Origin: Terriglobus albidus
Lineage (GTDB): Bacteria > Acidobacteriota > Terriglobia > Terriglobales > Acidobacteriaceae
Direction of reading: 5' to 3'
Length of the DNA: 64,000 nucleotides
Assembly (NCBI RefSeq): GCF_008000815.1
Contig: NZ_CP042806.1
Location: forward strand, 5,332,001-5,396,000
Numbering within the stretch: the first letter of the stretch is position 1; each line of letters begins with the position of its first letter. Position numbers and translations under genes: made by a program. Below are positions 1 to 64,000 of the stretch, piece after piece. The notes under the pieces are model-generated. The model saw nothing but the letters and a program-made list of their open reading frames with translations. It did no database searches and was not told the origin of the DNA.

Positions 1-972
1 CAGCCCAAACAACAGCATGGAGGCGCACAACAGCGAGACGTTTCCAGTTACGCTGCTGACGATCAGGCATGGCGCACCCAGCCCCAGGCCCACCGTCTGC
101 GTCCAGACGCGCCCGCGTGCCGTCCGGCGTGCCCAGGAGTCGGCAAGAAAACCGCCGCAGAGCAGGCCGATGAAGCCTCCAGCACGGATCCAAAAGGTCG
201 CTGTAAACCCCGCACTCGTCAGAGAGAAGTGGAAGCGTTCGTACAGATACAACGGAAACCATGTATAGATCGCCCAGTCGCAGATGGAGGCAATGCCAAA
301 GACAGTCAACAGCGATCGGTACCCGGGAGTGCGCAGAATCACTGAGGCCGACTCCTTGAGCCCCTTCCCCGGCACCGGCGGCTCTTCCGCCTGTGTTTCA
401 GCGGACGGGTTCCGAAGCAGATTCATCAGCAGAAAGGCATAGAGCACACCAACACCGCCGAAGATATTGAAGACGCTGCGCCATCCATGACGTGAGCCGA
501 TCCATCCGCCCAGCGTTCCACCAAGCACTGTCCCCAGATAGGTGCCGCTGTAGTGCAGGCTTACGGCTCTCGATCGTGTTCGCGTGCCGTGGTAAGCGGC
601 GATCATGGCCAGGCCTGCCGGTAGATAGCAGGCCTCACTGATGCCCATCAGCGACCGCATCGCCACCAGTTGCCCGTATCCCCGCACATGACCGGTCAGC
701 AGCGTGATCAACGACCATACCAGCAGGCTGAAACAGATCATCCGCTTGCTGCCGAAGCGATCTGCAAGATGCCCCGCCAGCGGACTACTGAAGGCATACA
801 CCCACAGGAACGAAGTCCCCAGCAGCCCAAGCTGCACCGTGGAGATATGAAGCTCCGCCTGCAGTAACGGGAAGATGGAGAAGATGACCTGCCGGTCCAG
901 ATAGTTGAACATCCAGACAAACAACAGCAGGACAACGACGAGCCACGGGTATGCGGACTTCCAAACCTTCAC
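1..972 (-). CDS. MFS transporter, anion:cation symporter type (3' end outside window)
   Basis: Inner-membrane secondary carrier of the major facilitator superfamily, probably for an organic anion or sugar acid. Reading the reverse strand gives a continuous 324-codon frame that runs off the window start. It begins VKVWKSAYPWLVVVLLLF and has successive hydrophobic helices. The loop 2-3 motif GHLADRFGSKRM (MFS motif A) is clear, as is LDRQVIFSIFPLLQAEL after helix 1, typical of the ACS subfamily. The start is taken as GTG at 972 because AAAGG lies 6 bases upstream; a TTG further upstream is possible. Family is well supported; the substrate cannot be read from sequence. It is monocistronic as far as visible, and the cupin gene upstream ends in its own terminator. 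Confidence 0.85.
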   Translation of the reverse strand, partial: MKVWKSAYPWLVVVLLLFVWMFNYLDRQVIFSIFPLLQAELHISTVQLGLLGTSFLWVYAFSSPLAGHLADRFGSKRMICFSLLVWSLITLLTGHVRGYGQLVAMRSLMGISEACYLPAGLAMIAAYHGTRTRSRAVSLHYSGTYLGTVLGGTLGGWIGSRHGWRSVFNIFGGVGVLYAFLLMNLLRNPSAETQAEEPPVPGKGLKESASVILRTPGYRSLLTVFGIASICDWAIYTWFPLYLYERFHFSLTSAGFTATFWIRAGGFIGLLCGGFLADSWARRTARGRVWTQTVGLGLGAPCLIVSSVTGNVSLLCASMLLFGL

Positions 973-1055
973 GGGAACCTTTCGCCACGCTAGATTATTG
1001 ATAATCGATTTCAATCGTCAAGCGTAGAGAAAACGAATACCGTAAAGGCATACAG

Positions 1056-1091
1056 AAAAGGTCCTGCCGGTAGAGGCAGGACCTTCTCTTT
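1056..1091 (-). terminator. Rho-independent terminator of the tolC-cupin transcript
   Basis: Directly after the cupin stop codon the minus strand carries an 11-bp perfect stem (AAGGTCCTGCC paired with GGCAGGACCTT, 1058-1085) with a six-base loop, followed by TTTTCTG. It would separate the cupin gene from the MFS gene that follows on the same strand. The A-rich other side (AAAAAGAG) means it could also act on the plus strand. Confidence 0.75.
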
Positions 1092-1490
1092 TTATGCCTT
1101 GCGGTACTCCTCGTCGGTGACATGTTCGAACCAGTCCACGACCTTATCGCCCTGGCGCTCGTGAACGGCAATGTGGGTCATGGCTATCGTCGGCGATGCG
1201 CCGTGCCAGTGTTTCTCGCCGGGTTCGATCCACACCACGTCTCCGGGATGAATCTCCTGTACGGGCCCACCGTCACGCTGCACCCATCCACAGCCTGCGG
1301 TGACGATCAATGTCTGGCCCAACGGATGACTATGCCAGGCTGTCCGCGCTCCCGGCTCGAAGGTGACGCTTGCACCATTCACACGAGCCGGTTCCGGCGC
1401 CTGAAAGAGCGGATCGATACGGACAGTGCCGGTAAACCAGTCAGCCGGTCCCTTTGTCGATACCTGCGTTCCTACCTTCTTGATCTCCAT
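1092..1490 (-). CDS. Small Mn-cupin, hydroxynitrile lyase (mandelonitrile lyase)-like
   Basis: A single-domain cupin of 132 residues. It matches, from memory, the (R)-selective manganese-dependent hydroxynitrile lyase of Granulicella tundricola (GtHNL) over its whole length: shared blocks include [19 protein letters not shown] and [13 protein letters not shown]. Metal ligands are visible at H53, H55, Q59 and H94, with the further active-site residue H96. Position 110 is His, where GtHNL has Gln. Family reaction: reversible cleavage of cyanohydrins to aldehyde plus cyanide; the physiological role is unknown and such cupins may have another natural substrate. The start has an excellent Shine-Dalgarno (AAGGAG, 6 nt before ATG). 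It lies 39 bp after tolC on the same strand, so may be co-transcribed, and ends in a terminator. Cytoplasmic: no signal peptide. Confidence 0.85.
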
Positions 1491-1529
1491 CTCTTACTCC
1501 TTTGTCCGAATCCTGATCTTTCGATGTTG

Positions 1530-2846
1530 TTAGTTAAGCGTAAATGCCGTCATTGTGCCGGTAGCCCTTGCCAGGTCGATGCGCCCCTGATTCCAGGTAA
1601 AGAGTGCGCCAATGCAGTCATCCTGTGCCCGCGCGCGCTTTGCCTGGGCCTCTGCCAGCTCGGCATTGCCTGTTACTCCCGCCTCGAACCTCCGGCGCGC
1701 CTCAGCCACCTCATCCGCTGCAAGCGTCAGGGCCATCTGGCACTCTTCGACCTGACCCGCTGCGGAGTGTAGATCCGCATGGGCACGGCGAACTTCGAGT
1801 TCGATCTTTCGGCGCAGATCCCGTTCTTGAATCTCACTCTGACGCACGATGGCCTGTGTCTCGGCGTGCCTGGCGCGGATACGGCCTCCGTCAAAGACCG
1901 GAATCTTTGCGCTCACGCCAACGGTGTGTGTGACCACGCTCGCCAGCGGTCCGACGTCTCCAGATGCAGTAATCAAAGGTATCCGCTCGCCACTGACCGC
2001 ACTATTGTTATAGCGCGCCTCATCCACATGTTTCTGTGCCACCTGCAGTTCAGGACGTCCCTGAAGAGCCGTTGCCACTGCAGCTTCTATGTCAGGCATA
2101 GCATCTGTCTTGCTCAATAAGTGATCCGTCAATTCAACTTTGGTTGCGAAACCAACTCCGAGATCGCTCAAAAGCTGCAGACGTGCCTGAGCAGCCTCGT
2201 TCTCAACCGTTGTCAGCTTCCGGCGATCTGTCAGCAACGTCAGCTTTGCCCGCGTAATGTCCAGAGAGGTGGCTTTGCCAACGTCAGCTCGATCCTGTGC
2301 CACTTTCAGAAGAGACTCCGATAGAGCAACACCTGCACGGGCAGCCTCCGAAGAGGACTCCGCGCGGAGCACAAGCAGATAGTCATGGGCAACCTGGGCT
2401 GCCGTAACTTCACGGCGTACTGTGATATCTGCTTTGGCGGCATCGAGGTTTGCGCGTAAGCCATGCGACCGCCGAATGGCGCCCAGGTCAAAGACCGTGT
2501 ACGACATGGTGACGCGGGCATCGAAGTTATTGAATGGACCCACCTCGTCAGGGATGGTGAAGTTAGGGACGCCGGTGGGAAAGTTGAATCCCTCGGCGGA
2601 CAGGTTACGCGTCAGGTTGGATTCCCCGATAGAGGCGTCAATGGCCGGAAAGAGCAGAGACCGGGCATAGGAGACGCGTGCTTTGGAGGCCTGCATGACC
2701 GCCTCAGCCGTCTGGACCGACGCACTGCCTTCCGGCGACGTCGCTATTTCAATCGCCTGCTTCATGTTGAGCTGTAATACCTGTTGGGCGGCACACGCTG
2801 ACGGCAGGCAACAAAAAATTGCCAAGAGACACAGGAGGTCTTTCAT
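1530..2846 (-). CDS. tolC: TolC-family outer membrane efflux channel
   Basis: Outer-membrane factor of 438 residues. A signal peptide is evident (MKDLLCLLAIFCCLPSACA, cleavage before AQQ), followed by two repeated OEP-type coiled-coil halves. Examples are LTLLTDRRKLTTVENEAAQARLQ style helices near residues 200-230 and RRKIELEVRRAHADLHSAAGQ near 335-355. It lies head-to-head with the devBCA-type genes, only 26 bp between the two start codons, which strongly suggests it is the exit duct for that exporter. The usual length for the family is 420-490 residues. The gene symbol denotes the family rather than proven orthology with E. coli TolC. Confidence 0.85.
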   Translation of the reverse strand: MKDLLCLLAIFCCLPSACAAQQVLQLNMKQAIEIATSPEGSASVQTAEAVMQASKARVSYARSLLFPAIDASIGESNLTRNLSAEGFNFPTGVPNFTIPDEVGPFNNFDARVTMSYTVFDLGAIRRSHGLRANLDAAKADITVRREVTAAQVAHDYLLVLRAESSSEAARAGVALSESLLKVAQDRADVGKATSLDITRAKLTLLTDRRKLTTVENEAAQARLQLLSDLGVGFATKVELTDHLLSKTDAMPDIEAAVATALQGRPELQVAQKHVDEARYNNSAVSGERIPLITASGDVGPLASVVTHTVGVSAKIPVFDGGRIRARHAETQAIVRQSEIQERDLRRKIELEVRRAHADLHSAAGQVEECQMALTLAADEVAEARRRFEAGVTGNAELAEAQAKRARAQDDCIGALFTWNQGRIDLARATGTMTAFTLN

Positions 2847-2872
2847 AGTAGGTTAGGATAGCTTTCGAATTC

Positions 2873-3934
2873 ATGGAGCCACAATCATCAAAATTCGCGC
2901 TGCGAAGACCCGCTCTTCTTGCGTCTGGTGCGATGATTCTCGCGTCGCTGGTCTGGGTTCTCGCTCGTAAACCGGCCGGCGCGGCCGCTCCGGCGGCTGC
3001 TATCCCAGCCATACCGGCGACATCCGCCGTATCGGCAAGCGGCCGCATTGAGCCCTCTGAATCCGTAACGCATGTAGCAGCGCCGAATATCAACGGCCGC
3101 CCGGCAATCATCGCGAAGCTGAACGTGCGCGAGGGAGAGTCCGTACGGGCGGGCCAGGTCATCGCGGTATTATCCGGAAAGCAACAGCTCGAAGCCGCCG
3201 TGCGTCAGGCCGAGGCCCGCATGAATCTGGATCAGGTGAAGCTGGACCAGCTGCGAGCCGCACCGCGAAGCTCCGATCTGGCGATGCAGAATGCCGAAGT
3301 CGCGCGCTGGCAGGCCTCGCTGGACAATGCACAGGCGGAGTACAAGCGCTACGAGTCGTTGCAGGCGAACCATGATGTCTCCGTCTCAGAGCTGGATGCG
3401 AAACGAGCCGAGATGGAGAACGCCCGTCGCATGACGGAACAGGCGCACGCACGCCTTGCCGGCTTGTCTGAAGTGCGCCCCGATGACATTCGCTTTGCGG
3501 AATCGGCACTGGAGGCTTCGCGCGCAGAGCTTGACCGCGCCCGTCTGGATCTCGCCTCGGCCGAACTGCACTCCCCTGCCGATGGTGTTGTGCTGCACGT
3601 GCATGCCAAGCCTGGTGAAGAAGTGGGACCGCAGGGTGTTCTGGAACTGGCCAAGACAGCGGAGATGTGCGTCATTGCCGAGGTCTACGAGACGGATATC
3701 AGGCGCGTAAAGACCGGGCAAAGCGCGGAAGTTCAAAGCGAACTGTTGCCCGGCAGGACTCTGACCGGAACCGTCGCTTCGATTGGGCATGAGATCGGCC
3801 GCGCCGACCTCGCTCCTACTGATCCCGCCACCTTTGCCGACTCCCGCGTGGTTCTTGTCGTCATTCGGCTTACTGATAACAGAGAGGTTGCAGGCCTGAT
3901 TCACGGAAAGGTATCCGTCGTCATCCAGCCATGA
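2873..3934 (+). CDS. devB: HlyD/DevB-type periplasmic adaptor
   Basis: Membrane-fusion protein of 353 residues linking an inner-membrane ABC exporter to TolC. It has one N-terminal membrane anchor (about residues 14-32), a biotinyl-lipoyl half motif (AIIAKLNVREGESVRAGQVI) near residue 80, a long heptad-rich hairpin (residues 105-215), the second lipoyl half (SPADGVVLHVHAKPGEEVGP) and a C-terminal beta-barrel. Its last four bases overlap the next gene as ATGA, indicating translational coupling in the order adaptor-permease-ATPase, as in cyanobacterial devBCA. No strong Shine-Dalgarno precedes the ATG, and the gap to the divergent tolC start is unusually short. Confidence 0.85.
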   Translation: MEPQSSKFALRRPALLASGAMILASLVWVLARKPAGAAAPAAAIPAIPATSAVSASGRIEPSESVTHVAAPNINGRPAIIAKLNVREGESVRAGQVIAVLSGKQQLEAAVRQAEARMNLDQVKLDQLRAAPRSSDLAMQNAEVARWQASLDNAQAEYKRYESLQANHDVSVSELDAKRAEMENARRMTEQAHARLAGLSEVRPDDIRFAESALEASRAELDRARLDLASAELHSPADGVVLHVHAKPGEEVGPQGVLELAKTAEMCVIAEVYETDIRRVKTGQSAEVQSELLPGRTLTGTVASIGHEIGRADLAPTDPATFADSRVVLVVIRLTDNREVAGLIHGKVSVVIQP

Positions 3935-5097
3935 GCAAGTCCGTCATGACAATTGGAAGGTCCATGGCATGGCGGCAGCTCGTAAAAGAGAAGCGCCGCC
4001 TGATGGCCGCTCTGGCTGGTATTGCCTTTGCCGTCATCCTGATGCTTGTCCAGCTCGGCTTCGAACAGGCGCTGTTTAAGAGCGTCGGCCTGCTCTATCG
4101 GCGCATGAACGCCGAGTTGGTGCTGATCAGCCCGAAATATCGGAATGCGAACTCGAACTCGCCGTTTACCTTGCGACGCCTGGACCAGGCGATGGGGGTA
4201 CGCGAGGTGGAATGGGCAGCGCCGATGTATCTGAGCGGCGCACCCTGGACGAATCCGGTCGATCACATCCAGCGGGATATCTTCATCATCGCGATTCCGC
4301 CCCAGGCCGGCATTCTTGATCTTCCCGGAGTCAATGCGCATATCGCGGAGCTACGCCGGCCATCGACCGTGCTATTTGATTCCAGCTCGCGGCCGGAGTT
4401 CGGGCCGATTGCGGACCTTCTCACCCATGGCCCTCTTTCCGTGGAGTTTTCCGGAGTGACGGCCCGCGTAGGCGGAACCTTTCAACTTGGCACATCCTTC
4501 GCCAACGACGGCAACCTGATCACCAGCGATGCAAACCTGAAGACGTGGAAGGCAGACCGTGATCCATCGCTGATGGATATCGGAATGATCAAGCTGAAGG
4601 CCGGATCGGATCCACAAATCGTTCGCAAAGAATTGCAGGCCATTCTTCCCAACGATGTGCTGGTGCTGACACGCGAAGAGCTTCTGGAGCGCGAAGAGAC
4701 CTTCTGGGCCAGCAGTACACCCATTGGCTTTGTCTTCCGCCTTGGACTGTTGATGGGACTCATCGTCGGCTCGGTGGTCGTCTATCAGATTCTCTATAAC
4801 GATGTCTCTGAACACCTGGCTGAATATGCCACGCTCAAAGCCATGGGATATACCGACAGGTTTCTCTTTGGGCTGGTGATCCAGGAATCGCTGATTCTCT
4901 CGATCCTTGGATTTCTTCCCGGCCTGGTTCTGTCACAGGTGGTCTACACCATCGCCTATCGGGCAACATTGCTGCCCCTGCGGATGGACCCGATCCGGGT
5001 CACCGTGGTGTACCTGCTTACGGCCGGAATGTGCGTCTTTTCCGGAGCATTGGCAATGCGCCGGCTAAGACTGGCGGACCCGGCGGAGATCTTCTAA
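3931..5097 (+). CDS. devC: DevC-type ABC exporter permease (FtsX/MacB fold)
   Basis: Inner-membrane permease of 388 residues. The architecture is N-terminal helix (ALAGIAFAVILMLVQLGFEQ, about 24-45), a large periplasmic domain, then three C-terminal helices (about 270-295, 320-345, 355-375). It ends with the MRRLRLADPAEIF tail typical of DevC. The segment VVYQILYNDVSEHLAEYATLKAMGY is the family's coupling-helix region. It starts by ATGA overlap with devB and is followed two bases after its stop by the ATPase start, so the three genes form one operon. The natural substrate in other bacteria is glycolipid or another lipophile; here it is unknown. Confidence 0.88.
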   Translation: MSKSVMTIGRSMAWRQLVKEKRRLMAALAGIAFAVILMLVQLGFEQALFKSVGLLYRRMNAELVLISPKYRNANSNSPFTLRRLDQAMGVREVEWAAPMYLSGAPWTNPVDHIQRDIFIIAIPPQAGILDLPGVNAHIAELRRPSTVLFDSSSRPEFGPIADLLTHGPLSVEFSGVTARVGGTFQLGTSFANDGNLITSDANLKTWKADRDPSLMDIGMIKLKAGSDPQIVRKELQAILPNDVLVLTREELLEREETFWASSTPIGFVFRLGLLMGLIVGSVVVYQILYNDVSEHLAEYATLKAMGYTDRFLFGLVIQESLILSILGFLPGLVLSQVVYTIAYRATLLPLRMDPIRVTVVYLLTAGMCVFSGALAMRRLRLADPAEIF

Positions 5098-5099
5098 TC

Positions 5100-6434
5100 A
5101 TGCCTGAATCGATCATCTCGATTAGGAACGTCGATCACTACTACGGCAAGGGCCACCTTGAAAGGCAGGTGCTCTTTGACGTCTCCGCGGAGATCTATCC
5201 CGGGGAGATCGTCTTAGTTACCGGCCCTTCCGGATCAGGCAAGACGACGCTACTCACGCTTGCCGGAGCTTTGCGAGCGGTACAGAAAGGCAGCGTCAAG
5301 GTATTCGGTCAGGAGTTGAACGGCGCCCCGAACTCCCGGTTGATTGAAACGCGCGAGAATATCGGCTTCATCTTTCAGAACCACAATCTGCTGGCATCCC
5401 ATACCGCTATCCAGAATGTAGAGCTGTCGCTCGGCGTAGGAGTACGGGCATCCAAAGCGGACATCCAGGCGCGATGCACCGAAGCGCTGCACACCGTTGG
5501 CCTGGGTAAGCACCTGACGCACCATCCCGAGCATCTCTCCGGCGGCCAGAAGCAGCGAGTCGCCATTGCCCGTGCGCTGGTGCGCCAGCCTCGGATCGTT
5601 CTGGCGGACGAGCCTACAGCTTCGCTCGATCGCAAATCCGGCCGTGAGGTCGTAGACCTGATGAAATCCCTGGCCAAACAACAAGGCTGCGCGATCCTGA
5701 TGGTGACCCACGACAACCGAATTCTCGACATCGCCGATCGCATTCTTACGTTGGAAGATGGACGCATCACCAGCTTCGCCGCCGGACTCGCCGCGAATAC
5801 CGGGCACCTGCTCAATGCGTTTGCCAGGCTGCAACGTAGCGGAGGCCTGATGGACTACGTCCACGACCTTTCAGAGAAGCAGTTCCACGATATCGTCCAG
5901 GAAATGACCATAGAGTTCGAACAATTTCTCGAAACTCTCGAATTGGGCAACCGTGATGCCATCGAAGCCCTGCTGGATCAGATACTCGAGGCGGTCACGC
6001 TGAAGGTGAAACATATCCTGGGCGCGCACCATGCCTCCATCTTTGTCGTCGACTCCGAACGCAGCACGCTGTATTCGCGTGTTGCGCACACCCTCGGTAG
6101 AGACGAAAGAGAGCTGGTGCTCCCGCTGAGCGAAGGCATGGTGGGACATGTCGCACGGACCGGGCAAGGAATCAATGTCCACGACACCAGCGACCACCCG
6201 CACTTTGATCTGGCCTTCGGTCATGAGACGGAATACAGAGAACACCGGCTCCTCTGCATGCCGATCCTCGACCGCGAGAAGAACGTACTGGCTGTCGTCC
6301 AGATGTTCAAGAAGACGGATGACCCAGTCTTTACTCACGTGGATGAATCCAATTTCCGCGATTTCGTTGAACCGCTGGGACTCATCCTGGAGAGCTCTAT
6401 CCGTGTAGCGCATCAGTATGTTGGCCGGGCATAA
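5100..6434 (+). CDS. devA: DevA-type ABC ATPase fused to a C-terminal GAF domain
   Basis: The first about 235 residues are a complete MacB/DevA-like ABC ATPase: Walker A GPSGSGKTT (about 41-49), Q-loop FIFQNHNLL, signature LSGGQKQR (about 146-153) and Walker B IVLADEPTASLD. Ordinary DevA proteins end near here. This one continues for 200 residues into a GAF domain (about 285-440) with HASIFVVDSERSTLYSRVA, LPLSEGMVGHVARTGQG and NVLAVVQMFKK, resembling the GAF modules of phosphodiesterases, adenylyl cyclases and sensor kinases. The start is ATG at 5100, two bases after the devC stop; an in-frame upstream start inside devC exists but is not needed. Inference: a small molecule or redox signal may gate export directly at the ATPase. 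Confidence 0.88.
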   Translation: MPESIISIRNVDHYYGKGHLERQVLFDVSAEIYPGEIVLVTGPSGSGKTTLLTLAGALRAVQKGSVKVFGQELNGAPNSRLIETRENIGFIFQNHNLLASHTAIQNVELSLGVGVRASKADIQARCTEALHTVGLGKHLTHHPEHLSGGQKQRVAIARALVRQPRIVLADEPTASLDRKSGREVVDLMKSLAKQQGCAILMVTHDNRILDIADRILTLEDGRITSFAAGLAANTGHLLNAFARLQRSGGLMDYVHDLSEKQFHDIVQEMTIEFEQFLETLELGNRDAIEALLDQILEAVTLKVKHILGAHHASIFVVDSERSTLYSRVAHTLGRDERELVLPLSEGMVGHVARTGQGINVHDTSDHPHFDLAFGHETEYREHRLLCMPILDREKNVLAVVQMFKKTDDPVFTHVDESNFRDFVEPLGLILESSIRVAHQYVGRA

Positions 6435-6436
6435 GT

Positions 6437-6548
6437 AGAGCATTTCTCCTGTTGCTGAGTATCCCGTGAGGAGCGTGCAGCGGCGTTTTCATTGAGGAAA
6501 ACGCCCATAGATACATAAGCCCCGCACTACACCTACAGGAGAAATGCT
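6437..6548 (+). repeat. Family A palindromic element (MITE-like), copy 1
   Basis: A 112-bp element with 12-bp perfect terminal inverted repeats (AGCATTTCTCCT / AGGAGAAATGCT) and a central hairpin GGCGTTTTC...GGAAAACGCC. It begins two bases after the devA stop codon and ends nine bases before the DUF2255 stop codon, so it sits between two convergent genes, where it may also help termination. Confidence 0.85.
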
Positions 6549-6557
6549 GTAGCCCGC

Positions 6558-6929
6558 TTACCGAGGCACGATCTTTATGGTTGCCGAACGGGCTTGCGCT
6601 GCAATCATCGGTTTCAGATAAGGGCTGGTGGCGTACTTCTCCCGATAGGCCTCATCGATCTGTTCCTGAATCGGCCCATCCACCGACTCGAAGGTGACCT
6701 CCTTCGTGATCCCTGCCACGCGGATGCGTCCTGCCTTCTGGAGTATCGCAGCCTGATACCAGGTCGAGGACTGTCCGTGATATCCGCGGACATACAGCCC
6801 GTGATCGACAACCACCGACCAGATCCATGTCGGCGTGCCGTACGTAACTCCATCTTCACGGAACGGCGAGATATGCAGATCGTCGGTTGCGGCGATGCAG
6901 TCCAGTTCGTTGTTCAACCATCGACTCAT
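6558..6929 (-). CDS. DUF2255 family protein
   Basis: A cytoplasmic protein of 123 residues matching DUF2255, a small family with a predicted flavin-reductase-like split-barrel fold and no established function. Recognisable pieces are LDCIAATDDLHISPFREDG, a conserved TPTWIWSVVVDHGLYVR core strand, and GQSSTWYQAAILQKAGRIRV. The ATG at 6929 is chosen because AGGAGG lies 7 bases upstream; the GTG two codons earlier is too close to it. That Shine-Dalgarno directly abuts a family A element (6943-7057). Without the element the gene would follow the tautomerase gene in an operon. A second element lies after its stop. Confidence 0.75.
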   Translation of the reverse strand: MSRWLNNELDCIAATDDLHISPFREDGVTYGTPTWIWSVVVDHGLYVRGYHGQSSTWYQAAILQKAGRIRVAGITKEVTFESVDGPIQEQIDEAYREKYATSPYLKPMIAAQARSATIKIVPR

Positions 6930-6942
6930 GGACACACCTCCT

Positions 6943-7057
6943 TAGAGCATTTCTCCTAATACTGTAGTGTTGGAAAAATCTGCGAATGCCGTTTTCTTCG
7001 CGGAAAACGGCGCAAACAGCCAAAACTCCGCTCTACACCTTTAGGAGAAATGCTCTA
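6943..7057 (+). repeat. Family A palindromic element, copy 2 (splits an operon)
   Basis: A 115-bp element with 17-bp perfect terminal repeats (TAGAGCATTTCTCCTAA and its complement) and a central GCCGTTTTC/GGAAAACGGC hairpin. Its right-hand TAG (7055-7057 on the minus strand) is the stop codon of the tautomerase gene. Its left end touches the DUF2255 Shine-Dalgarno. This subtype resembles copy 45016-45130 more than the others. Confidence 0.9.
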
Positions 7058-7285
7058 TTCCATCGTGTAGTCAGGCTTCTTGTAGAGCTGATCCCACTTC
7101 TGCTCAATCTCGGGATGATAGACCTTGCCCGCCCAGTCGAGCGGTGTAACCTCTTCCACGGCGACTGAGACCGACTCTGCACCGTAGTCGAGCACAGACA
7201 TGACACTATCGGTGATCTCCATCGCCAACTGCTCTTTTTGTTTTTCAGACTTACCGGGCCATAGCTTCACGACAACATGCGGCAT
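7055..7285 (-). CDS. 4-oxalocrotonate tautomerase family protein
   Basis: A 76-residue protein of the tautomerase superfamily. The catalytic amino-terminal proline follows the initiator ([11 protein letters not shown]), and [21 protein letters not shown] matches the family helix. Members act as cytoplasmic oligomers on enol/keto substrates; the substrate here is not predictable. The stop codon TAG is formed by the tip of a family A element, consistent with insertion of that element at the TA of an original stop codon. The downstream neighbour on the same strand is DUF2255. Confidence 0.85.
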
Positions 7286-7553
7286 AGAAGTTTCCTTTCC
7301 GATGCTTGGGTACGCGAGTTTTAGGTGGACTGAGGGTCATGCACCAGCAAACGTCCAGCGCCCGTACGCCGACCTCGCCATACTGCAAGCAGCCATTGCC
7401 GTCGTTGAACGGCGCCAATGCGCAGAGCGAATGCCGCAACCCTCGTAGTTCAAGGTTACCCGGCGAACATCGATCTGCGCTTTCCTATTCCTGCGGACTC
7501 TTTGCCTGATTCTGTCTACTTTTTGATGTATGGACCGGATTCGTCGCTTCGCG

Positions 7554-8333
7554 TCAGAGAACAGCGCTTACGCCGCCATCGACATAGAGCACTTGTCCAT
7601 TGACGAAAGAGGATGCTTCAGAGGCAAGGAACAAAGCGGCACCAATCAACTCCTCCGGCCGTCCCCAGCGATGAGATGGGGTCCGCTGCAACAGCCAGTT
7701 GTTGAATGCTTCATCCTCTTTCAGCGCCCGCGTCATCTCGGTGAGAAAGTAGCCAGGTGCAATCCCATTAATCTGTATATCGAATCGTGCCCAATCGGCG
7801 CACATCGCCTGCGTGAGCATCTTCAGGCCTCCTTTGGAGGCGGTATAAGGGCCTGTGGTGGGACGTCCAAAGCCACTCATCAGAGAACAGATGTTAATGA
7901 TCTTTCCGCCGCGACCGCTCGATAACATTCGCTGGACGACCTCGCGGGCGACCAGAAAGGCACTTGTCAGATTGGTGTGGAGGACGTCATTCCACAATTC
8001 CAGGGGCGTCTCATGCAGAGCAGCGCGGCGCTGAATGCCGGCGTTGTTGACGAGTACATCGATGGGTTGAATCCTGTCGATGGCTTCTTGAACCGCACCC
8101 TCATCCAACACGTCAAACGCTGCAACCTCGGGATGGAATCCTGCATGGATAAACTCTTGCTGAACCTCGTGGAGGGAATCTTCCGAACGGCCATTCAGAA
8201 TCACGACCGACCCCGCCCGCAGAAAGCCCTCCGCTAATGTCTTGCCCAGGCCGCGGCTCGAGCCGGTAATCAAAACACGTTTTCCAGCGACGTTGAATAG
8301 ATCCATTTTGTTCATGAAACCAGGCTCATTCAT
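7554..8333 (-). CDS. idnO: SDR oxidoreductase, gluconate 5-dehydrogenase (IdnO)-like
   Basis: A classical short-chain dehydrogenase of 259 residues. It has the Rossmann motif TGSSRGLGKTLAEGF near residue 24, NNAGIQRR, a catalytic serine in NICSLMSGF, the YTASKGG triad and the APGYFLTEMT loop. Overall spacing fits IdnO/Ga5DH, which interconverts 5-keto-gluconate and gluconate. Its ATG overlaps the TGA of the idnD-like gene (ATGA), so translation is coupled. With the upstream idnD-like and MFS genes it makes a sugar-acid catabolic operon. Conversion to 6-phosphogluconate would need a gluconate kinase, which is not in this window. Confidence 0.8.
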   Translation of the reverse strand: MNEPGFMNKMDLFNVAGKRVLITGSSRGLGKTLAEGFLRAGSVVILNGRSEDSLHEVQQEFIHAGFHPEVAAFDVLDEGAVQEAIDRIQPIDVLVNNAGIQRRAALHETPLELWNDVLHTNLTSAFLVAREVVQRMLSSGRGGKIINICSLMSGFGRPTTGPYTASKGGLKMLTQAMCADWARFDIQINGIAPGYFLTEMTRALKEDEAFNNWLLQRTPSHRWGRPEELIGAALFLASEASSFVNGQVLYVDGGVSAVL

Positions 8334-9349
8334 GGAACCAGACTCACCTTAATCGCACGTCTGCGGTCAGACGCCAGCTCGAATGCATCGCGTGAGTGCT
8401 CGAGCGGAACTTCAGCAGTAAGAATTGGCGATAGATCGATACGCTGCGATTCAAGCAGAGCAACGGCCATTCGGTACTCCTCGTAGAACCGGAAGCTTCC
8501 CACAAGTTCAATCTCCCGCGTGACAAGTATCGGCAACCGAAGCGGCTCCGTTGTGGCTGCCGGCAAAGATCCGAGTTGGACCACCCGGCCGCCGGGACGG
8601 ACATGCAGCAAGCATGTTGTGAGAGCCGCGATGGCTCCCGCGGCTTCGATCGCAACATCAAAACCATCCTCCATCAACCGCTCCCGGATGATATTGACGA
8701 CGTTGGAGGCGCCGAACAGTTGTGCCTTTGAGAGAGGCTCGTCCAATTGATCGGTGACGGTCACCTCAAACGCGCCGGCAAGCCTCGCACATAGAATCGT
8801 CAACAGACCGATCGGACCTGCACCTGTAATCAGAACCCGCTTGCCGACCAGATTGCCGGCACGACGGACGGCATGAAGCGAAACAGCGAGCGGCTCCGCG
8901 CAGGCAGCCACAGAGAATCGCAGTTGGTCACTGATCGGCACGCACTGTGATTCTTCAGCGACGAAAATCTCGGAGAACGCTCCATCCACATGCGGGAAAC
9001 GGGCGGCACTTCCATAGAACCTGACATCCGTACATAGGTTCGCCCGGCCGGAAAGACATTCACGACACGCGAGGCAGGGACGTGCGGGGTTCACGGCCAC
9101 ACGGGCGCCCACTTGTAACTCCGTCACACCGTCCCCGACAGCAACTACCGTTCCTGCGACTTCGTGTCCTAACACCATCGGCTGCCGAACCTCGAAACTG
9201 CCGACCCGGCCGTCGTGAAAATAGTGGAGATCCGATCCGCAGATGCCGCCTGCGCCGAGCCGTACAGCTACCTGCGACTTCTGCACCTCTGGAATACTTC
9301 GCTCCTCAACTCTCAAGTCAAGCGGACCATGGATCACGCAAGCACGCAT
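8330..9349 (-). CDS. idnD: Zinc alcohol dehydrogenase, L-idonate 5-dehydrogenase-like
   Basis: A medium-chain dehydrogenase of 339 residues. Catalytic zinc ligands are seen in GGICGSDLHYFHDG and LGHEVAG. The structural-zinc loop RPCLACRECLSGRANLC has four cysteines, and the NAD(P) fold has GAGPIGLL. The block SDLHYFHDGRVGSFEVRQPM is characteristic of IdnD/sorbitol-dehydrogenase-like enzymes that oxidise L-idonate to 5-ketogluconate. ATG at 9349 is preferred (GGAGG 6 bases upstream) over a GTG one codon earlier. The 5' end overlaps the MFS gene by 32 bp and the 3' end overlaps idnO as ATGA, so the three genes are one transcript. Confidence 0.82.
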   Translation of the reverse strand: MRACVIHGPLDLRVEERSIPEVQKSQVAVRLGAGGICGSDLHYFHDGRVGSFEVRQPMVLGHEVAGTVVAVGDGVTELQVGARVAVNPARPCLACRECLSGRANLCTDVRFYGSAARFPHVDGAFSEIFVAEESQCVPISDQLRFSVAACAEPLAVSLHAVRRAGNLVGKRVLITGAGPIGLLTILCARLAGAFEVTVTDQLDEPLSKAQLFGASNVVNIIRERLMEDGFDVAIEAAGAIAALTTCLLHVRPGGRVVQLGSLPAATTEPLRLPILVTREIELVGSFRFYEEYRMAVALLESQRIDLSPILTAEVPLEHSRDAFELASDRRRAIKVSLVP

Positions 9350-10622
9350 CACTTACCTCCCCTGTTCGCTCTTGTTCCCAGACCACCGGGCGATCGTCAA
9401 TACCGAACCAATAGGCCGCCGCCCCGATCAAAAGCACCGTGCTGGCAATGAAGAAGGCAGCGGAAAAACTCGCAGTACGCGACAGGACAACGCCGGTGAT
9501 CCAGGCTGCCAGTGTGGCCGAAGCATTCGCGAAAAGATTCTGCAGGCTCGTCCATTTTGCGGCTGCATCTTCGCCAGAGAGAGCCTGCGCCAGTGCCCAG
9601 TTATTCGACGAGAATAGACCGAGACAAAAGCTGGCGCCAAGAACGAGCAGAAGCCTCAGAGTAACTGGATGCACCTGGGCGGCAGCCAGCAAACAGGCAG
9701 CACAACCGATCGAGCCGAGACATACAGTCGCTTTTCTGACACGAATCGGGAGCGAACCCGACCGTATCAGACGATCTGAAACGTATCCGCTCCCTACAGA
9801 AGCGACGGTCAGAAGCCAGAACGGCATGGAGCTCATCCATACCAGTTGCTTGCCTGAGAATCCCGAATGCTCGACGAAATATGGCAGCCACACGACAAAC
9901 AGACTCCAGGCGTAGTTGCCTCCGATGTGGCCAACAGTAGCTCCCCAGAATGAGCCTTTCGAGGCGATCTGCCGATATGCCAGAGAGCGGGAGAAGGCGC
10001 TGGGAGAGGCGACTACATCAAGCGAGCGTGTGCTCATAAGCCAGACAGGAAGCCATACCAGGCTTAGCGCCCCGAGCCATAAGAACATCCCTCTCCAGCC
10101 GATCGCCAATAAAACTGTCGTACCGAGCATGATGCCGAGCGCCGGCCCGATCTTTGATCCCGCGTCGATCAGGCTGTTTGCCGTGCCCCGCAGGCCTTCC
10201 GGAAATAAACTTGTGATCAAAACCGCGGTCGCCGGATATGAGATTGATTCGCCACAGCCGAGTAAGAGTCTCATGCCGAACAGAACATAAAAGCTGCTGA
10301 TCGATACGCCGAAAACATGAATGTCGTGCGTGAAACCAGTAAACGCAGTCGCACAAGACCATACAAAGAATGCTCCCGCGTAGAGAGTGATGGCGTTCAT
10401 ACGCGCCAGCAGCTTGCCGGCAACGAGTTGCATGACGGTATAGGTCATGAAAAATGCTGAGGCAAGAACCCCCAATTGGGACTCGTCCAGGTGCAGTTCG
10501 CGTTTGATGCTCACCAATGCGATCGATAATGTGCCTCGATCGACAAAGCTTATTCCCATTGCAAACGTCAGCAGATAGAGAACCCGCCAACAGGTTTTCG
10601 AGGGTGAGCTTATTCCGGGCAC
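9318..10622 (-). CDS. MFS transporter of the sugar-acid operon (ACS family)
   Basis: A twelve-helix carrier of about 434 residues. LYLLTFAMGISFVDRGTLSIALVSIKREL is the ACS-type first helix and loop, and FFMTYTVMQLVAGKLLARM the second helix. Position at the head of an idnD-idnO operon suggests uptake of idonate, ketogluconate or a related acid; classical idn operons use a GntP-type permease instead. Start choice matters: GTG at 10622 has AAGGA seven bases upstream and leaves the whole 35-bp palindrome outside the gene. A TTG at 10655 would add 11 residues encoded by the palindrome itself. Confidence 0.8.
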   Translation of the reverse strand: MPGISSPSKTCWRVLYLLTFAMGISFVDRGTLSIALVSIKRELHLDESQLGVLASAFFMTYTVMQLVAGKLLARMNAITLYAGAFFVWSCATAFTGFTHDIHVFGVSISSFYVLFGMRLLLGCGESISYPATAVLITSLFPEGLRGTANSLIDAGSKIGPALGIMLGTTVLLAIGWRGMFLWLGALSLVWLPVWLMSTRSLDVVASPSAFSRSLAYRQIASKGSFWGATVGHIGGNYAWSLFVVWLPYFVEHSGFSGKQLVWMSSMPFWLLTVASVGSGYVSDRLIRSGSLPIRVRKATVCLGSIGCAACLLAAAQVHPVTLRLLLVLGASFCLGLFSSNNWALAQALSGEDAAAKWTSLQNLFANASATLAAWITGVVLSRTASFSAAFFIASTVLLIGAAAYWFGIDDRPVVWEQERTGEVSDACLRDPWSA

Positions 10623-10631
10623 AACTGATTC

Positions 10632-10666
10632 CTTCGGCACAATTGGTTCATCCAATTGTGCCGAAG
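10632..10666. promoter_or_regulatory. Perfect 15-bp inverted repeat, candidate GntR operator
   Basis: CTTCGGCACAATTGG, five-base spacer TTCAT, then the exact complement. The core AATTGG-N5-CCAATT resembles operators of FCD-type GntR regulators such as UxuR/ExuR (known consensus around TTGGTATACCAA). It lies 10 bp upstream of the likely MFS start and touches the -10 box of the predicted promoter, so a bound repressor would block initiation. The GntR gene is adjacent. Confidence 0.75.
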
Positions 10667-10694
10667 TCTATCCAAGCGTTCGCAGCAGTGTCAA
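10665..10694 (-). promoter_or_regulatory. Sigma-70-type promoter of the MFS-idnD-idnO operon
   Basis: On the minus strand a perfect TTGACA (10694-10689) is followed after 18 bases by TAGACT (10670-10665, four of six matches to TATAAT). It sits in the 45-77 bp gap between the GntR stop codon and the operon start, and its -10 abuts the 35-bp palindrome. Confidence 0.65.
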
Positions 10695-10699
10695 ATGAT

Positions 10700-11419
10700 T
10701 TATTTCCGGGACGCGCGGCTGCGCCGCTTGCGAAGCATCACGAACCGGGCGTTTGCATCCTCGAGATGCTCGCGCATAATCGAGCGCGCCGCCTCCGGGT
10801 CGTGCGCACGAATCGCACTCGCAATCCGTTCATGAAAATGAAGAGGGCGCTCAAGCTCGATACCGGAGAGGCTCATCATGGAATCCATGGTGACGCGATG
10901 CAGACGCTTGAAAAGGATCTGACAGATCCTGTCGCCACTTGCTCTGTAAACCGCATCGTGAAAACTGAGGTCGGCCAGGACTCGCTCCGTGGAGGAGGTA
11001 CTGGAGCGCAGGTCTTCGATGGCCCGCGCCAGAGCTCCGATATCCCCGGAATCCGCACGTTCCGCGGCACGAGCCGCGAGCTCCGGCTCCATCAGGATCC
11101 GGGTCTGAAAGAGCTCCTCGCCGCGAATGTCCTCCAGCAGTAAAAGGAACTCTATTGGTTCATCCAATATATTTTCAGCGGTCAGGCTTAAGTACGTACC
11201 ATCGCCAACGCGCTGGGTAAGGATACCCATCGTTTCTAGAACCTTCAATACCTGCCTTACCGAAGCGCGATTGACACCGAACTCCTCAGCCAGCTCCCGT
11301 TCGGTTGCAAGCCGTTCCCCTGGGCGAAGTCTTCCGTCGGCGATCCGTGACTTTAGATCGGTAATGATTCTTGATGTCACGCGATCGTCTTTTACCGAGG
11401 GCCCAGCCTTATCTCTCAT
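10700..11419 (-). CDS. FadR-type GntR transcriptional regulator of the sugar-acid operon
   Basis: A 239-residue regulator. The N-terminal winged helix (about residues 15-75) contains LRPGERLATERELAEEFGVNR and ASVRQVLKVLE. The C-terminal FCD ligand domain (about 95-225) has helices LADLSFHDAVYRASG and HERIASAIRAHDPEAARSIM. The FCD metal/acid-binding histidine and aspartate pattern is present (D-x3-H type in LSFHDAVY). It lies immediately upstream, on the same strand, of the MFS-idnD-idnO genes, and most likely represses them until a sugar acid binds. It contains within its own coding sequence a second copy of the operator core (11154-11168). Confidence 0.85.
   Translation of the reverse strand: MRDKAGPSVKDDRVTSRIITDLKSRIADGRLRPGERLATERELAEEFGVNRASVRQVLKVLETMGILTQRVGDGTYLSLTAENILDEPIEFLLLLEDIRGEELFQTRILMEPELAARAAERADSGDIGALARAIEDLRSSTSSTERVLADLSFHDAVYRASGDRICQILFKRLHRVTMDSMMSLSGIELERPLHFHERIASAIRAHDPEAARSIMREHLEDANARFVMLRKRRSRASRK
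11154..11168. promoter_or_regulatory. Second copy of the operator core inside the GntR gene
   Basis: ATTGGTTCATCCAAT is identical over 15 bases to the core of the palindrome at 10632-10666, including its asymmetric five-base spacer. Here it encodes LDEPIE of the regulator, about a third of the way into the gene. It may be an auxiliary or roadblock operator for autoregulation, or chance; identical spacer sequence argues against chance. Confidence 0.5.
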
Positions 11420-11517
11420 GCCAAGCAGTATGACCGATCGATTGGCAGCTTTCCAAGCGTAGCGCTCTGAGCTTCCAATCTGACCGCTCCGCCAGTACCG
11501 CGCCGCTCAGGCTTCCC

Positions 11518-12141
11518 TCACGCTTCCAGGATGCCCCGCTTCAACGCGATGAGCACGGCATGGGTACGATCGTTGGCCTGCAGCTTCGCGAGCACATTCT
11601 TCATGTGGCCCTTCACCGTATCCTCAGAGATGCTGAGGCGGTCGGCGACGATCTTGTTCGAACAGCCAGAGGCGACCGCCTGCAGCACCTGGAGCTCGCG
11701 TGTGGAGAGCGACTCCGAGCCGAGATGCTCTGCCATGCCGTGAGCAATCTCATCCGAGATGCGTTTGCGTCCCTGATGTGCCGCACGGATGGTGTCGATC
11801 AGCTCGGTGCCGAGCATGCTCTTCAGGATGAAGCCCATGGCGCCGGCCTGCAGGGCGCGGGTTGCGTGCACATCACCGGAGTAGGTTGTCAGCACGACGA
11901 TGCGCGCCTTGGGAAACTCTTCCCGGATCGCCTGAATCGCCTCGATGCCGTTCATGACAGGCATCTGCAGATCCATCAGCGTGACATCCGGACGGTGCTT
12001 TCGGTACGCGGCCACGGCCTCGACTCCGTTCGTCGCTTCGGCCACAAGCTCCATGTCAGGCGCCTTCTGCATGATGAAGGCAATACCATCCCTCATCAAA
12101 GGATGGTCATCGACAGTGAGTACACGGATCGGGGAGTTCAT
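11518..12141 (-). CDS. NarL/FixJ-family response regulator (orphan)
   Basis: A 207-residue two-domain response regulator. The receiver domain shows the acidic pair DD at 11-12, phospho-acceptor D57 in LMDLQMP, T85-type threonine in VVLTTYSG, and lysine in FILKSM. The C-terminal LuxR helix-turn-helix has LSTRELQVLQAVASGCSNKIVADRL and VKGHMKNVLAKL. No sensor kinase is encoded next to it, so its partner is elsewhere. It shares strand with the GntR gene 98 bp downstream but probably has its own promoter. Confidence 0.88.
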   Translation of the reverse strand: MNSPIRVLTVDDHPLMRDGIAFIMQKAPDMELVAEATNGVEAVAAYRKHRPDVTLMDLQMPVMNGIEAIQAIREEFPKARIVVLTTYSGDVHATRALQAGAMGFILKSMLGTELIDTIRAAHQGRKRISDEIAHGMAEHLGSESLSTRELQVLQAVASGCSNKIVADRLSISEDTVKGHMKNVLAKLQANDRTHAVLIALKRGILEA

Positions 12142-12479
12142 AAGCAGCCCTCCCTGGGGGGATATAGCAGTAGAGAAACGATATCACCGGCGACGCCCCC
12201 TCGCACCACCCCCGAAAGGGTTGGTGGTCCTGGGAAATCCGCTTGCCACCAGAATGCTGGCTTCGAGCCCTGGTTTTTTGTTTGTCATTTCGGAGCGCCA
12301 GCGGAGAAATCTGCTTTTCTCCCGATGTTTCTTAGCAGCCACTGAAAAGCAGATCCCTCCGGGATGACAAAACAAACGCGGTCGCGCCTGGCGCAATACC
12401 CTACCCTTCGCGATAAAGCCGAGAAGTGAGGCAACGAAAGTGGTGGCTTAACCGAATTTGTCGATTCGCCTGGGCAAGG
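12142..12479. repeat. Intergenic region with an imperfect long inverted repeat (family E)
   Basis: No gene is seen. Positions about 12276-12376 form an interrupted inverted repeat. TTTGTTTGTCATTTCGGA on the left pairs imperfectly with TCCGGGATGACAAAACAAA on the right, and inside it ATCTGCTTTTC pairs with GAAAAGCAGAT. Such elements are frequent in acidobacterial genomes; this one could fold as a cruciform or terminator. The rest appears unstructured. Confidence 0.55.
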
Positions 12480-13856
12480 CTACGCCAAAGGCTTGAGCTC
12501 CTGCAGGATGGTGGGGAGCAGTTCAGAGACCGTGGGATGAATATGCACTGCCCTGGCGACAAGATCATAGGTCTGCCGTGAGTACATGCAGGTCAGCAGG
12601 CAGTGAATTGCCTCATCGCCGCCGACGCCGAGAATTGTCGCTCCCAGAATGCGGCGCGACTCCGCATCGACCAACACCTTCATAAAGCCGGCAGACTCTC
12701 CCTTTTCCACCGCGCGTCCCACACGGGACATCGGGCGCTTGCCGATCAGTGCGGGTTTTCCGCTCTGCCGCACCTCGGTTTCCGTCATTCCGATATGCGC
12801 CAGCGGAGGATCGCTGAAAAGCGCATAGGCCGGAATACGATCCGCGGCCGAGCGAGTACCGCCGTCGAGCAGGTTATCGGCGACGATCTCGTAGTCATTC
12901 CAGGAAGTGTGCGTGAACGCTCCGCGTCCGTTACAGTCCCCCATCGCCCATACGGTTGGGCTGGCGGTGCGGAGATGCTCATCGGTGATGACGAATCCGT
13001 GAGCATCCATCTTCACACCTGCCGCCTGCAGGTTGAGATCGTCTGTATTCGGCCTGCGCCCGGTGGCCAGCAGGACGTGCGATGCTTCAACCTCCGGCTC
13101 TCCCTGCTCACAATCGACTGAGACCGTGACGCCGCGCTGGTTACTCCGCAACTGAATGCAGTTGGCGTGTGTCCGGAAACGTATCCCCTCAGCCTCCATA
13201 ATGGCCCGAAGTTCGGAGCTGGCATCTTCATCCTGCCGGGAGATGATGCGCGGGTTCCGCTCCACAACCGTTACCTCGCTGCCGAAGCGGCGGAACATCT
13301 GCGCAAACTCCAGGCCGATGAAGCTGCCGCCGACCACCGCCAGGTGCTGGGGTAGTTCGCGTAGCTGCAGGATCGTCGTGCTGGTCAGCGCGGGCACGCC
13401 TTCATGACCCTCCACGGTGGACATCGGCCGTGCGCCCACATTCAGAAAGATACGGGCGCCTTCCAGGAGCCGGTCCCCTACACGGACAGTCGTTGGCGAT
13501 TCAAAGACCGCCTGCCCCTGGATCAGGGTGCAGCGTTCCATGCTGCCGATCCAGGAGAGCAGCCCCTTACGCGAGGCTTCGACAATGCCGTTTTTCCTGG
13601 CCATCACGGCTTCCAGGTCGACACGCACCGTCCCATCCAGCCTGACGCCATAATCGTTCCCCCGGCGGGCGAGGTGGGCCGCGTATGCTGAGGCCACCAT
13701 CGCCTTGGTGGGCGTGCAGCCCACGTTCACGCAGGTTCCGCCTACAAGCTTGCGCTCGATCAGCGCCACTGTTTGTCCCGCGGCGTTCAGGCGCGACGCG
13801 AGAGCCGGGCCGGCCTGGCCGGCCCCGATAATAATGGCGTCATAGCGTTCGGTCAT
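12480..13856 (-). CDS. FAD-dependent pyridine nucleotide-disulfide oxidoreductase (mercuric reductase-like)
   Basis: A 458-residue class I flavoprotein disulfide reductase. It has an FAD-binding motif IIGAGQAGPALASRL, the redox pair C-VNVG-C in GGTCVNVGCTPTKAM, the NAD(P) fold AVVGGSFIGLEFAQMF, a second FAD motif ATGRRPNTD...VWAMGDCNG, and the dimerisation domain ending in HIHPTVSE (active-site His-Glu). It lacks the N-terminal heavy-metal domain and the C-terminal Cys pair of true MerA. It is therefore better read as a dihydrolipoamide-dehydrogenase/MerA-like reductase of unknown substrate. ATG at 13856 overlaps the stop of the DUF4126 gene (ATGA), so upstream in-frame starts are rejected. 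Confidence 0.85.
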   Translation of the reverse strand: MTERYDAIIIGAGQAGPALASRLNAAGQTVALIERKLVGGTCVNVGCTPTKAMVASAYAAHLARRGNDYGVRLDGTVRVDLEAVMARKNGIVEASRKGLLSWIGSMERCTLIQGQAVFESPTTVRVGDRLLEGARIFLNVGARPMSTVEGHEGVPALTSTTILQLRELPQHLAVVGGSFIGLEFAQMFRRFGSEVTVVERNPRIISRQDEDASSELRAIMEAEGIRFRTHANCIQLRSNQRGVTVSVDCEQGEPEVEASHVLLATGRRPNTDDLNLQAAGVKMDAHGFVITDEHLRTASPTVWAMGDCNGRGAFTHTSWNDYEIVADNLLDGGTRSAADRIPAYALFSDPPLAHIGMTETEVRQSGKPALIGKRPMSRVGRAVEKGESAGFMKVLVDAESRRILGATILGVGGDEAIHCLLTCMYSRQTYDLVARAVHIHPTVSELLPTILQELKPLA

Positions 13857-14320
13857 GCAGCCCCCTTGATTGCGGTAACCACCAGCGCGATGGCGAGAGC
13901 GTCTTCCAGCAGCGCCGCGCCGATCGCGGACTTCGTCACTTCTGTCAGCTTTTCCCGCAGCCATGCGCCGCCGTAGGTTCCAGCAACAGCTCCAAGGATA
14001 CCCAGAATCACGCCATAACCGAGCACGCTGTGGGCCGCACCAGCGGTTCCGCCGGCCAGGGCGCCCATCACGATGCGGGCAATGAACTGCGGCGGCACCT
14101 TGCGGCTCGGCGTCTTTGGCAGCTTATCGTTGATCAGCTCGGCGATGGCAAGCACGGTGAAAATCAGTACCGTCCACTTCGATGCCATGAAAGCGAGTGA
14201 TGTTCCGGCTACGGTAAGCATCCCCAGATGCGCTGCCCAGCTTGCGCCCGCCGGGGACGTTAGGGCACGCAGCCCAGAGACAAAACCAAATAGAAAAAGG
14301 ACGACGATCAGCATCGGCAC
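13853..14320 (-). CDS. DUF4126 family membrane protein
   Basis: A 155-residue inner-membrane protein with four to five hydrophobic segments (about 3-20, 28-62, 80-112, 135-152). It contains the family-like block ELINDKLPKTPSRKVPPQF followed by a glycine-rich helix GALAGGTAGAAHSVLGYGV. Function is unknown. It is translationally coupled to the flavin oxidoreductase gene that follows (ATGA overlap), so the two products may cooperate, for example in membrane redox chemistry. A truncated near-copy of its central part occurs at 18102-18362. Confidence 0.75.
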   Translation of the reverse strand: MPMLIVVLFLFGFVSGLRALTSPAGASWAAHLGMLTVAGTSLAFMASKWTVLIFTVLAIAELINDKLPKTPSRKVPPQFIARIVMGALAGGTAGAAHSVLGYGVILGILGAVAGTYGGAWLREKLTEVTKSAIGAALLEDALAIALVVTAIKGAA

Positions 14321-14621
14321 ACCCTCCAGATTTCGTTCAATTCAGGATGAGAGACAGGAGCCCAGCGCCTTCCAAGCTACTCGCACAGAAGGTTCCGGGA
14401 AAGCCCCTTTAGGAAAGGAAGGAATGCCACACTTTGGAGTCGGCGAAATAATCTCTTACAAACGCCCGCGATATGCTTAATTGGCATCCATTTATTTCTA
14501 GGGCTTGTTCGAACGGATCGCACAGCCCCATTTCACTATCTGCAGCTTGGTCTTGCCCGCCGGGGACTCGGCTGCCCAACACGGCAACGCGTTCAGGGTT
14601 CATGTTTCAAACATGTCGCAT
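14321..14621. other. Divergent intergenic region, no gene seen
   Basis: Roughly 300 bp between the DUF4126 gene (leftward) and the PIG-L-like gene (rightward), which should contain both promoters. An A/T-rich stretch lies around 14440-14500. No repeat of families A-E and no convincing ORF were found. Confidence 0.4.
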
Positions 14622-15404
14622 ATGTTCCGCCTTCAACCGAAGGCCTCCGCTGCTTTGATCCTTGGTCATCCCGGCCATGAACTTCGGGTCTATGGATGGA
14701 TTCGTTTCATCCGTCCTCTCACCTTTGTCATCACAGATGGCTCAGGGGCGTCAGGAATAAGCCGTCTGGATACGACGACCCAGCTTCTCAATCACCTGGG
14801 TTCTCCGATCGGAACGGTCTATGGACGATTCACGGACGAAGCTATCTACGAAACGATGCTCGCTCGTTCTCTGGAGCCGTTATGCGAGGTCGTTGAATCT
14901 ATCGCGTCCGCACTGATCGACGCCGAAATTGAGATAGTGGCGAGTGATGCCAGTGAGGGATACAACCCCACGCACGACATTTGCTTTGAGCTGACACAAG
15001 CCGCAGTGGAGCTGGTGCGCAAACGAACCCAGCGCGCGATCCGGCGGTACTCGTTCTGCCTCACAGAGTGGGAAGGATGTGTACCGTCTCAGATAGACGG
15101 AGAAGCGATTCATCTGAAACTGGATGATACCTGCCTTAACGAAAAGGTCGAGGCAGCTCGTTCCTATGTTGAGCTGCGAGATGAAGTCGATAGAGCGATC
15201 GAATGCAAAGGGATCGAGTATTTCCGGAACGAGGCCCTCATACCTTCGACAGGTTGGACAACCGCACCTGAGGACTATAAGGCCGGTTATGAGCTACGGG
15301 GAGAACAGCGGGTGGTTGAAGGCAAATATGCGCAGGTACTGCGATACAACGACCACCTCCTTCCAATCTTCCGCGGCCTGCGTCACTATGTCGATCAGAA
15401 CTAA
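14622..15404 (+). CDS. PIG-L/LmbE-like protein linked to a glycosyltransferase
   Basis: About 260 residues starting at MFRLQPKASAALILGHPGHE; an MSH extension from 14613 is possible and no strong Shine-Dalgarno decides. The N-terminal ALILGHPGHELRVYGWI and PLTFVITDGSG are arranged like the strand-loop of PIG-L/LmbE deacetylases (xHPDDE, then a threonine-rich strand). The canonical HPDDE is altered to HPGHE. A zinc-dependent de-N-acetylase activity is therefore an inference, and the protein may be a divergent or hydrolytic relative. It is followed 26 bp later by a glycosyltransferase gene, which supports a joint role in building a surface or small-molecule glycoconjugate. Confidence 0.5.
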   Translation: MFRLQPKASAALILGHPGHELRVYGWIRFIRPLTFVITDGSGASGISRLDTTTQLLNHLGSPIGTVYGRFTDEAIYETMLARSLEPLCEVVESIASALIDAEIEIVASDASEGYNPTHDICFELTQAAVELVRKRTQRAIRRYSFCLTEWEGCVPSQIDGEAIHLKLDDTCLNEKVEAARSYVELRDEVDRAIECKGIEYFRNEALIPSTGWTTAPEDYKAGYELRGEQRVVEGKYAQVLRYNDHLLPIFRGLRHYVDQN

Positions 15405-15430
15405 ATTTTCAGGGAGTTGAAATCTTTCCG

Positions 15431-16552
15431 GTGAAGATCCTTATCACCAACGCCAGCCTAGATACATCCTCCGGCACAGAGATTGTGGCGCGGGATCTGG
15501 CCCAGGCCATCGCACGCGCCGGACACACGCCGATCGTATTTTCCGGAACGCTGGGAGCTATTGCAGAGGAGTTGCGGGCAACTGGAATCCAGGTGACCGA
15601 CAATCTGGCGCAGATCGATGCCGCTCCAGATATTATTCACGGACATCACCATCAGCCATTGATGGAGGCTCTGCTCTATTTTCCAGAGACGCCTGCCATC
15701 TACCTGAGTCACGACGGCAGCAGCATCGTCGATGAACCGATCTATTTCCCACGGATACGTCGCTATTTCGCTGTGGATGAGCGCTGCCGGAACAGGATTC
15801 TACAAACCATAGGCCCAGCGGCCGGTGAGGTTTCGCTGATGCTAAATGCGGTCGATCTCGATCGCTTTCTCCCCCGTGCTCCACTGCCCGAAAGACCGCG
15901 CCGCGCGTTGCTTTTCAGCAATCACGCCCGTAATGACACCTATCTTCCAGCGGTGAGAAAAGCATGTGCTCGCGCCGGTATCCCCCTGGATGTGATGGGA
16001 TCTGGAACCGGCACTGCTAGCAGTACCCCCGAAAAAGGGCTCCCCAGCTACGATCTCGTCTTTGCCAAAGCGCGTTGCGCGCTGGAAGCCATGGCAACAG
16101 GATGCGCCGTGATTCTTTGTGACTTTGCCGGAGCCGGAGCTTATGTGACCGCGGCAACCTTCGATGAGATGCGCCGCAAGAACTTCGGACGCGCGCTGCT
16201 TACACAGCCGATCAAAGCAGAGGTCCTGCTGCGAGAGATTCAGAGATACGATCCTGCCGACGCGGCCGCTGTGAGCCAAAGGGTGCGCTCAGAAGCCGGT
16301 CTGGAAGAGGCCGCAAAACAGTGGCTTGCTATCTATGCCGACATCCTGGACGATTTCAGTCTCCACATGATCGATCGTAAGGCGGAAGGCCATGCAGCCT
16401 CTCTTTATATCGGGCGGTGGCACTCCCTCCAGCGAATAACTTGGGAAAAGGATCAGGCCGCGAGGCTCAAACGAATTCCCATGATCGGAAATTTCGTACA
16501 CAGGACCGGGGTTCGGCTACTGCGGCGGTTCAGCAGCGACAGCTCCCTTTAA
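15431..16552 (+). CDS. GT-B fold glycosyltransferase (GT4-like)
   Basis: A 373-residue protein with the N-terminal GT-B pattern ILITNASLDTSSGTEIVARDLAQAI (donor-side glycine-rich loop G-T-E) and acceptor-side HGHHHQPLM. A mid-protein linker VSLMLNAVDLDRFLPR is the usual xNGVDxxxF segment of GT4 enzymes. The C-terminal EKGLPSYDLVFAKARCALEAMATGCAVI is the nucleotide-sugar EAMAxG motif. Soluble or peripheral, with no transmembrane helix. It starts with GTG, is co-oriented with the PIG-L-like gene and followed by a terminator hairpin. The sugar and acceptor are unknown. Confidence 0.8.
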   Translation: MKILITNASLDTSSGTEIVARDLAQAIARAGHTPIVFSGTLGAIAEELRATGIQVTDNLAQIDAAPDIIHGHHHQPLMEALLYFPETPAIYLSHDGSSIVDEPIYFPRIRRYFAVDERCRNRILQTIGPAAGEVSLMLNAVDLDRFLPRAPLPERPRRALLFSNHARNDTYLPAVRKACARAGIPLDVMGSGTGTASSTPEKGLPSYDLVFAKARCALEAMATGCAVILCDFAGAGAYVTAATFDEMRRKNFGRALLTQPIKAEVLLREIQRYDPADAAAVSQRVRSEAGLEEAAKQWLAIYADILDDFSLHMIDRKAEGHAASLYIGRWHSLQRITWEKDQAARLKRIPMIGNFVHRTGVRLLRRFSSDSSL

Positions 16553-16560
16553 AAACAAGA

Positions 16561-16592
16561 AGCGGCGAGTTCCTCTCCGGAAACTCACCGCT
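16561..16592 (+). terminator. Stem-loop after the glycosyltransferase gene
   Basis: AGCGGCGAGTTCC near the stop codon pairs with GGAAACTCACCGCT, giving an 11-14 bp nearly perfect stem with a CTCTCC-type loop, followed by CTTCC rather than a clean T-run. It probably ends the PIG-L/glycosyltransferase transcript. Confidence 0.55.
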
Positions 16593-16610
16593 CTTCCAAA
16601 GAACAGCTAC

Positions 16611-16735
16611 TGCAGGCTAACGGTGCCCACACTGCTGCAAAGCGGGTAGGTGCCGCCAACGTTATTCGCCTTCCGGTTTGTGCCGGTCGAAGCCACAGTT
16701 CCATAGGGCGCACTCAGACCGCAGGAGACTGCCAG
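16611..16735 (-). pseudogene. C-terminal remnant of an unidentified protein (copy 1)
   Basis: The reverse strand has an open stretch ending NRKANNVGGTYPLCSSVGT-VSLQ-stop, overlapping the end of the YCII gene in another frame. A diverged copy of the same tail (NRKAINVGETYLLCRGVGT-INVQVAV-stop) occurs at 18389-18465. Matching stop positions and conserved NVG-TY-LC-VGT residues suggest both derive from one ancestral gene whose body is gone. I cannot name the parent. Confidence 0.4.
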
Positions 16736-17046
16736 CGCCGCAATTCGAGGATCACGCCGTAGTGCAGACTAGGGTGAGCCTCTGCTATAGCCTCGGCAGT
16801 TTTATCGTCTGCTGCCTCGAACGACACAACGGCCGCAAGGGCAGGATCCTTCGAGGCAGCCTCGGAAGCCACTGCGCCATCCTTCTCGCTGTACGTTCCC
16901 ACCATCTGGTCCAGGATGCGCGGGTCGAGGTTGATCCCTTTCTGGCGAACCATTGCGACCCAGTTCTGAATCGCAATAGCCCTCTGCTCTAGCTCTGATT
17001 CGGTTAACGCTCTGGTTCCACGAAACAACATCATGTAACGATTCAT
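16714..17046 (-). CDS. YCII/DGPF-like domain protein
   Basis: A 110-residue cytoplasmic protein beginning MNRYMMLFRGTRALTESELEQRAIAIQNWV, consistent with the YCII-related ferredoxin-like fold. This fold has an N-terminal strand, a helix, and a central segment then HPSLHYGVILELRRW, in the position of the usual 'HP...gg..eirp' end. Such proteins are often annotated as dehydrogenase-like or sigma-factor-associated; activity is unknown. A strong GGGAGGG lies 5 bases upstream of the ATG, and a family A element begins about six bases before that. Confidence 0.6.
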   Translation of the reverse strand: MNRYMMLFRGTRALTESELEQRAIAIQNWVAMVRQKGINLDPRILDQMVGTYSEKDGAVASEAASKDPALAAVVSFEAADDKTAEAIAEAHPSLHYGVILELRRWQSPAV

Positions 17047-17062
17047 TACATCCCTCCCCGGC

Positions 17063-17178
17063 TAGAGCATTTTTCCTGTGGGTGTCGTGCAGGGCTTCTG
17101 CACCTATGAGCGTTTTCCGCAATGAAAACGCCGCTACACGCCTCTTTCGGGATACCCAGCAACATGGAAAATGCTCTA
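17063..17178 (-). repeat. Family A palindromic element, copy 3
   Basis: A 116-bp element, TAGAGCATTTTTCCTGT ... CATGGAAAATGCTCTA, with central GCGTTTTC...GAAAACGC hairpin. It is the reverse orientation of copies at 6437 and 51018. It separates the AraC gene from the YCII gene on the minus strand. Confidence 0.88.
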
Positions 17179-17217
17179 ACAGCCGTACGTCTCAAGCTAT
17201 CCGGCGGGACAGGCTGC

Positions 17218-18012
17218 TTACTTGTAAAAAACCGGCAGGTTTCGCGGCTGGCCGCTGCTGAAGATACGGCGAGGACTCGTCCCGGTCAGATCGCGGAAAT
17301 CTCGCACCATGTGCGGCTGGTCCGTGTATCCGGCGTGTTGCGCCACATCCGTCAGCGAATGCCCGCGATCCCATAGCTCGCACACGTGCTCCAGGCGAGC
17401 CAACCGGCTCAGCATCTTGGGCCGGACTCCAACCTCGCGCAGGAATGCGCGCTCCAGGGCACGCTCACTCATGCCAACCGCGCGAGCCAGATGCTCACTT
17501 CGCAGCTTCCCACCATGCCGCCGGATCATCGCCGCAGCCGCTGCAATGGGACGCGATATCTCCCCTGCCACGCGAAGATGGTCTGCAAGATGCCGCTCGA
17601 TCGTATCGAAATATCCCTCGGGTGCCATATGACTCTCCGGCAGGTCTTTGAAGTGAGATCGCGTTTCCTTCGGCAACACATCGAGAAGATCAATGGTTTG
17701 ATTGGAGAACTGCCCTGCATTCTCACGAAGGAATGCAGCGGCGCCGGCCTCAGTAAAACGCACAATGACTGTCTCTGCCCCACGTGCATGGGCAAGACTC
17801 CGGGCGTGATCCTGCACCCCTGAGATCACCATGCCGGGCAACCGTTCTGTCCCTCGGGTGACGGCTCCAGCAACACGCAATGCCAGTGTCATGCCTGACT
17901 CCGGAAGAAGAGTCTGCACACGGTCTTCCTCAGACCGGACCCAGAGCATCTCCCTGATGTAGGGACGCAACGGCTCGGCGGGTCTGCGAACGGCGTGACG
18001 CGTGGCACTCAT
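17218..18012 (-). CDS. AraC-family transcriptional regulator
   Basis: About 264 residues (start ATG at 18012; ATG at 18018 is an alternative). The C-terminal 100 residues hold two helix-turn-helix motifs: LRSEHLARAVGMSERALERAFLREVG and HSLTDVAQHAGYTDQPHMVRDFRDLTGTSPRRI. The N-terminal part (PLRPYIREMLWVRSEEDRVQTLLPESG) is a cupin-like sensor similar to the DUF6597/AraC-N type. Target genes are unknown; the YCII gene lies downstream past a family A element. An in-frame extension upstream to 18129 is an artefact of a duplicated DUF4126 fragment. A remnant of this gene's 5' end occurs at 24480-24590. Confidence 0.82.
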   Translation of the reverse strand: MSATRHAVRRPAEPLRPYIREMLWVRSEEDRVQTLLPESGMTLALRVAGAVTRGTERLPGMVISGVQDHARSLAHARGAETVIVRFTEAGAAAFLRENAGQFSNQTIDLLDVLPKETRSHFKDLPESHMAPEGYFDTIERHLADHLRVAGEISRPIAAAAAMIRRHGGKLRSEHLARAVGMSERALERAFLREVGVRPKMLSRLARLEHVCELWDRGHSLTDVAQHAGYTDQPHMVRDFRDLTGTSPRRIFSSGQPRNLPVFYK

Positions 18013-18101
18013 CCACATATCGGATGAGGTTGCCGCAAACTCCGATGCAAAGAGACATCGCAAGCTGCAAGCTTGCGAAAGACTGAGTTTCGGAGGACGC
18101 G

Positions 18102-18362
18102 CACTTCGATCAGCTTTGCCCGCAGCCATGCGCCGCCGTAGGTTCCGGCAACAGCTCCAAGGATACCCAGAACCACGCCATAACCGAGCACGCTGTGCGC
18201 CGCACCGGCGGTTCCGCCGGCCAGGGCGCCCATCAGGATGCGAGCAATGAACTGCGGCGGCACTTTGCGGCTCGGTGTCTTCGGCAGCTTATCGTTAATC
18301 AGCTCACCGATGGCAAGCACAGTGAAAATCAACGCAGTCCATTTCGATCCCACGAAGGCAAG
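18102..18362 (-). pseudogene. Truncated duplicate of the DUF4126 gene
   Basis: About 260 bp closely similar, base by base, to 13938-14189. The translated piece runs from KWTALIFTVLAIGELINDKL to AVAGTYGGAWLRAKL and then loses similarity. Both the N-terminal about 45 and the C-terminal about 30 residues of the parent are missing, so it cannot make the protein. It now forms the upstream region of the AraC gene. Confidence 0.75.
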
Positions 18363-18388
18363 CTAAAGGCACCCGTCTCTCCTTCAAA

Positions 18389-18465
18389 CAGCCACCTGCA
18401 CATTGATGGTACCCACGCCTCTGCAAAGTAGATAGGTTTCCCCAACATTGATTGCCTTCCGATTT
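18389..18465 (-). pseudogene. C-terminal remnant of an unidentified protein (copy 2)
   Basis: Reverse-strand reading gives NRKAINVGETYLLCRGVGT followed by INVQVAV and a stop, matching the tail at 16611-16735 in sequence and stop position. It lies between the secreted-protein operon and the truncated DUF4126 copy. Confidence 0.4.
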
Positions 18466-18471
18466 CGAGGA

Positions 18472-18930
18472 CTATGGAACGATACACTCTTGGCGATTAG
18501 ATGTGACATCCGCACCCTTATGCCGACGAGTGACGGAGATCTTATACTTCTGGCCGGAGACTAATTCGTAGAGCTCATTCAAATCAACATATTCCAGAAC
18601 TGTGGCATGTGGCCCAATGAGAACCCCTACTCCCCCAACCCGACCGGGACTTGAATCTACGGACATTCCTCTCAATAAGACTCGTCGCCCGTTCATATCC
18701 TCGACCTTTAGAGATTCCAATGGTCCGCGCGAATGCGCGCTTGACACTCTCACTAGCTCCTCTGTGTTGTTGGTAATTGATACATGCATGATGAGATGTC
18801 CAGCTTCCTTCGCGTTTCCACAAGCCAAGTTGATCGATAGTGGCGCACTCTTACGAGCCGGCTCTTGCGCAACACTGAGTGCATACAGAGGCAACAAAAG
18901 CATTGTCGCGGCTGCTAAATGAAATTTCAC
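18472..18930 (-). CDS. Small secreted protein, last gene of the secreted-protein operon
   Basis: A 152-residue exported protein with signal peptide VKFHLAAATMLLLPLYALSVAQE. The mature part appears all-beta (INLACGNAKEAGHLIMHVSITNN, VRVSSAHSRGPLESLKVED, YKISVTRRHKG), reminiscent of a single immunoglobulin-like or BsuPI/inhibitor-type fold; no family is recognised. The start is GTG at 18930 because AGGAGG lies 6 bases upstream, although the frame stays open much further upstream inside the neighbour. It begins 10 bp after the stop of the IPT/TIG gene and so belongs to the same transcript. Confidence 0.65.
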   Translation of the reverse strand: MKFHLAAATMLLLPLYALSVAQEPARKSAPLSINLACGNAKEAGHLIMHVSITNNTEELVRVSSAHSRGPLESLKVEDMNGRRVLLRGMSVDSSPGRVGGVGVLIGPHATVLEYVDLNELYELVSGQKYKISVTRRHKGADVTSNRQECIVP

Positions 18931-18940
18931 TTCACACCTC

Positions 18941-21172
18941 CTAAGGGAAACATTTATAAGCTTGCTCCATTGTTTGGGGGGCAGGCGTCGTTCCTTGCCA
19001 ATCCGGAAATTCTCGAGATGGGGTGAACGATCCTGCATTTCCGTTGCCGGCAGGGCACTGTAGGAGGTACGTGGTCCCATTGGAGGTAGTTTGTTTCGTG
19101 TTAATACCGCAGGCTGACCAATCCCAATTAAGATTCCCAAGCGGCACCGGAATTGAACTGCACGAGTCAGGGTCTCCGGGACTAGGCGTACAGCCGTCCG
19201 GTAGAAGGGGGTTCCAAAGGGCGTAAAGTTTGAATGCCATTTTGACGCCAACTTCGCCATCAGTTGCGGGTAACGGACCGACTGTCGGAGCATCACCGAA
19301 TTTCGATGAAGCTGCTGTCGGATAGAAACCATCAAGTGAAGGAGATGGAGTAGTACTTGGGCAGACGCGGCGCCGCATTACGCCCTCTGTATATCTTTGG
19401 AGTGAATCCGATTGGATGATTTGGACCCACCAAAAGGGAGACGCCGTATTCTGTTGTGCAGAGCTGTTATCTGCCTGTATCTCTAATGTGAATCCCAAAT
19501 CGTAGACGGTTGGATCTTCTGCCGGCACTTTACCTATCCCCATCAGCGTTGTTCCCTCTACAGCTCGAATAGTCACCGGAGAACGTGGATAAAGATCAAC
19601 TACACGTATGTTCGTGGGACCTTGTACATTGAAATCTGCCGACGCGGCATATGGCTCACCATTGCTCAATGCTGCAGAAAAGTGAACGGACTCTGATCCG
19701 TTAATGTTGTGAAAATAGAATTTTATTGAGTTTACATTCGACGTTGCTGGCAATGGGGCTTCCTTCCCGCCGCTTTCGGCGTTAGGATATCCTTTATTCC
19801 CATAGTCTATAAACCCGCCGGTAATATCACTTTGATTTATTTGCCATGATTGGTCACTCATAGTGATGCCTTGCGGCGGATGGATTACACAAAGCCATAT
19901 TTGCTGTCCGGCCTTGACTGTCTTTGAACCACCTCCCGACGAAGCAAGGAGCTCACCGTTTGTACAGTTTGTTGCGTCTGTAGCGTTTGAGACCAGACGC
20001 AATTGTCCCGTAGGCGTTTGAGCTAACACCGCCGCATTTGCGATTCCGTTAGGGCTACCACCATTACAGGCCCCGCAAATGAAGGTGGATCCCGTGTATC
20101 CCGGGATAACCACAATCTGGACGGGTTCATTTGGAGCATTTATGTCCACATGAACGTGGAAGTGCGTCTGCGTGCCATCAGAGCTTGAATTGTAAGCGAC
20201 TCCTGACGATACGCCTGGTGCGATAGCCGAAACAGTAGGATTGTCGCCGAATCCGGTGCCCACCACCGTGACATCATAGTCACCGCCAGCAGGCCAACTC
20301 GGTGGACTCACGCCCGTCACGACTGCCGGCGGATAGCCAACCGTCAGATCCTTCGGTTCGCTTTCTCCCCAGGTATTCGAAACCGTGAATTGATGTGGGC
20401 CGATCGAGGCGGTTCCTGAAACGCTGTAGTTGAGTGATGCAGATGCCGCATCCCCACTCGCCACCGTGACTGTTAGGTCACCGTCACGGGACGAGGCCGT
20501 TAGCCTCCCAAGATCGTCTCGAAGATTCTGCCCTTGAACATGAATTGTTCCCGATTTTCCCCGCACAACCGAAGGTGGATCGATGCTTGAGATCGACGGC
20601 GGTGCGGTGCCGAACTGGAAGTAGGTATACCCAAGATAAATGATCTCCTCGTCGACATATACCTGGCCGCTGCCGGGATCGTAGCCAGTCCCACTGGGAT
20701 CGCCGCCGCCAGGTGAAGTGAAAGACGCTCCTGGTGGATATTGGTAAGGATTGTAGTACCCGTCTTCGTAATAGAAGTAGGTTATCAGGTAGTGTTCGCT
20801 GTAGATGGTGTAGACACTTCCCTGATGCACTGGCGCTGTAGTTTCTACGCCAGTCCATACAATTGGGGGTGGGATAGGATTCCCATCGCACCTCCAATCC
20901 GGCGGGTTCGAATCACATGGATCCAAATACTCTGTCCTGGAAGCCTCAACGTCCTTCTGCGCCTGGCCCTCGTACAGATAACCGATCACCGCTGCGTTGT
21001 AATAATACGCACTGCCATAATCTATATCAGTTTCCGACCAACCATCGACTTCGTTTGCATTTGTGGATTCAAGGACTCCAGAGAAACCGACAACCTGAGC
21101 GATACCAGCTTTTGCAAAAAGGACACAAAAACAAATTGCGATGAGAGAGGCCCGCCGTATCGATGTCATCAT
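18941..21172 (-). CDS. Large secreted IPT/TIG-domain protein
   Basis: A 743-residue exported protein (signal peptide about 1-25, SLIAICFCVLFAKAGIAQ). After a Tyr/Gly/Pro-rich N-terminal region (about 30-190) come two IPT/TIG immunoglobulin-like units. One is PPSISSIDPPSVVRGKSGTIHVQGQNL near 195 and the other VVTGVSPPSWPAGGDYDVTVVGTGF near 290. Then follow about 400 residues of unrecognised beta-rich sequence with several cysteine pairs (FICGAC, near the C-terminus CPAGN). It lacks a cell-wall anchor or membrane helix, so is probably periplasmic or extracellular. ATGA overlap with the upstream gene shows coupling. Function unknown; adhesion or matrix binding is an inference from domain type. 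Confidence 0.7.
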   Translation of the reverse strand: MMTSIRRASLIAICFCVLFAKAGIAQVVGFSGVLESTNANEVDGWSETDIDYGSAYYYNAAVIGYLYEGQAQKDVEASRTEYLDPCDSNPPDWRCDGNPIPPPIVWTGVETTAPVHQGSVYTIYSEHYLITYFYYEDGYYNPYQYPPGASFTSPGGGDPSGTGYDPGSGQVYVDEEIIYLGYTYFQFGTAPPSISSIDPPSVVRGKSGTIHVQGQNLRDDLGRLTASSRDGDLTVTVASGDAASASLNYSVSGTASIGPHQFTVSNTWGESEPKDLTVGYPPAVVTGVSPPSWPAGGDYDVTVVGTGFGDNPTVSAIAPGVSSGVAYNSSSDGTQTHFHVHVDINAPNEPVQIVVIPGYTGSTFICGACNGGSPNGIANAAVLAQTPTGQLRLVSNATDATNCTNGELLASSGGGSKTVKAGQQIWLCVIHPPQGITMSDQSWQINQSDITGGFIDYGNKGYPNAESGGKEAPLPATSNVNSIKFYFHNINGSESVHFSAALSNGEPYAASADFNVQGPTNIRVVDLYPRSPVTIRAVEGTTLMGIGKVPAEDPTVYDLGFTLEIQADNSSAQQNTASPFWWVQIIQSDSLQRYTEGVMRRRVCPSTTPSPSLDGFYPTAASSKFGDAPTVGPLPATDGEVGVKMAFKLYALWNPLLPDGCTPSPGDPDSCSSIPVPLGNLNWDWSACGINTKQTTSNGTTYLLQCPAGNGNAGSFTPSREFPDWQGTTPAPQTMEQAYKCFP

Positions 21173-21768
21173 TTCACCCTCCGGGACAGCATGGAAGGCT
21201 GGGATATGTGATCAGGTAGAGTTCCTACGGTTACGGCGGGTGCGAAATCCTTTTTCAAGAAGGTTTCAAGCTTCTCTTTATCAGCAGGCGTGAGACTTTT
21301 TTGAAGGGTTTCGATCTCTGAGTTGATTGCATCGTCGCGTTCAGCTTGAAGTTCCTTTAAGCGAGGCGGTGGCGGAGGTATTACAAAACCTTTTGGCAGA
21401 GGACTTTTGGGAATACCTGCGTGCGCATCTTTGATAATCTTCCGCGCTTCAGCGTCTTTTTCCTGGAGAGCCTTTTCGAGATGTAACGCAGACGTGTGAA
21501 GTTTCTCAAATTCCCCGTTCGAGAATCCCAATCGCATCTGGAAGTGAGTCCGAAAATCTTCGCCATTTTTACCAGCCTGCTTAAGCGCATCGGCCCTTCT
21601 CTCAAGATGCAACTGATAAGCAAGGAAGTGGCGGTAAAGAACCGGCAGAGTGGGTGGCGTCTTTGTTGGCTGAACCTTTACTATGCCGGAGTCCTGGCCC
21701 AATAATGAGGCAGCAGTCATCGTTAGCATTAGCAGCATGATGCTCTTGATTGAATTCTTGCAACGCAT
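21169..21768 (-). CDS. Secreted helical protein of the secreted-protein operon
   Basis: A 199-residue exported protein (MRCKNSIKSIMLLMLTMTAAS signal peptide). The start at 21768 is chosen for AGGAAGG five bases upstream. The mature protein is largely helical and charged (LYRHFLAYQLHLERRADALKQ, FEKLHTSALHLEKALQEKDA, LKELQAERDDAINSEIETLQ), with a proline run PPPPP near residue 135. No family is recognised. The overall pattern resembles periplasmic stalk or chaperone-like helical proteins. Its stop overlaps the IPT/TIG gene start as ATGA. Unusual as a companion of beta-rich, tail-fibre-like proteins. Confidence 0.62.
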   Translation of the reverse strand: MRCKNSIKSIMLLMLTMTAASLLGQDSGIVKVQPTKTPPTLPVLYRHFLAYQLHLERRADALKQAGKNGEDFRTHFQMRLGFSNGEFEKLHTSALHLEKALQEKDAEARKIIKDAHAGIPKSPLPKGFVIPPPPPRLKELQAERDDAINSEIETLQKSLTPADKEKLETFLKKDFAPAVTVGTLPDHISQPSMLSRRVK

Positions 21769-21827
21769 TGAGGCCTTCCTGAGAAACGTACCTGGCAGTT
21801 GAAGAGCTACTAGGTTCTTGAACGGTT

Positions 21828-22496
21828 TCAATTGCACGCGAATGGTTTGTCCACTTGAAACTTAGCTGCGCTATTGATCGTCCATGTCGCAGTCGTTACC
21901 CCAACATCGTAAAGACCAGGGGCCAGACCATTCGGCACCTGCACCACAACAGAGTCTCGGCTCCAGCTCACAATTACTGCCTGGATACCACCAATCGTCA
22001 CCGTCCCCTGCACAGCGCCGAAATCTGCTCCAAAGATAGTCAATCCCATCTGCGGCGGCCCGATTGGCAGTAACAAGCTGATCTGCGCAAGCAACCACGT
22101 ACCACCCCCACCGGCCTGGAAAGAATTGCTCGGAAAGAGCGAAGGATTATTGGACACACTCGTGATGCTCGCGGAGGTCATCGTGTTCCCTCCCTTCTGG
22201 TAGAAGGTGAGCGAGGTTCCGTTCGCTTGGGCATAGACCGGCATGTTGCAATTGTTGGTAATCAGCGCCCCGAGTGCCGACGCTATGCCTGCCGGTGTCG
22301 TGAACTGGCCGTAGGTCAAGGACACGGAGATACCATTGATGGTCGCTGTCACGGTACCGGTGTCGTAAGTGCTTCCCGAGGACTGTTCCCCTCCGCCGAT
22401 GGTGACTGAGCCGATAGCCGTAGCCGCGACTCCTCGGCTGACGAAACAACCGAGAATCGAGAGCAGCAGAATTATCTTGCGAGGCTTACGCGACAT
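21828..22496 (-). CDS. Secreted protein with C-terminal IPT/TIG-like unit
   Basis: A 222-residue exported protein (signal peptide about 1-24, ILLLSILGCFVSRGVAAT). The N-terminal half is Gly/Ser/Thr-rich with the pattern GSVTIGGGEQ...TGTVTATINGISVSLTYG...TPAGIASALGALI, which resembles repeat units found in uncharacterised acidobacterial cell-surface proteins. The C-terminal part (MGLTIFGADFGAVQGTVTIGG, VIVSWSRDSVVVQVPNGLAPGLYDVGV) is a clear IPT/TIG-like sandwich. Second gene of the five-gene operon; gap of 26 bp from the first. Confidence 0.65.
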   Translation of the reverse strand: MSRKPRKIILLLSILGCFVSRGVAATAIGSVTIGGGEQSSGSTYDTGTVTATINGISVSLTYGQFTTPAGIASALGALITNNCNMPVYAQANGTSLTFYQKGGNTMTSASITSVSNNPSLFPSNSFQAGGGGTWLLAQISLLLPIGPPQMGLTIFGADFGAVQGTVTIGGIQAVIVSWSRDSVVVQVPNGLAPGLYDVGVTTATWTINSAAKFQVDKPFACN

Positions 22497-22522
22497 TTTC
22501 GTTCCCTCAGAGTTCTGCGTTG

Positions 22523-24109
22523 CTATTGCAATGTAATAAGCACCATGATGGTTCCGGTGCCGGAATCAAGCGAGCCGAGAGCCTTGCCGATCACCGCTCC
22601 GACTAAACGGCTGCGGTCCGTGCCCTTCATGGCATAGCCCATGGTGGATGAGGTCACAAGCAAATCCCCGACCTGGATAGGGCCGTTCTCTGCCGTTACC
22701 TTGGTGGGGACCCTGCCCAGCATCGCCATCGGGATCTCGTCTGCACTGGCTGGATCGCTGGCCTCATGGAATCGGCCTACGAAGCCCGGCTTCGTCGAAT
22801 AGACACCGGATGCCATGGTTGAATACGCTTCGTTCGACTTGAGGAATTTACCCGGCGCCTTCGGATCGATCACAAGCACATCGCCCGGTTCATACTTGGT
22901 GCGGTCCCCGGTCACATCGACAGACTCGGCGTAATCCGCGCCGCAGCCCGCATAGGGAGCGCTCTGACCTTGCGCAATGCCGCCGAAGAAGAGTTGTCCG
23001 TCGATCTCTACGTCGCCAGCGATATGAAGCTTCTTCTGTGGGTTTGTCGTGCCGATGCCGACGTTACCGTTGCCATGAAGGCGCAAAAGAGAATTGACCG
23101 TACCATTATTGGTTACATCGTAGAACGCAAAGCCGCCTCCTCCGCCACCGCCGCGGTTTGCCATAAAATCCGCTTCGCCATCACCGCCCGTGCGGTTCCA
23201 TCCAGTTACCAGCTTGGCGCTATTCGCGACCTTGCTCATGTCGAGAGAGCCCCATTGCGGATCGAGATTGACGCCGGAGACGAGAAGACCACCAACCGGC
23301 GGCGTTACATCGAGGATTCCCTGAGGCGTTGATGTGCCAATGCCAACATTGCCGCTTGTGTAATAAGTATTGGAACCGGACAGCCCCCAGGGACTCGCGC
23401 CAGCCGGACCGGTAGCGCCCGCCGGTCCCGCAGGACCTTGGGGGCCAACAAGCCCGCTCGAAGGGCCAACCCAAACGCCACTGGAGTTGATTACCTGGTT
23501 TCCACCGACCGATAATCCGCCGGAAGTTGAGATTGCACCGGCTGAATTTACCTGAAACTGAGAACTTGAGCCGACCGAAAGCAATGCACTTGGAGAGGTG
23601 GTGCCAATACCAACATTGCCATTGTGGTCGATTCTCATTCTTTCCAGAGAAGTTAGGCTGCCTGAAGGCGTGGTATTAAAGTACAAATATGCGGAATGGT
23701 CGGTTGTGGTCCAAGTATTGTAGGCCGCTCCCGCATAAGTAGCTTGACCTAGGCTCCAGCTTGTTCCATCGTAGGCGCCAAGGTTTATTGCTCCAAGCAC
23801 GCTGCCTGCGGTTACGGCAGTCGGGTTCAAATTAGTACCGCCAGATCTTCGAAACCTTAAGACAGGATTGTTTCCGAAAGCATTTAGTTGAATAGCCGTC
23901 GCCGACGAATCCGCCGCGCCCATATTAAGAATTACTCCGCTAGCTGGCGCGGGAAGTGTTGTTGCGGTATTGCTATTCACTGTTAGCAACGCATTCGGCG
24001 ATGTAGTCCCCACCCCAACGTTCCCGGTGCTAGGAAACGTGTTTTGCGCGTACGCACTTACCGCGAACAATGCCATCAGAGCGGCGAGCCAGAGCCTATT
24101 CCTTTGCAT
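22523..24109 (-). CDS. Secreted tail-fibre-like protein with collagen-like segment
   Basis: A 528-residue exported protein (signal peptide MQRNRLWLAALMALFAVSAYA). Four copies of a GNVGIGTTSP-type motif (near residues 28, 165, 250 and 350) each precede an 'xLLxV' strand, as in phage tail-fibre and bacterial fibre proteins. A collagen-like run GPQGPAGPAGATGPAGA sits near 220. The C-terminal 150 residues (from about GCGADYAESVDVTGDR) form a conserved-looking domain with DVLVIDPKAPGKF and GDLLVTSSTMGYAMKG. I could not equate this domain with the S74 chaperone domain. First gene of the operon. Probably a trimeric or fibrous surface structure (inference). Confidence 0.68.
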   Translation of the reverse strand: MQRNRLWLAALMALFAVSAYAQNTFPSTGNVGVGTTSPNALLTVNSNTATTLPAPASGVILNMGAADSSATAIQLNAFGNNPVLRFRRSGGTNLNPTAVTAGSVLGAINLGAYDGTSWSLGQATYAGAAYNTWTTTDHSAYLYFNTTPSGSLTSLERMRIDHNGNVGIGTTSPSALLSVGSSSQFQVNSAGAISTSGGLSVGGNQVINSSGVWVGPSSGLVGPQGPAGPAGATGPAGASPWGLSGSNTYYTSGNVGIGTSTPQGILDVTPPVGGLLVSGVNLDPQWGSLDMSKVANSAKLVTGWNRTGGDGEADFMANRGGGGGGGFAFYDVTNNGTVNSLLRLHGNGNVGIGTTNPQKKLHIAGDVEIDGQLFFGGIAQGQSAPYAGCGADYAESVDVTGDRTKYEPGDVLVIDPKAPGKFLKSNEAYSTMASGVYSTKPGFVGRFHEASDPASADEIPMAMLGRVPTKVTAENGPIQVGDLLVTSSTMGYAMKGTDRSRLVGAVIGKALGSLDSGTGTIMVLITLQ

Positions 24110-24479
24110 ATCCTGTCATCCTCTTCCTGTGTCGCTTTCAATTCCGTGATGCTTTTGGGCGCACGGCCGCGTCTCCGGCTCGAATCCTTCTCGCCAGTCT
24201 TCTGAATTACTTCAGGGCAACATCAAAGGGCACTTACGCAGAACAAGGCTGCAGTTCACCTACGGAACGGCGTTGAGTGTGTATTTGGGTTTGTTGTAAG
24301 AAGGAGGGCGAAAGCCCGTAACCAAGATTGTTACAATTCGTCAAAAGCAGAAAAACATCGATCCCCTTCCATTAGTGGGGACCTGAAAAATTTTCAGGTC
24401 AATCAAATCTCTAAATTGTGATTGCAAAAGCAAACCTACTGGCTGCCACAAATCGCGTCAAGAATTATTTTTAGATTTT
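24110..24479. other. Upstream region of the secreted-protein operon, no gene seen
   Basis: About 370 bp holding the presumed promoter of the operon. It is visibly richer in A/T than its surroundings between 24290 and 24480. No convincing ORF or family A-E repeat was found. Confidence 0.4.
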
Positions 24480-24590
24480 CGCGGACACGTAGGGACGTAG
24501 TAACTCGGAGGGTTTGCGAGCGGCATGACGCGTGGCACTCATCAAAGGATGATGGGATGATATTGTCGACAACCCGACACAAAGAGATTG
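24480..24590 (-). pseudogene. Remnant of an AraC gene 5' end and its leader
   Basis: The stretch parallels 17949-18055: TAGGGACG..., GGCATGACGCGTGGCACTCAT (start-codon region of the AraC gene, on the minus strand) and then GATGATATTGTCGACAA..., ending CACAAAGAGA like GCAAAGAGA at the AraC locus. Only about the first 18 codons and leader are left. It indicates duplication and decay. Confidence 0.6.
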
Positions 24591-24600
24591 GCTGAGTCCG

Positions 24601-25740
24601 TTAGAGCAACACACCGCGAAGCATCGTGCCTCTCCGTTCTCCGTGCGGCCCGTAGAGATTAAAGTCGGCCCACGCCCCCTGTACGAGTTCTTCAGGAAGT
24701 CCCAGCATCCGCGCAGGGTTGCTCGCTGCCAACCGCGCAGCTACCGCCAGGGGAGCTCCCGTCATCTGCAGGAAGTTCTCCACTGCGCGGTCCAGAGTAA
24801 TGATGCTTCCCGCCAGTGTGCCCTCGTCGGTGATACAGGCCAACCCCTTGATGCGCACCACCGTACCGCCGGCTTTATAGGTTCCATCCGGCATGCCTGC
24901 CGCTGCCAGGCAGTCAGTAATCAGAATGGCGCGTTCCGGCCCTTTGGCTTTGAGCCATAACCGCACCATCTCCGGCGCAACATGCATGCCATCGCAGATC
25001 AGTTCTGCGTAGAGATCGTCACGGTCCAGAACTACACCCAGGATGCCCGGCTCGCGATGATCGAGCGGGCGCATGGCATTGAAGGTATGCGTCGCCGACA
25101 CCGCTCCGGCCTCAATGCCTGCCAGCGTCTCGGACCGTGTCGCCATGGAGTGTCCCACGGAGCAGCGGATTCCCAGGCTGACGGCGTAGCGGATCGTCTC
25201 CAGTGCACCCGGAAGCTCCGGCGCAATAGTCATCAGCCGGATGTTGCCCCGCGATGCCTCCCAAAGGCGCTTCAGCAGCTCCGGCGAAGGCGGCAGCAGA
25301 AACTCGGCTGGATGCATGCCCCGCTTGCCGTGCGAAAGAAACGGGCCTTCGATATGGATTCCCGCAGCCTGCGCTCCATCGTCAACTGTGCCTGCTTCGA
25401 TGAAGGTGGCCATGTTCTCCAGCGCGATGAGCGTGTCATCAAGAGCAGCCGTCACCGTCGTAGGCAGAAAGCGGTTGATGCCCGCGCGTGCCAGGTGACG
25501 GGCTACTTCTCCCAGCCCCTCCACCGGGGCGTTCATCACATCATGACCGGCGATGCCGTGAAAGTGGATGTCGAGAAATCCAGCCGTCAACGTGCAATCG
25601 GAGAACTCATAGTCGACACGATCGACTGTCTCCTCGTCGCGGTTCGCGATGCGCGCAATCCGCCCATCGTCGATGGTGATGACGGGATCCTGCATCACAC
25701 CAGAGGAAGTAGCAAGCGCCTTTGCAGCCAGCCTTTTCAT
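24601..25740 (-). CDS. nagA: N-acetylglucosamine-6-phosphate deacetylase
   Basis: A 379-residue amidohydrolase that deacetylates GlcNAc-6-phosphate in amino-sugar recycling and chitin or peptidoglycan sugar use. The metal-binding DIHFHGIAGHD, EGPFLS (glutamate ligand), SVGHSMA, ATHTFNAMRPLDHREPG and catalytic aspartate ITDCLAAAGMPDG are all in place, with the C-terminal NPARMLGL and GAWADFNLY. ATG at 25740 is preferred; an in-frame TTG 54 bases earlier would only add a hydrophobic leader and looks spurious. No nagB, nagE or regulator is adjacent; the gene appears solitary. Confidence 0.9.
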   Translation of the reverse strand: MKRLAAKALATSSGVMQDPVITIDDGRIARIANRDEETVDRVDYEFSDCTLTAGFLDIHFHGIAGHDVMNAPVEGLGEVARHLARAGINRFLPTTVTAALDDTLIALENMATFIEAGTVDDGAQAAGIHIEGPFLSHGKRGMHPAEFLLPPSPELLKRLWEASRGNIRLMTIAPELPGALETIRYAVSLGIRCSVGHSMATRSETLAGIEAGAVSATHTFNAMRPLDHREPGILGVVLDRDDLYAELICDGMHVAPEMVRLWLKAKGPERAILITDCLAAAGMPDGTYKAGGTVVRIKGLACITDEGTLAGSIITLDRAVENFLQMTGAPLAVAARLAASNPARMLGLPEELVQGAWADFNLYGPHGERRGTMLRGVLL

Positions 25741-25795
25741 CACAACAGATGGTAACAGCAGAAGCAGAAGCGGAAGAGTTGCGGGCCGATTCAAG

Positions 25796-26026
25796 CGGTA
25801 CCTCAGTGGCTAAAGCCACGCCTGCTCTTGGTTCAGTACGGCATGGCTGAAGCCATGCCCTTAAGCAAGACGGAGCGCCTTTGGCGCCTTTCCATACTGA
25901 AGCCATCTCCTTAAGCAACATAAGCACATCTCCTTCGCGCAACGCGCGAATGCCGTGCTTAAGGGCACAGCTTTAGCTGTGCCGTGTGAAGCCGGAACAG
26001 GTGCGGCTTTAGCCGCTGCGGTACCG
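25796..26026. repeat. Family B compound palindromic element, copy 1
   Basis: About 230 bp bounded by CGGTACC ... GGTACCG and composed of several small palindromes. These include GGCTAAAGCC, GGCATGGCTGAAGCCATGCC followed by CTTAAGCAAGAC, GGCGCCTTTGGCGCC, GGCACAGCTTTAGCTGTGCC and GCGGCTTTAGCCGC. The rest of the nagA-PepSY gap (26027-26225) contains no gene that I can support. Confidence 0.7.
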
Positions 26027-26225
26027 TGCTGTGAAGATCCCACTGACGCCTGGTGAATTCTTCGTAACAACTCTGCGTTCCTAAGGTTGCCTTAAGGCGA
26101 CATAGCTTCAATCGAGACACCGAGCAGCCGTAGAACCGGAAGAGACAGGTGTTCCCTGCCTCTTTCTACGCATTCGAAATCTGCCACTGTGTTCTATCTG
26201 TTTCCACTAAAAATCGGAAGATTCA

Positions 26226-26690
26226 ATGACAAGATCTCACCTCATCGTAAAAACAGCACGAGCGATACATCTGTACATGGGAGTGTTCTTGACACCCGCG
26301 ATCCTCTTCTTTGCGCTGACCGGGGCATGGCAGACGTTCTCCCTGCAGTCGCCTTCAAAAGACGGGTCCTATACCCCTCCGCGCTGGATTCAGCAGTTCT
26401 CGCAGCTACATAAGAACGCAACATTTGCGGTGCCGCCACCGAAGAAGAAATCAGATGAGAAGAGCGAGAGCAAACGTGCGGAGGAAGGGCACGACGGGAC
26501 AGCAAAGAAGACGGAGACGAAACGATCCCTATTACCGATGAAGATCTTCTTCGTCCTGGTCTCGCTTGGTCTATTTATCTCGACACTGACAGGGTTATAT
26601 ATGTCGTTTCGGTATGCGAGAAACAAACTGGCCGTCAGTGGAGCACTGGTGGCCGGAGTTTTAGTTCCTCTGCTGTTGGAGTTGCTTTAA
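26226..26690 (+). CDS. PepSY-associated transmembrane-type protein
   Basis: A 154-residue membrane protein with one helix near the N-terminus (LYMGVFLTPAILFFALTGAW, about 17-36), a lysine/glutamate-rich middle (about 72-100), and two C-terminal helices (about 103-127 and 135-153). The start (RAIHLYMGVFLTPAILFFALTGAWQTF) and FVLVSLGLFISTLTGLYMSFRY are the conserved pieces of the PepSY-associated TM family found with iron or copper uptake systems. It is the short form, without PepSY domains. Function unknown; a multicopper oxidase gene lies beyond the next repeat. Confidence 0.68.
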   Translation: MTRSHLIVKTARAIHLYMGVFLTPAILFFALTGAWQTFSLQSPSKDGSYTPPRWIQQFSQLHKNATFAVPPPKKKSDEKSESKRAEEGHDGTAKKTETKRSLLPMKIFFVLVSLGLFISTLTGLYMSFRYARNKLAVSGALVAGVLVPLLLELL

Positions 26691-26705
26691 TACCGTTGCA
26701 GCGCG

Positions 26706-27037
26706 TAGAGCGTTTCCCTGTTACTAGTGTCGTGAGTCTAAAGTTCGTGAAAAATCATGAAGAGCTCTAGTGTTTCAGCGAGCGCTCTTCGCACCGCAGG
26801 TGCGAATGTCTTGCTTAAGGGGACGGCTTTAGCCGTCCCGTCCCTCGCACTGAAATACATGCGGCTTTAGCCGCTGAGGTACCGAAGCTATGCCCTCAGC
26901 GGCTAAAGCCGCGTCTCAGTGGAGGCCCATACGGCACGGCTGAAAGCCGTGCCCTTAAGCAAGACAAGGCGCCTTTGGCGCTTCCGGTCCGCATAAATGC
27001 GGACGCCCTACACTACACCCACAGGGAAAATGTTCTA
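26706..27037. repeat. Family A element interrupted by a family B element
   Basis: TAGAGCGTTTCCCTGTTAC at the left and CACAGGGAAAATGTTCTA at the right match the two ends of family A, but lie 330 bp apart because a family B element (about 26776-26985) occupies the middle. The right-hand TAG is the stop codon of the outer-membrane protein gene at 27035. Confidence 0.7.
26776..26985. repeat. Family B compound palindromic element, copy 2 (nested)
   Basis: Contains GCACCGCAGGTGC, CTTGCTTAAGGGGACGG with GACGGCTTTAGCCGTC, GCGGCTTTAGCCGCTGAGGTACC, its inverted partner CTCAGCGGCTAAAGCCGC, and GGCACGGCTGAAAGCCGTGCC with CTTAAGCAAGAC. The left and right halves are inverted relative to each other, giving a large potential cruciform. 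Confidence 0.7.
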
Positions 27038-27856
27038 TTCAATCTCAGGATGCTTGCCCCAGGAGAAACGCCGTCCAATAATTCCTTTGACGATCAGGTG
27101 GTCTGTGGCCGAAGTCGCTCCCAGACCAACACCGAAGTTAATCTCCCATTGCTGAGAGACATTCAGGTCACTTACCGCGAAGATCTGTTGTTGTTGATTG
27201 TGCAGGGTGTCGAAAGCGCCAAACCGCCCATAGTCGGCGTAGTACTCAACACCAGCGCTGATCGTGCGGGTGAAGTCGTAACTCGCTTTCACCCCTGGGG
27301 CAAAGCCAAGCCCCTGGTTGACGTCCGGACCATGCCAGGTGCGCTCTAAGGCCGGATTTACAGAGAAATACCAGCGGCCGAATGACTTATCAATGATGGG
27401 CCGTATCTCCCAGGTCCAGGTGTCCGGCGAATACATTGCCCGCTGGTATCCCACCTCAGTGGAGATGCTCACTCCGACAGGCCAATGCCAACTATCGGGC
27501 ACGCGCACGCGCGGCCGGATGTGATCGCCGACCCACTGCAGACCATGTCCCTCCTGCTCGCTGGTGAAGATATAGAAGCCCACTTCGGACCAGTTGTTGA
27601 TGCCCTGCGTGATCTCGATGGTTTCGTGTTGTTGATGATTGGTCGGGTACACGCCGTCGATCAGGTACCGCTGCCCCTTCGCGGTGAAATTGGAGTGCAG
27701 CTCCACCATGGTTGTCTTCGGCAAGACCGTATCCGACCCGTAGACCTGAATCTCGTAGTTCCCTTGCGCATACGCCCTTGGCGCCAGCCATCCAGCCAGG
27801 GTAAGCACCAGGCTCCACAACGCCACATAGCAGCAACGTCCGATCAGATTACGCAT
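27035..27856 (-). CDS. Putative outer-membrane beta-barrel protein after the multicopper oxidase
   Basis: A 273-residue exported protein (signal peptide about 1-31, cleaving after APRAYAQ). Alternating amphipathic strands rich in aromatic residues (NWSEVGFYIFTSEQEGHGLQW, VGVSISTEVGYQRAMYSPDTW, WYFSVNPALERTW, TISAGVEYYADYGRF) suggest a small outer-membrane barrel, comparable to uncharacterised 'transporter-like' barrels. Its start overlaps the multicopper oxidase stop by 8 bp, so they are coupled. The present stop TAG belongs to a family A element. Bridging the element at its TA would continue the frame through YALQRY to a TAA, giving a C-terminal aromatic residue. Confidence 0.6.
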   Translation of the reverse strand: MRNLIGRCCYVALWSLVLTLAGWLAPRAYAQGNYEIQVYGSDTVLPKTTMVELHSNFTAKGQRYLIDGVYPTNHQQHETIEITQGINNWSEVGFYIFTSEQEGHGLQWVGDHIRPRVRVPDSWHWPVGVSISTEVGYQRAMYSPDTWTWEIRPIIDKSFGRWYFSVNPALERTWHGPDVNQGLGFAPGVKASYDFTRTISAGVEYYADYGRFGAFDTLHNQQQQIFAVSDLNVSQQWEINFGVGLGATSATDHLIVKGIIGRRFSWGKHPEIE

Positions 27857-29198
27857 AACGGAACACCATCATGAAGCCGAGATCCATATGATTCTGCTGG
27901 TGGCAGTGCAGAAGCGTCGGTCCGGGATTGTCTGCGACAAATTCAACCGCGGCCTCACCACGGGCGGGCACCAGGACCGTGTCTTTCAGAATGCCTCGCG
28001 TCGCTCTGGCCCCTGAGAGACTGCGAAGCTCAAAGACATGACGATGCAGATGAATGGGATGATCGTCGAGACTCGGGTTCTTCAGGAGCAGCCGATAACG
28101 CTGCCCGGTTTTCAATACTGGCGAGTCTGTATTCGGATACGATTTTCCGTTGATACACCACTCTTCCATCGCCCCATGCCCCTTGAACTTCGCTGAAAAC
28201 TCCAGAGGAATTACCTCGACTGCCTCGTTCTGTTTAGCCTCAGGCGCACCGAATACCGTGTAGTCCCAGCTCAAGGTTTGCGGCTGCTGCCATACCGGTT
28301 TTCCACTTGCGCCGGCATACGCTACGACAATGCCCATACCAGCCGCCTGAACGTGTTTGCGAACCTCGCCCAATATCCATACGCCGGGATTGTCCATGGT
28401 CACAAACGCGGTTACCCGCTCTGCGGGAGCGAGGCGCAACATCGGCACGAGTTGTGGCTTCGGGATCGGATTTCCATCCAGGGCTACCACTTCAAAACGA
28501 TGTCCGGCAAGTGAAATCCAATGTGTTTCGGTCGGGCTGGAGTTCAGAATCTGCAGCTTGATGCGCTGGTTCTGGCGCACCTGCAGCGGATCTCCGTAGC
28601 CCAGCGTGCGGCCATTGATGGTGGAGATATCGTAGGACGGATTCATCGAGCCATCATCGCTGCCGAGCAGTTGGCCCTGCCAATCGTGCAGGGTGAGGAA
28701 AAACTCGGCATCGAACTGTCCAGGCTCATTTGCCGGATCCACATATAGCAGCCCGTGCTGCCCGGTGTATTGTCCCTTGCTGAAGTCACCCCCGGCAAAG
28801 GTATGCGTATGGAACCAGCGAAAGCCTGCCGGACGGGGAGAGAACTCGTAAACCAAGGAAGCTCCGGGAGCGATCATCGGCGACCCTTCTTCCATAGCTC
28901 CATCCATTGCCGATGGAAGAAACAGCCCATGCCAGTGGACGATCTCAGGGTTCGCGCTGCGATTGGTCACTTTGATGCGGACCGGCCTGCCCTCGCGAAG
29001 CCGCAGCAATGGTCCCGGAACCTGTCCGTTATAGGCCGTTGTCCGGATCGAGCGTTTCGGAGAGAGGTCGACCTTCGTTGTTGCGATTTCCAGTGTGTGG
29101 TCCACAGGGGCATCCGCCGCACGTAGCGCCGTAGCGCCAGCCAGCAGACCGGCCTGCTGCATAAAGGTTCTTCGCGAGATCGTTCCCATTCCTGCCAA
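27849..29198 (-). CDS. Tat-exported multicopper oxidase
   Basis: A 449-residue periplasmic laccase-like enzyme. A twin-arginine signal is visible (SRRTFMQQAGLLAGATALRA). Copper-binding motifs follow the canonical order: HWHGLFLPSAMDG, WFHTHTFAGG, HPIHLHRHVFEL near 395, and HCHQQNHMDLGFMM near 435. The last motif supplies the type-1 and trinuclear ligands, with a methionine axial ligand. The ATG at 29198 is followed by another ATG three codons later that could be used. It likely oxidises Cu(I), Fe(II) or phenolics; the coupled outer-membrane barrel hints at metal handling, but this is inference. Confidence 0.88.
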   Translation of the reverse strand: MAGMGTISRRTFMQQAGLLAGATALRAADAPVDHTLEIATTKVDLSPKRSIRTTAYNGQVPGPLLRLREGRPVRIKVTNRSANPEIVHWHGLFLPSAMDGAMEEGSPMIAPGASLVYEFSPRPAGFRWFHTHTFAGGDFSKGQYTGQHGLLYVDPANEPGQFDAEFFLTLHDWQGQLLGSDDGSMNPSYDISTINGRTLGYGDPLQVRQNQRIKLQILNSSPTETHWISLAGHRFEVVALDGNPIPKPQLVPMLRLAPAERVTAFVTMDNPGVWILGEVRKHVQAAGMGIVVAYAGASGKPVWQQPQTLSWDYTVFGAPEAKQNEAVEVIPLEFSAKFKGHGAMEEWCINGKSYPNTDSPVLKTGQRYRLLLKNPSLDDHPIHLHRHVFELRSLSGARATRGILKDTVLVPARGEAAVEFVADNPGPTLLHCHQQNHMDLGFMMVFRYA

Positions 29199-29284
29199 CT
29201 CGACGTTGCATCTCCTTCCACCTATTCAGGTACGACGTATACGTAGTTGACGTAGGAAGGCAGACTTCAGTCGCAGATATCTGT

Positions 29285-29317
29285 ATCCCATCCATTCGGC
29301 GCGCCAATGGATGGGAT
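29285..29317. terminator. Perfect 12-bp stem-loop between peptidase and oxidase genes
   Basis: ATCCCATCCATT, nine-base loop, AATGGATGGGAT. It follows the stop codon of the M28 peptidase gene by about 20 bases on the minus strand and precedes the multicopper oxidase gene. It lacks a T-run, so it may be a REP-like or mRNA-stabilising element; related ATGGATGGG sequences occur in the family D repeats. Confidence 0.5.
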
Positions 29318-29336
29318 TCCAGCTTCACATGGGAGT

Positions 29337-30812
29337 CTACTCGCGACTGGGAACAGGTCCGACCGCCTGACTGCAAATCCCCGCTGCAGTGCAGGCGCGC
29401 ACGCCGAAGAAGACGTTGTCCTTTGAAACAGGGAGACGCGTGCTGTTCGCATCCTTACCTGGGAACTGTGTCGCATTCACGACATACTGCCAGTCGTTCA
29501 CCGTGGTCTCACGCCATACGATCTGGTAAGTCACCGGCTGCGTGTAGCTCCGCGGAGCATCCCATTTCAGGATGGTGTCATTGTCGAGATTCGACGTCGT
29601 TACACGAACATTCTGAGGAATGCCCGGAGAGTTGGCCAGCGTCGCCAGTGCTGCAATGTTCAGCCTTGCCACCCTGGCGATGTAGTCGAAGTCGTCATAC
29701 TTCAACAGGTCGCCGTACTCCTTGCCATTCTCCACACGCACATGCTGGTGCTGATGGTCGAAGTTTTCGCGCCACTCGGTAAAGCGGACTGACGCAAAAC
29801 CTGCCTCACTGAACGACCGATGATCGCCACCGCGCAGGAAGCGATCCAGACGAAGCTCCATTACCGGATGGAAGGTCCCGGGAAAGTAGGTTCTTCCTAC
29901 GGCAAGCACCTGACGTGCAAGCTGACGCGAGGGTGTCTCATTTTCAGCCCCGATGTTCAATGTCTGGCGAATCTGCTCAATGGGAGCAGACGGCAAAATA
30001 CCCTGCGAGAAGACGCGGATGCGCTGCTTGGACTGCAGTTTGTCTCCAGGCGTGGTGTCGCCTCCGACGATGTCGTTGTTCAATACGCCTTCAAGCTCCC
30101 AGCCTTCTTTGCGGGCGCGTTCTGCGAGATGATGCGATCCGTTCAGGCCCTGCTCCTCGCCGGCGACCGTGACAAAGACAAGCGTCGCGGGGAACTTGAG
30201 TTTGCTGAGCACGCGTGCTGCTTCCATCGAAACAGCCGTGCCGCTGGAGTCGTCATTGGCTCCCGGAGCGAAATCATGCGTGTTCATCACGTCGGTCTCG
30301 CGCGTGTCATAGTGGCCGGTCACCAGGTACATGCGCTTTGACGCGACGGGATCGGTTCCCTTCAGAATGGCAACGACGTTGCGCAGCGGCGTGGGCTTGA
30401 TGATGCGCGGGCGGCTGTTGTTGAAGCCGGCCTGCGGCTGCTCGACGGACTCGTCAAATGAGACCTCAAGACATCCGCCGCATTCCTTGCTATAGCTCTC
30501 GAACTGCGACTTGATCCAGTCGGCAGCGGCCAGCACGCCGGTGCCGGGCTTCAGATCAGTCTCAGTGGAAGAGATCGTCGACCGGTTGTTGAACTCCACC
30601 AGACGGGTGATGTTGGCTTTGATGCGTTCGACCGAAACCTGCTTCAGCGCCGCTGCAATTTTCGCATCGACGGGATCAGCCTTGATCGGCGTGCCCACTG
30701 CCTCAAAGTCGAGCTTCACCGCGGCTGCCGATTGCGGCTTCTGTTGTGCAACGAGCAGGCAAGGTAGAGAGAACACCGTCACCGCCGCAAAGATACTGCG
30801 AACCTTCATCAT
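29337..30812 (-). CDS. Secreted M28-family zinc peptidase with C-terminal FN3-like domain
   Basis: A 491-residue exported aminopeptidase-type enzyme (signal peptide about 1-22, PCLLVAQQ). Di-zinc ligands are visible in GHYDTRE (H167, D169 region), GANDDSSG (D187), the catalytic/ligand pair AGEEQGL (E219, E220), LNNDIVGG (D247) and GGDHRSFSEAG. Residues about 395-491 (VRVTTSNLDNDTILKWDAP, TYQIVWRETT, VRACTAAGICSQ) look like a fibronectin-III module. It lies downstream of the TonB receptor gene on the same strand, separated by a stem-loop, and probably makes peptides or amino acids for uptake. Confidence 0.87.
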   Translation of the reverse strand: MMKVRSIFAAVTVFSLPCLLVAQQKPQSAAAVKLDFEAVGTPIKADPVDAKIAAALKQVSVERIKANITRLVEFNNRSTISSTETDLKPGTGVLAAADWIKSQFESYSKECGGCLEVSFDESVEQPQAGFNNSRPRIIKPTPLRNVVAILKGTDPVASKRMYLVTGHYDTRETDVMNTHDFAPGANDDSSGTAVSMEAARVLSKLKFPATLVFVTVAGEEQGLNGSHHLAERARKEGWELEGVLNNDIVGGDTTPGDKLQSKQRIRVFSQGILPSAPIEQIRQTLNIGAENETPSRQLARQVLAVGRTYFPGTFHPVMELRLDRFLRGGDHRSFSEAGFASVRFTEWRENFDHQHQHVRVENGKEYGDLLKYDDFDYIARVARLNIAALATLANSPGIPQNVRVTTSNLDNDTILKWDAPRSYTQPVTYQIVWRETTVNDWQYVVNATQFPGKDANSTRLPVSKDNVFFGVRACTAAGICSQAVGPVPSRE

Positions 30813-30851
30813 TGAAACGCTCCGTAAGGAAAGTTGAGTTGCACGTGAAAA

Positions 30852-30880
30852 GCGGCGCCTCGCACCAGGCGAGGCGCCGC
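30852..30880 (-). terminator. 12-bp GC-rich stem-loop between TonB receptor and peptidase genes
   Basis: GCGGCGCCTCGC, loop ACCAG, GCGAGGCGCCGC, followed on the minus strand by TTTT. It should terminate or attenuate transcripts of the receptor gene before the peptidase gene. Confidence 0.65.
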
Positions 30881-30898
30881 ACCTGGAAGAAGCAGGGG

Positions 30899-33800
30899 TT
30901 AGAAGATGATCTTACCGACGATCTGTAACTGGCGCGAAGAGCCAAGATCGCTGACCGCGAAGCGGGTTTGCGAGATAACGCCGAAACTCGTGGAGCCTAC
31001 GGCCGCCGATGTTCCGGGATTGCCGAAGCTGGGATGGTTGAAGATATCGAAGGCATCGACGCGGAACTGGAACTTCACCGCCTCGTAGATCGTTGTGTTC
31101 TTCTCGATCGAGAAGTCCGTATCCGCAAAGCCCGGTCCACGCAGTGCATTGCGGCTCAGGTTACCGAATCCGGTGGTGGGTATCTGGAAGGTGCAGTTTG
31201 CCGTCGTGGGCGCATTGCAGACCAGGGGAGCGAACCACTGCACCGTCGTGGCCGTCGTGCGGGTCAGGCCGTACTGCACCGGCCCAACCAGGTTCGGATG
31301 CAGCACATTCGCGGTACCTGTAAAGGTGGAGCTCGTGGTGATATTCAGCGGATTGCCTGTCTGCCACTGCGAAATGCCCGAAAGCTGCCAGCCTTCGATC
31401 AGGCGATTGCCCTTGAACGGCAACGTATAGATTGCGTTCATGGAGATACGGTGCGTGGTATCAAAGTCCGAGGGACCGTAGTTCAGATACGGACGTGTTG
31501 CATCCTGCAGCACAGTACCGCTTAGAGAGCCGGTATCCAGTGACTTCGAATAGTTGTAGTTGAAGTTGAAGTTCAGCCCGCTGCGAAAGTTCTTCCGCGC
31601 CGTCAACCACATGGCGTTGTAGTTCGACATGCCGATGGACGAGACCTGCGTGATGTTCACACCGCTGATGTTCGCTCCCGCCGAGATCGGGCTGCTGGTT
31701 GAAACGGCCTGGAACGGTCGCACATTCGATGCATTGGGCTGGTTCACATTCAACGGAGTACGCAGATGCTTGCCAACAGAACCGTAGTAGCCGATGGAGC
31801 CGACCAGGCCCCAGGGAAGCTCCTGCTGCACGTTGACGTTGAAGGTCTCTGTATACGCGTTGCGAAGATTCCGCTGAACACCGCTGATGCCGATGCCTGC
31901 GGCTCCGGCAGCGGCATACAGATTCGACAATGGAATGGTTGCCGTACTGCTGCTGTAGGTCACACGGTTCGCAAAGGGCGGATTGCCGTTCAGGCCGCTC
32001 GCGGCATTCGTCTCGGGCTGGTCAGCCATATAACCATAGGCAGCGCGCAGCACCGTCTTGTTATTCCCAAAGACGTCATAGGCAAACCCGATACGCGGTT
32101 CGTAGTTATAGTTCTGCGTGTACGGACTGTTTCCAACACCATTCGTCCCAACTCGAATGAGCGAGGCCGACGGGAGATCGAAGAGCACCAGGCGGTTCGA
32201 GCCATCGACCGGAGAACCATTCCATTCGAAGCGCAGACCAAGCTCCGCTGTCAGGTTTGGCGTGATCTTCCAGGAATCCTGCAGGAAGGCACCCAGGGCG
32301 TTGACATAGATACGGCTCGCCGTCCGTGTCGGAGTGATGCTGAAGCTGTTCGCGCGGCCGGCCTGGAAGTTAGCGACGCTGTTGAAGCCGATGGTGCCGG
32401 TGTCACCGGAAAAGTTTGCATTCAGGAAGCGGCGAAACTCACCGCCGAACTTGAGCGAATGTTTGCCGGCCGTGTAAGTCGCTGTGTCGGAGACGATGCC
32501 CAGCGTGTCAAAGCGCCCCTGCGGGAATCCCGACGGTCCACCGAAGTTAAGGCCAGGACCGGTGATCGTGATCTGCGGAATGCCGGTCGCACCGCTGGTG
32601 CCGGTACCGAGACCAAGCGATGTTGGATCCGTCGTCACATTCGGATTGAATGCGATAGCGATGCGGTTGAAGCCCAGACGGAACTCATTGACCAGCCTCG
32701 GGCTGAAGATATGGGTTTCGTTCAAAGTCAGGATCTGCCGGGTAGCGGCGCGGTTATCGCCAAAGCCGGGGATCGTATTGTTTTGCAGGGTGGGTTCGGT
32801 ACGCTGATCCTTCTGAATGGCGTAGAAGCCATGCAAAGTGTCAGATGCGCTGAAGATCTGGCTAATATCCAACGTTCCCTGGTCAGTGTGGACGGGCCCG
32901 TTCGCAAGACCAAGATAGCGGGCACCGGTGCTGTCATTCGCACGTGGAATCAGAGTCAACAGCTTCTGAGCTACAGGGTCAGTGACTTTAGCGCGCTCAG
33001 CATCGGTCAGCACACCGCTGTTTACCGTCAGCCCCTGAGCCTGCCGCAGCCCCTCATAGCTGGCAAAGAAGAAGGTATGTTGCTTCCAGATCGGTCCACC
33101 GAGAGCGGCTCCGAAGTTATGGCGTTTCAAAGGCGCCATACGCTGCACATCCTTGGTATTGAAATAATTGCGCGCATCCAGGGCTTCGTTACGCACATAT
33201 TCAAAGACCTCGCCATGAAACTCATTCGTTCCCGAACGCGTGCTCACATTCACGATAGAACCGGACGAACGGCCGTACTCCGCAGAAAAGGTCTGGTTGT
33301 TGATCTTGAACTCTGAGGTGGTATTGATCGACGGCTGGAAGGTGATCTGGTTCTGCACCATGTCGTTCAGGTTGACGCCGTTGATCTGGAAGTTGACTGA
33401 GTCTTCGCGGTTACCCGCCGTCACAAACGAATTGGCGCCCAGGCCGCGACTTGGTGCAGTCAGGCTTCCGGCTGCCGGAGCGGTGACACCACCGGGCGTC
33501 AGCACCGTCAGATCAAGGAAATGGCGTCCATTGAGTGGTATCTCCTGTACTGTCTGGCGATCGATGACCTGGCCGACCGTAATCGACTCCGCATCGATGA
33601 GTGGTGCACTGGAGTCCACCTGCACGCTTTCACCGGTCGAAGCAACCGACATCGGAATATCGAGGCCGGTCTTTGCGTCTACCTGCAGCGTCAGTTTTTC
33701 CACGGTGTACGAACCAAAACCGTTCGCTGTTACCTTCACCGTGTAATCGCCTGGCGGCAGAGACGGGGCAACAAACTGGCCCCCAGTATCCGAGGTAACG

Positions 33801-33964
33801 GTGCGCTCGGCGCCGGTTCCAAGGTTGCGGATGGAGACCTGTGCGCCCTGCAGTACGGCGCCGGACGAGTCCTTCACAGTGCCTGAAAGTGTTGCGGTGG
33901 ATTGCGCCTTTGCGGCAGTCACCGCCAGCATAACGGCGATGACCATGGTCAATAGCTTTCTCAT
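30899..33964 (-). CDS. Oar-like TonB-dependent receptor with carboxypeptidase-regulatory domain
   Basis: A 1021-residue outer-membrane receptor. After a signal peptide (MVIAVMLAVTAAKAQS) comes a carboxypeptidase-regulatory beta-sandwich (about 25-105; LSGTVKDSSGAVLQGAQVSI, PPGDYTVKVTANGFGSYTVE). A plug (ITVGQVIDRQTVQEIPLNGRHFLDL, about 135-225) follows, then a very large barrel ending GSSRQLQIVGKIIF with a terminal phenylalanine. This is the Oar-type receptor expanded in acidobacteria, which imports unknown oligomers, often peptides or glycans. Position next to two secreted peptidase genes points to peptides, by inference. Confidence 0.88.
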   Translation of the reverse strand: MRKLLTMVIAVMLAVTAAKAQSTATLSGTVKDSSGAVLQGAQVSIRNLGTGAERTVTSDTGGQFVAPSLPPGDYTVKVTANGFGSYTVEKLTLQVDAKTGLDIPMSVASTGESVQVDSSAPLIDAESITVGQVIDRQTVQEIPLNGRHFLDLTVLTPGGVTAPAAGSLTAPSRGLGANSFVTAGNREDSVNFQINGVNLNDMVQNQITFQPSINTTSEFKINNQTFSAEYGRSSGSIVNVSTRSGTNEFHGEVFEYVRNEALDARNYFNTKDVQRMAPLKRHNFGAALGGPIWKQHTFFFASYEGLRQAQGLTVNSGVLTDAERAKVTDPVAQKLLTLIPRANDSTGARYLGLANGPVHTDQGTLDISQIFSASDTLHGFYAIQKDQRTEPTLQNNTIPGFGDNRAATRQILTLNETHIFSPRLVNEFRLGFNRIAIAFNPNVTTDPTSLGLGTGTSGATGIPQITITGPGLNFGGPSGFPQGRFDTLGIVSDTATYTAGKHSLKFGGEFRRFLNANFSGDTGTIGFNSVANFQAGRANSFSITPTRTASRIYVNALGAFLQDSWKITPNLTAELGLRFEWNGSPVDGSNRLVLFDLPSASLIRVGTNGVGNSPYTQNYNYEPRIGFAYDVFGNNKTVLRAAYGYMADQPETNAASGLNGNPPFANRVTYSSSTATIPLSNLYAAAGAAGIGISGVQRNLRNAYTETFNVNVQQELPWGLVGSIGYYGSVGKHLRTPLNVNQPNASNVRPFQAVSTSSPISAGANISGVNITQVSSIGMSNYNAMWLTARKNFRSGLNFNFNYNYSKSLDTGSLSGTVLQDATRPYLNYGPSDFDTTHRISMNAIYTLPFKGNRLIEGWQLSGISQWQTGNPLNITTSSTFTGTANVLHPNLVGPVQYGLTRTTATTVQWFAPLVCNAPTTANCTFQIPTTGFGNLSRNALRGPGFADTDFSIEKNTTIYEAVKFQFRVDAFDIFNHPSFGNPGTSAAVGSTSFGVISQTRFAVSDLGSSRQLQIVGKIIF

Positions 33965-34166
33965 GAACGACCTCCAAACGAACTACCTGGACCTCTGGCA
34001 GATAGGGCTATGCATTGCAGCCTTTCTTTCCAGAGACCGTGCCTCCGCAGATTCGCGCCTCTGGCGAGGCGTCCTCTCCGGGTCATAAATTTTGGGTAAA
34101 TAATGGGACCGCTTAGCGACGTAATATATCAGATACCAAACGAAATCCCCATAGCCTAAGGACGGT

Positions 34167-36368
34167 ATGCGTCTAAGATTCCTGTCATTTGTTTGTCTCC
34201 TCGGCAGTACGGCTGCGATCTCTGCTCAAAATGCCGGCCCCGCCGGCACCCTCAAGTCGCTGACAGATACCGTCGCCGTCAGCGGTTATGAGACAGAGCT
34301 CTCCCACCGCATCGAACAGCGGCTTGCAGCACTCCATCCGCAGCGGGACAACATGGGGAACATCCTCGTCACCTTCGGCTCCGGAGCTCCGCATCGGCTG
34401 CTGGTCGCCCCGATCGATGAGCCGGGATACGTCGTCAGCCATATCGAGGATGACGGCTACCTGCGCGTTACCCGCCTTCCGCAGACAGGGCTGCCGCCGC
34501 ACTACAACGAGATGCACAACGCCCAGCCGATGGTGATCACCACACGCAAGGGCGAGCAGCGCCCGGCCATCGTCGCCGGACTTTCCATTCACCTCACGCC
34601 GGGACGCGCCTCCGTTCCTGATCCGGACGATATCGACAACTTCTACGTCGATCTGGGTGCGGGCTCGCGCGCGGAGGTGCTGGCCAGCGGAGTCGATCTG
34701 TTAAGCCCCCTTGCTGCCGAACGCTCCCTCTCTATCGTAGGAACTCACACCTACTCCGGCACGGCTGTCGGCGATCGCTTCGGCGCCGCCCTTCTGCTGG
34801 CTGCGGCCGAAGCGCTTGGTCAAAGCGCTCCCAAAGGCACCGTGACCATCGCCTTCGTGACCCAGCAGTGGACCGGCTCACGTGGCCTGGCACGCGTACT
34901 GCAGCAGACGCATCCGGAGGAGCTGCTCTATCTGGGCCGCACGCTTCGGCCGGTGCGTTCTACCGCAGAGCGCAATGAGCCTCTGCCGCCGTCACCGAAA
35001 CCTGGTACAGGAGCTGTGTTCGCAAGCTCCTCCTCTTCGAAGTCCGGCGATTGGCTGAACACCGCATCGCTGCAGCCGGTACAGGGCGCCCCTTTCGTCA
35101 CGCGCGGCTATGGACCAGCCCCGACGTTGCCGGAAAAGTCTGCGCATCTGAGCGTTCCCATCCTTTATCCGCTGACCGCGGGTGAGATGATCGATGCGCG
35201 CGATCTCGACTCCCTCGGCGCGGTCGTCGGCAAGTACCTGGGCGTCTCCATCCCAACGTTCGCTCCCGCCACCCCGGCGCCGGCAGCCTATACCGCGATC
35301 TCGCGGCCAAACGCGGCTCCCGCAAACGATGCCTTGCTCAAGACACTCACGCTGGCCTATGGCGTCAGCGAGGTGGAGACAATGTCGCGTGAGGCCGTCG
35401 AGAAGATGCTGCCTGCATGGGCGCATCCCACCACGGATGCCGCCGGTAACCTTGTGCTCCATCTCGGTCCGACCACCGGACCCAATACTGTCTTCATGGC
35501 GCATACTGACGAGCTCGGCTTCCGCATCCGCGCGATTGACGCGGATGGCGCCATCCAGCTCGACAATAAAGGCGGCGGCACCACCTCGTTCTACTGGGGA
35601 CATCCTGCCGTGGTGCACACCTCCGCGGGTATGCGTTCCGCCGTTGTCGGTCTGCCGCAGAACTTCGATACTGCGCAGTTCCACTTCCCGACCGACTTCC
35701 GGTCCCCTGCCACGCTGAACGTCGGCGCCGGCTCGGCCGATGAGGTCGCCGCTATGGGCATCAAAACCGGGGACTTCGTGACGATCCCCAAAACCTTCCA
35801 TAATCTGCTGAACCGGCGGGTCTCCATCCGCAGCCTGGATGATCGCGTTGGCTGCGCTGCCCTGGTCCGTGCGGTGTGGGAGCTAGGCGAAAAGCCATCC
35901 CGCAACCTGACCTTCGTCTGGTCGACCCGCGAAGAGCTTGGCCTGCTGGGTGCGGTGGCTTACGCAGAATCGTCGGCCAAAGCCGGAACTACCCCGGCGA
36001 CAGTCTTCGCGATCGATACCTTCGTCTCGTCCGACTCGCCGCTCGAGTCCAAACGCTATGCCGACGGCATTTTGGGGCAGGGTTTCCTGGTCCGCGCCAT
36101 CGATAACTCGAATATTGTTCCCTGGGCCGATGTGCAGCAGGTGCAGGCCATCGCCACGGCTCACCATATTCCGGTACAGTACGGCGTAACCGGAGGAGGC
36201 AACGATGGCGCTGCCTTCCAGCGGTATGGCTCGACCGATGTTGCGCTGAGCTGGCCGCTACGAAACTCTCACTCCCCGGGTGAAGTGATGGACCTGCGCG
36301 ATCTGGACGCGCTGGCCTCCATCGTCACCGCTCTGGCAAGGGAGTGGATTCCCGTCTCCGGACGATAA
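34167..36368 (+). CDS. Secreted tandem M42-type aminopeptidase with degenerate N-terminal half
   Basis: A 733-residue exported protein (signal peptide about 1-20, FVCLLGSTAAISAQ) made of two M42-like units. The C-terminal unit (about 385-730) keeps the co-catalytic metal set: H446 and D448 in AHTDELG, the DD pair at 558-559 in SLDDRVG, catalytic E589/E590 in TREELG, D617 in AIDTF and H702 in NSHSPGE. The N-terminal unit (about 25-330) keeps the fold pattern and D203 (VGDRFG). It has P82 in place of the first histidine (APIDEPG) and no glutamate pair (FVTQQWTGSRG), so is probably a pseudoenzyme. Ordinary M42 enzymes are cytoplasmic and 320-370 residues long. A GntR gene follows 40 bp later. 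Confidence 0.82.
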   Translation: MRLRFLSFVCLLGSTAAISAQNAGPAGTLKSLTDTVAVSGYETELSHRIEQRLAALHPQRDNMGNILVTFGSGAPHRLLVAPIDEPGYVVSHIEDDGYLRVTRLPQTGLPPHYNEMHNAQPMVITTRKGEQRPAIVAGLSIHLTPGRASVPDPDDIDNFYVDLGAGSRAEVLASGVDLLSPLAAERSLSIVGTHTYSGTAVGDRFGAALLLAAAEALGQSAPKGTVTIAFVTQQWTGSRGLARVLQQTHPEELLYLGRTLRPVRSTAERNEPLPPSPKPGTGAVFASSSSSKSGDWLNTASLQPVQGAPFVTRGYGPAPTLPEKSAHLSVPILYPLTAGEMIDARDLDSLGAVVGKYLGVSIPTFAPATPAPAAYTAISRPNAAPANDALLKTLTLAYGVSEVETMSREAVEKMLPAWAHPTTDAAGNLVLHLGPTTGPNTVFMAHTDELGFRIRAIDADGAIQLDNKGGGTTSFYWGHPAVVHTSAGMRSAVVGLPQNFDTAQFHFPTDFRSPATLNVGAGSADEVAAMGIKTGDFVTIPKTFHNLLNRRVSIRSLDDRVGCAALVRAVWELGEKPSRNLTFVWSTREELGLLGAVAYAESSAKAGTTPATVFAIDTFVSSDSPLESKRYADGILGQGFLVRAIDNSNIVPWADVQQVQAIATAHHIPVQYGVTGGGNDGAAFQRYGSTDVALSWPLRNSHSPGEVMDLRDLDALASIVTALAREWIPVSGR

Positions 36369-36408
36369 ACTAAGACCGTGCGCCCACGGCGCGAAAGGCT
36401 TTTGACAC

Positions 36409-37083
36409 ATGCCGGTAATGGAACGGATTGCACCCCTCGAAACACTGACAGATCAGGCTCACCGCAGCATCAAGCAGTACATCCTCGGCGGCAATTTCTC
36501 AATCGACGAGCGGCTGACCGAAAGCTTCTTTGCCGAACACCTGGGCATCAGCAAATCGCCGGTGCGTGAAGCCTTGAATGCCTTGCAGAACGAGGGCCTG
36601 CTACGGATTGAACCGCGCAAAGGCATCTACCTTCGCCGCTTCACCGCCAAAGAGATCTCAGACCTGTACGAGCTGCGTGAGGCTCTGGAGGTCTATGCCA
36701 CGCAGATCGTGCCCATCACAACCGAGTTCATCGAGGCACTCGACCAGAGCCTGGACCGCACAACAGACTTGCTGGCGCGCGATAACAAGACCGCATATAT
36801 CGAAGAGGACATCGCCTTTCACCGGTTGATTGTGGTCTCTACCGGCAACGAACAGCTCTCCAGCACACATAGCAATATTCAGGACAAGCTCTGGCTCTGT
36901 CGCTGCCAGACCTACCAGCTCACTTCACCGGACACTCCTGCAGCCCACCATGCCATTGCCCGCGCGCTGCAGGTCGGCGACCGTGAGGCCGCCGCCACTG
37001 CAACACGCGACCACATCCGTTTTGTTCGCGATGCGTTGTTGCGCAGCCAGAACGAGCTGGATCAGGAATCGCGGAACAGTTAA
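36409..37083 (+). CDS. GntR-family regulator with FCD domain
   Basis: A 224-residue regulator with winged helix residues about 12-75 (AHRSIKQYILGGNFSIDERLTESFFAEHLGISKSPVREAL) and an FCD ligand domain (YELREALEVYATQIV, DIAFHRLIVVSTGN, HHAIARALQVGDREAAATATRDHI). It follows the tandem M42 peptidase gene by 40 bp on the same strand and so may control peptide or amino-acid use. Its TAA stop overlaps that of the convergent beta-propeller gene. An ATG three codons later (MERIAP) is an alternative start. Confidence 0.82.
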   Translation: MPVMERIAPLETLTDQAHRSIKQYILGGNFSIDERLTESFFAEHLGISKSPVREALNALQNEGLLRIEPRKGIYLRRFTAKEISDLYELREALEVYATQIVPITTEFIEALDQSLDRTTDLLARDNKTAYIEEDIAFHRLIVVSTGNEQLSSTHSNIQDKLWLCRCQTYQLTSPDTPAAHHAIARALQVGDREAAATATRDHIRFVRDALLRSQNELDQESRNS

Positions 37084-38123
37084 GGGTTGACGCGATACAC
37101 CAGAAGACCTGCGTCATCAATCGAGGTCTTCGGATGTACAACGAAGAGCTGCTTTGTCTCCGGCACAAACAGCCCCGTCTTGCCGCCGTTGGTGGGAAGA
37201 TTCGTTAACAGCGTGTAGTGATCGGTTGACTCCTGATGCAACACGCTCATCCCCTGGGAAGCGAAGATGTAGATGCGCTTAGAGGCCGGGTCCCAGGCCA
37301 TGCCGTCGGCAATATTCATGCAGGGCTGCTGCTCCACAACCTTACCCGTCGCAGTATCGAAGGTATAAACGATTCCCGGCTTGCGGCCCACAACAAAGAG
37401 GCGGTGGTTCGCCGTGTCGATCGCCATGGATGTATTCAGGTTCAGATCAGGCGTCGTCCAGGTATCGACCACCTTCATCGCCTTCAGGTCGACAACGCCA
37501 ATCTTCTTCAGGTCGCGGATGTTGACATAGAGCCGGTCTGTCTTCTCATCCACCGCAATGGCTTCAAGGTTGGCGCCTTCTACGCGAATACGGCCGATGA
37601 TCTTATGGCTCTCGACATCGATCGCCGTGATCTCGGAGTAGGAAAGGTTTGCGGACTTGCCGCCATTGCCTATGTAGAAGGTGTGCCGGGGAGCGTCATA
37701 GTACCCGACGTCCGGTGAGTCAGTTTTGCCGGTTACCGAGCCGTCGATAAGCGGCACCCGGTCGACCTGACGAAAGTCCGCCGCGGAAAAGAATAGCGTC
37801 GACGAATCTCCACCATCCGCGACGAGAATCTCGTCCTTCTCCGGAACATAGGCCAGAGTATGCGGTGTCTTCACTCCGGGAACGCTTTGCAGATGAGCTC
37901 CTGTGGCTGCGTCAAAGACCTCGAGCGTATGGTGCTCTTCCGCCGCGATAATCACATGGTTGCGCTTGCTATCGAGGACGAGAAAATCGAAATCCCCCTC
38001 GATGCCGGGAAGCGGTGTCCATGCCACAAGGGTGACCGGGGGAGTGTGATGTGATGCCTGCGCGAAGGTGGGCAACGACAGGATGACTGAGGCACACAGT
38101 GCCAGAGCTGGGATGAGCTTCAC
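37080..38123 (-). CDS. Secreted YncE-like beta-propeller protein
   Basis: A 347-residue exported protein (signal peptide about 1-21, ALALCASVILSLPTFAQA) built from repeated propeller blades of the YncE/40-residue 'lactonase-like' type. Repeated patterns include HVIIAAEEHHTLEVFDAATGAHLQSV, EILVADGGDSSTLFF, RLYVNIRDLKKIGVVDLKAMKVVDTW, RLFVVGRKPGIVYTFDTATGKVV and RIYIFASQGMSVLHQES. Function unknown; such periplasmic propellers often bind ligands or partner proteins. It converges on the GntR gene with a four-base overlap of stop codons. Confidence 0.75.
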   Translation of the reverse strand: MKLIPALALCASVILSLPTFAQASHHTPPVTLVAWTPLPGIEGDFDFLVLDSKRNHVIIAAEEHHTLEVFDAATGAHLQSVPGVKTPHTLAYVPEKDEILVADGGDSSTLFFSAADFRQVDRVPLIDGSVTGKTDSPDVGYYDAPRHTFYIGNGGKSANLSYSEITAIDVESHKIIGRIRVEGANLEAIAVDEKTDRLYVNIRDLKKIGVVDLKAMKVVDTWTTPDLNLNTSMAIDTANHRLFVVGRKPGIVYTFDTATGKVVEQQPCMNIADGMAWDPASKRIYIFASQGMSVLHQESTDHYTLLTNLPTNGGKTGLFVPETKQLFVVHPKTSIDDAGLLVYRVNP

Positions 38124-38303
38124 GAAGTTTCCTTTCGAGGCGCGCGCCGATCGAGGGCGCGATACGCTTGATTGTGAGCAGGAAACCTGAGTGAAATCTT
38201 AGAGAAGCAGCCGGGTTACTGAAGATTTACAGAACCAGGTGGCAATGGCCATGTGCGGAAAGAAAACCGGAACCAGGCCGAGCGAATTTTTCGTAAAAAA
38301 ATT

Positions 38304-38322
38304 ACTCTATATATCGTAGAGT
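38304..38322. promoter_or_regulatory. 19-bp inverted repeat upstream of a TonB receptor gene
   Basis: ACTCTATATATCGTAGAGT: six-base arms ACTCTA/TAGAGT with a TA-rich centre that could include a -10 box (TATATA). It sits about 150 bp upstream of the receptor start in the 347-bp gap 38124-38470, which otherwise shows no gene. Shape and spacing fit a PadR- or BlaI-like operator; no such regulator is encoded nearby. Confidence 0.4.
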
Positions 38323-38470
38323 GACGTTCGTATCGACATTCGGATCCAGGACATAGAAAAAGGGCTCCCATGGCTGAGCAGTATTGTGTGGACCACAACC
38401 AATTCAGTCTTCTTTCCCGCATTGCCGTGGGCAATCTGCCGGAACAGAGATCCTTCAGGACCATATATTT

Positions 38471-41200
38471 ATGAGGTCCGACGTCCCATTCAGTCGATGG
38501 CGGTTCAGGATCTTCTGTTTCCTGCCACTTCTTTTGCCACCGATATCCAATGGCCAGCAGTCCTGTCCCAACGGCGGCATACAGGTAGACGGCCGTGTCG
38601 TCGATCGAACGGGAGCCGCGATCGTCGGTGCGGTTCTGACACTCGATCAGTTGCCGCCTGCTCGCTCAAACCAGCGCGGCGAATTCATCTATAGCTGCGT
38701 CGCCTCACAACAGCACACTTTGCACGTCGCAGCCAGTGGGTTCGCGGAACGCACTCTCGCCATTGCGCCCTCACGCGCAGGAAATCTTCGGGTCGTGCTG
38801 CAGATCGAGTCCGTTCAGGAAGAGGTCAACGTCTCTTCGGCCCAGGTCAATACCGCCACCGGCGAACGTACGCTGGCAGGCAGCGAGGTTACCGACCTGG
38901 CCGACGATCCGGATGATCTGCAGCGGCAACTGCAGTCCTACACCGCGGCTGCGGGCGGTCTTGGCGGTGTCCCCATCATTACCGTGGATGGCTTTCGCCT
39001 GGAAAGCCGCATGCCGCCCAAAAACGCGATTTCGTTCATCCGCATCAATCCCGATCTCTTCTCCGCCGAGTTTACAGAAGCTCCCTATGACGGCGGACGC
39101 ATCGAGATTTATACCAAGCCCGGCCAGAGCCGGCTGCACGGCGACCTTTTCTTCAATGACAGCGAGGCCGGATTCAATGCGAAAGATCCGCTGTCGACCA
39201 GGCGCGCGGCGCTGACGCGGCGGCGGACCGGCTTCGACCTCAGTGGGCCTCTCTTCCATCACGATCGCGATTTTTCGCTCAGCCTGGAGCGCCGCGAGAT
39301 CAACGACTTTGCAGTCGTAAACGCCACGGTGCTTGACACCGCCGGGAACCGTACTTCGCTGGTGCAGAATGTGCCAACACCACAGCATCTGTGGGAGGCC
39401 AACGCGCGCGTCAGCTTTCTTACCAGCCCACGGAACGTTTTGATCGCCGGCTATACCGCCAACGTGAATCAGTTCGAGAACGTAAGCGCCGGCGGCATCA
39501 CGCTGCAGGAAGCTGCCTATGGCCGTAGCCAGGCAGAACATACGCTGCGCCTGAGCGACGTCACTACCCTCTCGCCTCACCTGATGCAGGAGTTCCGCAT
39601 CAGCGTGCGATATCGCGATGAGCAGGACACGCCGAACTCCACCGCGACGCAGGCACAGGTCGCCGGAGCTTTTACCTCGGGCGGAGCTGATATTCAGACT
39701 TCACGGAATCGCGAAACCGTGATCCAGGCGCTGGATGATGTCGTCCTTACCAGGAAGCAACATTCGCTGAAGCTCGGCGTGCAGGTCGAGGATTACTTTG
39801 AGCGGATCAAGACCCTTCAGGGTTTCAACGGCACCTATCTCTTCGGCGGTGGAACCGGACCGGAACTGGATGCCCAGGGAAATCCCATCGCCGGCACCAG
39901 CATCGTCTTCGACGGACTGGAGCAGTATCGTCGGGCGCAGCGCAACCTGGCGGGCGGCACGGCAACGACCTTCTCCAACGTGACAGGCCAGCCGGGCAAC
40001 AACTTCAACCAGTTCCGCGCATCGCTCTATGTCCAGGACCAGTGGAAGCTCTCCGACCGGCTGCAGGTGACCGGAGGTCTTCGCTATGCCGTCCAGACGG
40101 AGCCGCTCTCTGTCAGCAACATCACGCCACGGCTCGGCGCATCGTGGGTGCCGGATAAGAAAAGGAAATGGTCACTCAGCGGCCGCGTCGGGCTGTTTCT
40201 GACACCGGTCGCCACCACCACCATCGCCGAGGCGCGGCGGCTGGATGGAACGCAGCGCACAGGACAGACAATCTACACACCGCTTTACGTCTCCGGTGTT
40301 CCCGGCGGCACCATCATCAAGACCATCCGCAGCAACGCGCCTTCCCTCACCCAGTCTCCCTCGATCCAGAGCCAGTTGGCTGCAGGCTACAGCTGGGCCA
40401 AGGGATGGAACATCAGCGCGAGCTGGGTCCATGTCCGGCAGTGGAGCGGCCTGCGCACACGCAATATCAACTCGCCGCTGGGCAACGATCCCCAGGGCCT
40501 GCGTCCTGGTCCGCGTTACGAAAACATTCTTCAGTTCCAGCAGACGGGCGCCGTCATCGGAGACCTGGAGACAGTTTCGTTTGCCAGCTCCGCTTCAAAG
40601 CGCATTCAGTTCTACGCCCTCTATGTCTATGTAGACCTGCAGGGCACCATCGATAAAGAACCAACCTTTGCGCCGCAGTCCTCCAATACCGACGCGGGCG
40701 AATGGGCACAGATCAGCGGCCGCAGCCGCCACAATATCGTCACCTCAGGGCAGGCGCAGCTACCCTTCGGGTTGACGATCGCGCATGTCTTCCGCGTGCT
40801 CGGGGGCACACCCTACAACCTGGTCACAGGAATCGATCGTAATGGTGACGGCAACTTCAACGATCGCCCGGAGCTGGCAACAGCATCGACACCGGGGGCC
40901 ATCGACACACGCTACGGATGGCTGGTCAGCAACGGCGGCAATGGAACCATCGCACGTAACGTTGGCCTGATGCCCTGGAACATCTACCTCGACACCAATC
41001 TCACCAGGCGCTTCGTACTGAATCCCAAAGCAGCCAACGATCGCAGGCAGACGCTGAGTCTCAACCTGCGGTCGGCTAATCTGTTGAATCACACCAACGT
41101 CACGACGATGGGGAGCATTCTCGACTCGCCTTCTTTCGATCGCGCCGTGCTTGCCGACCCGGGACGGCGGCTCGAGTTTGGTGTTCGTTATGCGTTTTAG
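38471..41200 (+). CDS. TonB-dependent receptor-like protein with carboxypeptidase-regulatory domain
   Basis: About 909 residues from ATG at 38471, which gives a good signal peptide (FRIFCFLPLLLPPISNGQQ); an upstream in-frame ATG at 38384 would bury it. A regulatory-like beta domain (IQVDGRVVDRTGAAIVGAVLTL, about 35-110) precedes a short plug-like region (ITVDGFRLESRMPPKNAISFIRI) and an outer-membrane barrel (SLYVQDQWKLSDRLQVTGGLRYA) ending RLEFGVRYAF. This is smaller than the other two receptors and belongs to the group annotated 'TonB-dependent receptor' or 'carboxypeptidase regulatory-like' in acidobacteria. The ligand is unknown; no enzyme gene is adjacent. Confidence 0.8.
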   Translation: MRSDVPFSRWRFRIFCFLPLLLPPISNGQQSCPNGGIQVDGRVVDRTGAAIVGAVLTLDQLPPARSNQRGEFIYSCVASQQHTLHVAASGFAERTLAIAPSRAGNLRVVLQIESVQEEVNVSSAQVNTATGERTLAGSEVTDLADDPDDLQRQLQSYTAAAGGLGGVPIITVDGFRLESRMPPKNAISFIRINPDLFSAEFTEAPYDGGRIEIYTKPGQSRLHGDLFFNDSEAGFNAKDPLSTRRAALTRRRTGFDLSGPLFHHDRDFSLSLERREINDFAVVNATVLDTAGNRTSLVQNVPTPQHLWEANARVSFLTSPRNVLIAGYTANVNQFENVSAGGITLQEAAYGRSQAEHTLRLSDVTTLSPHLMQEFRISVRYRDEQDTPNSTATQAQVAGAFTSGGADIQTSRNRETVIQALDDVVLTRKQHSLKLGVQVEDYFERIKTLQGFNGTYLFGGGTGPELDAQGNPIAGTSIVFDGLEQYRRAQRNLAGGTATTFSNVTGQPGNNFNQFRASLYVQDQWKLSDRLQVTGGLRYAVQTEPLSVSNITPRLGASWVPDKKRKWSLSGRVGLFLTPVATTTIAEARRLDGTQRTGQTIYTPLYVSGVPGGTIIKTIRSNAPSLTQSPSIQSQLAAGYSWAKGWNISASWVHVRQWSGLRTRNINSPLGNDPQGLRPGPRYENILQFQQTGAVIGDLETVSFASSASKRIQFYALYVYVDLQGTIDKEPTFAPQSSNTDAGEWAQISGRSRHNIVTSGQAQLPFGLTIAHVFRVLGGTPYNLVTGIDRNGDGNFNDRPELATASTPGAIDTRYGWLVSNGGNGTIARNVGLMPWNIYLDTNLTRRFVLNPKAANDRRQTLSLNLRSANLLNHTNVTTMGSILDSPSFDRAVLADPGRRLEFGVRYAF

Positions 41201-41287
41201 CGGCATATCGACAAGTTGGAGGCGCTTGCCCAAGAAATGGGCCCAACGTACCACAAGGTAGAAGCAATCTCTATCCCTTGACTACTT

Positions 41288-41468
41288 GGGTGGGAGCAGC
41301 GGGCTTCAGCCCGCTGATTGGAGGCAATAAAACGATGGGCTTTAGCCCTGGGCCTTCTCGAACTTTGAAAACAAAGCCCAGGGCTAAAGCCCGACTTCTC
41401 TTGTATCCAGTAAACCGTGGGCTAAAAGCCCACGGCTCCCACCCGGTTCGAGCTACGCTCGAATAGTT
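41288..41468. repeat. Family C palindromic element, copy 1
   Basis: Bounded by GGGTGGGAGC...GCTCCCACCC. Inside are CGGGCTTCAGCCCG, GGGCTTTAGCCCTGGGC with its inverted partner GCCCAGGGCTAAAGCCC, and GTGGGCTAAAAGCCCAC; then TTCGAGCTACGCTCGAA. The whole unit can fold into a long cruciform. Confidence 0.7.
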
Positions 41469-41473
41469 GACCT

Positions 41474-41541
41474 CTCCGAACAATGTTCGCCGGGGACCCC
41501 GAATATCCCACCCATCGCTATCGCGATGGATGGGGCACCCA
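41474..41541. repeat. Family D element adjoining family C
   Basis: GAACAATGTTCGCCGGGG followed by CCATCGCTATCGCGATGG and GGGGCACCC. Similar GTTCGCCGG and GGGTGCCC pieces follow the second family C copy (51470-51532), so C and D travel together. The rest of 41201-41690 contains no gene. Confidence 0.55.
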
Positions 41542-41690
41542 GTGTATGCGCTGGTTCAAATTTGTCGATACCACTCCGCACCCGCGCAAAAATTATCCGA
41601 GAGCAACAGAGGCGTGGTTTGATAGCTTCTACGTGACCGTCCACCTCTCATCTGTGAGGCGGTTACAACAATTCGAAAGGCACTCCCCCG

Positions 41691-42224
41691 ATGAAGCCTT
41701 CTCTGATTCTGGCCGCTCTCCTCCTCGTTTCCACGTCCGCTCTCGCCGCGACCAAACCCGTTCCCACGTCGTGCACGCCGAAGGTGAATGCAACGCTGTT
41801 GCAGTTCCTGCATGACAACAGCGAAGACTCGCATGCTCAGCTCGACAACGTGATGGTCTGCGGTACGGCCATCGCCGACTCCTTCAAGCAGGGCGCCAGT
41901 TCCACGGGTACCGGCGCGCACCAGGTGATTCTTCTGAACGTCCCTACCAGCGACGGATCGAAGGTCACCGTCGAGATCGTCTCCAACGACAGCCTTGACG
42001 GCGTCGTGACCGCATCCAAAGGCGATGCGGTTTATGCCTACGGACAGGGATACATCACATCCTCCCGCGATATCCGCAAACGCATTCATCCGGTAGCCGG
42101 TGTGCATGACACGCACTGCGCAACCAACTCTCATATGGACGATGGTTGGGTCGTGGTTAACGGCATGCGTTATCCGGCGCAGGCGTGCAGTAGATCGACC
42201 CGTCGCCGGCGGCGTTCGCACTGA
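41691..42224 (+). CDS. DUF3465 family secreted protein
   Basis: A 177-residue exported protein (signal peptide MKPSLILAALLLVSTSALAA). The mature part has the family pattern: HDNSEDSHAQLDNVMVCGTA, GAHQVILLNVPTSDGSKVTVEIVSND and a C-terminal VHDTHCATNSHMDDGWVVVNG with conserved His, Cys and Trp. The function of DUF3465 is not established; the strands resemble an OB-like fold. The last dozen residues are an arginine-rich tail (SRSTRRRRRSH) not typical of the core and perhaps a read-through extension. Shine-Dalgarno weak. Monocistronic. Confidence 0.75.
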   Translation: MKPSLILAALLLVSTSALAATKPVPTSCTPKVNATLLQFLHDNSEDSHAQLDNVMVCGTAIADSFKQGASSTGTGAHQVILLNVPTSDGSKVTVEIVSNDSLDGVVTASKGDAVYAYGQGYITSSRDIRKRIHPVAGVHDTHCATNSHMDDGWVVVNGMRYPAQACSRSTRRRRRSH

Positions 42225-42410
42225 GTCACGCATCAACGACATTGGGATATTCGGATTTGGTGTCTCTGGCCAGCTTTGCTGGCTGTCTTGTCAAAGGCAG
42301 TTTTAGCTGTTCAGTTCCACGACATGCTTTGCACCCTGTCTCAAGACATCCTTTACAGGTCGAGGAGACAAAGCTCCACAAGCATGGAGCCATGCCTGCA
42401 GCCTGCACCC

Positions 42411-42657
42411 CGCTTCGCGCCGCAGGTGCGAATGCCTTGCTTAAGGGGACGGCTTTTAGCCGTCCCGCACAGGCTCCGCCAAATCGCGGCTTTAGCCGCT
42501 GAGGTAACGCTCGCGCAAAGTTCGACCATTAGAGCCATTCAGTTAGAAACTTTAAACACGTATTAGAAGTTGAAAATGTACCTCAGCGGCTAAAGCCGCG
42601 CTCTTACTGCTGTCTATACGGCACGGCTTAAGCCGTGCCCTTAAGCAAGGCAAGAGC
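42411..42657. repeat. Family B compound palindromic element, copy 3
   Basis: CGCAGGTGCGAATGCCTTGCTTAAGG with GACGGCTTTTAGCCGTC and GCGGCTTTAGCCGCTGAGGTA at the left. The inverted TACCTCAGCGGCTAAAGCCGC, then GGCACGGCTTAAGCCGTGCC and CTTAAGCAAGGC, are at the right. An A/T-rich spacer of about 75 bp (42505-42580) lies between the arms. The rest of 42225-42718 contains no supported gene. Confidence 0.7.
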
Positions 42658-42718
42658 AAAGACAAAACGTAAGAGGCAAAGAGATGAGCACGCCAGATTA
42701 CCTCTGGCTCTCTATACT

Positions 42719-44185
42719 TCACCGTGCTTCGAAGACACTCGCACTAGCCTCATGCGTGACAGAGTGATCCAGCAGCAACGGCTCCGGCGCCGGGCAGGTT
42801 GGCAGCATAAATGAGAATCTGCTCCCTCTTCCCGTCTCGCTGTGCAACGTGATCGTGGAGCGATGGCTCTTCACGATCCACGATGCAATCGCGAGCCCTA
42901 GCCCGCTGCCCGAGAATGATCCACGTACCGGCTGTCTTCCGCGCGCGAAACGTTCGAAGATCTTCTCCCGGTCGCCCTGCTCGATTCCCGGCCCTGTGTC
43001 GGCAACGGTGATCTCTGCGATATCGCCGTATTGCATTACCTGCAGCGTGACTGAAGCTCCGGATGGGACATAACGCCATGCGTTCTCCAGAAAGATATTC
43101 AGAGTCCGCTTGAGCGCCTGGTAGTCGCCGCGTACCCAGCTTTCAGACGAAGAGACCGTGAACATCACGCCGGCCTTGGCGAAGATCTCTTCCCACAGGC
43201 CGGCAGCCTCCTGCGCCAGCTCGTCCAGGTTGAGCCGTTCCATCGTCAGCACTTCGACACCGGCATCGGCACGCGCCAGGCTGAGAAGCTGATCGATCAG
43301 GCGCGACATCTGCGATGCGGTCTGCAGCACCTTCTCGCAGGTGTCGCGATAGTAGGCAGAATCCCTGGGCAGATCCAGCGCAATCTCTGCCTCCGCATGC
43401 AGCCGGGCCACCGGGGTACGCAACTCGTGAGCAGCGTTCGCCGTGAACGAACGCACGCTCTGGTAGCCGTCCTCAATGCGGCCGAGCATCTGGTTCAAGG
43501 TGTCGGACAATGCGGCCAGCTCGTCGCGCGAATGCAGTGTGGGCATCCGGGTGTCGAGATTCTGATCGGTAATCTGTTGCGCCTCGCTCGCCAGCACGGC
43601 AATGGGACGCAACGCCTTCCGGCTCATAAAGTAGCCGGCAAAGGACGAGAGCAGGATGCCCGCGCCGATCAGACAAAAGAGCTGATAGCGGACGTTGGAG
43701 AGAATCACCAGGCTCTTGTTCAACGTCAGGCCGGTCTGCACGGTATAACGCAGACCATTGATCTCGATCGGCGCAATCAGAGCGCGGACATGCAGATCGC
43801 CGGTGGTGTAGTTAAAGTACGCAGAGTTGGTCTTGAGGTCCTGCGGAAGCGTCAATGACGGATAGGCTGCAGCGACGTGCGGCGAGCGATAGAGCCAGCG
43901 GCCGTGCTCATCGATCACCTGCAGCCACTTACTTCCGTGCGTCACGTTGTACGCAGCCGTAATAGCTGCACCGCGGGCGGCAGGGTCCTCGTCCGCGGGC
44001 CTTCCTTCCAGGAACCGGCGGACACTGCGCACGCGCTGCGACAGCTCATTATTCTCGAGGTTCAGAATCGCGCTGTGCACCAGCCACATGCTGGCCAGTC
44101 CGATGGCCCAGAATGAGATGGCGAAGCCGAGCGAATACCAGATCGCCAGGCGGACACGCAGCGGCAGGTGCTCCATGGTCAGCAT
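42719..44185 (-). CDS. Membrane sensor histidine kinase (CusS/BaeS class)
   Basis: A 488-residue kinase with helix 1 (LAIWYSLGFAISFWAIGLASMWL, about 12-36), a periplasmic sensor of about 125 residues, helix 2 (LFCLIGAGILLSSFAGYFM, about 168-186), HAMP, HisKA with the phospho-histidine in AAHELRTPVARLHAEAEIAL, and HATPase motifs N (FLENAWRYV), G1 (VADTGPGI), F (IFERF) and G2 (GSGLGLAIASWIV). It overlaps the response-regulator stop by 7 bp, so they are one pair. It lies divergent from a TonB receptor/phosphatase operon, the likely regulon. The sensed signal is unknown. Confidence 0.9.
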   Translation of the reverse strand: MLTMEHLPLRVRLAIWYSLGFAISFWAIGLASMWLVHSAILNLENNELSQRVRSVRRFLEGRPADEDPAARGAAITAAYNVTHGSKWLQVIDEHGRWLYRSPHVAAAYPSLTLPQDLKTNSAYFNYTTGDLHVRALIAPIEINGLRYTVQTGLTLNKSLVILSNVRYQLFCLIGAGILLSSFAGYFMSRKALRPIAVLASEAQQITDQNLDTRMPTLHSRDELAALSDTLNQMLGRIEDGYQSVRSFTANAAHELRTPVARLHAEAEIALDLPRDSAYYRDTCEKVLQTASQMSRLIDQLLSLARADAGVEVLTMERLNLDELAQEAAGLWEEIFAKAGVMFTVSSSESWVRGDYQALKRTLNIFLENAWRYVPSGASVTLQVMQYGDIAEITVADTGPGIEQGDREKIFERFARGRQPVRGSFSGSGLGLAIASWIVKSHRSTITLHSETGRGSRFSFMLPTCPAPEPLLLDHSVTHEASASVFEAR

Positions 44186-44871
44186 GTCGTCTCCCGCCGC
44201 AGACTGTATCCCAGGCCTCGGCGCGTCGACATGACCTCGGGCTCCACGGCGTGCAGCTTCTCACGCAATGTACCCATCATCGTATCCAGCGCTCCCTGGC
44301 TAATCTCTGTGGTTCCCCAGACTGCAATCATGAGCTGGCGCCTGGAGACCGTCTCTCCCAGATGCAGCGCGAGCTCGCGCAACGCCAGGTATTCGCTGCG
44401 GGTGAGATGTACCTCGCGATAGCGGGCATGCAGCCGGTGCTTCTCCATGTCCAATGTGAAGACGCCGAAATTGACCTCCGTCGCTCGCCGCATCTGGTTA
44501 CGCCGGCCTACGGAAAGAATGCGTGCCTGCAGCTCATCGAACGAGAACGGCTTCGTCAGGTAGTCGTCTGCTCCAGAATCAAGCCCGGTGACGATCTGGT
44601 CTTCCTCACGGAAGGCCGTCAGCATAATGACTGCCGGACGATCACGATGACTGCGAAGCTCTTCGGCAACCGTAATTCCACTGCGATCGGGAAGCCCGAT
44701 ATCCAGAATCACCGTATCGAACTGCTGAGAGAGCGAGAGCTCCTGCCCGTCCCGCGCATTGGTCGCGGTCGCTACCGTATGGCCGCGTTCCCGCAGGCCC
44801 TGACGCAGCAGCTCCACCATGCGAGGGTCATCCTCGACAACCAGAATGCGGTATTTGGTCAGAGAGTTCAT
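44179..44871 (-). CDS. OmpR/PhoB-family response regulator
   Basis: About 230 residues from ATG at 44871; an upstream alternative start at 44925 lies outside the usual family boundary. Receiver domain: acidic EDD in ILVVEDDPRM, phospho-acceptor aspartate in VILDIGLPD, threonine in MLTAFR and lysine in YLTKPFSF. The C-terminal winged helix has LTRSEYLALRELALHLGETVSRRQLMIAVW and MMGTLREKL..STRRGLGYSL. It is coupled to the kinase gene. The intergenic region to the divergent TonB receptor (44872-45220) holds a family A element and the probable promoters for both directions. Confidence 0.9.
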   Translation of the reverse strand: MNSLTKYRILVVEDDPRMVELLRQGLRERGHTVATATNARDGQELSLSQQFDTVILDIGLPDRSGITVAEELRSHRDRPAVIMLTAFREEDQIVTGLDSGADDYLTKPFSFDELQARILSVGRRNQMRRATEVNFGVFTLDMEKHRLHARYREVHLTRSEYLALRELALHLGETVSRRQLMIAVWGTTEISQGALDTMMGTLREKLHAVEPEVMSTRRGLGYSLRRETTC

Positions 44872-45015
44872 TGTCACGGGAGATACTGACGCCAGACCCC
44901 TACCGTAACCCAGAAAATGTTTCATTTCTGTAAACGCTCGGGGTGTGCCCTCAACCTCAGGACTTTTTTATGACTGCCTGACGGTCGATTCAACTTAGCC
45001 CTTCATGCTTCTCTC

Positions 45016-45130
45016 TAGAGCAATTCTCCTAATCCTGTAGCGTTGGATAAATCTGCGAATGCCGTTTTCTTCGAGGGAAAACGGCGCATACAGCCAAAAC
45101 TCCGCTCTACACCTTTAGGAGAACTGCTTA
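45016..45130 (+). repeat. Family A palindromic element, copy 5
   Basis: TAGAGCAATTCTCCTAA ... TTAGGAGAACTGCTTA with central GCCGTTTTCTTCGAGGGAAAACGGC; same subtype as the copy at 6943-7057 but with decayed ends. It lies in the 349-bp divergent gap between the response regulator and the TonB receptor, so may separate or modify their promoters. Confidence 0.85.
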
Positions 45131-45220
45131 TCCGCTGCCACTGGCTGACGCACCAAGTCTGCTGCACTTGCAGGCATGCGGAATTCCTTTGCCTGAAGAG
45201 GCATTTTGAGGAGGGGCTGT

Positions 45221-48199
45221 ATGCCGATGATTCGACGGGCCTTTCTTGCAGCCATCGTGCTGCTTACCGGGTTCTTTGTTCGCACTCCAGCAATCGCACA
45301 GACGGGCACGGCCGCAGTTGCCGGCTCGGTCGTCGATCAGACGGGCTCGATCGTTGCCGGAGCGCGAGTCACGTTGACCCCAACGGGAGTCTCGGGTGTC
45401 ACCAATCCGCAGGGCTACTTCAGACTGCCGGCGGTTGCTGCGGGCAAGTACACCCTGACCATCTCCTACGTCGGCTTTGAGCCGCAGATGAAAGACATCG
45501 AGGTAACAGCCGGCAAGGACCTGAATCTCGATCTGAAGCTTGTGGTCGCCAATACCAAGGAAGAGATTCTGGTTACGGCGGAGCGTCCGCACGGCGAGGC
45601 CGAAGCCATCAACCTGACTCGCAATGCAGACAACATTCTGCAGGTGCTGCCGGCCGAGGTAATCACCAGTCTGCCGAACGCCAATGTCGCCGATGCTATC
45701 GGCCGTCTGCCCTCGGTCACGCTCTACCGCATTGAAGGTGAGGGCGTTTATGTACAGGTGCGCGGCACCGAGCCCCGGCTTACCAACGTGACCGTCGACG
45801 GTATTACGATCCCTTCACCTGAGCCGACCGTTCGCCAGGTACGTCTGGATGTTCTGCCGGCAACGCTGGTGGAAGCGGTCGAGATCAATAAAACACTCTC
45901 AGCCAGTCAGGATGCCGACGGCATTGGCGGATCTGTCAATCTGCGCACCAAGGTCGCCGAAGAACAGCCAACGGTGAACCTCTACGGCAACGGCGGTTAT
46001 ACTCCGATCGAAAACTGGCGCGGCTCCTACAGCTTTGGCGGAACCGTCGGGCGCCGCTTTGGCACAGCCAAGCGCTGGGGCCTGCTGGGTAATGCGGCGT
46101 ATGACTACAACGGCCGCGGCATCGACAACATTCAGCCCGCGCTCGATCCGCGTTCCACGTTCGCGCAGCCCTTCTACGACAACGACACCGTCCGCGAGTA
46201 TCGCTACTACCGCCATCGCTATGGTTTTGCCGGCAGCGCCGACTATCGCATCAACGACGACTCCAGCCTCTTTGCCCGCGGTCTCTATTCGGACTTCAAG
46301 GACTGGGGCGACAAATGGTATTACCAGCCTGTCTCCACAGTGATCTCCTCTACCGGCGCCCTTCCCAGCACCACAGCCTCCTCGCCGAACCCGAAGTTCT
46401 ATACCTCCAGCAAACGCCCTGAAGCCTCAGTCGGAGCGTTGATTCTCGGCGGCCGTCATGCCGGACACGATGCACTGTTCGTATGGGAGCTTGCCTCCGC
46501 CCGTTCCTACGAGATCAGCTCAGCCGGTAACCCCAAAGCCGACTTCTCGTGGATTGGCCCTTCGCTGACCTGCAACTACAGCCCTTCGGCACAGACCAAT
46601 CCGAATCGCCCGACGTTCGGCGCGTGCGACGGACCAAACTCACCGCTGCAAAACGCCTCCTACTGGATCTTCAAAGACATTACGACCTCACGCGGCTCCA
46701 CATCGCAGTTGAATCTCTCCGCTTCAACCTGGTACGCACGCAACTACAGCGCGGGCGGACACTTCGGCACACTGCAGGCGGGCTTCAAAATCACCAACGC
46801 GCACAAGAGCCAGAATGCGACCGAGACGGTCTATGACGGCTGGTCCACCAAGGCCGGATCGAGCACACCGACGATGGCCCAGTTGCAGAGCGACTTCCAG
46901 AGCAACAACTACTACGATGGCTCATACTTCGGCGGCAAGTATGGTCCGGTCTCTGACTTCAACCTGGTCTCTGCCTATACGTTGAAGAACTTCTCTAACT
47001 ACGTCGACGGCATCAAGACCGCCGCTGCTACGTATCCGAACATCTTCCACACCATCGAGCGCATCACCGCCGGATACCTGATGAACACCATCGACTTCGG
47101 CAAGCTGCATGTGCAGGCGGGACTTCGCTTCGAAGGTACGCAGATGGATACGGCGGGTTACAACGTCACACTGTATGCCGCCGGATCATCCAAATGCGGC
47201 GGCACCAATAACACCGGTTGCGGCGTTCCGACACCGGTTTCGAACAATCCTTCCTACCTTGACGTTCTGCCCAGCGTGCAGTTGCGCTACTCGCTCACGC
47301 GTGACTCCGGCCTGCGTGCGGTTGTCGCTCGCGGCATCGCGCGGCCCGATGCCTACCAGCTTGTTCCCTACATCACGGAAGACAGCTCGGCCAGCCCGGT
47401 AACGGTGGCCATCGGTAACCCGTCTCTGCGTCCGACGCATGCCGTGAACTACGACCTGCTCTATGAGCGGTACTTCAATCCGCTGGGCATGATCCAGGCA
47501 GGGTTCTTCTTCAAACAGCTCAACGCGCCACAGTTGCTGACAACCATTCCGGGGACGCTCGATCTCAGCAAGTTCCCTGCCGGCTATTTCCCGCCGACAG
47601 TGCAACAGGCGATTCAGCAGTATCCCGGCGACTCCATCACGCAGTACGTCAATGGCCAGAACGCCTGGCTCTATGGTTTTGAGCTTAGCTTCCAGCAGCA
47701 CCTGAACTATCTGCCCGGCCCCATGCGCGGGCTCGGCATCTCGGCGAACTACAGCTATACCAACTCGCGTGAAAAAGGCGTGCCGCTGCGTAACGATCAT
47801 CCCACGCTGATCGATCAAGCGCCACATACATGGAACATCAGCCCGACGTATGACACCAAGCGTCTTTCCGTGCGTGCTGGTCTTACCTACAACGGAGCCA
47901 GCCGCTTCAGCTACAACTGGGTCTCGCCGACGTATGTCGCTGGCTCCGATCCGAACAACCTCGGCCCCAACGGCCCAACGGGCGATGTCTACACGCTTAC
48001 TCACTTCCAGGTCGACGCACAGGCAAGCTACCGCGTCTTCCGCGGATGGAGCGCGACCATCTCCGGCCTGAACCTGAATAACGAAGTCTTCGGCTACTAC
48101 ACCGGCAGCACCCAGTTTGTGAACCAGCGCGAATACTACAAGCCCACCATCACCGCCGGCTTCCGTTACAACTTCGGATCCAGGCTGGAAGCCAGGTAG
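45221..48199 (+). CDS. TonB-dependent receptor (plug plus barrel, TIGR01782-like)
   Basis: About 992 residues from ATG at 45221, which has GAGGAGGGG upstream (spacing 6-7); earlier in-frame codons are rejected. Signal peptide AFLAAIVLLTGFFVRTPAIAQ; regulatory domain (VAGSVVDQTGSIVAGARVTL, about 15-95); plug with NILQVLPAEVITSLPNANVADAIGRLP and VQVRGTEPRLTNVTVDGI. A barrel (INKTLSASQDADGIGGSVNLRT) follows and ends GFRYNFGSRLEAR. The TIGR01782-type plug is that of receptors often tied to a substrate-processing enzyme gene. Here a histidine acid phosphatase follows 9 bp later, suggesting a phosphorylated, possibly inositol-phosphate, ligand (inference). Confidence 0.88.
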   Translation: MPMIRRAFLAAIVLLTGFFVRTPAIAQTGTAAVAGSVVDQTGSIVAGARVTLTPTGVSGVTNPQGYFRLPAVAAGKYTLTISYVGFEPQMKDIEVTAGKDLNLDLKLVVANTKEEILVTAERPHGEAEAINLTRNADNILQVLPAEVITSLPNANVADAIGRLPSVTLYRIEGEGVYVQVRGTEPRLTNVTVDGITIPSPEPTVRQVRLDVLPATLVEAVEINKTLSASQDADGIGGSVNLRTKVAEEQPTVNLYGNGGYTPIENWRGSYSFGGTVGRRFGTAKRWGLLGNAAYDYNGRGIDNIQPALDPRSTFAQPFYDNDTVREYRYYRHRYGFAGSADYRINDDSSLFARGLYSDFKDWGDKWYYQPVSTVISSTGALPSTTASSPNPKFYTSSKRPEASVGALILGGRHAGHDALFVWELASARSYEISSAGNPKADFSWIGPSLTCNYSPSAQTNPNRPTFGACDGPNSPLQNASYWIFKDITTSRGSTSQLNLSASTWYARNYSAGGHFGTLQAGFKITNAHKSQNATETVYDGWSTKAGSSTPTMAQLQSDFQSNNYYDGSYFGGKYGPVSDFNLVSAYTLKNFSNYVDGIKTAAATYPNIFHTIERITAGYLMNTIDFGKLHVQAGLRFEGTQMDTAGYNVTLYAAGSSKCGGTNNTGCGVPTPVSNNPSYLDVLPSVQLRYSLTRDSGLRAVVARGIARPDAYQLVPYITEDSSASPVTVAIGNPSLRPTHAVNYDLLYERYFNPLGMIQAGFFFKQLNAPQLLTTIPGTLDLSKFPAGYFPPTVQQAIQQYPGDSITQYVNGQNAWLYGFELSFQQHLNYLPGPMRGLGISANYSYTNSREKGVPLRNDHPTLIDQAPHTWNISPTYDTKRLSVRAGLTYNGASRFSYNWVSPTYVAGSDPNNLGPNGPTGDVYTLTHFQVDAQASYRVFRGWSATISGLNLNNEVFGYYTGSTQFVNQREYYKPTITAGFRYNFGSRLEAR

Positions 48200-48208
48200 G
48201 AGAAGACG

Positions 48209-49477
48209 TTGTCCTCATCGAAGTTCCTTCTATTGACCATCGTCAGTGGTCTGCTCGCTTCCGGGCAGGCCGCTGACGCCGTTACGCGCAAGCCAGGCCA
48301 TCCCATGGACGAACAACTCGTCATGACAGTCGTCCTGTCGCGGCATGGTGTGCGTTCTCCTACGTGGGCTCCGGAACGTCTAAACCGTTACTCTGCTACT
48401 CCCTGGCCCACGTGGCAGGCACAACCCGGCTATCTGACGGATCGCGGCTTCCAGCTCCTGGAACGCTTCGGCAGCTATAACCGTGCCGCATTGGCACAAC
48501 ACGGCCTGTTGTCGTCTGAAGGATGCAGCGATGCGTCGTCTGTCTATATCTGGGCCGATACCGATCAGCGCACCCTTGAGAGCGGCAAGGCTCTCGCCAA
48601 GGGTCTGTTTCCTGCATGTCCGCCTGAGGTCCATTCACAGCCCGGCGGAGGCAACGACCCTATCTTTCACGCTCGTGACACGGCACCAACCGCGCGGCAG
48701 ACCCAGCAGATACAACAGGACCTTCAAGCCAGAATTCCCGCCGCGATGGCAAAGGCCGATCCGCTGATCGATGAGATGCAACAGATCCTGCAGGGCTGTA
48801 AGCCCGGCGTCGCCTGCACACCGGCTCGCAAGCCGGAACACCTGCTGCGCGAGAGTGCGACGGCAGTCTCTCCGGGTCGCGGCGACCGGGCGGTCGATCT
48901 TCTCGGCCCGCTGCCGCTGGCTTCATCCTTCTCCGAAGACCTTTTGCTGGAGTACGCCGACGACATGCCGGAGCAGCAGCTCGGCTGGGGCAATGCCGGC
49001 TCCTCTGAGGTGAAACACATCCTCGACCTGCACACCATCTACTTCGACCTGATCCACCGCACGCCGTCGATGGCGCAGCTTGAAGCCACCAGCATGCTGC
49101 GTCACATCGCGATGACGCTCTCGCAGCGCGCCACCGGTACACCATCGCCGGATGCCGTCGGCCCTGGCGATGCGAAGGTTGTCTACTTCGTCGGGCATGA
49201 TACCAATCTGGCCGGCGTCGCCTCGCTGCTGGGAGTCCACTGGAAGCTGGATGGCCGCGACGATGACACGCCGCCGGGAACTCAGCTCGCCTTCCAGCTA
49301 TGGCGAGTCGGCCACCGCTATGAGATCCGCATTCAGGTCGCCATGCAGACGCTCGAGCAGATGCGTCATCTGGAACAACTTACGCTCACCTCGCCGCCTG
49401 CTCGACAGGAGCTGACAGTGCCCACCTGCGCGCCGCAGCAATGCAATGTGGAGCAGTTTGTCTCGCTCCACCCGTAG
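48209..49477 (+). CDS. Secreted histidine acid phosphatase (phytase/AppA-like)
   Basis: A 422-residue exported phosphomonoesterase of histidine acid phosphatase branch 2. The catalytic motif RHGVRSP has its nucleophile at H46 and the second-half proton donor HD in FVGHDTNLAGVA near residue 330. SRHGVRSPTWAPERLNRYS and LTDRGFQLLERFGSYNR resemble AppA/Agp enzymes, which release phosphate from sugar phosphates or phytate. The signal peptide is about 1-21. Translation appears to start at TTG 48209, preceded by AGGAGA, nine bases after the receptor stop, so receptor and phosphatase are one transcript. True phytase versus glucose-1-phosphatase cannot be decided. Confidence 0.86.
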   Translation: MSSSKFLLLTIVSGLLASGQAADAVTRKPGHPMDEQLVMTVVLSRHGVRSPTWAPERLNRYSATPWPTWQAQPGYLTDRGFQLLERFGSYNRAALAQHGLLSSEGCSDASSVYIWADTDQRTLESGKALAKGLFPACPPEVHSQPGGGNDPIFHARDTAPTARQTQQIQQDLQARIPAAMAKADPLIDEMQQILQGCKPGVACTPARKPEHLLRESATAVSPGRGDRAVDLLGPLPLASSFSEDLLLEYADDMPEQQLGWGNAGSSEVKHILDLHTIYFDLIHRTPSMAQLEATSMLRHIAMTLSQRATGTPSPDAVGPGDAKVVYFVGHDTNLAGVASLLGVHWKLDGRDDDTPPGTQLAFQLWRVGHRYEIRIQVAMQTLEQMRHLEQLTLTSPPARQELTVPTCAPQQCNVEQFVSLHP

Positions 49478-49552
49478 AGCGCTCAGGACTTCCCATTTCT
49501 CCAAGACAATCGAGTCCTCCCGGCGCTACGCTGGTGTGCGGGAGGGATATAT

Positions 49553-50041
49553 ATGGCAAGTCAATACAAAGGTGTTCCCGAGGGAGCCTCAGCCATTATC
49601 CCGAGGCTCTACTGTAGCGACGTTGAGACAGAGATCGAGTTCTGTTGCGACGTGCTTGGCGCAGTCGAAGGCGTCCGTCGGCCAGGCCCTGACGGGCGGG
49701 CACAGCATGCGATGTTGCTATTCGGCTCAGCGATGCTCATGATTGAGGGCGAAAACCCGGAGGTTCCAACTCGCCCCCCAAATCCTGACGGAAGCTCTCC
49801 CGTTGTCATCTATCTTTACGTGGAAGATGTCGACACGACTGTTGAACGGGCACTAAAGCGCGGCTGCAGGCTTGTGGTACCGGTAGAAACGCATTTCTGG
49901 GGAGACCGGATTGGATGGGTTCAGGATCCGGCCGGGCATATGTGGACAATCGCGACACGCGTTGAGCAGACAACGGAAGATCAGCGCCGTGAGCGTTGGT
50001 CGACGATCTTGTCTGGAGACGCGAGTACACCAAATCCCTGA
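49553..50041 (+). CDS. VOC-fold (glyoxalase/PhnB-like) protein
   Basis: A 162-residue cytoplasmic protein with the two beta-alpha-beta-beta-beta modules of the vicinal oxygen chelate superfamily. The first is AIIPRLYCSDVETEIEFCCDVLGA...AMLLFGSAMLMIEGE; the second PVVIYLYVEDVDTTVERALKRGCRLVVPV...DRIGWVQDPAGHMWTIATR. PRLYCSDVETEIEFCCDVLGA is typical of PhnB-like members; a metal-ligand His is visible in AGHMWTIA. Activity unknown. A good Shine-Dalgarno (GGAGGG) lies upstream. Monocistronic. Confidence 0.82.
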   Translation: MASQYKGVPEGASAIIPRLYCSDVETEIEFCCDVLGAVEGVRRPGPDGRAQHAMLLFGSAMLMIEGENPEVPTRPPNPDGSSPVVIYLYVEDVDTTVERALKRGCRLVVPVETHFWGDRIGWVQDPAGHMWTIATRVEQTTEDQRRERWSTILSGDASTPNP

Positions 50042-50108
50042 TAAGAATCCCGTGACGTTCATCGTGTCCGGCAATTCTCTAAGTTAGGAGAAACGGGAGA
50101 AGGTCCAT

Positions 50109-50223
50109 CGAGCATTTTTCCTGTAGGTGTAGTGTAGGACTTCCGCACCCATGGGCGTTTTTCGCAATGAAAACGCCGCGGCACACCCCTTCCGGGATAC
50201 CCAGCAACAGGGAAAATGCTCTA
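50109..50223 (-). repeat. Family A palindromic element, copy 6
   Basis: GAGCATTTTTCCTGTAGG ... CAGGGAAAATGCTCTA with central GGCGTTTTTCGCAATGAAAACGCC; reverse orientation of copies 1 and 7. It ends eight bases before the SDR start codon. Confidence 0.85.
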
Positions 50224-50231
50224 ATCATCGG

Positions 50232-51020
50232 ATGAGATCGCTTCAAGGCAGAGTCGCTGTTGTTACAGGTGGCACGAAAGGCGTTGGACGCGGAATCGCT
50301 GCTGAACTCGCTGCCCAAGGGGCGCGAGTATTCGTGACAGGCCGATCCATCAGAGAAGGGCCTCACGACGAAACGAAGATCGTGGGCATTCGATGTGATC
50401 ACAGAGACGATCGGGAGGTTGTGAACGCCTTCGAACGAGTCGCCACAGAAAGCAGCGCCATCGATGTCCTGGTGAACAATGTCTGGGGCGGCTACGAGCA
50501 GATGATGGAAGGTGGCGTGTTTACCTGGAGCAAGCCATTCTGGGAGCAGCCAATCTGGCGCTGGGATGCGATGTTCGCCGCTGGTGTGCGCGCCCACTAT
50601 TTTGCGAGTCAACTTGCGGCCCGATCGATGGTGGCTCGCCAAAGTGGACTGATCGTGAATCTATCGTTCTGGTCTGCACAGAAGCGCATTGGCAACGTCG
50701 CATACGGCGTATCAAAAGCTGCCACGGACAAAATGACCGCGGACATGGCGGAGGAACTTAGGTCATATGGCGTCGCCGTCGTGTCTCTTTACCCCGGTAT
50801 GGTCAGAACAGAAAAGGTGATGGAAGCTGCGGCGTGGCTGGATCTCAGCAACTCGGAATCCCCGGAATTTATTGGACGCGCAATCAGCGCGCTTGCCGCC
50901 GATCAAGACGTTATGAGACACACGGGAAAAGTACTTGTGGCGGCTCAATTAGGAATTGACTACGGATTCTCCGACATCGATGGCAAAACTCCACGTCCGC
51001 TCAAACTCGACGAGGTCTAG
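50232..51020 (+). CDS. SDR-family oxidoreductase bracketed by two repeat elements
   Basis: A 262-residue short-chain dehydrogenase: TGGTKGVGRGIAAEL coenzyme motif (TGxxxGxG), NNVWGG in place of NNAG, catalytic serine in NLSFWSAQ, and YGVSKAA. An SDR subgroup with the W-rich segment WEQPIWRWDAMFAAGVRAHYFAS after the coenzyme region. The ATG at 50232 has no good Shine-Dalgarno, and the region just upstream is a family A element. In-frame codons upstream are only the element's translated arm. The stop TAG (51018-51020) is the tip of another, inverted element. It may use upstream leader sequence for initiation or be poorly translated. Confidence 0.78.
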   Translation: MRSLQGRVAVVTGGTKGVGRGIAAELAAQGARVFVTGRSIREGPHDETKIVGIRCDHRDDREVVNAFERVATESSAIDVLVNNVWGGYEQMMEGGVFTWSKPFWEQPIWRWDAMFAAGVRAHYFASQLAARSMVARQSGLIVNLSFWSAQKRIGNVAYGVSKAATDKMTADMAEELRSYGVAVVSLYPGMVRTEKVMEAAAWLDLSNSESPEFIGRAISALAADQDVMRHTGKVLVAAQLGIDYGFSDIDGKTPRPLKLDEV

Positions 51021-51132
51021 AGCATTTCACTGTTGCTGGGTATTCCGAAAGAAGAGTGCAGCGGCGTTTTCATTGCGGAAAACGCCCATGGATACGGAAG
51101 CCCTACATTGCACCCGCAGGGAAAATGCTCTA
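51018..51132 (+). repeat. Family A palindromic element, copy 7
   Basis: TAGAGCATTTCACTGTTGC ... CGCAGGGAAAATGCTCTA with central GGCGTTTTCATTGCGGAAAACGCC. Its first TAG is the SDR stop codon. Excision with one TA would leave GTC-TAG, the same stop. Confidence 0.88.
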
Positions 51133-51250
51133 GAGTCCTGCGTCACTAATTCGCTAAAAATATTTGGCGAGAGCGTTGAGGATGTCGTCGGCGGATTTGG
51201 TCCTGGCGAAGGCGGTTGAGCCATCGTAGACGGACTTCATCTAACTTAAC

Positions 51251-51532
51251 GGGTGGGAGCAGCGGGGTCCCCGGCCAGCTTCGCTGGCTGGGGTGCTCAG
51301 CGGGCTTCAGCCCGCTGATAAAGCACAAAAGTAAATGGGCTTTAGCCCTGGGCCTTTTCCGGAAGGATAGAAAAAGACCCGGGGCTAAAGCCCGTTTCTT
51401 ATAGAGCCAGCAAAACGCGGGCTGAAGCCCGCGTCTCCCACCCGTTTCGAGCTCCGCTCGAAGAGTTCACCCCGGCGAACCAAGTTCGCCGGCATACTAA
51501 ATGGATGGCACCTACGCATGGGTGCCCGAGGT
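51251..51532. repeat. Family C plus D palindromic element, copy 2
   Basis: GGGTGGGAGCAGCGGG ... TCCCACCC (51251-51442), containing GCCAGCTTCGCTGGC, CGGGCTTCAGCCCG, GGGCTTTAGCCCTGGGCC and GGGGCTAAAGCCC plus CGGGCTGAAGCCCG; then TTCGAGCTCCGCTCGAA and the D-like GTTCGCCGG / GGGTGCCC. No gene is seen in 51133-51564. Confidence 0.65.
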
Positions 51533-51564
51533 TACACTCGAAGACGCATCGTCTTGAACCTGAC

Positions 51565-51855
51565 TCACAAGTGAAGCAGGTACACCGGAGCCAGCGCAGC
51601 AAGCGCAGCTGCCATCTGCAGGGCAATGACCTTCAGGGACTCTCTGGGCGCGCGGGGGAACCATGTGACGGCGAAGAAGAGGAGCAGCGGCACCTGCCCA
51701 GCCATGAGCAGTTGCCAGATGTGGGCGGCTGTCCCTTCGTCTTTGTCATGCGGAACCCCGAAAATTGCGAGCGTAATCAGAACATCCGCCAGTGCAAGAA
51801 GCGACATCGCAATGGGAAGAAATGCGCTTGGCTTCCTCACGATCGTCGTAAACAT
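51565..51855 (-). CDS. Small three-helix membrane protein
   Basis: About 96 residues from ATG at 51855 (MFTTIVRKPSAFL...). Three hydrophobic helices: FLPIAMSLLALADVLITLAIFGV, IWQLLMAGQVPLLLFFAVTWF and VIALQMAAALAALAPVYLLHL. The reading frame stays open upstream for a further 13 codons but that part is highly charged. No family recognised. Follows the cupin gene on the same strand after about 140 bp. Confidence 0.55.
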   Translation of the reverse strand: MFTTIVRKPSAFLPIAMSLLALADVLITLAIFGVPHDKDEGTAAHIWQLLMAGQVPLLLFFAVTWFPRAPRESLKVIALQMAAALAALAPVYLLHL

Positions 51856-51994
51856 CCGGCACGGTCTCCGTTCCATATCGATCGATATCGACATATGTGG
51901 ACTTTGTTGTCAGGAAGCGCTGGCGGAGAGGAACTCTCGATGTTCCGCCAGCCGTCACCCGGGATCGGTCTGCCGGTGGCAAAGACGTTGCCGT

Positions 51995-52312
51995 TCAGGA
52001 TTTCAACTCGACTGCAATCACCTCAAAGGGTTCATCGCTCATATTTTCTGGAGCGTGTTGGATGCTGTCCAGGTATTGGACGTCTCCCGCGTTGCCCTGC
52101 ATGTTAAGAACCTCGCCATTCGCCAAGATATGACGGCTGTGATGAGGAGTTAGAAAGATACCTACGAGAGGCGGGTGGCTGTGCATGGGTGACTTTTCGT
52201 GGGGTCCATATCGAATCCGGAGCACTCTGACCTTTTCGTTCTCGAATTCCACCGTGTAATGCTCAGGATCGCAGGTGATTGGGTCGGCAGCCGTTACTGG
52301 TGACGTTGCCAT
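51995..52312 (-). CDS. Cupin domain protein
   Basis: A 105-residue cupin from ATG at 52312, fixed by AAGGAGG five bases upstream. Cupin motif 1 in KSPMHSHPPLVGIFLTPH (metal-binding His pair in HSH) and motif 2 in NAGDVQYLDSIQHAPENMSD with the second histidine. EHYTVEFENEKVRVLRIRYGPHEKSPMHSHP is typical of small cupins from soil bacteria. Catalytic role unknown. Cytoplasmic. A family A element lies 88 bp upstream. Confidence 0.82.
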   Translation of the reverse strand: MATSPVTAADPITCDPEHYTVEFENEKVRVLRIRYGPHEKSPMHSHPPLVGIFLTPHHSRHILANGEVLNMQGNAGDVQYLDSIQHAPENMSDEPFEVIAVELKS

Positions 52313-52399
52313 GGGAACCTCCTTTTGTGCGCGCCAGTATAGAGCGGTTCTCCATGCCCGCGATAGAAAAATCGGCGGCCGCAACTATCCGGCACGCGA

Positions 52400-52514
52400 T
52401 AGAGCATTTTCCCTGTGGGGCCGTGTAGGGCTTTCGCATCTATGGGCGTTTTCCGCAATGAAAACGCCGCTGCATGCCCCTTCCGGAATACCCAGTAACA
52501 GGGAAAATGCTCCA
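52400..52514 (-). repeat. Family A palindromic element, copy 8
   Basis: TAGAGCATTTTCCCTGTGG ... CAGGGAAAATGCTCCA with central GGCGTTTTCCGCAATGAAAACGCC. It begins ten bases after the stop codon of the DHFR-like gene and lies between it and the cupin gene on the minus strand. Confidence 0.88.
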
Positions 52515-52524
52515 ATCCAAATCT

Positions 52525-53097
52525 TCACTCCGATTGGCCGCGGACCGCATACCGCAGGAAGATCTCACCGTTGCGGAACCGCCGCTCCTCGATCAGCTCC
52601 AGGTCCAGCCGGACACCGCTCGGGAAGTACCGTTTTCCGCCGCCGACGACCACGGGACAGATACGCATCTGAAACTCGTCGACGATTCCCGCCTGTATCG
52701 CCCATGCGGCTAGTTCAGGGCCTGCCACGGCGATGTCATGCCCGGTATCCGCCTTCAACTTGCGGACCGAATCTGGATCGAAGGATCGCTCGATTCTTGT
52801 GTGTGCGCTGCGCGGCTCAGTGAGAGTTCTCGAGTAAACGACCTTCTCGGCCGCCTGCCACTGCCTGGCAAAATCGAGCACGAACTGCGGCTGGTCGGGA
52901 ATCGTGTGCGCGGTCTCCCAGTAGAGCATCGTTTCGTAGACTTTCCGTCCGTAGAGACAGGTACGGAATGATGAGACATGGTTGAAGATCCAGGTATGCA
53001 CCTCTTCGTCTTTGGGAGCGGCCCAGCCGAAGCCACCCTGCTCGTCTTCGGTGTAACCATCGAGTGACGTGTTCATCATGTAGATCAGCTTTGCCAT
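52525..53097 (-). CDS. Dihydrofolate reductase/RibD C-terminal-like protein
   Basis: A 190-residue protein of the RibD C-terminal fold: KLIYMMNTSLDGYTEDEQGGFGW (strand-turn 'SLDGY'), RTCLYGRKVYETMLYW (helix and strand), KVVYSRTL and HDIAVAGPELAAWAIQAGIVDEF...CPVVVGGGKRYFP. Closest in layout to bifunctional-deaminase-reductase C-terminal 'YyaP/YwjB-like' proteins rather than housekeeping DHFR. The start at 53097 is set by GGGAGG seven bases upstream; a much longer in-frame extension to 53649 lies inside the CruF-like gene and is rejected. A reductase of unknown substrate. Confidence 0.82.
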   Translation of the reverse strand: MAKLIYMMNTSLDGYTEDEQGGFGWAAPKDEEVHTWIFNHVSSFRTCLYGRKVYETMLYWETAHTIPDQPQFVLDFARQWQAAEKVVYSRTLTEPRSAHTRIERSFDPDSVRKLKADTGHDIAVAGPELAAWAIQAGIVDEFQMRICPVVVGGGKRYFPSGVRLDLELIEERRFRNGEIFLRYAVRGQSE

Positions 53098-53132
53098 GCA
53101 AGTACCTCCCATTGACATCAATCGTCTGTTCT

Positions 53133-54011
53133 TCAACAGCAGTCTGCGTTGCGAGGGCGTCCCGAGATGTACAGAGAGACGCAAGCCACCAGGCTCAAAG
53201 GCGCCATCAGGAAAATGGAAACGAGACGAGATGTGTGAAGAATGCTCGAAATCATCCATTGTTTGCCTGTAGCGTCTACGAAAACGTTTCCCAACGAAGA
53301 AGGCGCGATCACCAGGAGATTTCCCAGTGCAGATAGAGCGTAAAACAAAATGGCTGGAAGGTAATGGTTCCTGCGCGCTGGCAGGGTCTTTTGGTTTCGG
53401 AGATAGAACGCGAATAGCTGATAGAAGACGTATGTAGTCAGAAGCCAGCCCAGGAAGTTGCTGGTCGGCACTCCATAATACGAGCCGCCATCGCGCCAAA
53501 CCCAGCCGTGATCGACATCCGCCCAGATTGCTTCCATCGAGAGGTCCCAGGTGGTCATGACGAAACTGGCGATCATAGGTGTCCAGACGATTCTTCCGCC
53601 CGACAGCGATCTGTTTTCGCCGCCCGCAAGTGCAACGCTGACGACCCACGACAAATAACCCATCCCGACATAGGCCAGAGCAAGCAGTATGGGAAGGTCA
53701 AAGATCTTCGGTCCCATCAGGCCGGTGAATCGGTAATGGCCAAACGGAAAGCCCGTCCGTAAGCTCACGCTTTCAAAAAGTGCTCCAACCCCGAGAGACA
53801 GGCATGTGAAGACAAGTACGCCACGCGAACGGTAGACGCGTGCTCCGTGCACCACAGCGAAGAGTGCAGGAGGAACCACATGGAAGATAACAAGGATGAG
53901 GTTCGGTACCCTCCCTGCAAAGAGCTGCAGAGTCCTGCCTATCAGGTACAGAAGCAGCAGTCCCCATAGCAGGAGCCGGTTCTGATCGTTCTTCGGGCGA
54001 TTCACCGGCAT
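53133..54011 (-). CDS. CruF-like carotenoid biosynthesis protein
   Basis: A 292-residue membrane protein with about seven helices (for example LLLYLIGRTLQLFAG, ILVIFHVVPPALFAVVHG, LLALAYVGMGYLSWVVSVALA). Conserved positions FPFGHYRFTGLMGPKIFDLP, SFVMTTWDLSMEA and WVWRDGGSYYGVPTSNFLGW match the CruF/bisanhydrobacterioruberin hydratase (carotenoid biosynthesis, PF04240-type) family. Those enzymes hydrate or cyclise carotenoid ends or C50 precursors. No crtB, crtI or crtE lies in the window, so the pathway must be elsewhere. It follows no co-directional gene; the Gfo/Idh gene diverges from it. The last about 20 residues overlap nothing. Confidence 0.8.
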   Translation of the reverse strand: MPVNRPKNDQNRLLLWGLLLLYLIGRTLQLFAGRVPNLILVIFHVVPPALFAVVHGARVYRSRGVLVFTCLSLGVGALFESVSLRTGFPFGHYRFTGLMGPKIFDLPILLALAYVGMGYLSWVVSVALAGGENRSLSGGRIVWTPMIASFVMTTWDLSMEAIWADVDHGWVWRDGGSYYGVPTSNFLGWLLTTYVFYQLFAFYLRNQKTLPARRNHYLPAILFYALSALGNLLVIAPSSLGNVFVDATGKQWMISSILHTSRLVSIFLMAPLSLVACVSLYISGRPRNADCC

Positions 54012-54065
54012 ATGTGAAGTCTATGTGAGAGAGGCCCTTGAAGGCTTACGTCAGCAAACGCGGCA

Positions 54066-55634
54066 GTGTATTCTGTGCGCGTGTCGAAACCAACCGAAAA
54101 ATCCTCCTCCCTGAAAGCTGCTGAGACGGCTGCGCTTTCGCGTGTCGGCCGCCGTGAATTTCTCAAAACGAGTTCTCTGGCTGCTGGTGCGATCGCGTTT
54201 GGTGCGCCTGCATTTGTGCGCGGACAAAATCTCAACAGCAAGCTGAACATTGCCTGCGTCGGAATCGGTGGGAAAGGCCGCAGCGATACCGATGCCTGCG
54301 CCGGTGAGAACATCGTCGCGTTGTGCGACGTGGATGCAGGTTCCGCGGCGTATGAGACTCAGACCAAAAAGTATCCAAGCGCGAAGTTTTACAAAGACTT
54401 CCGGCAGATGTTGGATCAGATGGGCAACCAGATCGATGCAGTGACGGTTTCGACACCGGATCACATGCATGCGATTGTGGCGTCGATGGCGATGAAGAAG
54501 AACAAGGCGGTGTTCTGCCAGAAACCGCTGACGCAAACGATCTATGAGGCGCGTTATCTGCGGGAGATGGCGCACGACAGAAAGCTCGTGACACAGATGG
54601 GCAATCAGGGCAGCGCCACGGACGGTCTGCGCCGCGCAGTGGAGACGATCCAGGACGGGCTCATCGGACAAGTGCATGAGGTGCACGTTTGGACGAACCG
54701 CCCGGTCTGGCCCCAGGGAATGGAGCGCCCGGACGGAGAAGATCCGGTTCCTGCGACCTTAGATTGGGATACCTGGATTGGCCCGGCGACGATGCGGCCC
54801 TATAAGGATCGCCGCAAGCCAAACGATCGGGAAGGAATTTACGCGCCGTTTAACTGGCGTGGCTGGCAGGATTTCGGCACCGGCGCGCTGGGTGATATGG
54901 CTTGCCACACGGTCAACATGCCGTTTCGAGCTTTAGATCTCGATTACCCGACGGAGATCGAAGCGATGCCTCTTGGCCCAATGAACAAGGAATCGTATCC
55001 CCTCGGTTCCAAGATTCGCTTCGACTTTCCTAAGCGCGAAGGTCGCATCCCCCTCGAGCATCCGCATCTGTTCCACCATTACAAAAAGATTGAGCATGAC
55101 GCGGTGACACTGTGGTGGTACGACGGAGGCCAACCCGACCCGGGAGCCCGTGGCGGGCACGACCTGAGCAACAAGCCGCCGATCGAACTGACCGCCGACA
55201 TCGTGGCCCTGCACGGCAAAGTTCCCGACAGCGGTTGCCTGCTGATTGGTGACGGAGGCATGGTCTTTTCGCCGGACGATTATGGGACCAATTTCTTCGT
55301 GAAGCTGAAAGGTGAAGAGAAATTCGTTCACTACCTCAAGCACCCGGCAATGGCGCAGTATCCGGAGCGGATTCCTCGCAACCATCACGCCGGGAATAAC
55401 GTTGTTGCTCATGCCCAGGAATGGCTCACTGCTATCAAGGAAAACAAACCCGAGATGTGCTACTCGCGTTTTGACGTCGCAGCGCGTCTGACGGAGATCA
55501 TGCTGCTCGGCTGCGTGTCATTGCGTGCCGGCCATAAGATCGAATGGGATGGACCGAAGATGGTTGCGAAAAATTGCCCTGAGGCGGCGCAGTTTATACG
55601 GCGGCAGGATCGTTCCGGTTGGGTTCTTTCCTGA
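54066..55634 (+). CDS. Tat-exported Gfo/Idh/MocA-family oxidoreductase
   Basis: About 522 residues starting at GTG 54066 (GTG at 54081, encoding VSKPTEKSSSL, is equally plausible; no Shine-Dalgarno). A twin-arginine signal RREFLKTSSLAAGAIAFGAP shows export. The NAD(P)-binding first half has IACVGIGGKGRSDTDACAGENIVALCDVD. The family's EKP-like catalytic motif appears as CQKPLTQTIYEAR (E replaced by Q). The second half contains GMERPDGEDPVPATLDWDTWIGPA, typical of the Tat-exported Gfo/Idh group in acidobacteria, planctomycetes and Bacteroidetes. It probably acts in the periplasm on a sugar or sugar derivative; the substrate is unknown. Confidence 0.85.
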   Translation: MYSVRVSKPTEKSSSLKAAETAALSRVGRREFLKTSSLAAGAIAFGAPAFVRGQNLNSKLNIACVGIGGKGRSDTDACAGENIVALCDVDAGSAAYETQTKKYPSAKFYKDFRQMLDQMGNQIDAVTVSTPDHMHAIVASMAMKKNKAVFCQKPLTQTIYEARYLREMAHDRKLVTQMGNQGSATDGLRRAVETIQDGLIGQVHEVHVWTNRPVWPQGMERPDGEDPVPATLDWDTWIGPATMRPYKDRRKPNDREGIYAPFNWRGWQDFGTGALGDMACHTVNMPFRALDLDYPTEIEAMPLGPMNKESYPLGSKIRFDFPKREGRIPLEHPHLFHHYKKIEHDAVTLWWYDGGQPDPGARGGHDLSNKPPIELTADIVALHGKVPDSGCLLIGDGGMVFSPDDYGTNFFVKLKGEEKFVHYLKHPAMAQYPERIPRNHHAGNNVVAHAQEWLTAIKENKPEMCYSRFDVAARLTEIMLLGCVSLRAGHKIEWDGPKMVAKNCPEAAQFIRRQDRSGWVLS

Positions 55635-55716
55635 GGCACTTATCGTGATCGGCAAGTTCGGGCACCCGTGCGCTGGGTGCCCCATCCATTTCATACCGGA
55701 GCCCGGCAGAGTTCGC

Positions 55717-55749
55717 TTGACACCTGCTCCAATATGTTGATATCAACAT
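55717..55749 (+). promoter_or_regulatory. Promoter with a 16-bp palindrome over its -10 region
   Basis: TTGACA at 55717-55722 is a perfect -35 box. After 15-18 bases comes ATGTTGATATCAACAT (55734-55749), a perfect 16-bp palindrome that would cover the -10. It stands 50-100 bp upstream of the ADOP gene and resembles PadR-type operators, which are commonly associated with this permease family; no PadR gene lies in the window. Confidence 0.55.
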
Positions 55750-55849
55750 AAATTGTAAGGACGCTTCGCTTTGGTGTCTCCAAATTTCCGGGACTCCCTT
55801 GAAGTGGATGAACCGGTGGTTGCGAAGTCTGGAAAATCGAGGACCAGCT

Positions 55850-58318
55850 ATGTCATTCTTTCGCGATCTGAAAATTGCTGTGCGCTCCCTGTGGCGCGTA
55901 CGCACGCTGTGGTTTACCGTCGCCATCACGCTGGCACTGGGAATCGGAGCCAATGCAGCCATCTTCAGCGTTGTGCGTGCGGTTCTGCTACGTCCGCTGG
56001 CGAATCGTGACGAAGATCGCCTGCTCTACGTTCGGCAGAGCGCGCCCGGCCTCGGCGAACAGAACACCAACTTTTCGATTCCTGAAATCGACGATCTTGG
56101 CAAAGACCTCAAGAGCATTACGGAGCTTGGCACCTTCTCCTCGGTAGACTTCACGCTCATCGGCCTGGGAACGCCACGCGAGATTCCGGCTGGCGTTGTG
56201 GATGGTCACTACTTTGAGGTAATGGGTCTGCGTCCGGTGCTGGGCCGCCTGCTGACGACATCCGATGATGGCCCGAACGCAGCCGGAGCCGTGGTGCTGA
56301 CCTATCGCTTCTGGAAGGAATCGCTCCACGGCGATCCAGGCGTGCTTGGCAAGCAGGTCCATTTAGAGAGTTTCGGCGGACCGCGGAACGCTACCATCGT
56401 CGGCGTGCTCGAGCCTTCGGTACCTTATCCCGTCGTCACTGAGATCATCGCCAACGTTGTCACCAGCCCGCATCATCTGTCCGCCACGATGGTCGCAGGC
56501 CGCGAACATCGCATGACCGAGGTGTTCGGCCGCCTGGCTCCGGGCGCCACACTGGACGCCGCGCGCTCGGAGCTGCGCGCACGCCACGCCGCCATTGTGG
56601 CTGCGCATCCTGACGTATACAAGCCTGACAATCATTACCAGATCGATGTGAAGCGCATGCACGACCAGATCAATGCGCGCGCCAACACTGTTTTGTGGGT
56701 GTTGTTTGCCGCCGCGGGCCTGCTGTTTCTTATTGCGTGCTCCAATGTTGCCAACCTCGTGTTAGCCCGCACCGTGCGCCGCGAATCGGAGCTCGCTGTA
56801 CGGGCTGCGCTCGGAGCCAGCACGGCATCACTGCGCCGCTCGCTGTTGGCCGAGAGCCTGGTGCTCTGCGGCAGCGGGGTGATTGCCGCACTTCTTCTCG
56901 CATGGCCCACGGTTGCCGTTCTAGGCCGTTATGCCGCACGTTTTTCTGTACGCGCCGATGGATTGACCCTCGACTTCAATCTCGTATGGTTCGGCATCGC
57001 GCTGGCCCTGGTCGCAGCAGTCTTCCTTGCGTTTGTTCCTCGCCTGCCTTCGGTGGGTGGGCAACTCGGTACGAGCCTCACCAGCAGCGGATCACGCGGC
57101 AGCACCGGAAGCAGCAACCGGCGGCTGCGCATCTTCGCCGTCATGCAGATTACTGCTTCATTTCTTCTGCTGACAGGAGCAGCCGTACTGATGCGCACGC
57201 TCTATACGCTCGAAAATACGCGGCCGCCCTTCGACACTTCGCGAGTTCTTGCCGTGAATCTGCCGGTGCTGACGTATGGCAGAACTCCTGAGCAGGTCCA
57301 GAACTTCTATCATGAGGTTGCGCGCCGCGTGAGCACTTTGCCCGGAGTGGACCATGTCTCCACCGGCTTCAGCGTTCCCTGGCGTGACGATCAGGGCCTC
57401 AACATCAGCTTCACCTTTGCAGCACAAGGCGCATCGCGCAAGAACGGCGTAGATGACTGGCGCGCGAAGTTCCGGTCGATCTCGCCAGGTTATTTCGAAA
57501 CCCTGGGCGTGCCCTTTCTTGGAGGCCGCGATTTCAGAGACACGGACAAGGCCGGTTCGGAGCGCGTGGTCATCGTCAGCCAGAGCCTTGCGAAAACGCT
57601 CTTCCCCAATGGGGATGCGCTGAACCGTGAGCTGCACTGGACCGATGGCGTGATGAAGTTCGTAGGCATCGGCTATGAGCCGCGCCGCATTGTTGGCGTC
57701 GTGCCTGATATCGACGACGAGAACATCATTCCGTCGCCCGCCATGACCGTCTACCAACCGACCGATCAGGAAGGCTGGCAGGGACGGCTCTTCGTGCGCA
57801 CCCGGACCAATGATCCCTACTCGCTTGCACCTGCCATCACCCGTACGATTCATGAGATTTCAGCAGACCAACCGATCGAGAAGGCCAGCACACTGGATGA
57901 CATTCGCGCTGAGGTGATGACACCAGACAAACTCAACGCGCTTGTCTTCGGTGGATTCGCTGCCGTCGCCCTGCTGATCTCAATCGTAGGCGTCGCCGGC
58001 GTGCTTGCGTTCTCGGTGAGCGGACGTACGCGCGAGTTTGGCATCCGCATCGCGTTGGGAGCGAAGCCGCAAAATATTCTCGCCGATGTTCTGTTGCAGG
58101 GGCTTGCGATCGCAGGTATCGGCGTCGGCGCAGGCATTATCTCCGGCATTGCCTTCGCACATGGAATTGCCAGATACATTGCGGAAGTGCGTCAGCCGGG
58201 AATTCTTGCATTCATTCTATCGGCCTTCGTCATACTGGCCGCAGCCGTAATCGCATCTGCCGTACCGGCCGCTCGCGCGGCACGAGTCAACGCCGTAGAA
58301 GCGCTGCGCTCGGAGTAG
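55850..58318 (+). CDS. ADOP family permease (acidobacterial duplicated orphan permease)
   Basis: About 822 residues from ATG at 55850 (GAGGA seven bases upstream); a TTG at 55799 would add 17 residues. It has two MacB-type periplasmic plus FtsX permease units in one chain. TLWFTVAITLALGIGANAAIFSVV is the first anchor and VLWVLFAAAGLLFLIACSNVANLV the second. RRLRIFAVMQITASFLLLTGAAVLMRTL begins the second unit, and VFGGFAAVALLISIVGVAGVLAFSVSGRTREFGIRIALGA its permease end. This is the TIGR03434 'ADOP' arrangement, an orphan permease without an adjacent ATPase. Its substrate is not known. It is preceded by a palindromic operator. Confidence 0.85.
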   Translation: MSFFRDLKIAVRSLWRVRTLWFTVAITLALGIGANAAIFSVVRAVLLRPLANRDEDRLLYVRQSAPGLGEQNTNFSIPEIDDLGKDLKSITELGTFSSVDFTLIGLGTPREIPAGVVDGHYFEVMGLRPVLGRLLTTSDDGPNAAGAVVLTYRFWKESLHGDPGVLGKQVHLESFGGPRNATIVGVLEPSVPYPVVTEIIANVVTSPHHLSATMVAGREHRMTEVFGRLAPGATLDAARSELRARHAAIVAAHPDVYKPDNHYQIDVKRMHDQINARANTVLWVLFAAAGLLFLIACSNVANLVLARTVRRESELAVRAALGASTASLRRSLLAESLVLCGSGVIAALLLAWPTVAVLGRYAARFSVRADGLTLDFNLVWFGIALALVAAVFLAFVPRLPSVGGQLGTSLTSSGSRGSTGSSNRRLRIFAVMQITASFLLLTGAAVLMRTLYTLENTRPPFDTSRVLAVNLPVLTYGRTPEQVQNFYHEVARRVSTLPGVDHVSTGFSVPWRDDQGLNISFTFAAQGASRKNGVDDWRAKFRSISPGYFETLGVPFLGGRDFRDTDKAGSERVVIVSQSLAKTLFPNGDALNRELHWTDGVMKFVGIGYEPRRIVGVVPDIDDENIIPSPAMTVYQPTDQEGWQGRLFVRTRTNDPYSLAPAITRTIHEISADQPIEKASTLDDIRAEVMTPDKLNALVFGGFAAVALLISIVGVAGVLAFSVSGRTREFGIRIALGAKPQNILADVLLQGLAIAGIGVGAGIISGIAFAHGIARYIAEVRQPGILAFILSAFVILAAAVIASAVPAARAARVNAVEALRSE

Positions 58319-58326
58319 CAGTCAAC

Positions 58327-58953
58327 TCATTCAGGTTGGGGTTTGAGCCGAAGCGTCAGATAACAACGAAGAACAGTTCTGAACTCTTCCGCGATCATCT
58401 TTTGTTCTGCATGATCGATGCCGGCGTAAGTTGCTGGAAGCGTCATGATGATCTTCAGAGTGACCGTCGTGATGCGCCGCGCATTCACAATGGAAAGACC
58501 AGGACTGAGTTCTCTGAGAAGAGCCTCGAAGCTTTCGCGTAAAGCGAAACGCTGCTTAGCTGGCCGCTTGAATCGCACTGGTGCATTTAAGAGCTGAAGG
58601 TACGCTGGGCGTGCCATCATGAAGCCGACAAGCGCATCGACAAGGGCATCAGCAAACTCCGCGATGCCGAGCGCCGCCACGCGCTCTCTAAGAGGTGGCC
58701 ATAAGGCAGCCATCTCTTCTGCATAACGAGTATCAAGGGCGTAGAAAAGTGCCTCCTTGTCCGCAAAGTACTGGTACGCGGTCCCCGCCGAGATATTCGC
58801 ACGTAAAGCGATTTCAGTCATAGTGGCCGCTTCGTACCCGCGCTCAGCCAGTACCTGGGCGGCTGCGTCCAGAACCTCGGCAACTCGGCGCTCCCCTCGC
58901 GGGCGCTGAGGAGTTCGTCTCTTCTCGCTTGACCTACCTGAGGGTGTTCTCAT
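58327..58953 (-). CDS. TetR-family regulator
   Basis: A 208-residue repressor-type protein. The N-terminal helix-turn-helix RRVAEVLDAAAQVLAERGYEAATMTEIALRANISAGTAYQYFADKEALFYALDTRY is canonical (A-x-x-A-x-x-AG-T-x-Y-Y-F type). The C-terminal helical ligand domain is not related to a recognised subgroup. It converges on ADOP at 58318, and diverges from the phosphodiesterase gene 59011 across 57 bp that hold two palindromes (58939-58990), so it probably controls that gene and itself. Confidence 0.85.
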   Translation of the reverse strand: MRTPSGRSSEKRRTPQRPRGERRVAEVLDAAAQVLAERGYEAATMTEIALRANISAGTAYQYFADKEALFYALDTRYAEEMAALWPPLRERVAALGIAEFADALVDALVGFMMARPAYLQLLNAPVRFKRPAKQRFALRESFEALLRELSPGLSIVNARRITTVTLKIIMTLPATYAGIDHAEQKMIAEEFRTVLRCYLTLRLKPQPE

Positions 58954-58990
58954 ATAACAATTCCACCTGCCCTACATGAGGATACCCTCA
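58939..58990. promoter_or_regulatory. Pair of TetR-type half-palindromes between the tetR and gdpD genes
   Basis: TGAGGGTGTTCTCA (58939-58952, including the tetR start codon region) and TGAGGATACCCTCA (58977-58990) share TGAGG-x-T-x3-CTCA in the same relative positions. Each is flanked by TAC on the left and AT on the right. The 38-bp start-to-start spacing is close to four helical turns, as expected for two dimers on the same DNA face. Confidence 0.6.
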
Positions 58991-59010
58991 GATAGGGGCG
59001 TGGAGGAAAA

Positions 59011-59973
59011 ATGCGCCGTCGTATCTTGTGGTTCGGCCTGGTTGGGCTCTGCATCTCCATTTGGGTTTGCAATTCGTCGTTGTTCAGCCATCCGTTCGCG
59101 CAACGTCCTGTGTGGCTGGCGCACAGAGGAGTCCACCAGGACTACACACACACGGGTCTTACCGATGAAAGCTGCACCGCACGCTTCATCTATCCCCCGA
59201 AGACTTCCTATATCGAAGACACGCTGCCGGCCATCGGCGAAGCTTTCCGTGATGGCGCAGATTTTGTCGATTTCGACGTGCATCCAACGAATGATGGTCA
59301 CTGGGTCGTATTCCATGACTGGAGGCTGGAGTGCCGGACAAATGGTCATGGTGTAACGCGCCAGCAGTCACTGCAATACCTTCAGACACTGGACGTGGGT
59401 TACGGATACACGGCCGATGGCGGCGCTACCTTCCCCTTGCGTGGGAAAGGTGTGGAACTTATGCCTTCCCTCGAGAATGTTCTACAGGGTTTCCCCGATC
59501 GCAGTTTCATCGTGCATATAAAGAGCAATGATCCAAACGATGGCAAGGAATTAGCGAGAACGCTGAGGAACCTATCAGGCAATCAGATTTCACGACTCTC
59601 TGTCACGGGAGGTGACAGGCCTATTCGTGCGTTGCGGGAGAATCTACCTTCGGTCCGGTCAATGTCACCGTCCTCGATCAAGAATTGCCTGAAAACCTAT
59701 GCGTTACTAGGCGAATTCGGATATGTCCCCACGGCATGCCGTAATACGGTCCTGTTCGTACCCACAAATGTGGGCCCATGGCTATGGGGATGGCCAGATC
59801 GCTTCCTGGGACGCATGGAGAAAGTGAACACACTTGTCTTTGCCGTCGACGATCTTCAATCCGGTGGTACCAAAGGACTGAATGATGCGAAGGATTTGGC
59901 AAAGCTCCCCAGAAATTACACAGGAGGCATCTGGACCGACCGTATTGAGTCGATCCATGATCCAAAGCACTGA
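59011..59973 (+). CDS. Glycerophosphodiester phosphodiesterase family protein
   Basis: A 320-residue protein of the GDPD superfamily (TIM barrel). N-terminal hydrophobic segment (RRRILWFGLVGLCISIWVC, about 2-21) suggests export or membrane anchoring. The catalytic HR is in WLAHRGVH, with IEDTLPAIGEAFRDGADFVDFDVHPTNDGHWVVFHD. The usual ENT triad is IED-T and the usual E-x-D is D-x-D (FVDFDV), so metal ligands are conservatively changed. Two histidine motifs are kept. A strong GGAGG is 5 bases upstream of the start. Divergent from the tetR-like gene. The natural substrate may be a glycerophosphodiester or a relative. Confidence 0.82.
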   Translation: MRRRILWFGLVGLCISIWVCNSSLFSHPFAQRPVWLAHRGVHQDYTHTGLTDESCTARFIYPPKTSYIEDTLPAIGEAFRDGADFVDFDVHPTNDGHWVVFHDWRLECRTNGHGVTRQQSLQYLQTLDVGYGYTADGGATFPLRGKGVELMPSLENVLQGFPDRSFIVHIKSNDPNDGKELARTLRNLSGNQISRLSVTGGDRPIRALRENLPSVRSMSPSSIKNCLKTYALLGEFGYVPTACRNTVLFVPTNVGPWLWGWPDRFLGRMEKVNTLVFAVDDLQSGGTKGLNDAKDLAKLPRNYTGGIWTDRIESIHDPKH

Positions 59974-60289
59974 TGACTTTCATAATGCATGTATCGCAAA
60001 CTCCGCGAACTGGAAAGATCAGGCATCTCGTCGGCGGATGATGCCACCGGTAGCAACAAGAAATGAGCGGCGCCTCAGTGATTGGCCCCTCGACGCAGTC
60101 ATTGCATGGTGTTGCGCCCTGGAGAGATCTCACGTTAGGTGCGGCTCTGACACCCGTACATGACGTCGAATACATTCCAACCTTTTGGAACATGCGCCTT
60201 GTAAGCGAGAAAAACAGCTGCGGGAGGAACAAAGTCCCACGACCAGCGCGATAAACTCCCCATGAATTCTGTTTCACGTGAATATCACA
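59974..60289. other. Intergenic region without supported gene
   Basis: About 316 bp between the phosphodiesterase gene and the TIGR03435 gene, which point towards each other. Several open frames are present but none has a family, start signal or length to support it. No family A-E repeat was found here. A terminator is expected but no convincing hairpin was seen. Confidence 0.35.
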
Positions 60290-61180
60290 CTAGTTGAGTG
60301 AAGGCGCTTCGATATGATCGATAACCACGATGGGGACAGGGCCCTTTCTTGGCTCAAGCTTAAGCCCAAGTTGTTCTGAAACTGCGGTAAAAATGGAAGG
60401 TCCGGAAACATCGCTCGAGTTGGCGTCTGCAGCGGCAGTTTGCGATGCCCATGTCAATTGGAAATCGTACCGGCCGGTGAGGTTGGTGTTGTCGAGAACA
60501 ACGCGGCCCAGACCTTGTTGCGAGAGGTTGCTAGCCAATCGATCCATGGTGACTCCATTAGCAGTAAGTTGATTGATGCCTCCACTCTCGTTCGATGCGT
60601 GGCGCATTCCGATAATGCCGGTCCGTGCGTTGCTGTCTTGATCGCTCAAAGTCGAAGGCTTGAGTTTGGAGCCGTCCTTGGCAACTGCCAACGCGTAGAA
60701 CGGAAGATTCCTCGATTCCTCGTGGCTGGCAAATTTGAAGCGATCGGCAAGGATCGTCCTTCCCATGGAGCGAACCTGTTCCAGATTAAGTTTGTGAAAT
60801 GCGGCGATATCAGAGTCGGCAACCTTCGCCTCTATATCGAAGCGGGGGGAATTCGCCCAACTGGGAAGCCCGACAATCTGATTGCTCAAGACGAGGTCGA
60901 ACGACTGAACGATCAAGTCCTGCAAAGGCAGATTCGACAGCCGGATTCCATCCGGCTGTAGCTGCATCCGGCTGCCCTGAGTATCCGAATTGTGCATTTT
61001 CACCGATACAACATCAAACTGTATGGGACTGCTAACTCTATCTAAAGATTTTGCCGCACCGGATGTCGTTTGGCTATGCGAGAACGGCGCATGAAATCCC
61101 GCAAATGTCATCGTGGCAAGAATCGCGGCCCGCGTAGCGAGGTTGAGTCCTTTGTTCCCTGTCGCACTGGACGTTCTCAT
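60290..61180 (-). CDS. TIGR03435 family protein
   Basis: A 296-residue exported protein (signal-like segment ILATMTFAGFHAPFSHSQT, about 19-37) of the family known as 'soil-associated TIGR03435'. Conserved pieces are IQFDVVSVKMHNSDTQ, RLSNLPLQDLIVQSFDL, RFKFASHEESRNLPFYALAVAKDGSKLKPS, TMDRLASNLSQQGLGRVVLDNTNLTGRYDFQLTW and GLKLEPRKGPVPIVVIDHIEAPSLN. Acidobacteria often carry dozens of copies. No function is established. It follows the two ABC-2 permease genes on the same strand by about 34 bp, so it may be the operon's last gene. Confidence 0.88.
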   Translation of the reverse strand: MRTSSATGNKGLNLATRAAILATMTFAGFHAPFSHSQTTSGAAKSLDRVSSPIQFDVVSVKMHNSDTQGSRMQLQPDGIRLSNLPLQDLIVQSFDLVLSNQIVGLPSWANSPRFDIEAKVADSDIAAFHKLNLEQVRSMGRTILADRFKFASHEESRNLPFYALAVAKDGSKLKPSTLSDQDSNARTGIIGMRHASNESGGINQLTANGVTMDRLASNLSQQGLGRVVLDNTNLTGRYDFQLTWASQTAAADANSSDVSGPSIFTAVSEQLGLKLEPRKGPVPIVVIDHIEAPSLN

Positions 61181-61214
61181 CGATATCTCCTCTTATGCTC
61201 GTTTGACTTCCCGT

Positions 61215-62015
61215 CTAAATGTCGCGTGTACGGATAGTTATGCCGGCGATGGCTAGCAGCCCGATGGAAACGAGAAGGCAGATGGCCAGACCAGGCCAGG
61301 GCGCAGTCCCTTTGAGCAGGCGAGTAATCGGATCGACACACGTCGTGGCGCTCATGACGTCGAACACGTTCCATCCGCGAAGCGTCCTCGCCTTATAGCT
61401 AAAGAAGACCGTCGCGAGGGCACAAAGGCCTACCGCTGCGGCGGTGAGCTCTCCCTCAAAGATCTCCGAAAGCAGCAAGCCGCTTGCAACGATCACGAGC
61501 CCCGCTGCGCTCATGAAGACACCAAATGCGAGTGCCTGACCGAATGGATAAATCTCTCCCACTAAGGGTGAGACAATCGGAATTAAAAGCGCGGAAACGA
61601 GCCCGAGTGTAAGTGCTTCTGCGCAAGCCAGCGCCGCGCGGATGAGGAACAGGCGCAGACGCGGCACCGGAAGGCCCAGAGAAAACAGGGCCGAGCCTGT
61701 CCCTTTTTCCCGGCGCAATCCGCCCAGCGTGATGACAAACGCTGCAACTACCCAGAGGCCTTGAAGGGCATAGTGAAAGAGACCGCCCCAGATGTACGCC
61801 GAATAGGAGTACGACCTGCCGGGAAAGACTTCCTGGAGGCGCATCACGTATTCAGGCCCCGTGGTCACGGCGTAAATTACAAGCGATGCCAGTAACGCCA
61901 TCGCAGAAAAGAACCGGCCGCGAGACTCCACCCAAGCCTTCCAGAGCAAGGCACTGTTGGCAGATGCAAAGTGACCGCGCGGATTCGAGACTTCAGTAGT
62001 CAATGCGATCACCAT
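61215..62015 (-). CDS. ABC-2 type transporter permease (second subunit)
   Basis: A 266-residue inner-membrane protein with six hydrophobic helices (about 36-56, 75-100, 116-140, 158-178, 180-200, 237-258). The initial soluble stretch is short, and ETSNPRG-type residues precede SANSALLWKAWVESRGRFFSAMALLA. The segment RREKGTGSALFSLGLPVPRLRLFLIRA parallels RERASGTALFSLGLPVSRKRWLFARL in the first permease, showing they are paralogues. It overlaps the end of that gene by 23 bp. It exports or flips an unknown molecule. Confidence 0.82.
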   Translation of the reverse strand: MVIALTTEVSNPRGHFASANSALLWKAWVESRGRFFSAMALLASLVIYAVTTGPEYVMRLQEVFPGRSYSYSAYIWGGLFHYALQGLWVVAAFVITLGGLRREKGTGSALFSLGLPVPRLRLFLIRAALACAEALTLGLVSALLIPIVSPLVGEIYPFGQALAFGVFMSAAGLVIVASGLLLSEIFEGELTAAAVGLCALATVFFSYKARTLRGWNVFDVMSATTCVDPITRLLKGTAPWPGLAICLLVSIGLLAIAGITIRTRDI

Positions 62016-62826
62016 AGGCCACCGTTGCTGCGAGCACGAGCCCCGTGAGCGTCCATATCACCAACAGAGAAACCCATGGGATAGTCGCCCAGTTGAGCTG
62101 CCATGGGCCCGCCATGGCGTGCGCTAAATCGAAATATTCCAACCATGACTGGTGTGGTTGGGTTGGCAGGTGCATCTGAACTCGCATGAGCTCTGCCACA
62201 CGCACGCGCTGCATATAGAGCTGGAGCCACAGGTACGGAACTCCGATAAGTATCAGCGTGGCGAGCAAGCTTAGATAGTTACCGGGAAGCAGCGTGTAGC
62301 AAAGATTGCCGAGGGCGAGCACAAAGGCACCGGCAGCCACCATCAAAGCGGCATGGAGGACCATCTGTGAAATCGAGAAGGTTTGATGAATGACCGATGA
62401 ACCGAGAATGACAACGAATACGGCAAACAGGCTCAGCGCGATGCTCTCCAACAGGACCATCGCCAAGCGCGCGAATAGCCAGCGCTTGCGGCTAACCGGA
62501 AGGCCTAGGCTGAACAGAGCCGTCCCGCTGGCCCTCTCGCGAATCAACCCATCAAAGGCAAAAAGAGCGGCGAATAATGCCCAGACCTGCTGCAGGTAGT
62601 TGTCGTAAAGATAGTGCCAAAGATACCAGCCATATTCATGTATCCCCCACCACATTCCCGAGTGGTAGAAGTAGGGGTTCCTCAAATTCCGTACGTCTGT
62701 TGCCCACCACCTGACGAGCCATGCGTGCTGCTCCATATAGAAGATGCAGACGATGGCCACGGCAGTGAGCCCCGCGATGAAGCGCACCCGTGTTTCCAGC
62801 CATGCCTTGTAGAGCAGCGCGCTCAT
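61993..62826 (-). CDS. ABC-2 type transporter permease (first subunit)
   Basis: A 277-residue membrane protein that begins at ATG 62826, overlapping the ATPase TGA stop as ATGA. Helices are about 17-35, 70-92, 108-130, 140-160, 165-185, 250-272. LETRVRFIAGLTAVAIVCIFYMEQ opens the first, and TALFSLGLPVSRKRWLFARL is the cytoplasmic coupling region shared with its paralogue. Together with the ATPase and the second permease it forms a heterodimeric ABC-2 exporter of unknown substrate. Confidence 0.82.
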   Translation of the reverse strand: MSALLYKAWLETRVRFIAGLTAVAIVCIFYMEQHAWLVRWWATDVRNLRNPYFYHSGMWWGIHEYGWYLWHYLYDNYLQQVWALFAALFAFDGLIRERASGTALFSLGLPVSRKRWLFARLAMVLLESIALSLFAVFVVILGSSVIHQTFSISQMVLHAALMVAAGAFVLALGNLCYTLLPGNYLSLLATLILIGVPYLWLQLYMQRVRVAELMRVQMHLPTQPHQSWLEYFDLAHAMAGPWQLNWATIPWVSLLVIWTLTGLVLAATVAYGDRIDY

Positions 62827-63713
62827 GACCGCACCTTTACTTTTCCGAGGAATATCTCTTTCAGCGAAAGCGGCAGCACATCTATGTTTCCGGCGCGCAG
62901 CATGCGAACGTGTTCGATGATTGCGTCCACATTATGGCTGGCGACCAACGAAACGGTGCAACCTTCGGTTCGGATCGTTTCGATTCCAGCCAATCGAAAA
63001 TCGCGCTCTTCGACCGGCTGTGGGAAGACGGCCTGAATGTGCCGATATTGCTCCTTCACCTGGTCCATGGGCGCGTCCAACACGAGCCGGCCGCGGTCGA
63101 TCATAAGTACATGGTCTGCGATTTGCTCCACTTCCACGATCTGGTGCGAAGAGAAGAACACAGTCGTACCTTCGGCTGTCAAAGAGACCACAATCTGTAA
63201 AACGTCTTCGATCGCAACCGGATCGAGGCCTTCCGTGGGCTCATCCAGAATTAGCAGTTCACAACCGCGCGCGAACCCTAGAAGCAGCGCGAGCTTCGTC
63301 CGCATTCCCTTGGAAAGGTGCCGGATTCTGCGCTTCGGTGGCAACTCGAACTGTTCCATCAGTCGGCGTTCGAAGGTGTGATTCCAACGCGGAAAGAATG
63401 CCTTCGTAAACTGCACGATCTGCTCGACCGTCATGTAGTCGTAAAGCCGCTTGTCTTCCGCTACGAAGGCCACTTTCTGCCGGATCAGCAGGCTTTCTTT
63501 CTCCCGGTCGATGCTGTGACCGAGGACGCTGCCCGATCCCCCAGTCGGGTGAACCATTCCCAAAAGCATCTTGATGGTCGAGCTCTTGCCTGCACCATTC
63601 TGACCCAGAAAGGCGCATACCGACCCGGACTGAACGGACAAATTCAAGCCCTGCACGGCCTCGATCTTCCCGTAGCTCTTTTTCAGTTCAACCGTTTCAA
63701 TGACTGCTGCCAC
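62823..63713 (-). CDS. ABC transporter ATP-binding protein of a GntR/ABC-2 operon
   Basis: A 296-residue ATPase starting with GTG at 63713 (GGAGG six bases upstream). Walker A GQNGAGKSST, Q-loop FVAEDKRLYDYMTV, signature LSKGMRTKL, Walker B LLILDEPTEGLDP and switch histidine SSHQIVEVE are all present, and the C-terminal extension has the layout of the YtrB/BcrA-like family. It overlaps the GntR gene by 31 bp upstream and the first permease by four bases downstream. Ytr-type operons in Gram-positive bacteria respond to cell-envelope stress; whether this applies here is unknown. Confidence 0.88.
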   Translation of the reverse strand: MAAVIETVELKKSYGKIEAVQGLNLSVQSGSVCAFLGQNGAGKSSTIKMLLGMVHPTGGSGSVLGHSIDREKESLLIRQKVAFVAEDKRLYDYMTVEQIVQFTKAFFPRWNHTFERRLMEQFELPPKRRIRHLSKGMRTKLALLLGFARGCELLILDEPTEGLDPVAIEDVLQIVVSLTAEGTTVFFSSHQIVEVEQIADHVLMIDRGRLVLDAPMDQVKEQYRHIQAVFPQPVEERDFRLAGIETIRTEGCTVSLVASHNVDAIIEHVRMLRAGNIDVLPLSLKEIFLGKVKVRS

Positions 63714-64000
63714 AAGCTACCTCCTTTGAAGCTCTCGGCGAGTTCTGCTTCAAACAAGCGTCGAATCTCGCCCTCGGCTAGACCCCGCTCTTTCAAACTC
63801 TCCACAAATTCGTGTACCGATCGCTGGGCATCCCGCAGATCTTCGGTCTTCGATCGGCCGCGCCGGCGAGAGGCGATGAAAGCGCCCAAACCGTGTCTTA
63901 TTTCGAGCACGTTCTCCTGCTCCAGCTCGCGATATACCTTAATCACGGTATTGGGATTGATGACCAGCGATTCGGCCAGACCGCGAATACCGGGAAGTTG
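63683..64000 (-). CDS. YtrA-type GntR regulator (5' end outside window)
   Basis: The last 105 residues of a GntR regulator whose start lies beyond the window. LPGIRGLAESLVINPNTVIKVYRELEQENVLEIRHGLGAFI is the winged helix-turn-helix with the NPNTV..AY/VYRELE motif of the YtrA subgroup, followed by a short helical tail (VHEFVESLKERGLAEGEIRRLFEAEL) rather than a full FCD or UTRA ligand domain. It heads the ABC operon and overlaps the ATPase start, suggesting tight co-expression and autoregulation. Confidence 0.88.
   Translation of the reverse strand, partial: QLPGIRGLAESLVINPNTVIKVYRELEQENVLEIRHGLGAFIASRRRGRSKTEDLRDAQRSVHEFVESLKERGLAEGEIRRLFEAELAESFKGGSLWQQSLKRLN

Follow-up and report, generated by a model that had tools for sequence, protein, structure and literature searches.

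The closest described counterpart of the elements reported here, compared by architecture, is RUP with its partner IS630-Spn1. RUP is a 107-bp non-coding repeat present in about 110 copies, with TA termini and IS630-like ends, for which movement in trans was proposed (PMC3049150, PMC2229807); its density is given as highest 50–150 bp from genes (PMC3049150). BOX of Streptococcus pneumoniae is described as supplying a stop codon at its extreme 3′ end in 36 of 58 annotated overlapping genes, and as modular and tied to ISSpn2 ends; the passages on BOX give no test of a stop-codon excess against chance (PMC3049150). For Correia/NEMIS elements of Neisseria, 107- and 155-bp forms with inverted ends, TA and RNA stem-loops are reported, the 155-bp form with an IHF site and the 107-bp form often fused into ORFs (PMC2229807). 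IS630 of Shigella and ISY100 duplicate a TA target (PMC2170065).

The family analyzed here resembles RUP in size, TA ends, IS630-type ends and proposed trans mobility. In contrast to the RUP placement cited above, however, many of its copies lie exactly in stop codons, a search of the same genome turned up no matching transposase, and the central hairpin shows covariation between genera. It shares the supply of stop codons with BOX, but not the modular build and ISSpn2 ends described there; with Correia/NEMIS it shares a short form, inverted TA ends and stem-loops, but not the IHF site and the ORF fusions given in that source. The TA duplication is like that of IS630 and ISY100, which are autonomous elements rather than MITEs. 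What goes beyond a routine MITE is the exact placement at stop codons and the retention of a covarying hairpin in most related MITEs of other genera, whatever their arms.

Eight elements of an abundant family

The window, i.e., the whole analyzed stretch of 64,000 nucleotides from a soil bacterium, had been noted in a first-pass annotation to hold eight palindromic elements. All eight are present at positions agreeing within 1–2 bp (Table 1), and the division into two subtypes as well as the occurrence in both orientations (inverted pairs of copies) were borne out. TA was said to stand on one or both flanks; it stands on both in six of the eight, the exceptions being the copies at 50109 and 52400. 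Seven elements measure about 115 bp with their TAs, and in the remaining one the middle has been swapped for other palindromic repeats. Each of the three copies named as suppliers of a TAG stop (7057, 27037, 51018) indeed supplies one; the adjacent genes had been called tautomerase, barrel protein and SDR, respectively. A further claim, that six of the eight are no more than 20 bp away from a start or stop codon, holds by a mechanical ORF list (for 6437, 6943, 17063, 26706, 51018 and 52400), but hinges on which of the ORFs and start codons are genuine. A crude gene caller places the end of gene 6558–6917(−) about 6 bp from the copy at 6437. Separate REP-like palindromes also occur in the window. 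A search of the window against Rfam gave no match at gathering thresholds, nor did the type A copy at 17063 match plasmid and phage collections.

Table 1. MITE copies of the window. A plus sign denotes the GGTGTA-type end at the left.
Feature	Position	Strand	Remarks
Type A MITE, full length	6436..6551	−	TA both sides
Type B MITE	6943..7057	−	TA both sides; right TA+G = TAG stop of gene 7055–7285(−)
Type A MITE	17063..17178	+	Present in G015, empty in G008
Type A ends, centre replaced, 332 bp	26706..27037	−	Right end = TAG stop, gene 27035–27856(−)
Type B MITE	45016..45130	−	TA both sides
Type A MITE	50108..50223	+	Left TA now TC; G008 empty, single TA left
Type A MITE	51018..51132	−	Left TA+G = TAG stop of gene ending 51020(+)
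Type A MITE	52400..52514	+	Right TA now CA

The family is abundant in four of 19 genomes of the Terriglobus-type genus. Extrapolation from 14 full copies in 384 kb of the window's genome (G000) and 12 in 213 kb of Terriglobus albidus (G008) gives an estimate of approximately 230–340 full-length copies per genome. Genome-wide, a strict end-pair pattern yielded 78 forward and 79 reverse matches, most listed copies matching on both strands, versus none for a reversed-pattern control, which is far beyond chance. With about 112 bp, many copies and no room for a transposase gene, the elements have the form of MITEs. The median pairwise identity of type A copies is 84%, a value that does not point to recent mobility.

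Insertion sites and IS630-type ends

Orthologous sites in G008 and G000 that lack the element show a single TA, which is duplicated on insertion as in IS630/Tc1-mariner MITEs. At the site of the 6943 copy, the element is missing from G008 and G015, whose sequences there are TAG and TAA, respectively; for the gene at 51018, the G008 ortholog likewise has no element, and the corresponding codon is TAG. Among 176 copies with readable edges, 104 have both flanking TAs and 62 have a single one. A set of conserved, non-mobile terminators or regulatory hairpins at fixed positions would fit the location at gene ends and the stable folding. This explanation is contradicted by the empty sites, i.e., by presence and absence at TA sites between close relatives, and further by the two orientations and by the finding of only six pairs with matching flanks among the 176 copies (one pair within G000), where the loci compared are mostly non-overlapping; we regard it as extremely improbable. 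Repeats of the REP/BIME type moved by a RAYT (Y1 tyrosine transposase) are just as improbable. High copy number, palindromic form and the REP-like palindromes of the window speak for them, whereas the TA duplication and the inverted ends matching IS630 speak against; RAYT-type REPs are not known to make a target-site duplication.

The preferred target of both the MITEs and the matching IS630 elements is YTAR. For the latter, 32 copies that include four duplicates gave 64 strand readings, and in 63 of these the TA is followed by A or G. IS630 itself reportedly prefers CTAG, going by the title of a 1991 study of Tenzen and Ohtsubo. IS5 groups duplicating CTAG or YTAR are known, and the YTAR target would suit derivatives of an IS5-type element with a 4-bp duplication. 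Yet the clean empty sites duplicate TA only, and the candidates inspected for inverted repeats in the four carrying genomes have other ends: neither the one PF13340 element nor any of five PF01609 loci (of 19 hits) has GAGC ends. Such an origin is very unlikely.

The ends of the MITEs agree with those of an IS630 group from other Acidobacteriota, down to a left/right asymmetry that both subtypes have kept. IS630-family elements with TA-flanked GAGCATTTYYCC ends occur there in other genera; they are approximately 1 kb long with ends TA-GAGCATTTCTCCT, one of the GGTGTA type and one of the GCTGTA type, and this end pair is matched by MITE types A and B, so that MITE and IS630-family element have their terminal inverted repeats in common. 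Two transposases of the GAGC-end elements are named IS630 by NF033545 and match PF13358. The first-pass annotation had proposed looking for a transposase sharing the ends; it exists in other genera, but the window's genome yielded none. At E ≤ 1e-15, G000, G008 and G012 gave no match to the transposase of this group (in G000, eight of ten first-look candidates were scored), although past mobility does not require a mobilizing transposase in the same genome. The two IS630 copies of G000 were rejected as a source since their ends differ (TTGCTTCCTG/TTGATTCCTG). The one relative in G015, an IS630 (L215), has TA-GAGCA ends but a different subterminal sequence and is, therefore, kin rather than the direct source.

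We consider it probable (roughly 0.85) that the elements are IS630-derived MITEs, with the stop-codon excess and the helpful hairpin explained as set out below. The earlier reading of a non-autonomous element inserting at TA is thus supported by empty sites and IS630-type ends, and as a whole it stands with two corrections, concerning the partner transposase and the reasoning on stop codons. As non-autonomous cut-and-paste elements, the MITEs would have kept two unlike IS630 ends, with non-coding DNA and a central hairpin between them. An IS630 transposase acting in trans would cut these ends and insert the element at TA, preferably YTAR, whereby TA is duplicated; target and duplication are observed, and the transposase is the presumed agent.

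Concentration at stop codons

The stop-codon remark, made for three copies, extends to 77 of the 176 copies with readable edges (over two fifths; 74 of 170 distinct sites), which lie exactly in the TAA or TAG stop of a gene. Null expectations for this share are 0.106 and 0.129, and simulated insertions fell at stops in 25/300 (any TA) and 47/300 (YTAR) cases; the concentration is about three- to five-fold over the null models. When only YTAR is considered, the copies are distributed 45:42 between stop and non-stop positions versus 69:326 for the sites. Up to 60 bp past the stop, 61 of 75 copies are at the stop itself (expected 0.378), and for intact YTAR in convergent gaps the ratio is 19/21 (expected 0.149). 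Operon polarity as the cause of the placement was rejected because the excess peaks in convergent gaps. In other genera, 11 of 25 MITEs are at stops.

Since the element begins with G, insertion into TAA or TAG rebuilds TAG and leaves the protein unchanged, as seen by sequence and in the empty alleles at four sites. Of the stop copies, 61 have both flanking TAs, and when these are joined, every one of the 61 continues with A or G. By itself this is weak proof of an earlier stop, as the target is YTAR anyway; the contrast with 71% in non-stop copies, together with the empty alleles at the four sites, supports the conclusion. The earlier argument, that the element is tolerated because its G regenerates TAG, is correct as to the rebuilt codon, but does not alone explain why stops beat harmless intergenic TAs.

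Our preferred cause is that insertion would be commoner in translated than in untranslated intergenic DNA. Nearly all coding insertions would then be purged, the stop codon being the sole translated TA that is harmless to hit. Alternatively, any YTAR may be hit, and copies at stops are kept afterward (terminator function or mRNA protection) or those elsewhere are slightly harmful. We hold this selection after insertion to be a tentative but serious competitor, somewhat short of even odds. Of the IS630 copies, in which target choice should be seen unaltered, only 6 of 28 are at stops (5 of the 17 with flanking genes called on both sides); this speaks against targeting by the transposase as the whole cause. 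In addition, the MITE forms a very stable hairpin, and the stop codon is part of its outer stem. Selection accounts less well for the convergent gaps, which lack promoters and downstream genes and yet show the excess given above, and for the rarity of insertions 10–50 bp downstream, which should in principle be equally harmless or useful. The stop share is unchanged with copy divergence; this lack of a trend counts against selection, but discriminates neither targeting nor fast selection.

Returning to preferential insertion into translated DNA, its strict form would be a coupling of insertion to translation, in which translated DNA is reached far more readily, the GAGC end is tuned to rebuild TAG and the hairpin is a cis element for coupling or spread. 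We think this form possible but unlikely; if true, stop codons would form a class of safe harbours throughout the genome. It is commonly assumed of transposons in compact genomes that they are harmless because of where they happened to land. With a family that is found exactly at stops three to five times as often as the null predicts, and in several genera, it can be asked cleanly whether transposition is steered to harmless sites or whether selection alone can yield single-base placement. Further, as the copies number a few hundred per genome, many host genes owe a TAG stop and a stable 3′ structure to them, and annotation and expression work in Acidobacteriota should reckon with both.

Conservation of the central hairpin

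MITEs of other genera have arms ranging from A-like to unrecognizable, many being A- or B-like (the type B model was built with competition between A and B models), but they mostly retain the central hairpin, whose stem covaries across genera. Since the lineages that spread have retained the hairpin, it probably aids propagation. That it is maintained through paired changes, in surroundings that have altered in large part, suggests that the ends alone are not enough for a bacterial MITE. Among 75 copies not chosen by hairpin, 1.6–2.0% of the stem is non-consensus versus 13–14% in the arms, and a comparison of private with shared stem variants gave a borderline contrast (p = 0.056).

Copies in the window and insertion at TA

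All eight elements (MITEs) that the first-pass annotation had proposed are present when their sites are read directly in the window sequence, and seven of them measure about 115 bp including the flanking TAs. They lie in both orientations, as had been claimed (opposite-orientation pairs match at 82-84% over 109-119 nt in the four longest inverted pairs), and direct reading likewise bears out that the stops at 7057, 27037 and 51018 come from MITE copies. In the copy at 26706 the centre is displaced by one array of REP-like palindromes; this and other repeat structures are collected in the table.

Coordinates of the interrupted MITE and of further repeat structures
Feature	Position	Remark
Interrupted MITE	window 26706-27037	type A ends; other palindromic repeats in place of centre
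REP-like palindromic repeats apart from the MITE, GGACGGCTTTAGCCGTCC-type and GGGCTTCAGCCCGC-type	window 25931-25974, 26787-26830, 42413-42456; 41288-41513, 51248-51446	
Direct repeat, 261 nt, 90% identity	window 13937-14197 and 18102-18362	overlaps predicted ORFs
Tandem arrays of three MITE copies (T. albidus loci)	L203 5898-6238; L204 5273-5620	neighbours with one common TA; right-end variant ATGCGATTA instead of ATGCTCTA
MITE copy with the same arm type flanking the hairpin on both sides	G000:C1:1975606-1975717 (locus L307)	

The element had been described as mobile and inserting at TA, with empty sites in relatives named as the check. Syntenic stretches of the window's genome (G000) were set against those of two other carriers of the genus, G008 (matched to T. 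albidus DSM 26559 by shared sequence) and G015, and nine sites could be aligned, occupied versus empty. The expected pattern, one TA in the allele without the element and a TA at either flank where it is present, is clean at two of them (G000 87422 and G008 87875, region numbering). Three sites are one base off (window 17063, G008 129729 and window 50109, whose left TA has become TC), and four are blurred by indels or mutations (G000 9325, window 6943, G008 118102 and G008 117007, the last hardly qualifying as an empty site). G000 and G015 share the copies at 17063 and region 87422, which G008 lacks; at region 77868, both G000 and G008 carry the element. The sites fit cut-and-paste insertion at TA, which passages on ISY100 give as established for the IS630 family (PMC2170065).

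Placement in stop codons

Genes were called by a simple hexamer caller trained on G000, and 276 unique full-length flanked copies were examined, taken from loci of carrier genomes and from core-pattern stretches, 40 of these stretches having no listed title. The main count comprises the 176 copies with recognisable edges, the 100 without having been dropped. In 77 of these 176, the TA lies exactly at the stop of a called gene, the stop being formed by TA plus G. Such stop copies make up 61/104 of the copies with TA on both sides, 16/62 with TA on one side and 0/10 with none; as insertion at a stop helps to retain the TA, the both-TA set is biased upward and 77/176 is therefore the figure to use. 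With matching-flank copies removed, the share is 74/170. Genes ending at stop copies have a median length of 981 bp (cut by locus edges), and 5 of the 77 are below 300 bp. The base following the joined TA is A or G in 74/77 stop copies and in all 61 with both TAs. Random truncation of gene ends was ruled out, since genes ending inside the element in another frame were rare in a 65-copy set (2 vs. 27). Empty alleles at four sites agree with a pre-existing stop: G008 has TAG at the corresponding codon of the gene ending at 51020, the gene at 7055 has TAG in G008 and TAA in G015, and region 87422 and G008 87875 have TAA, the frame being borrowed from the occupied copy. The "GGTGTA" end, one of two unlike end types, abuts the stop at 47/74 distinct sites, a weak bias (p = 0.027).

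Stop TAs represent 7.3% of intergenic-plus-stop TAs; the expected stop share is 10.6% when TAs are weighted by the bases favoured at non-stop copies, and a logistic model that includes local GC gives 12.9%. In simulated insertions of real elements, 25/300 were scored as "at stop" at random intergenic TAs and 47/300 at random YTAR, the preferred target. Even with all 100 dropped copies taken as non-stop, 77/276 is still above the YTAR rate (p = 1.8e-7). Among copies up to 60 bp past a stop, 61/75 sit exactly at it, against 0.378 expected. The excess appears in convergent gaps (29/39, expected 0.122; intact YTAR 19/21, expected 0.149) and in co-directional gaps (45/98, expected 0.085; intact YTAR 24/50, expected 0.206); 28 copies lie in divergent gaps, which contain no stop. 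Polarity as the reason for stop placement is ruled out by the convergent gaps in this comparison. Target sequence accounts for at most about a third of the excess, and copy divergence had no effect on the stop share.

Insertion may favour translated DNA, where, of the hits, only those in stop codons would survive. Either this holds, or selection retains the stop-codon copies; in favour of selection, the stop share of IS630 copies is low (7/32, or 6/28 without duplicates), in a small sample with 17 copies having genes called on both sides, 5 of those at stops.

The nearest known kind is the pneumococcal RUP, which differs in that its density peaks 50-150 bp from genes (passages of PMC3049150), unlike the exact stop-codon placement of many MITE copies. 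According to the same passages, 36 annotated genes take their stop codon from BOX. Among the matches listed from open-licence literature on MITEs, IS630, target specificity and Acidobacteria, no title reports a stop-codon-concentrated bacterial MITE or the present family.

Related elements and the central hairpin

The end pattern was found in 31/398 genomes of the family and in 9/79 genera, including the Terriglobus-type genus. Other genomes contributed 27 loci (L337-L363), which yielded 25 elements, the two-ended pattern giving none in L339, L355 and L357. They are 103-116 bp long, have arms ranging by eye from A-like and B-like to unrecognisable, and lie at stops in 11 cases. A perfect stem, 7 bp or longer and no more than 3 bp off the centre, is present in 16/25, versus 21/10,000 shuffled interiors. 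Most of the remaining nine have an imperfect or shorter stem; among the 25, a comparable hairpin is absent from L356 and L363. The stems vary (GGCGTTTTC, GCCGTTTT, GGCTTTTC, TGCAGCTTTTC, GCTGTTTTTC and GCGGCTTTT, each with its complement). Of 11 IS630 elements checked, 10 gave no perfect stem of at least 8 bp enclosing a loop of 4-8; the stem seen in the eleventh, L215, is a different one.

Covariation was assessed on 20 elements, i.e., window types A and B plus 18 of the 25 (omitting L345, L347, the second L350 copy, L352, L354, L356 and L363), with the orientation of L341 and L359 set by eye against the script. Of the cells, 80.9% pair. Both-sided pair changes occur in 24 cells versus 11.0 +/- 2.3 in shuffled alignments (a level reached by 0/500) and 2-8 when the alignment is slid, counts that tally related sequences repeatedly and thus do not give the number of independent events. 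The number of pairs with both-sided change (5, reached by 208/500 shuffles) and of further pair types (15, reached by 39/500) is not clearly above the shuffled level.

Constraint was measured in 75 type A copies whose core had played no part in their selection. Non-consensus bases amount to 1.6-2.0% in the stem, 6.6% in the loop, 13-14% in the arms and 5-6% in the ends; the value for the ends is biased downward, many copies having been found through them. The stem has nearly as many single-copy variants per site (0.56) as the arms (0.79), and the ends have 0.63; shared variants number 0.33, 1.41 and 0.33, respectively, so that the ends resemble the stem in both classes. The stem-versus-arms test of single against shared variants is borderline (p = 0.056). 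We infer that the hairpin constraint acts in copies that spread, not on each resident copy. Separately, the L307 copy with two like arms suggests recombination through the central palindrome.

Distribution and IS630 relatives

In the 6.4-Mb single-contig genome G000, the strict end-pair pattern gave 78 forward and 79 reverse matches, mostly the same copies read on both strands, versus 0 in the control. A profile search found 14 full-length copies (11 A, 3 B) per 384 kb of contiguous sequence in G000 and 12 per 213 kb in G008, extrapolating to approximately 230 and 340 copies per genome. With the 17063 copy as query, 7/61 genomes had any match: many copies occur in G000, G008, G012 and G015 (4/19 genomes of the genus), and G010, G017 and G022 have a single weak partial match apiece. 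Plasmid and phage collections gave no match to this query. Three Acidobacteria MAGs and T. albidus DSM 26559 were among the matches listed for the core pattern (80 of at least 120 stretches). Within a single copy, one end covaries with the other (alignment A1, columns 9-10 with 107-108: TTTTCCC with GGGAAAA, TTTCTCC with GGAGAAA), hence the family comprises two matched types of end.

IS630 itself reportedly prefers CTAG. A G015 orfB matched 94/399 genomes of the class and the orfB of locus L239 matched 60/398 genomes of the family (E <= 1e-15); both proteins are IS630 family transposases by NCBIfam and DDE_3 by Pfam. Inspection of 61 loci for TA-flanked inverted ends left 32 for the target count, and many of these start with GAGC. 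The first-pass annotation had proposed a search for an IS630/mariner-type transposase sharing the ends. The ends that match the MITE best are those of L239, L274, L275 and L276, each with GAGCATTTCTCCT (L276 differs by one base per end), followed by "GGTGTA"-like sequence at one end and "GCTGTA"-like sequence at the other; MITE types A and B each retain one end of either kind. At L239, orfA lies downstream of the "GGTGTA" end. G000 itself has no L239-group transposase match at E <= 1e-15 (8/10 first-look candidates scored), so the MITE is, within the reach of this search, an orphan there; the two IS630 copies of G000 have ends unlike those of the MITE. Insertion sequences of the DDE_Tnp_1 type in G000 and G012 (L219, L233, L220, L223) have inverted arms starting with REP-like motifs, e.g., CAGCGGGCTGAAGCC...GGCTGAAGCCCGCTG, as if they inserted into or carried REP hairpins.
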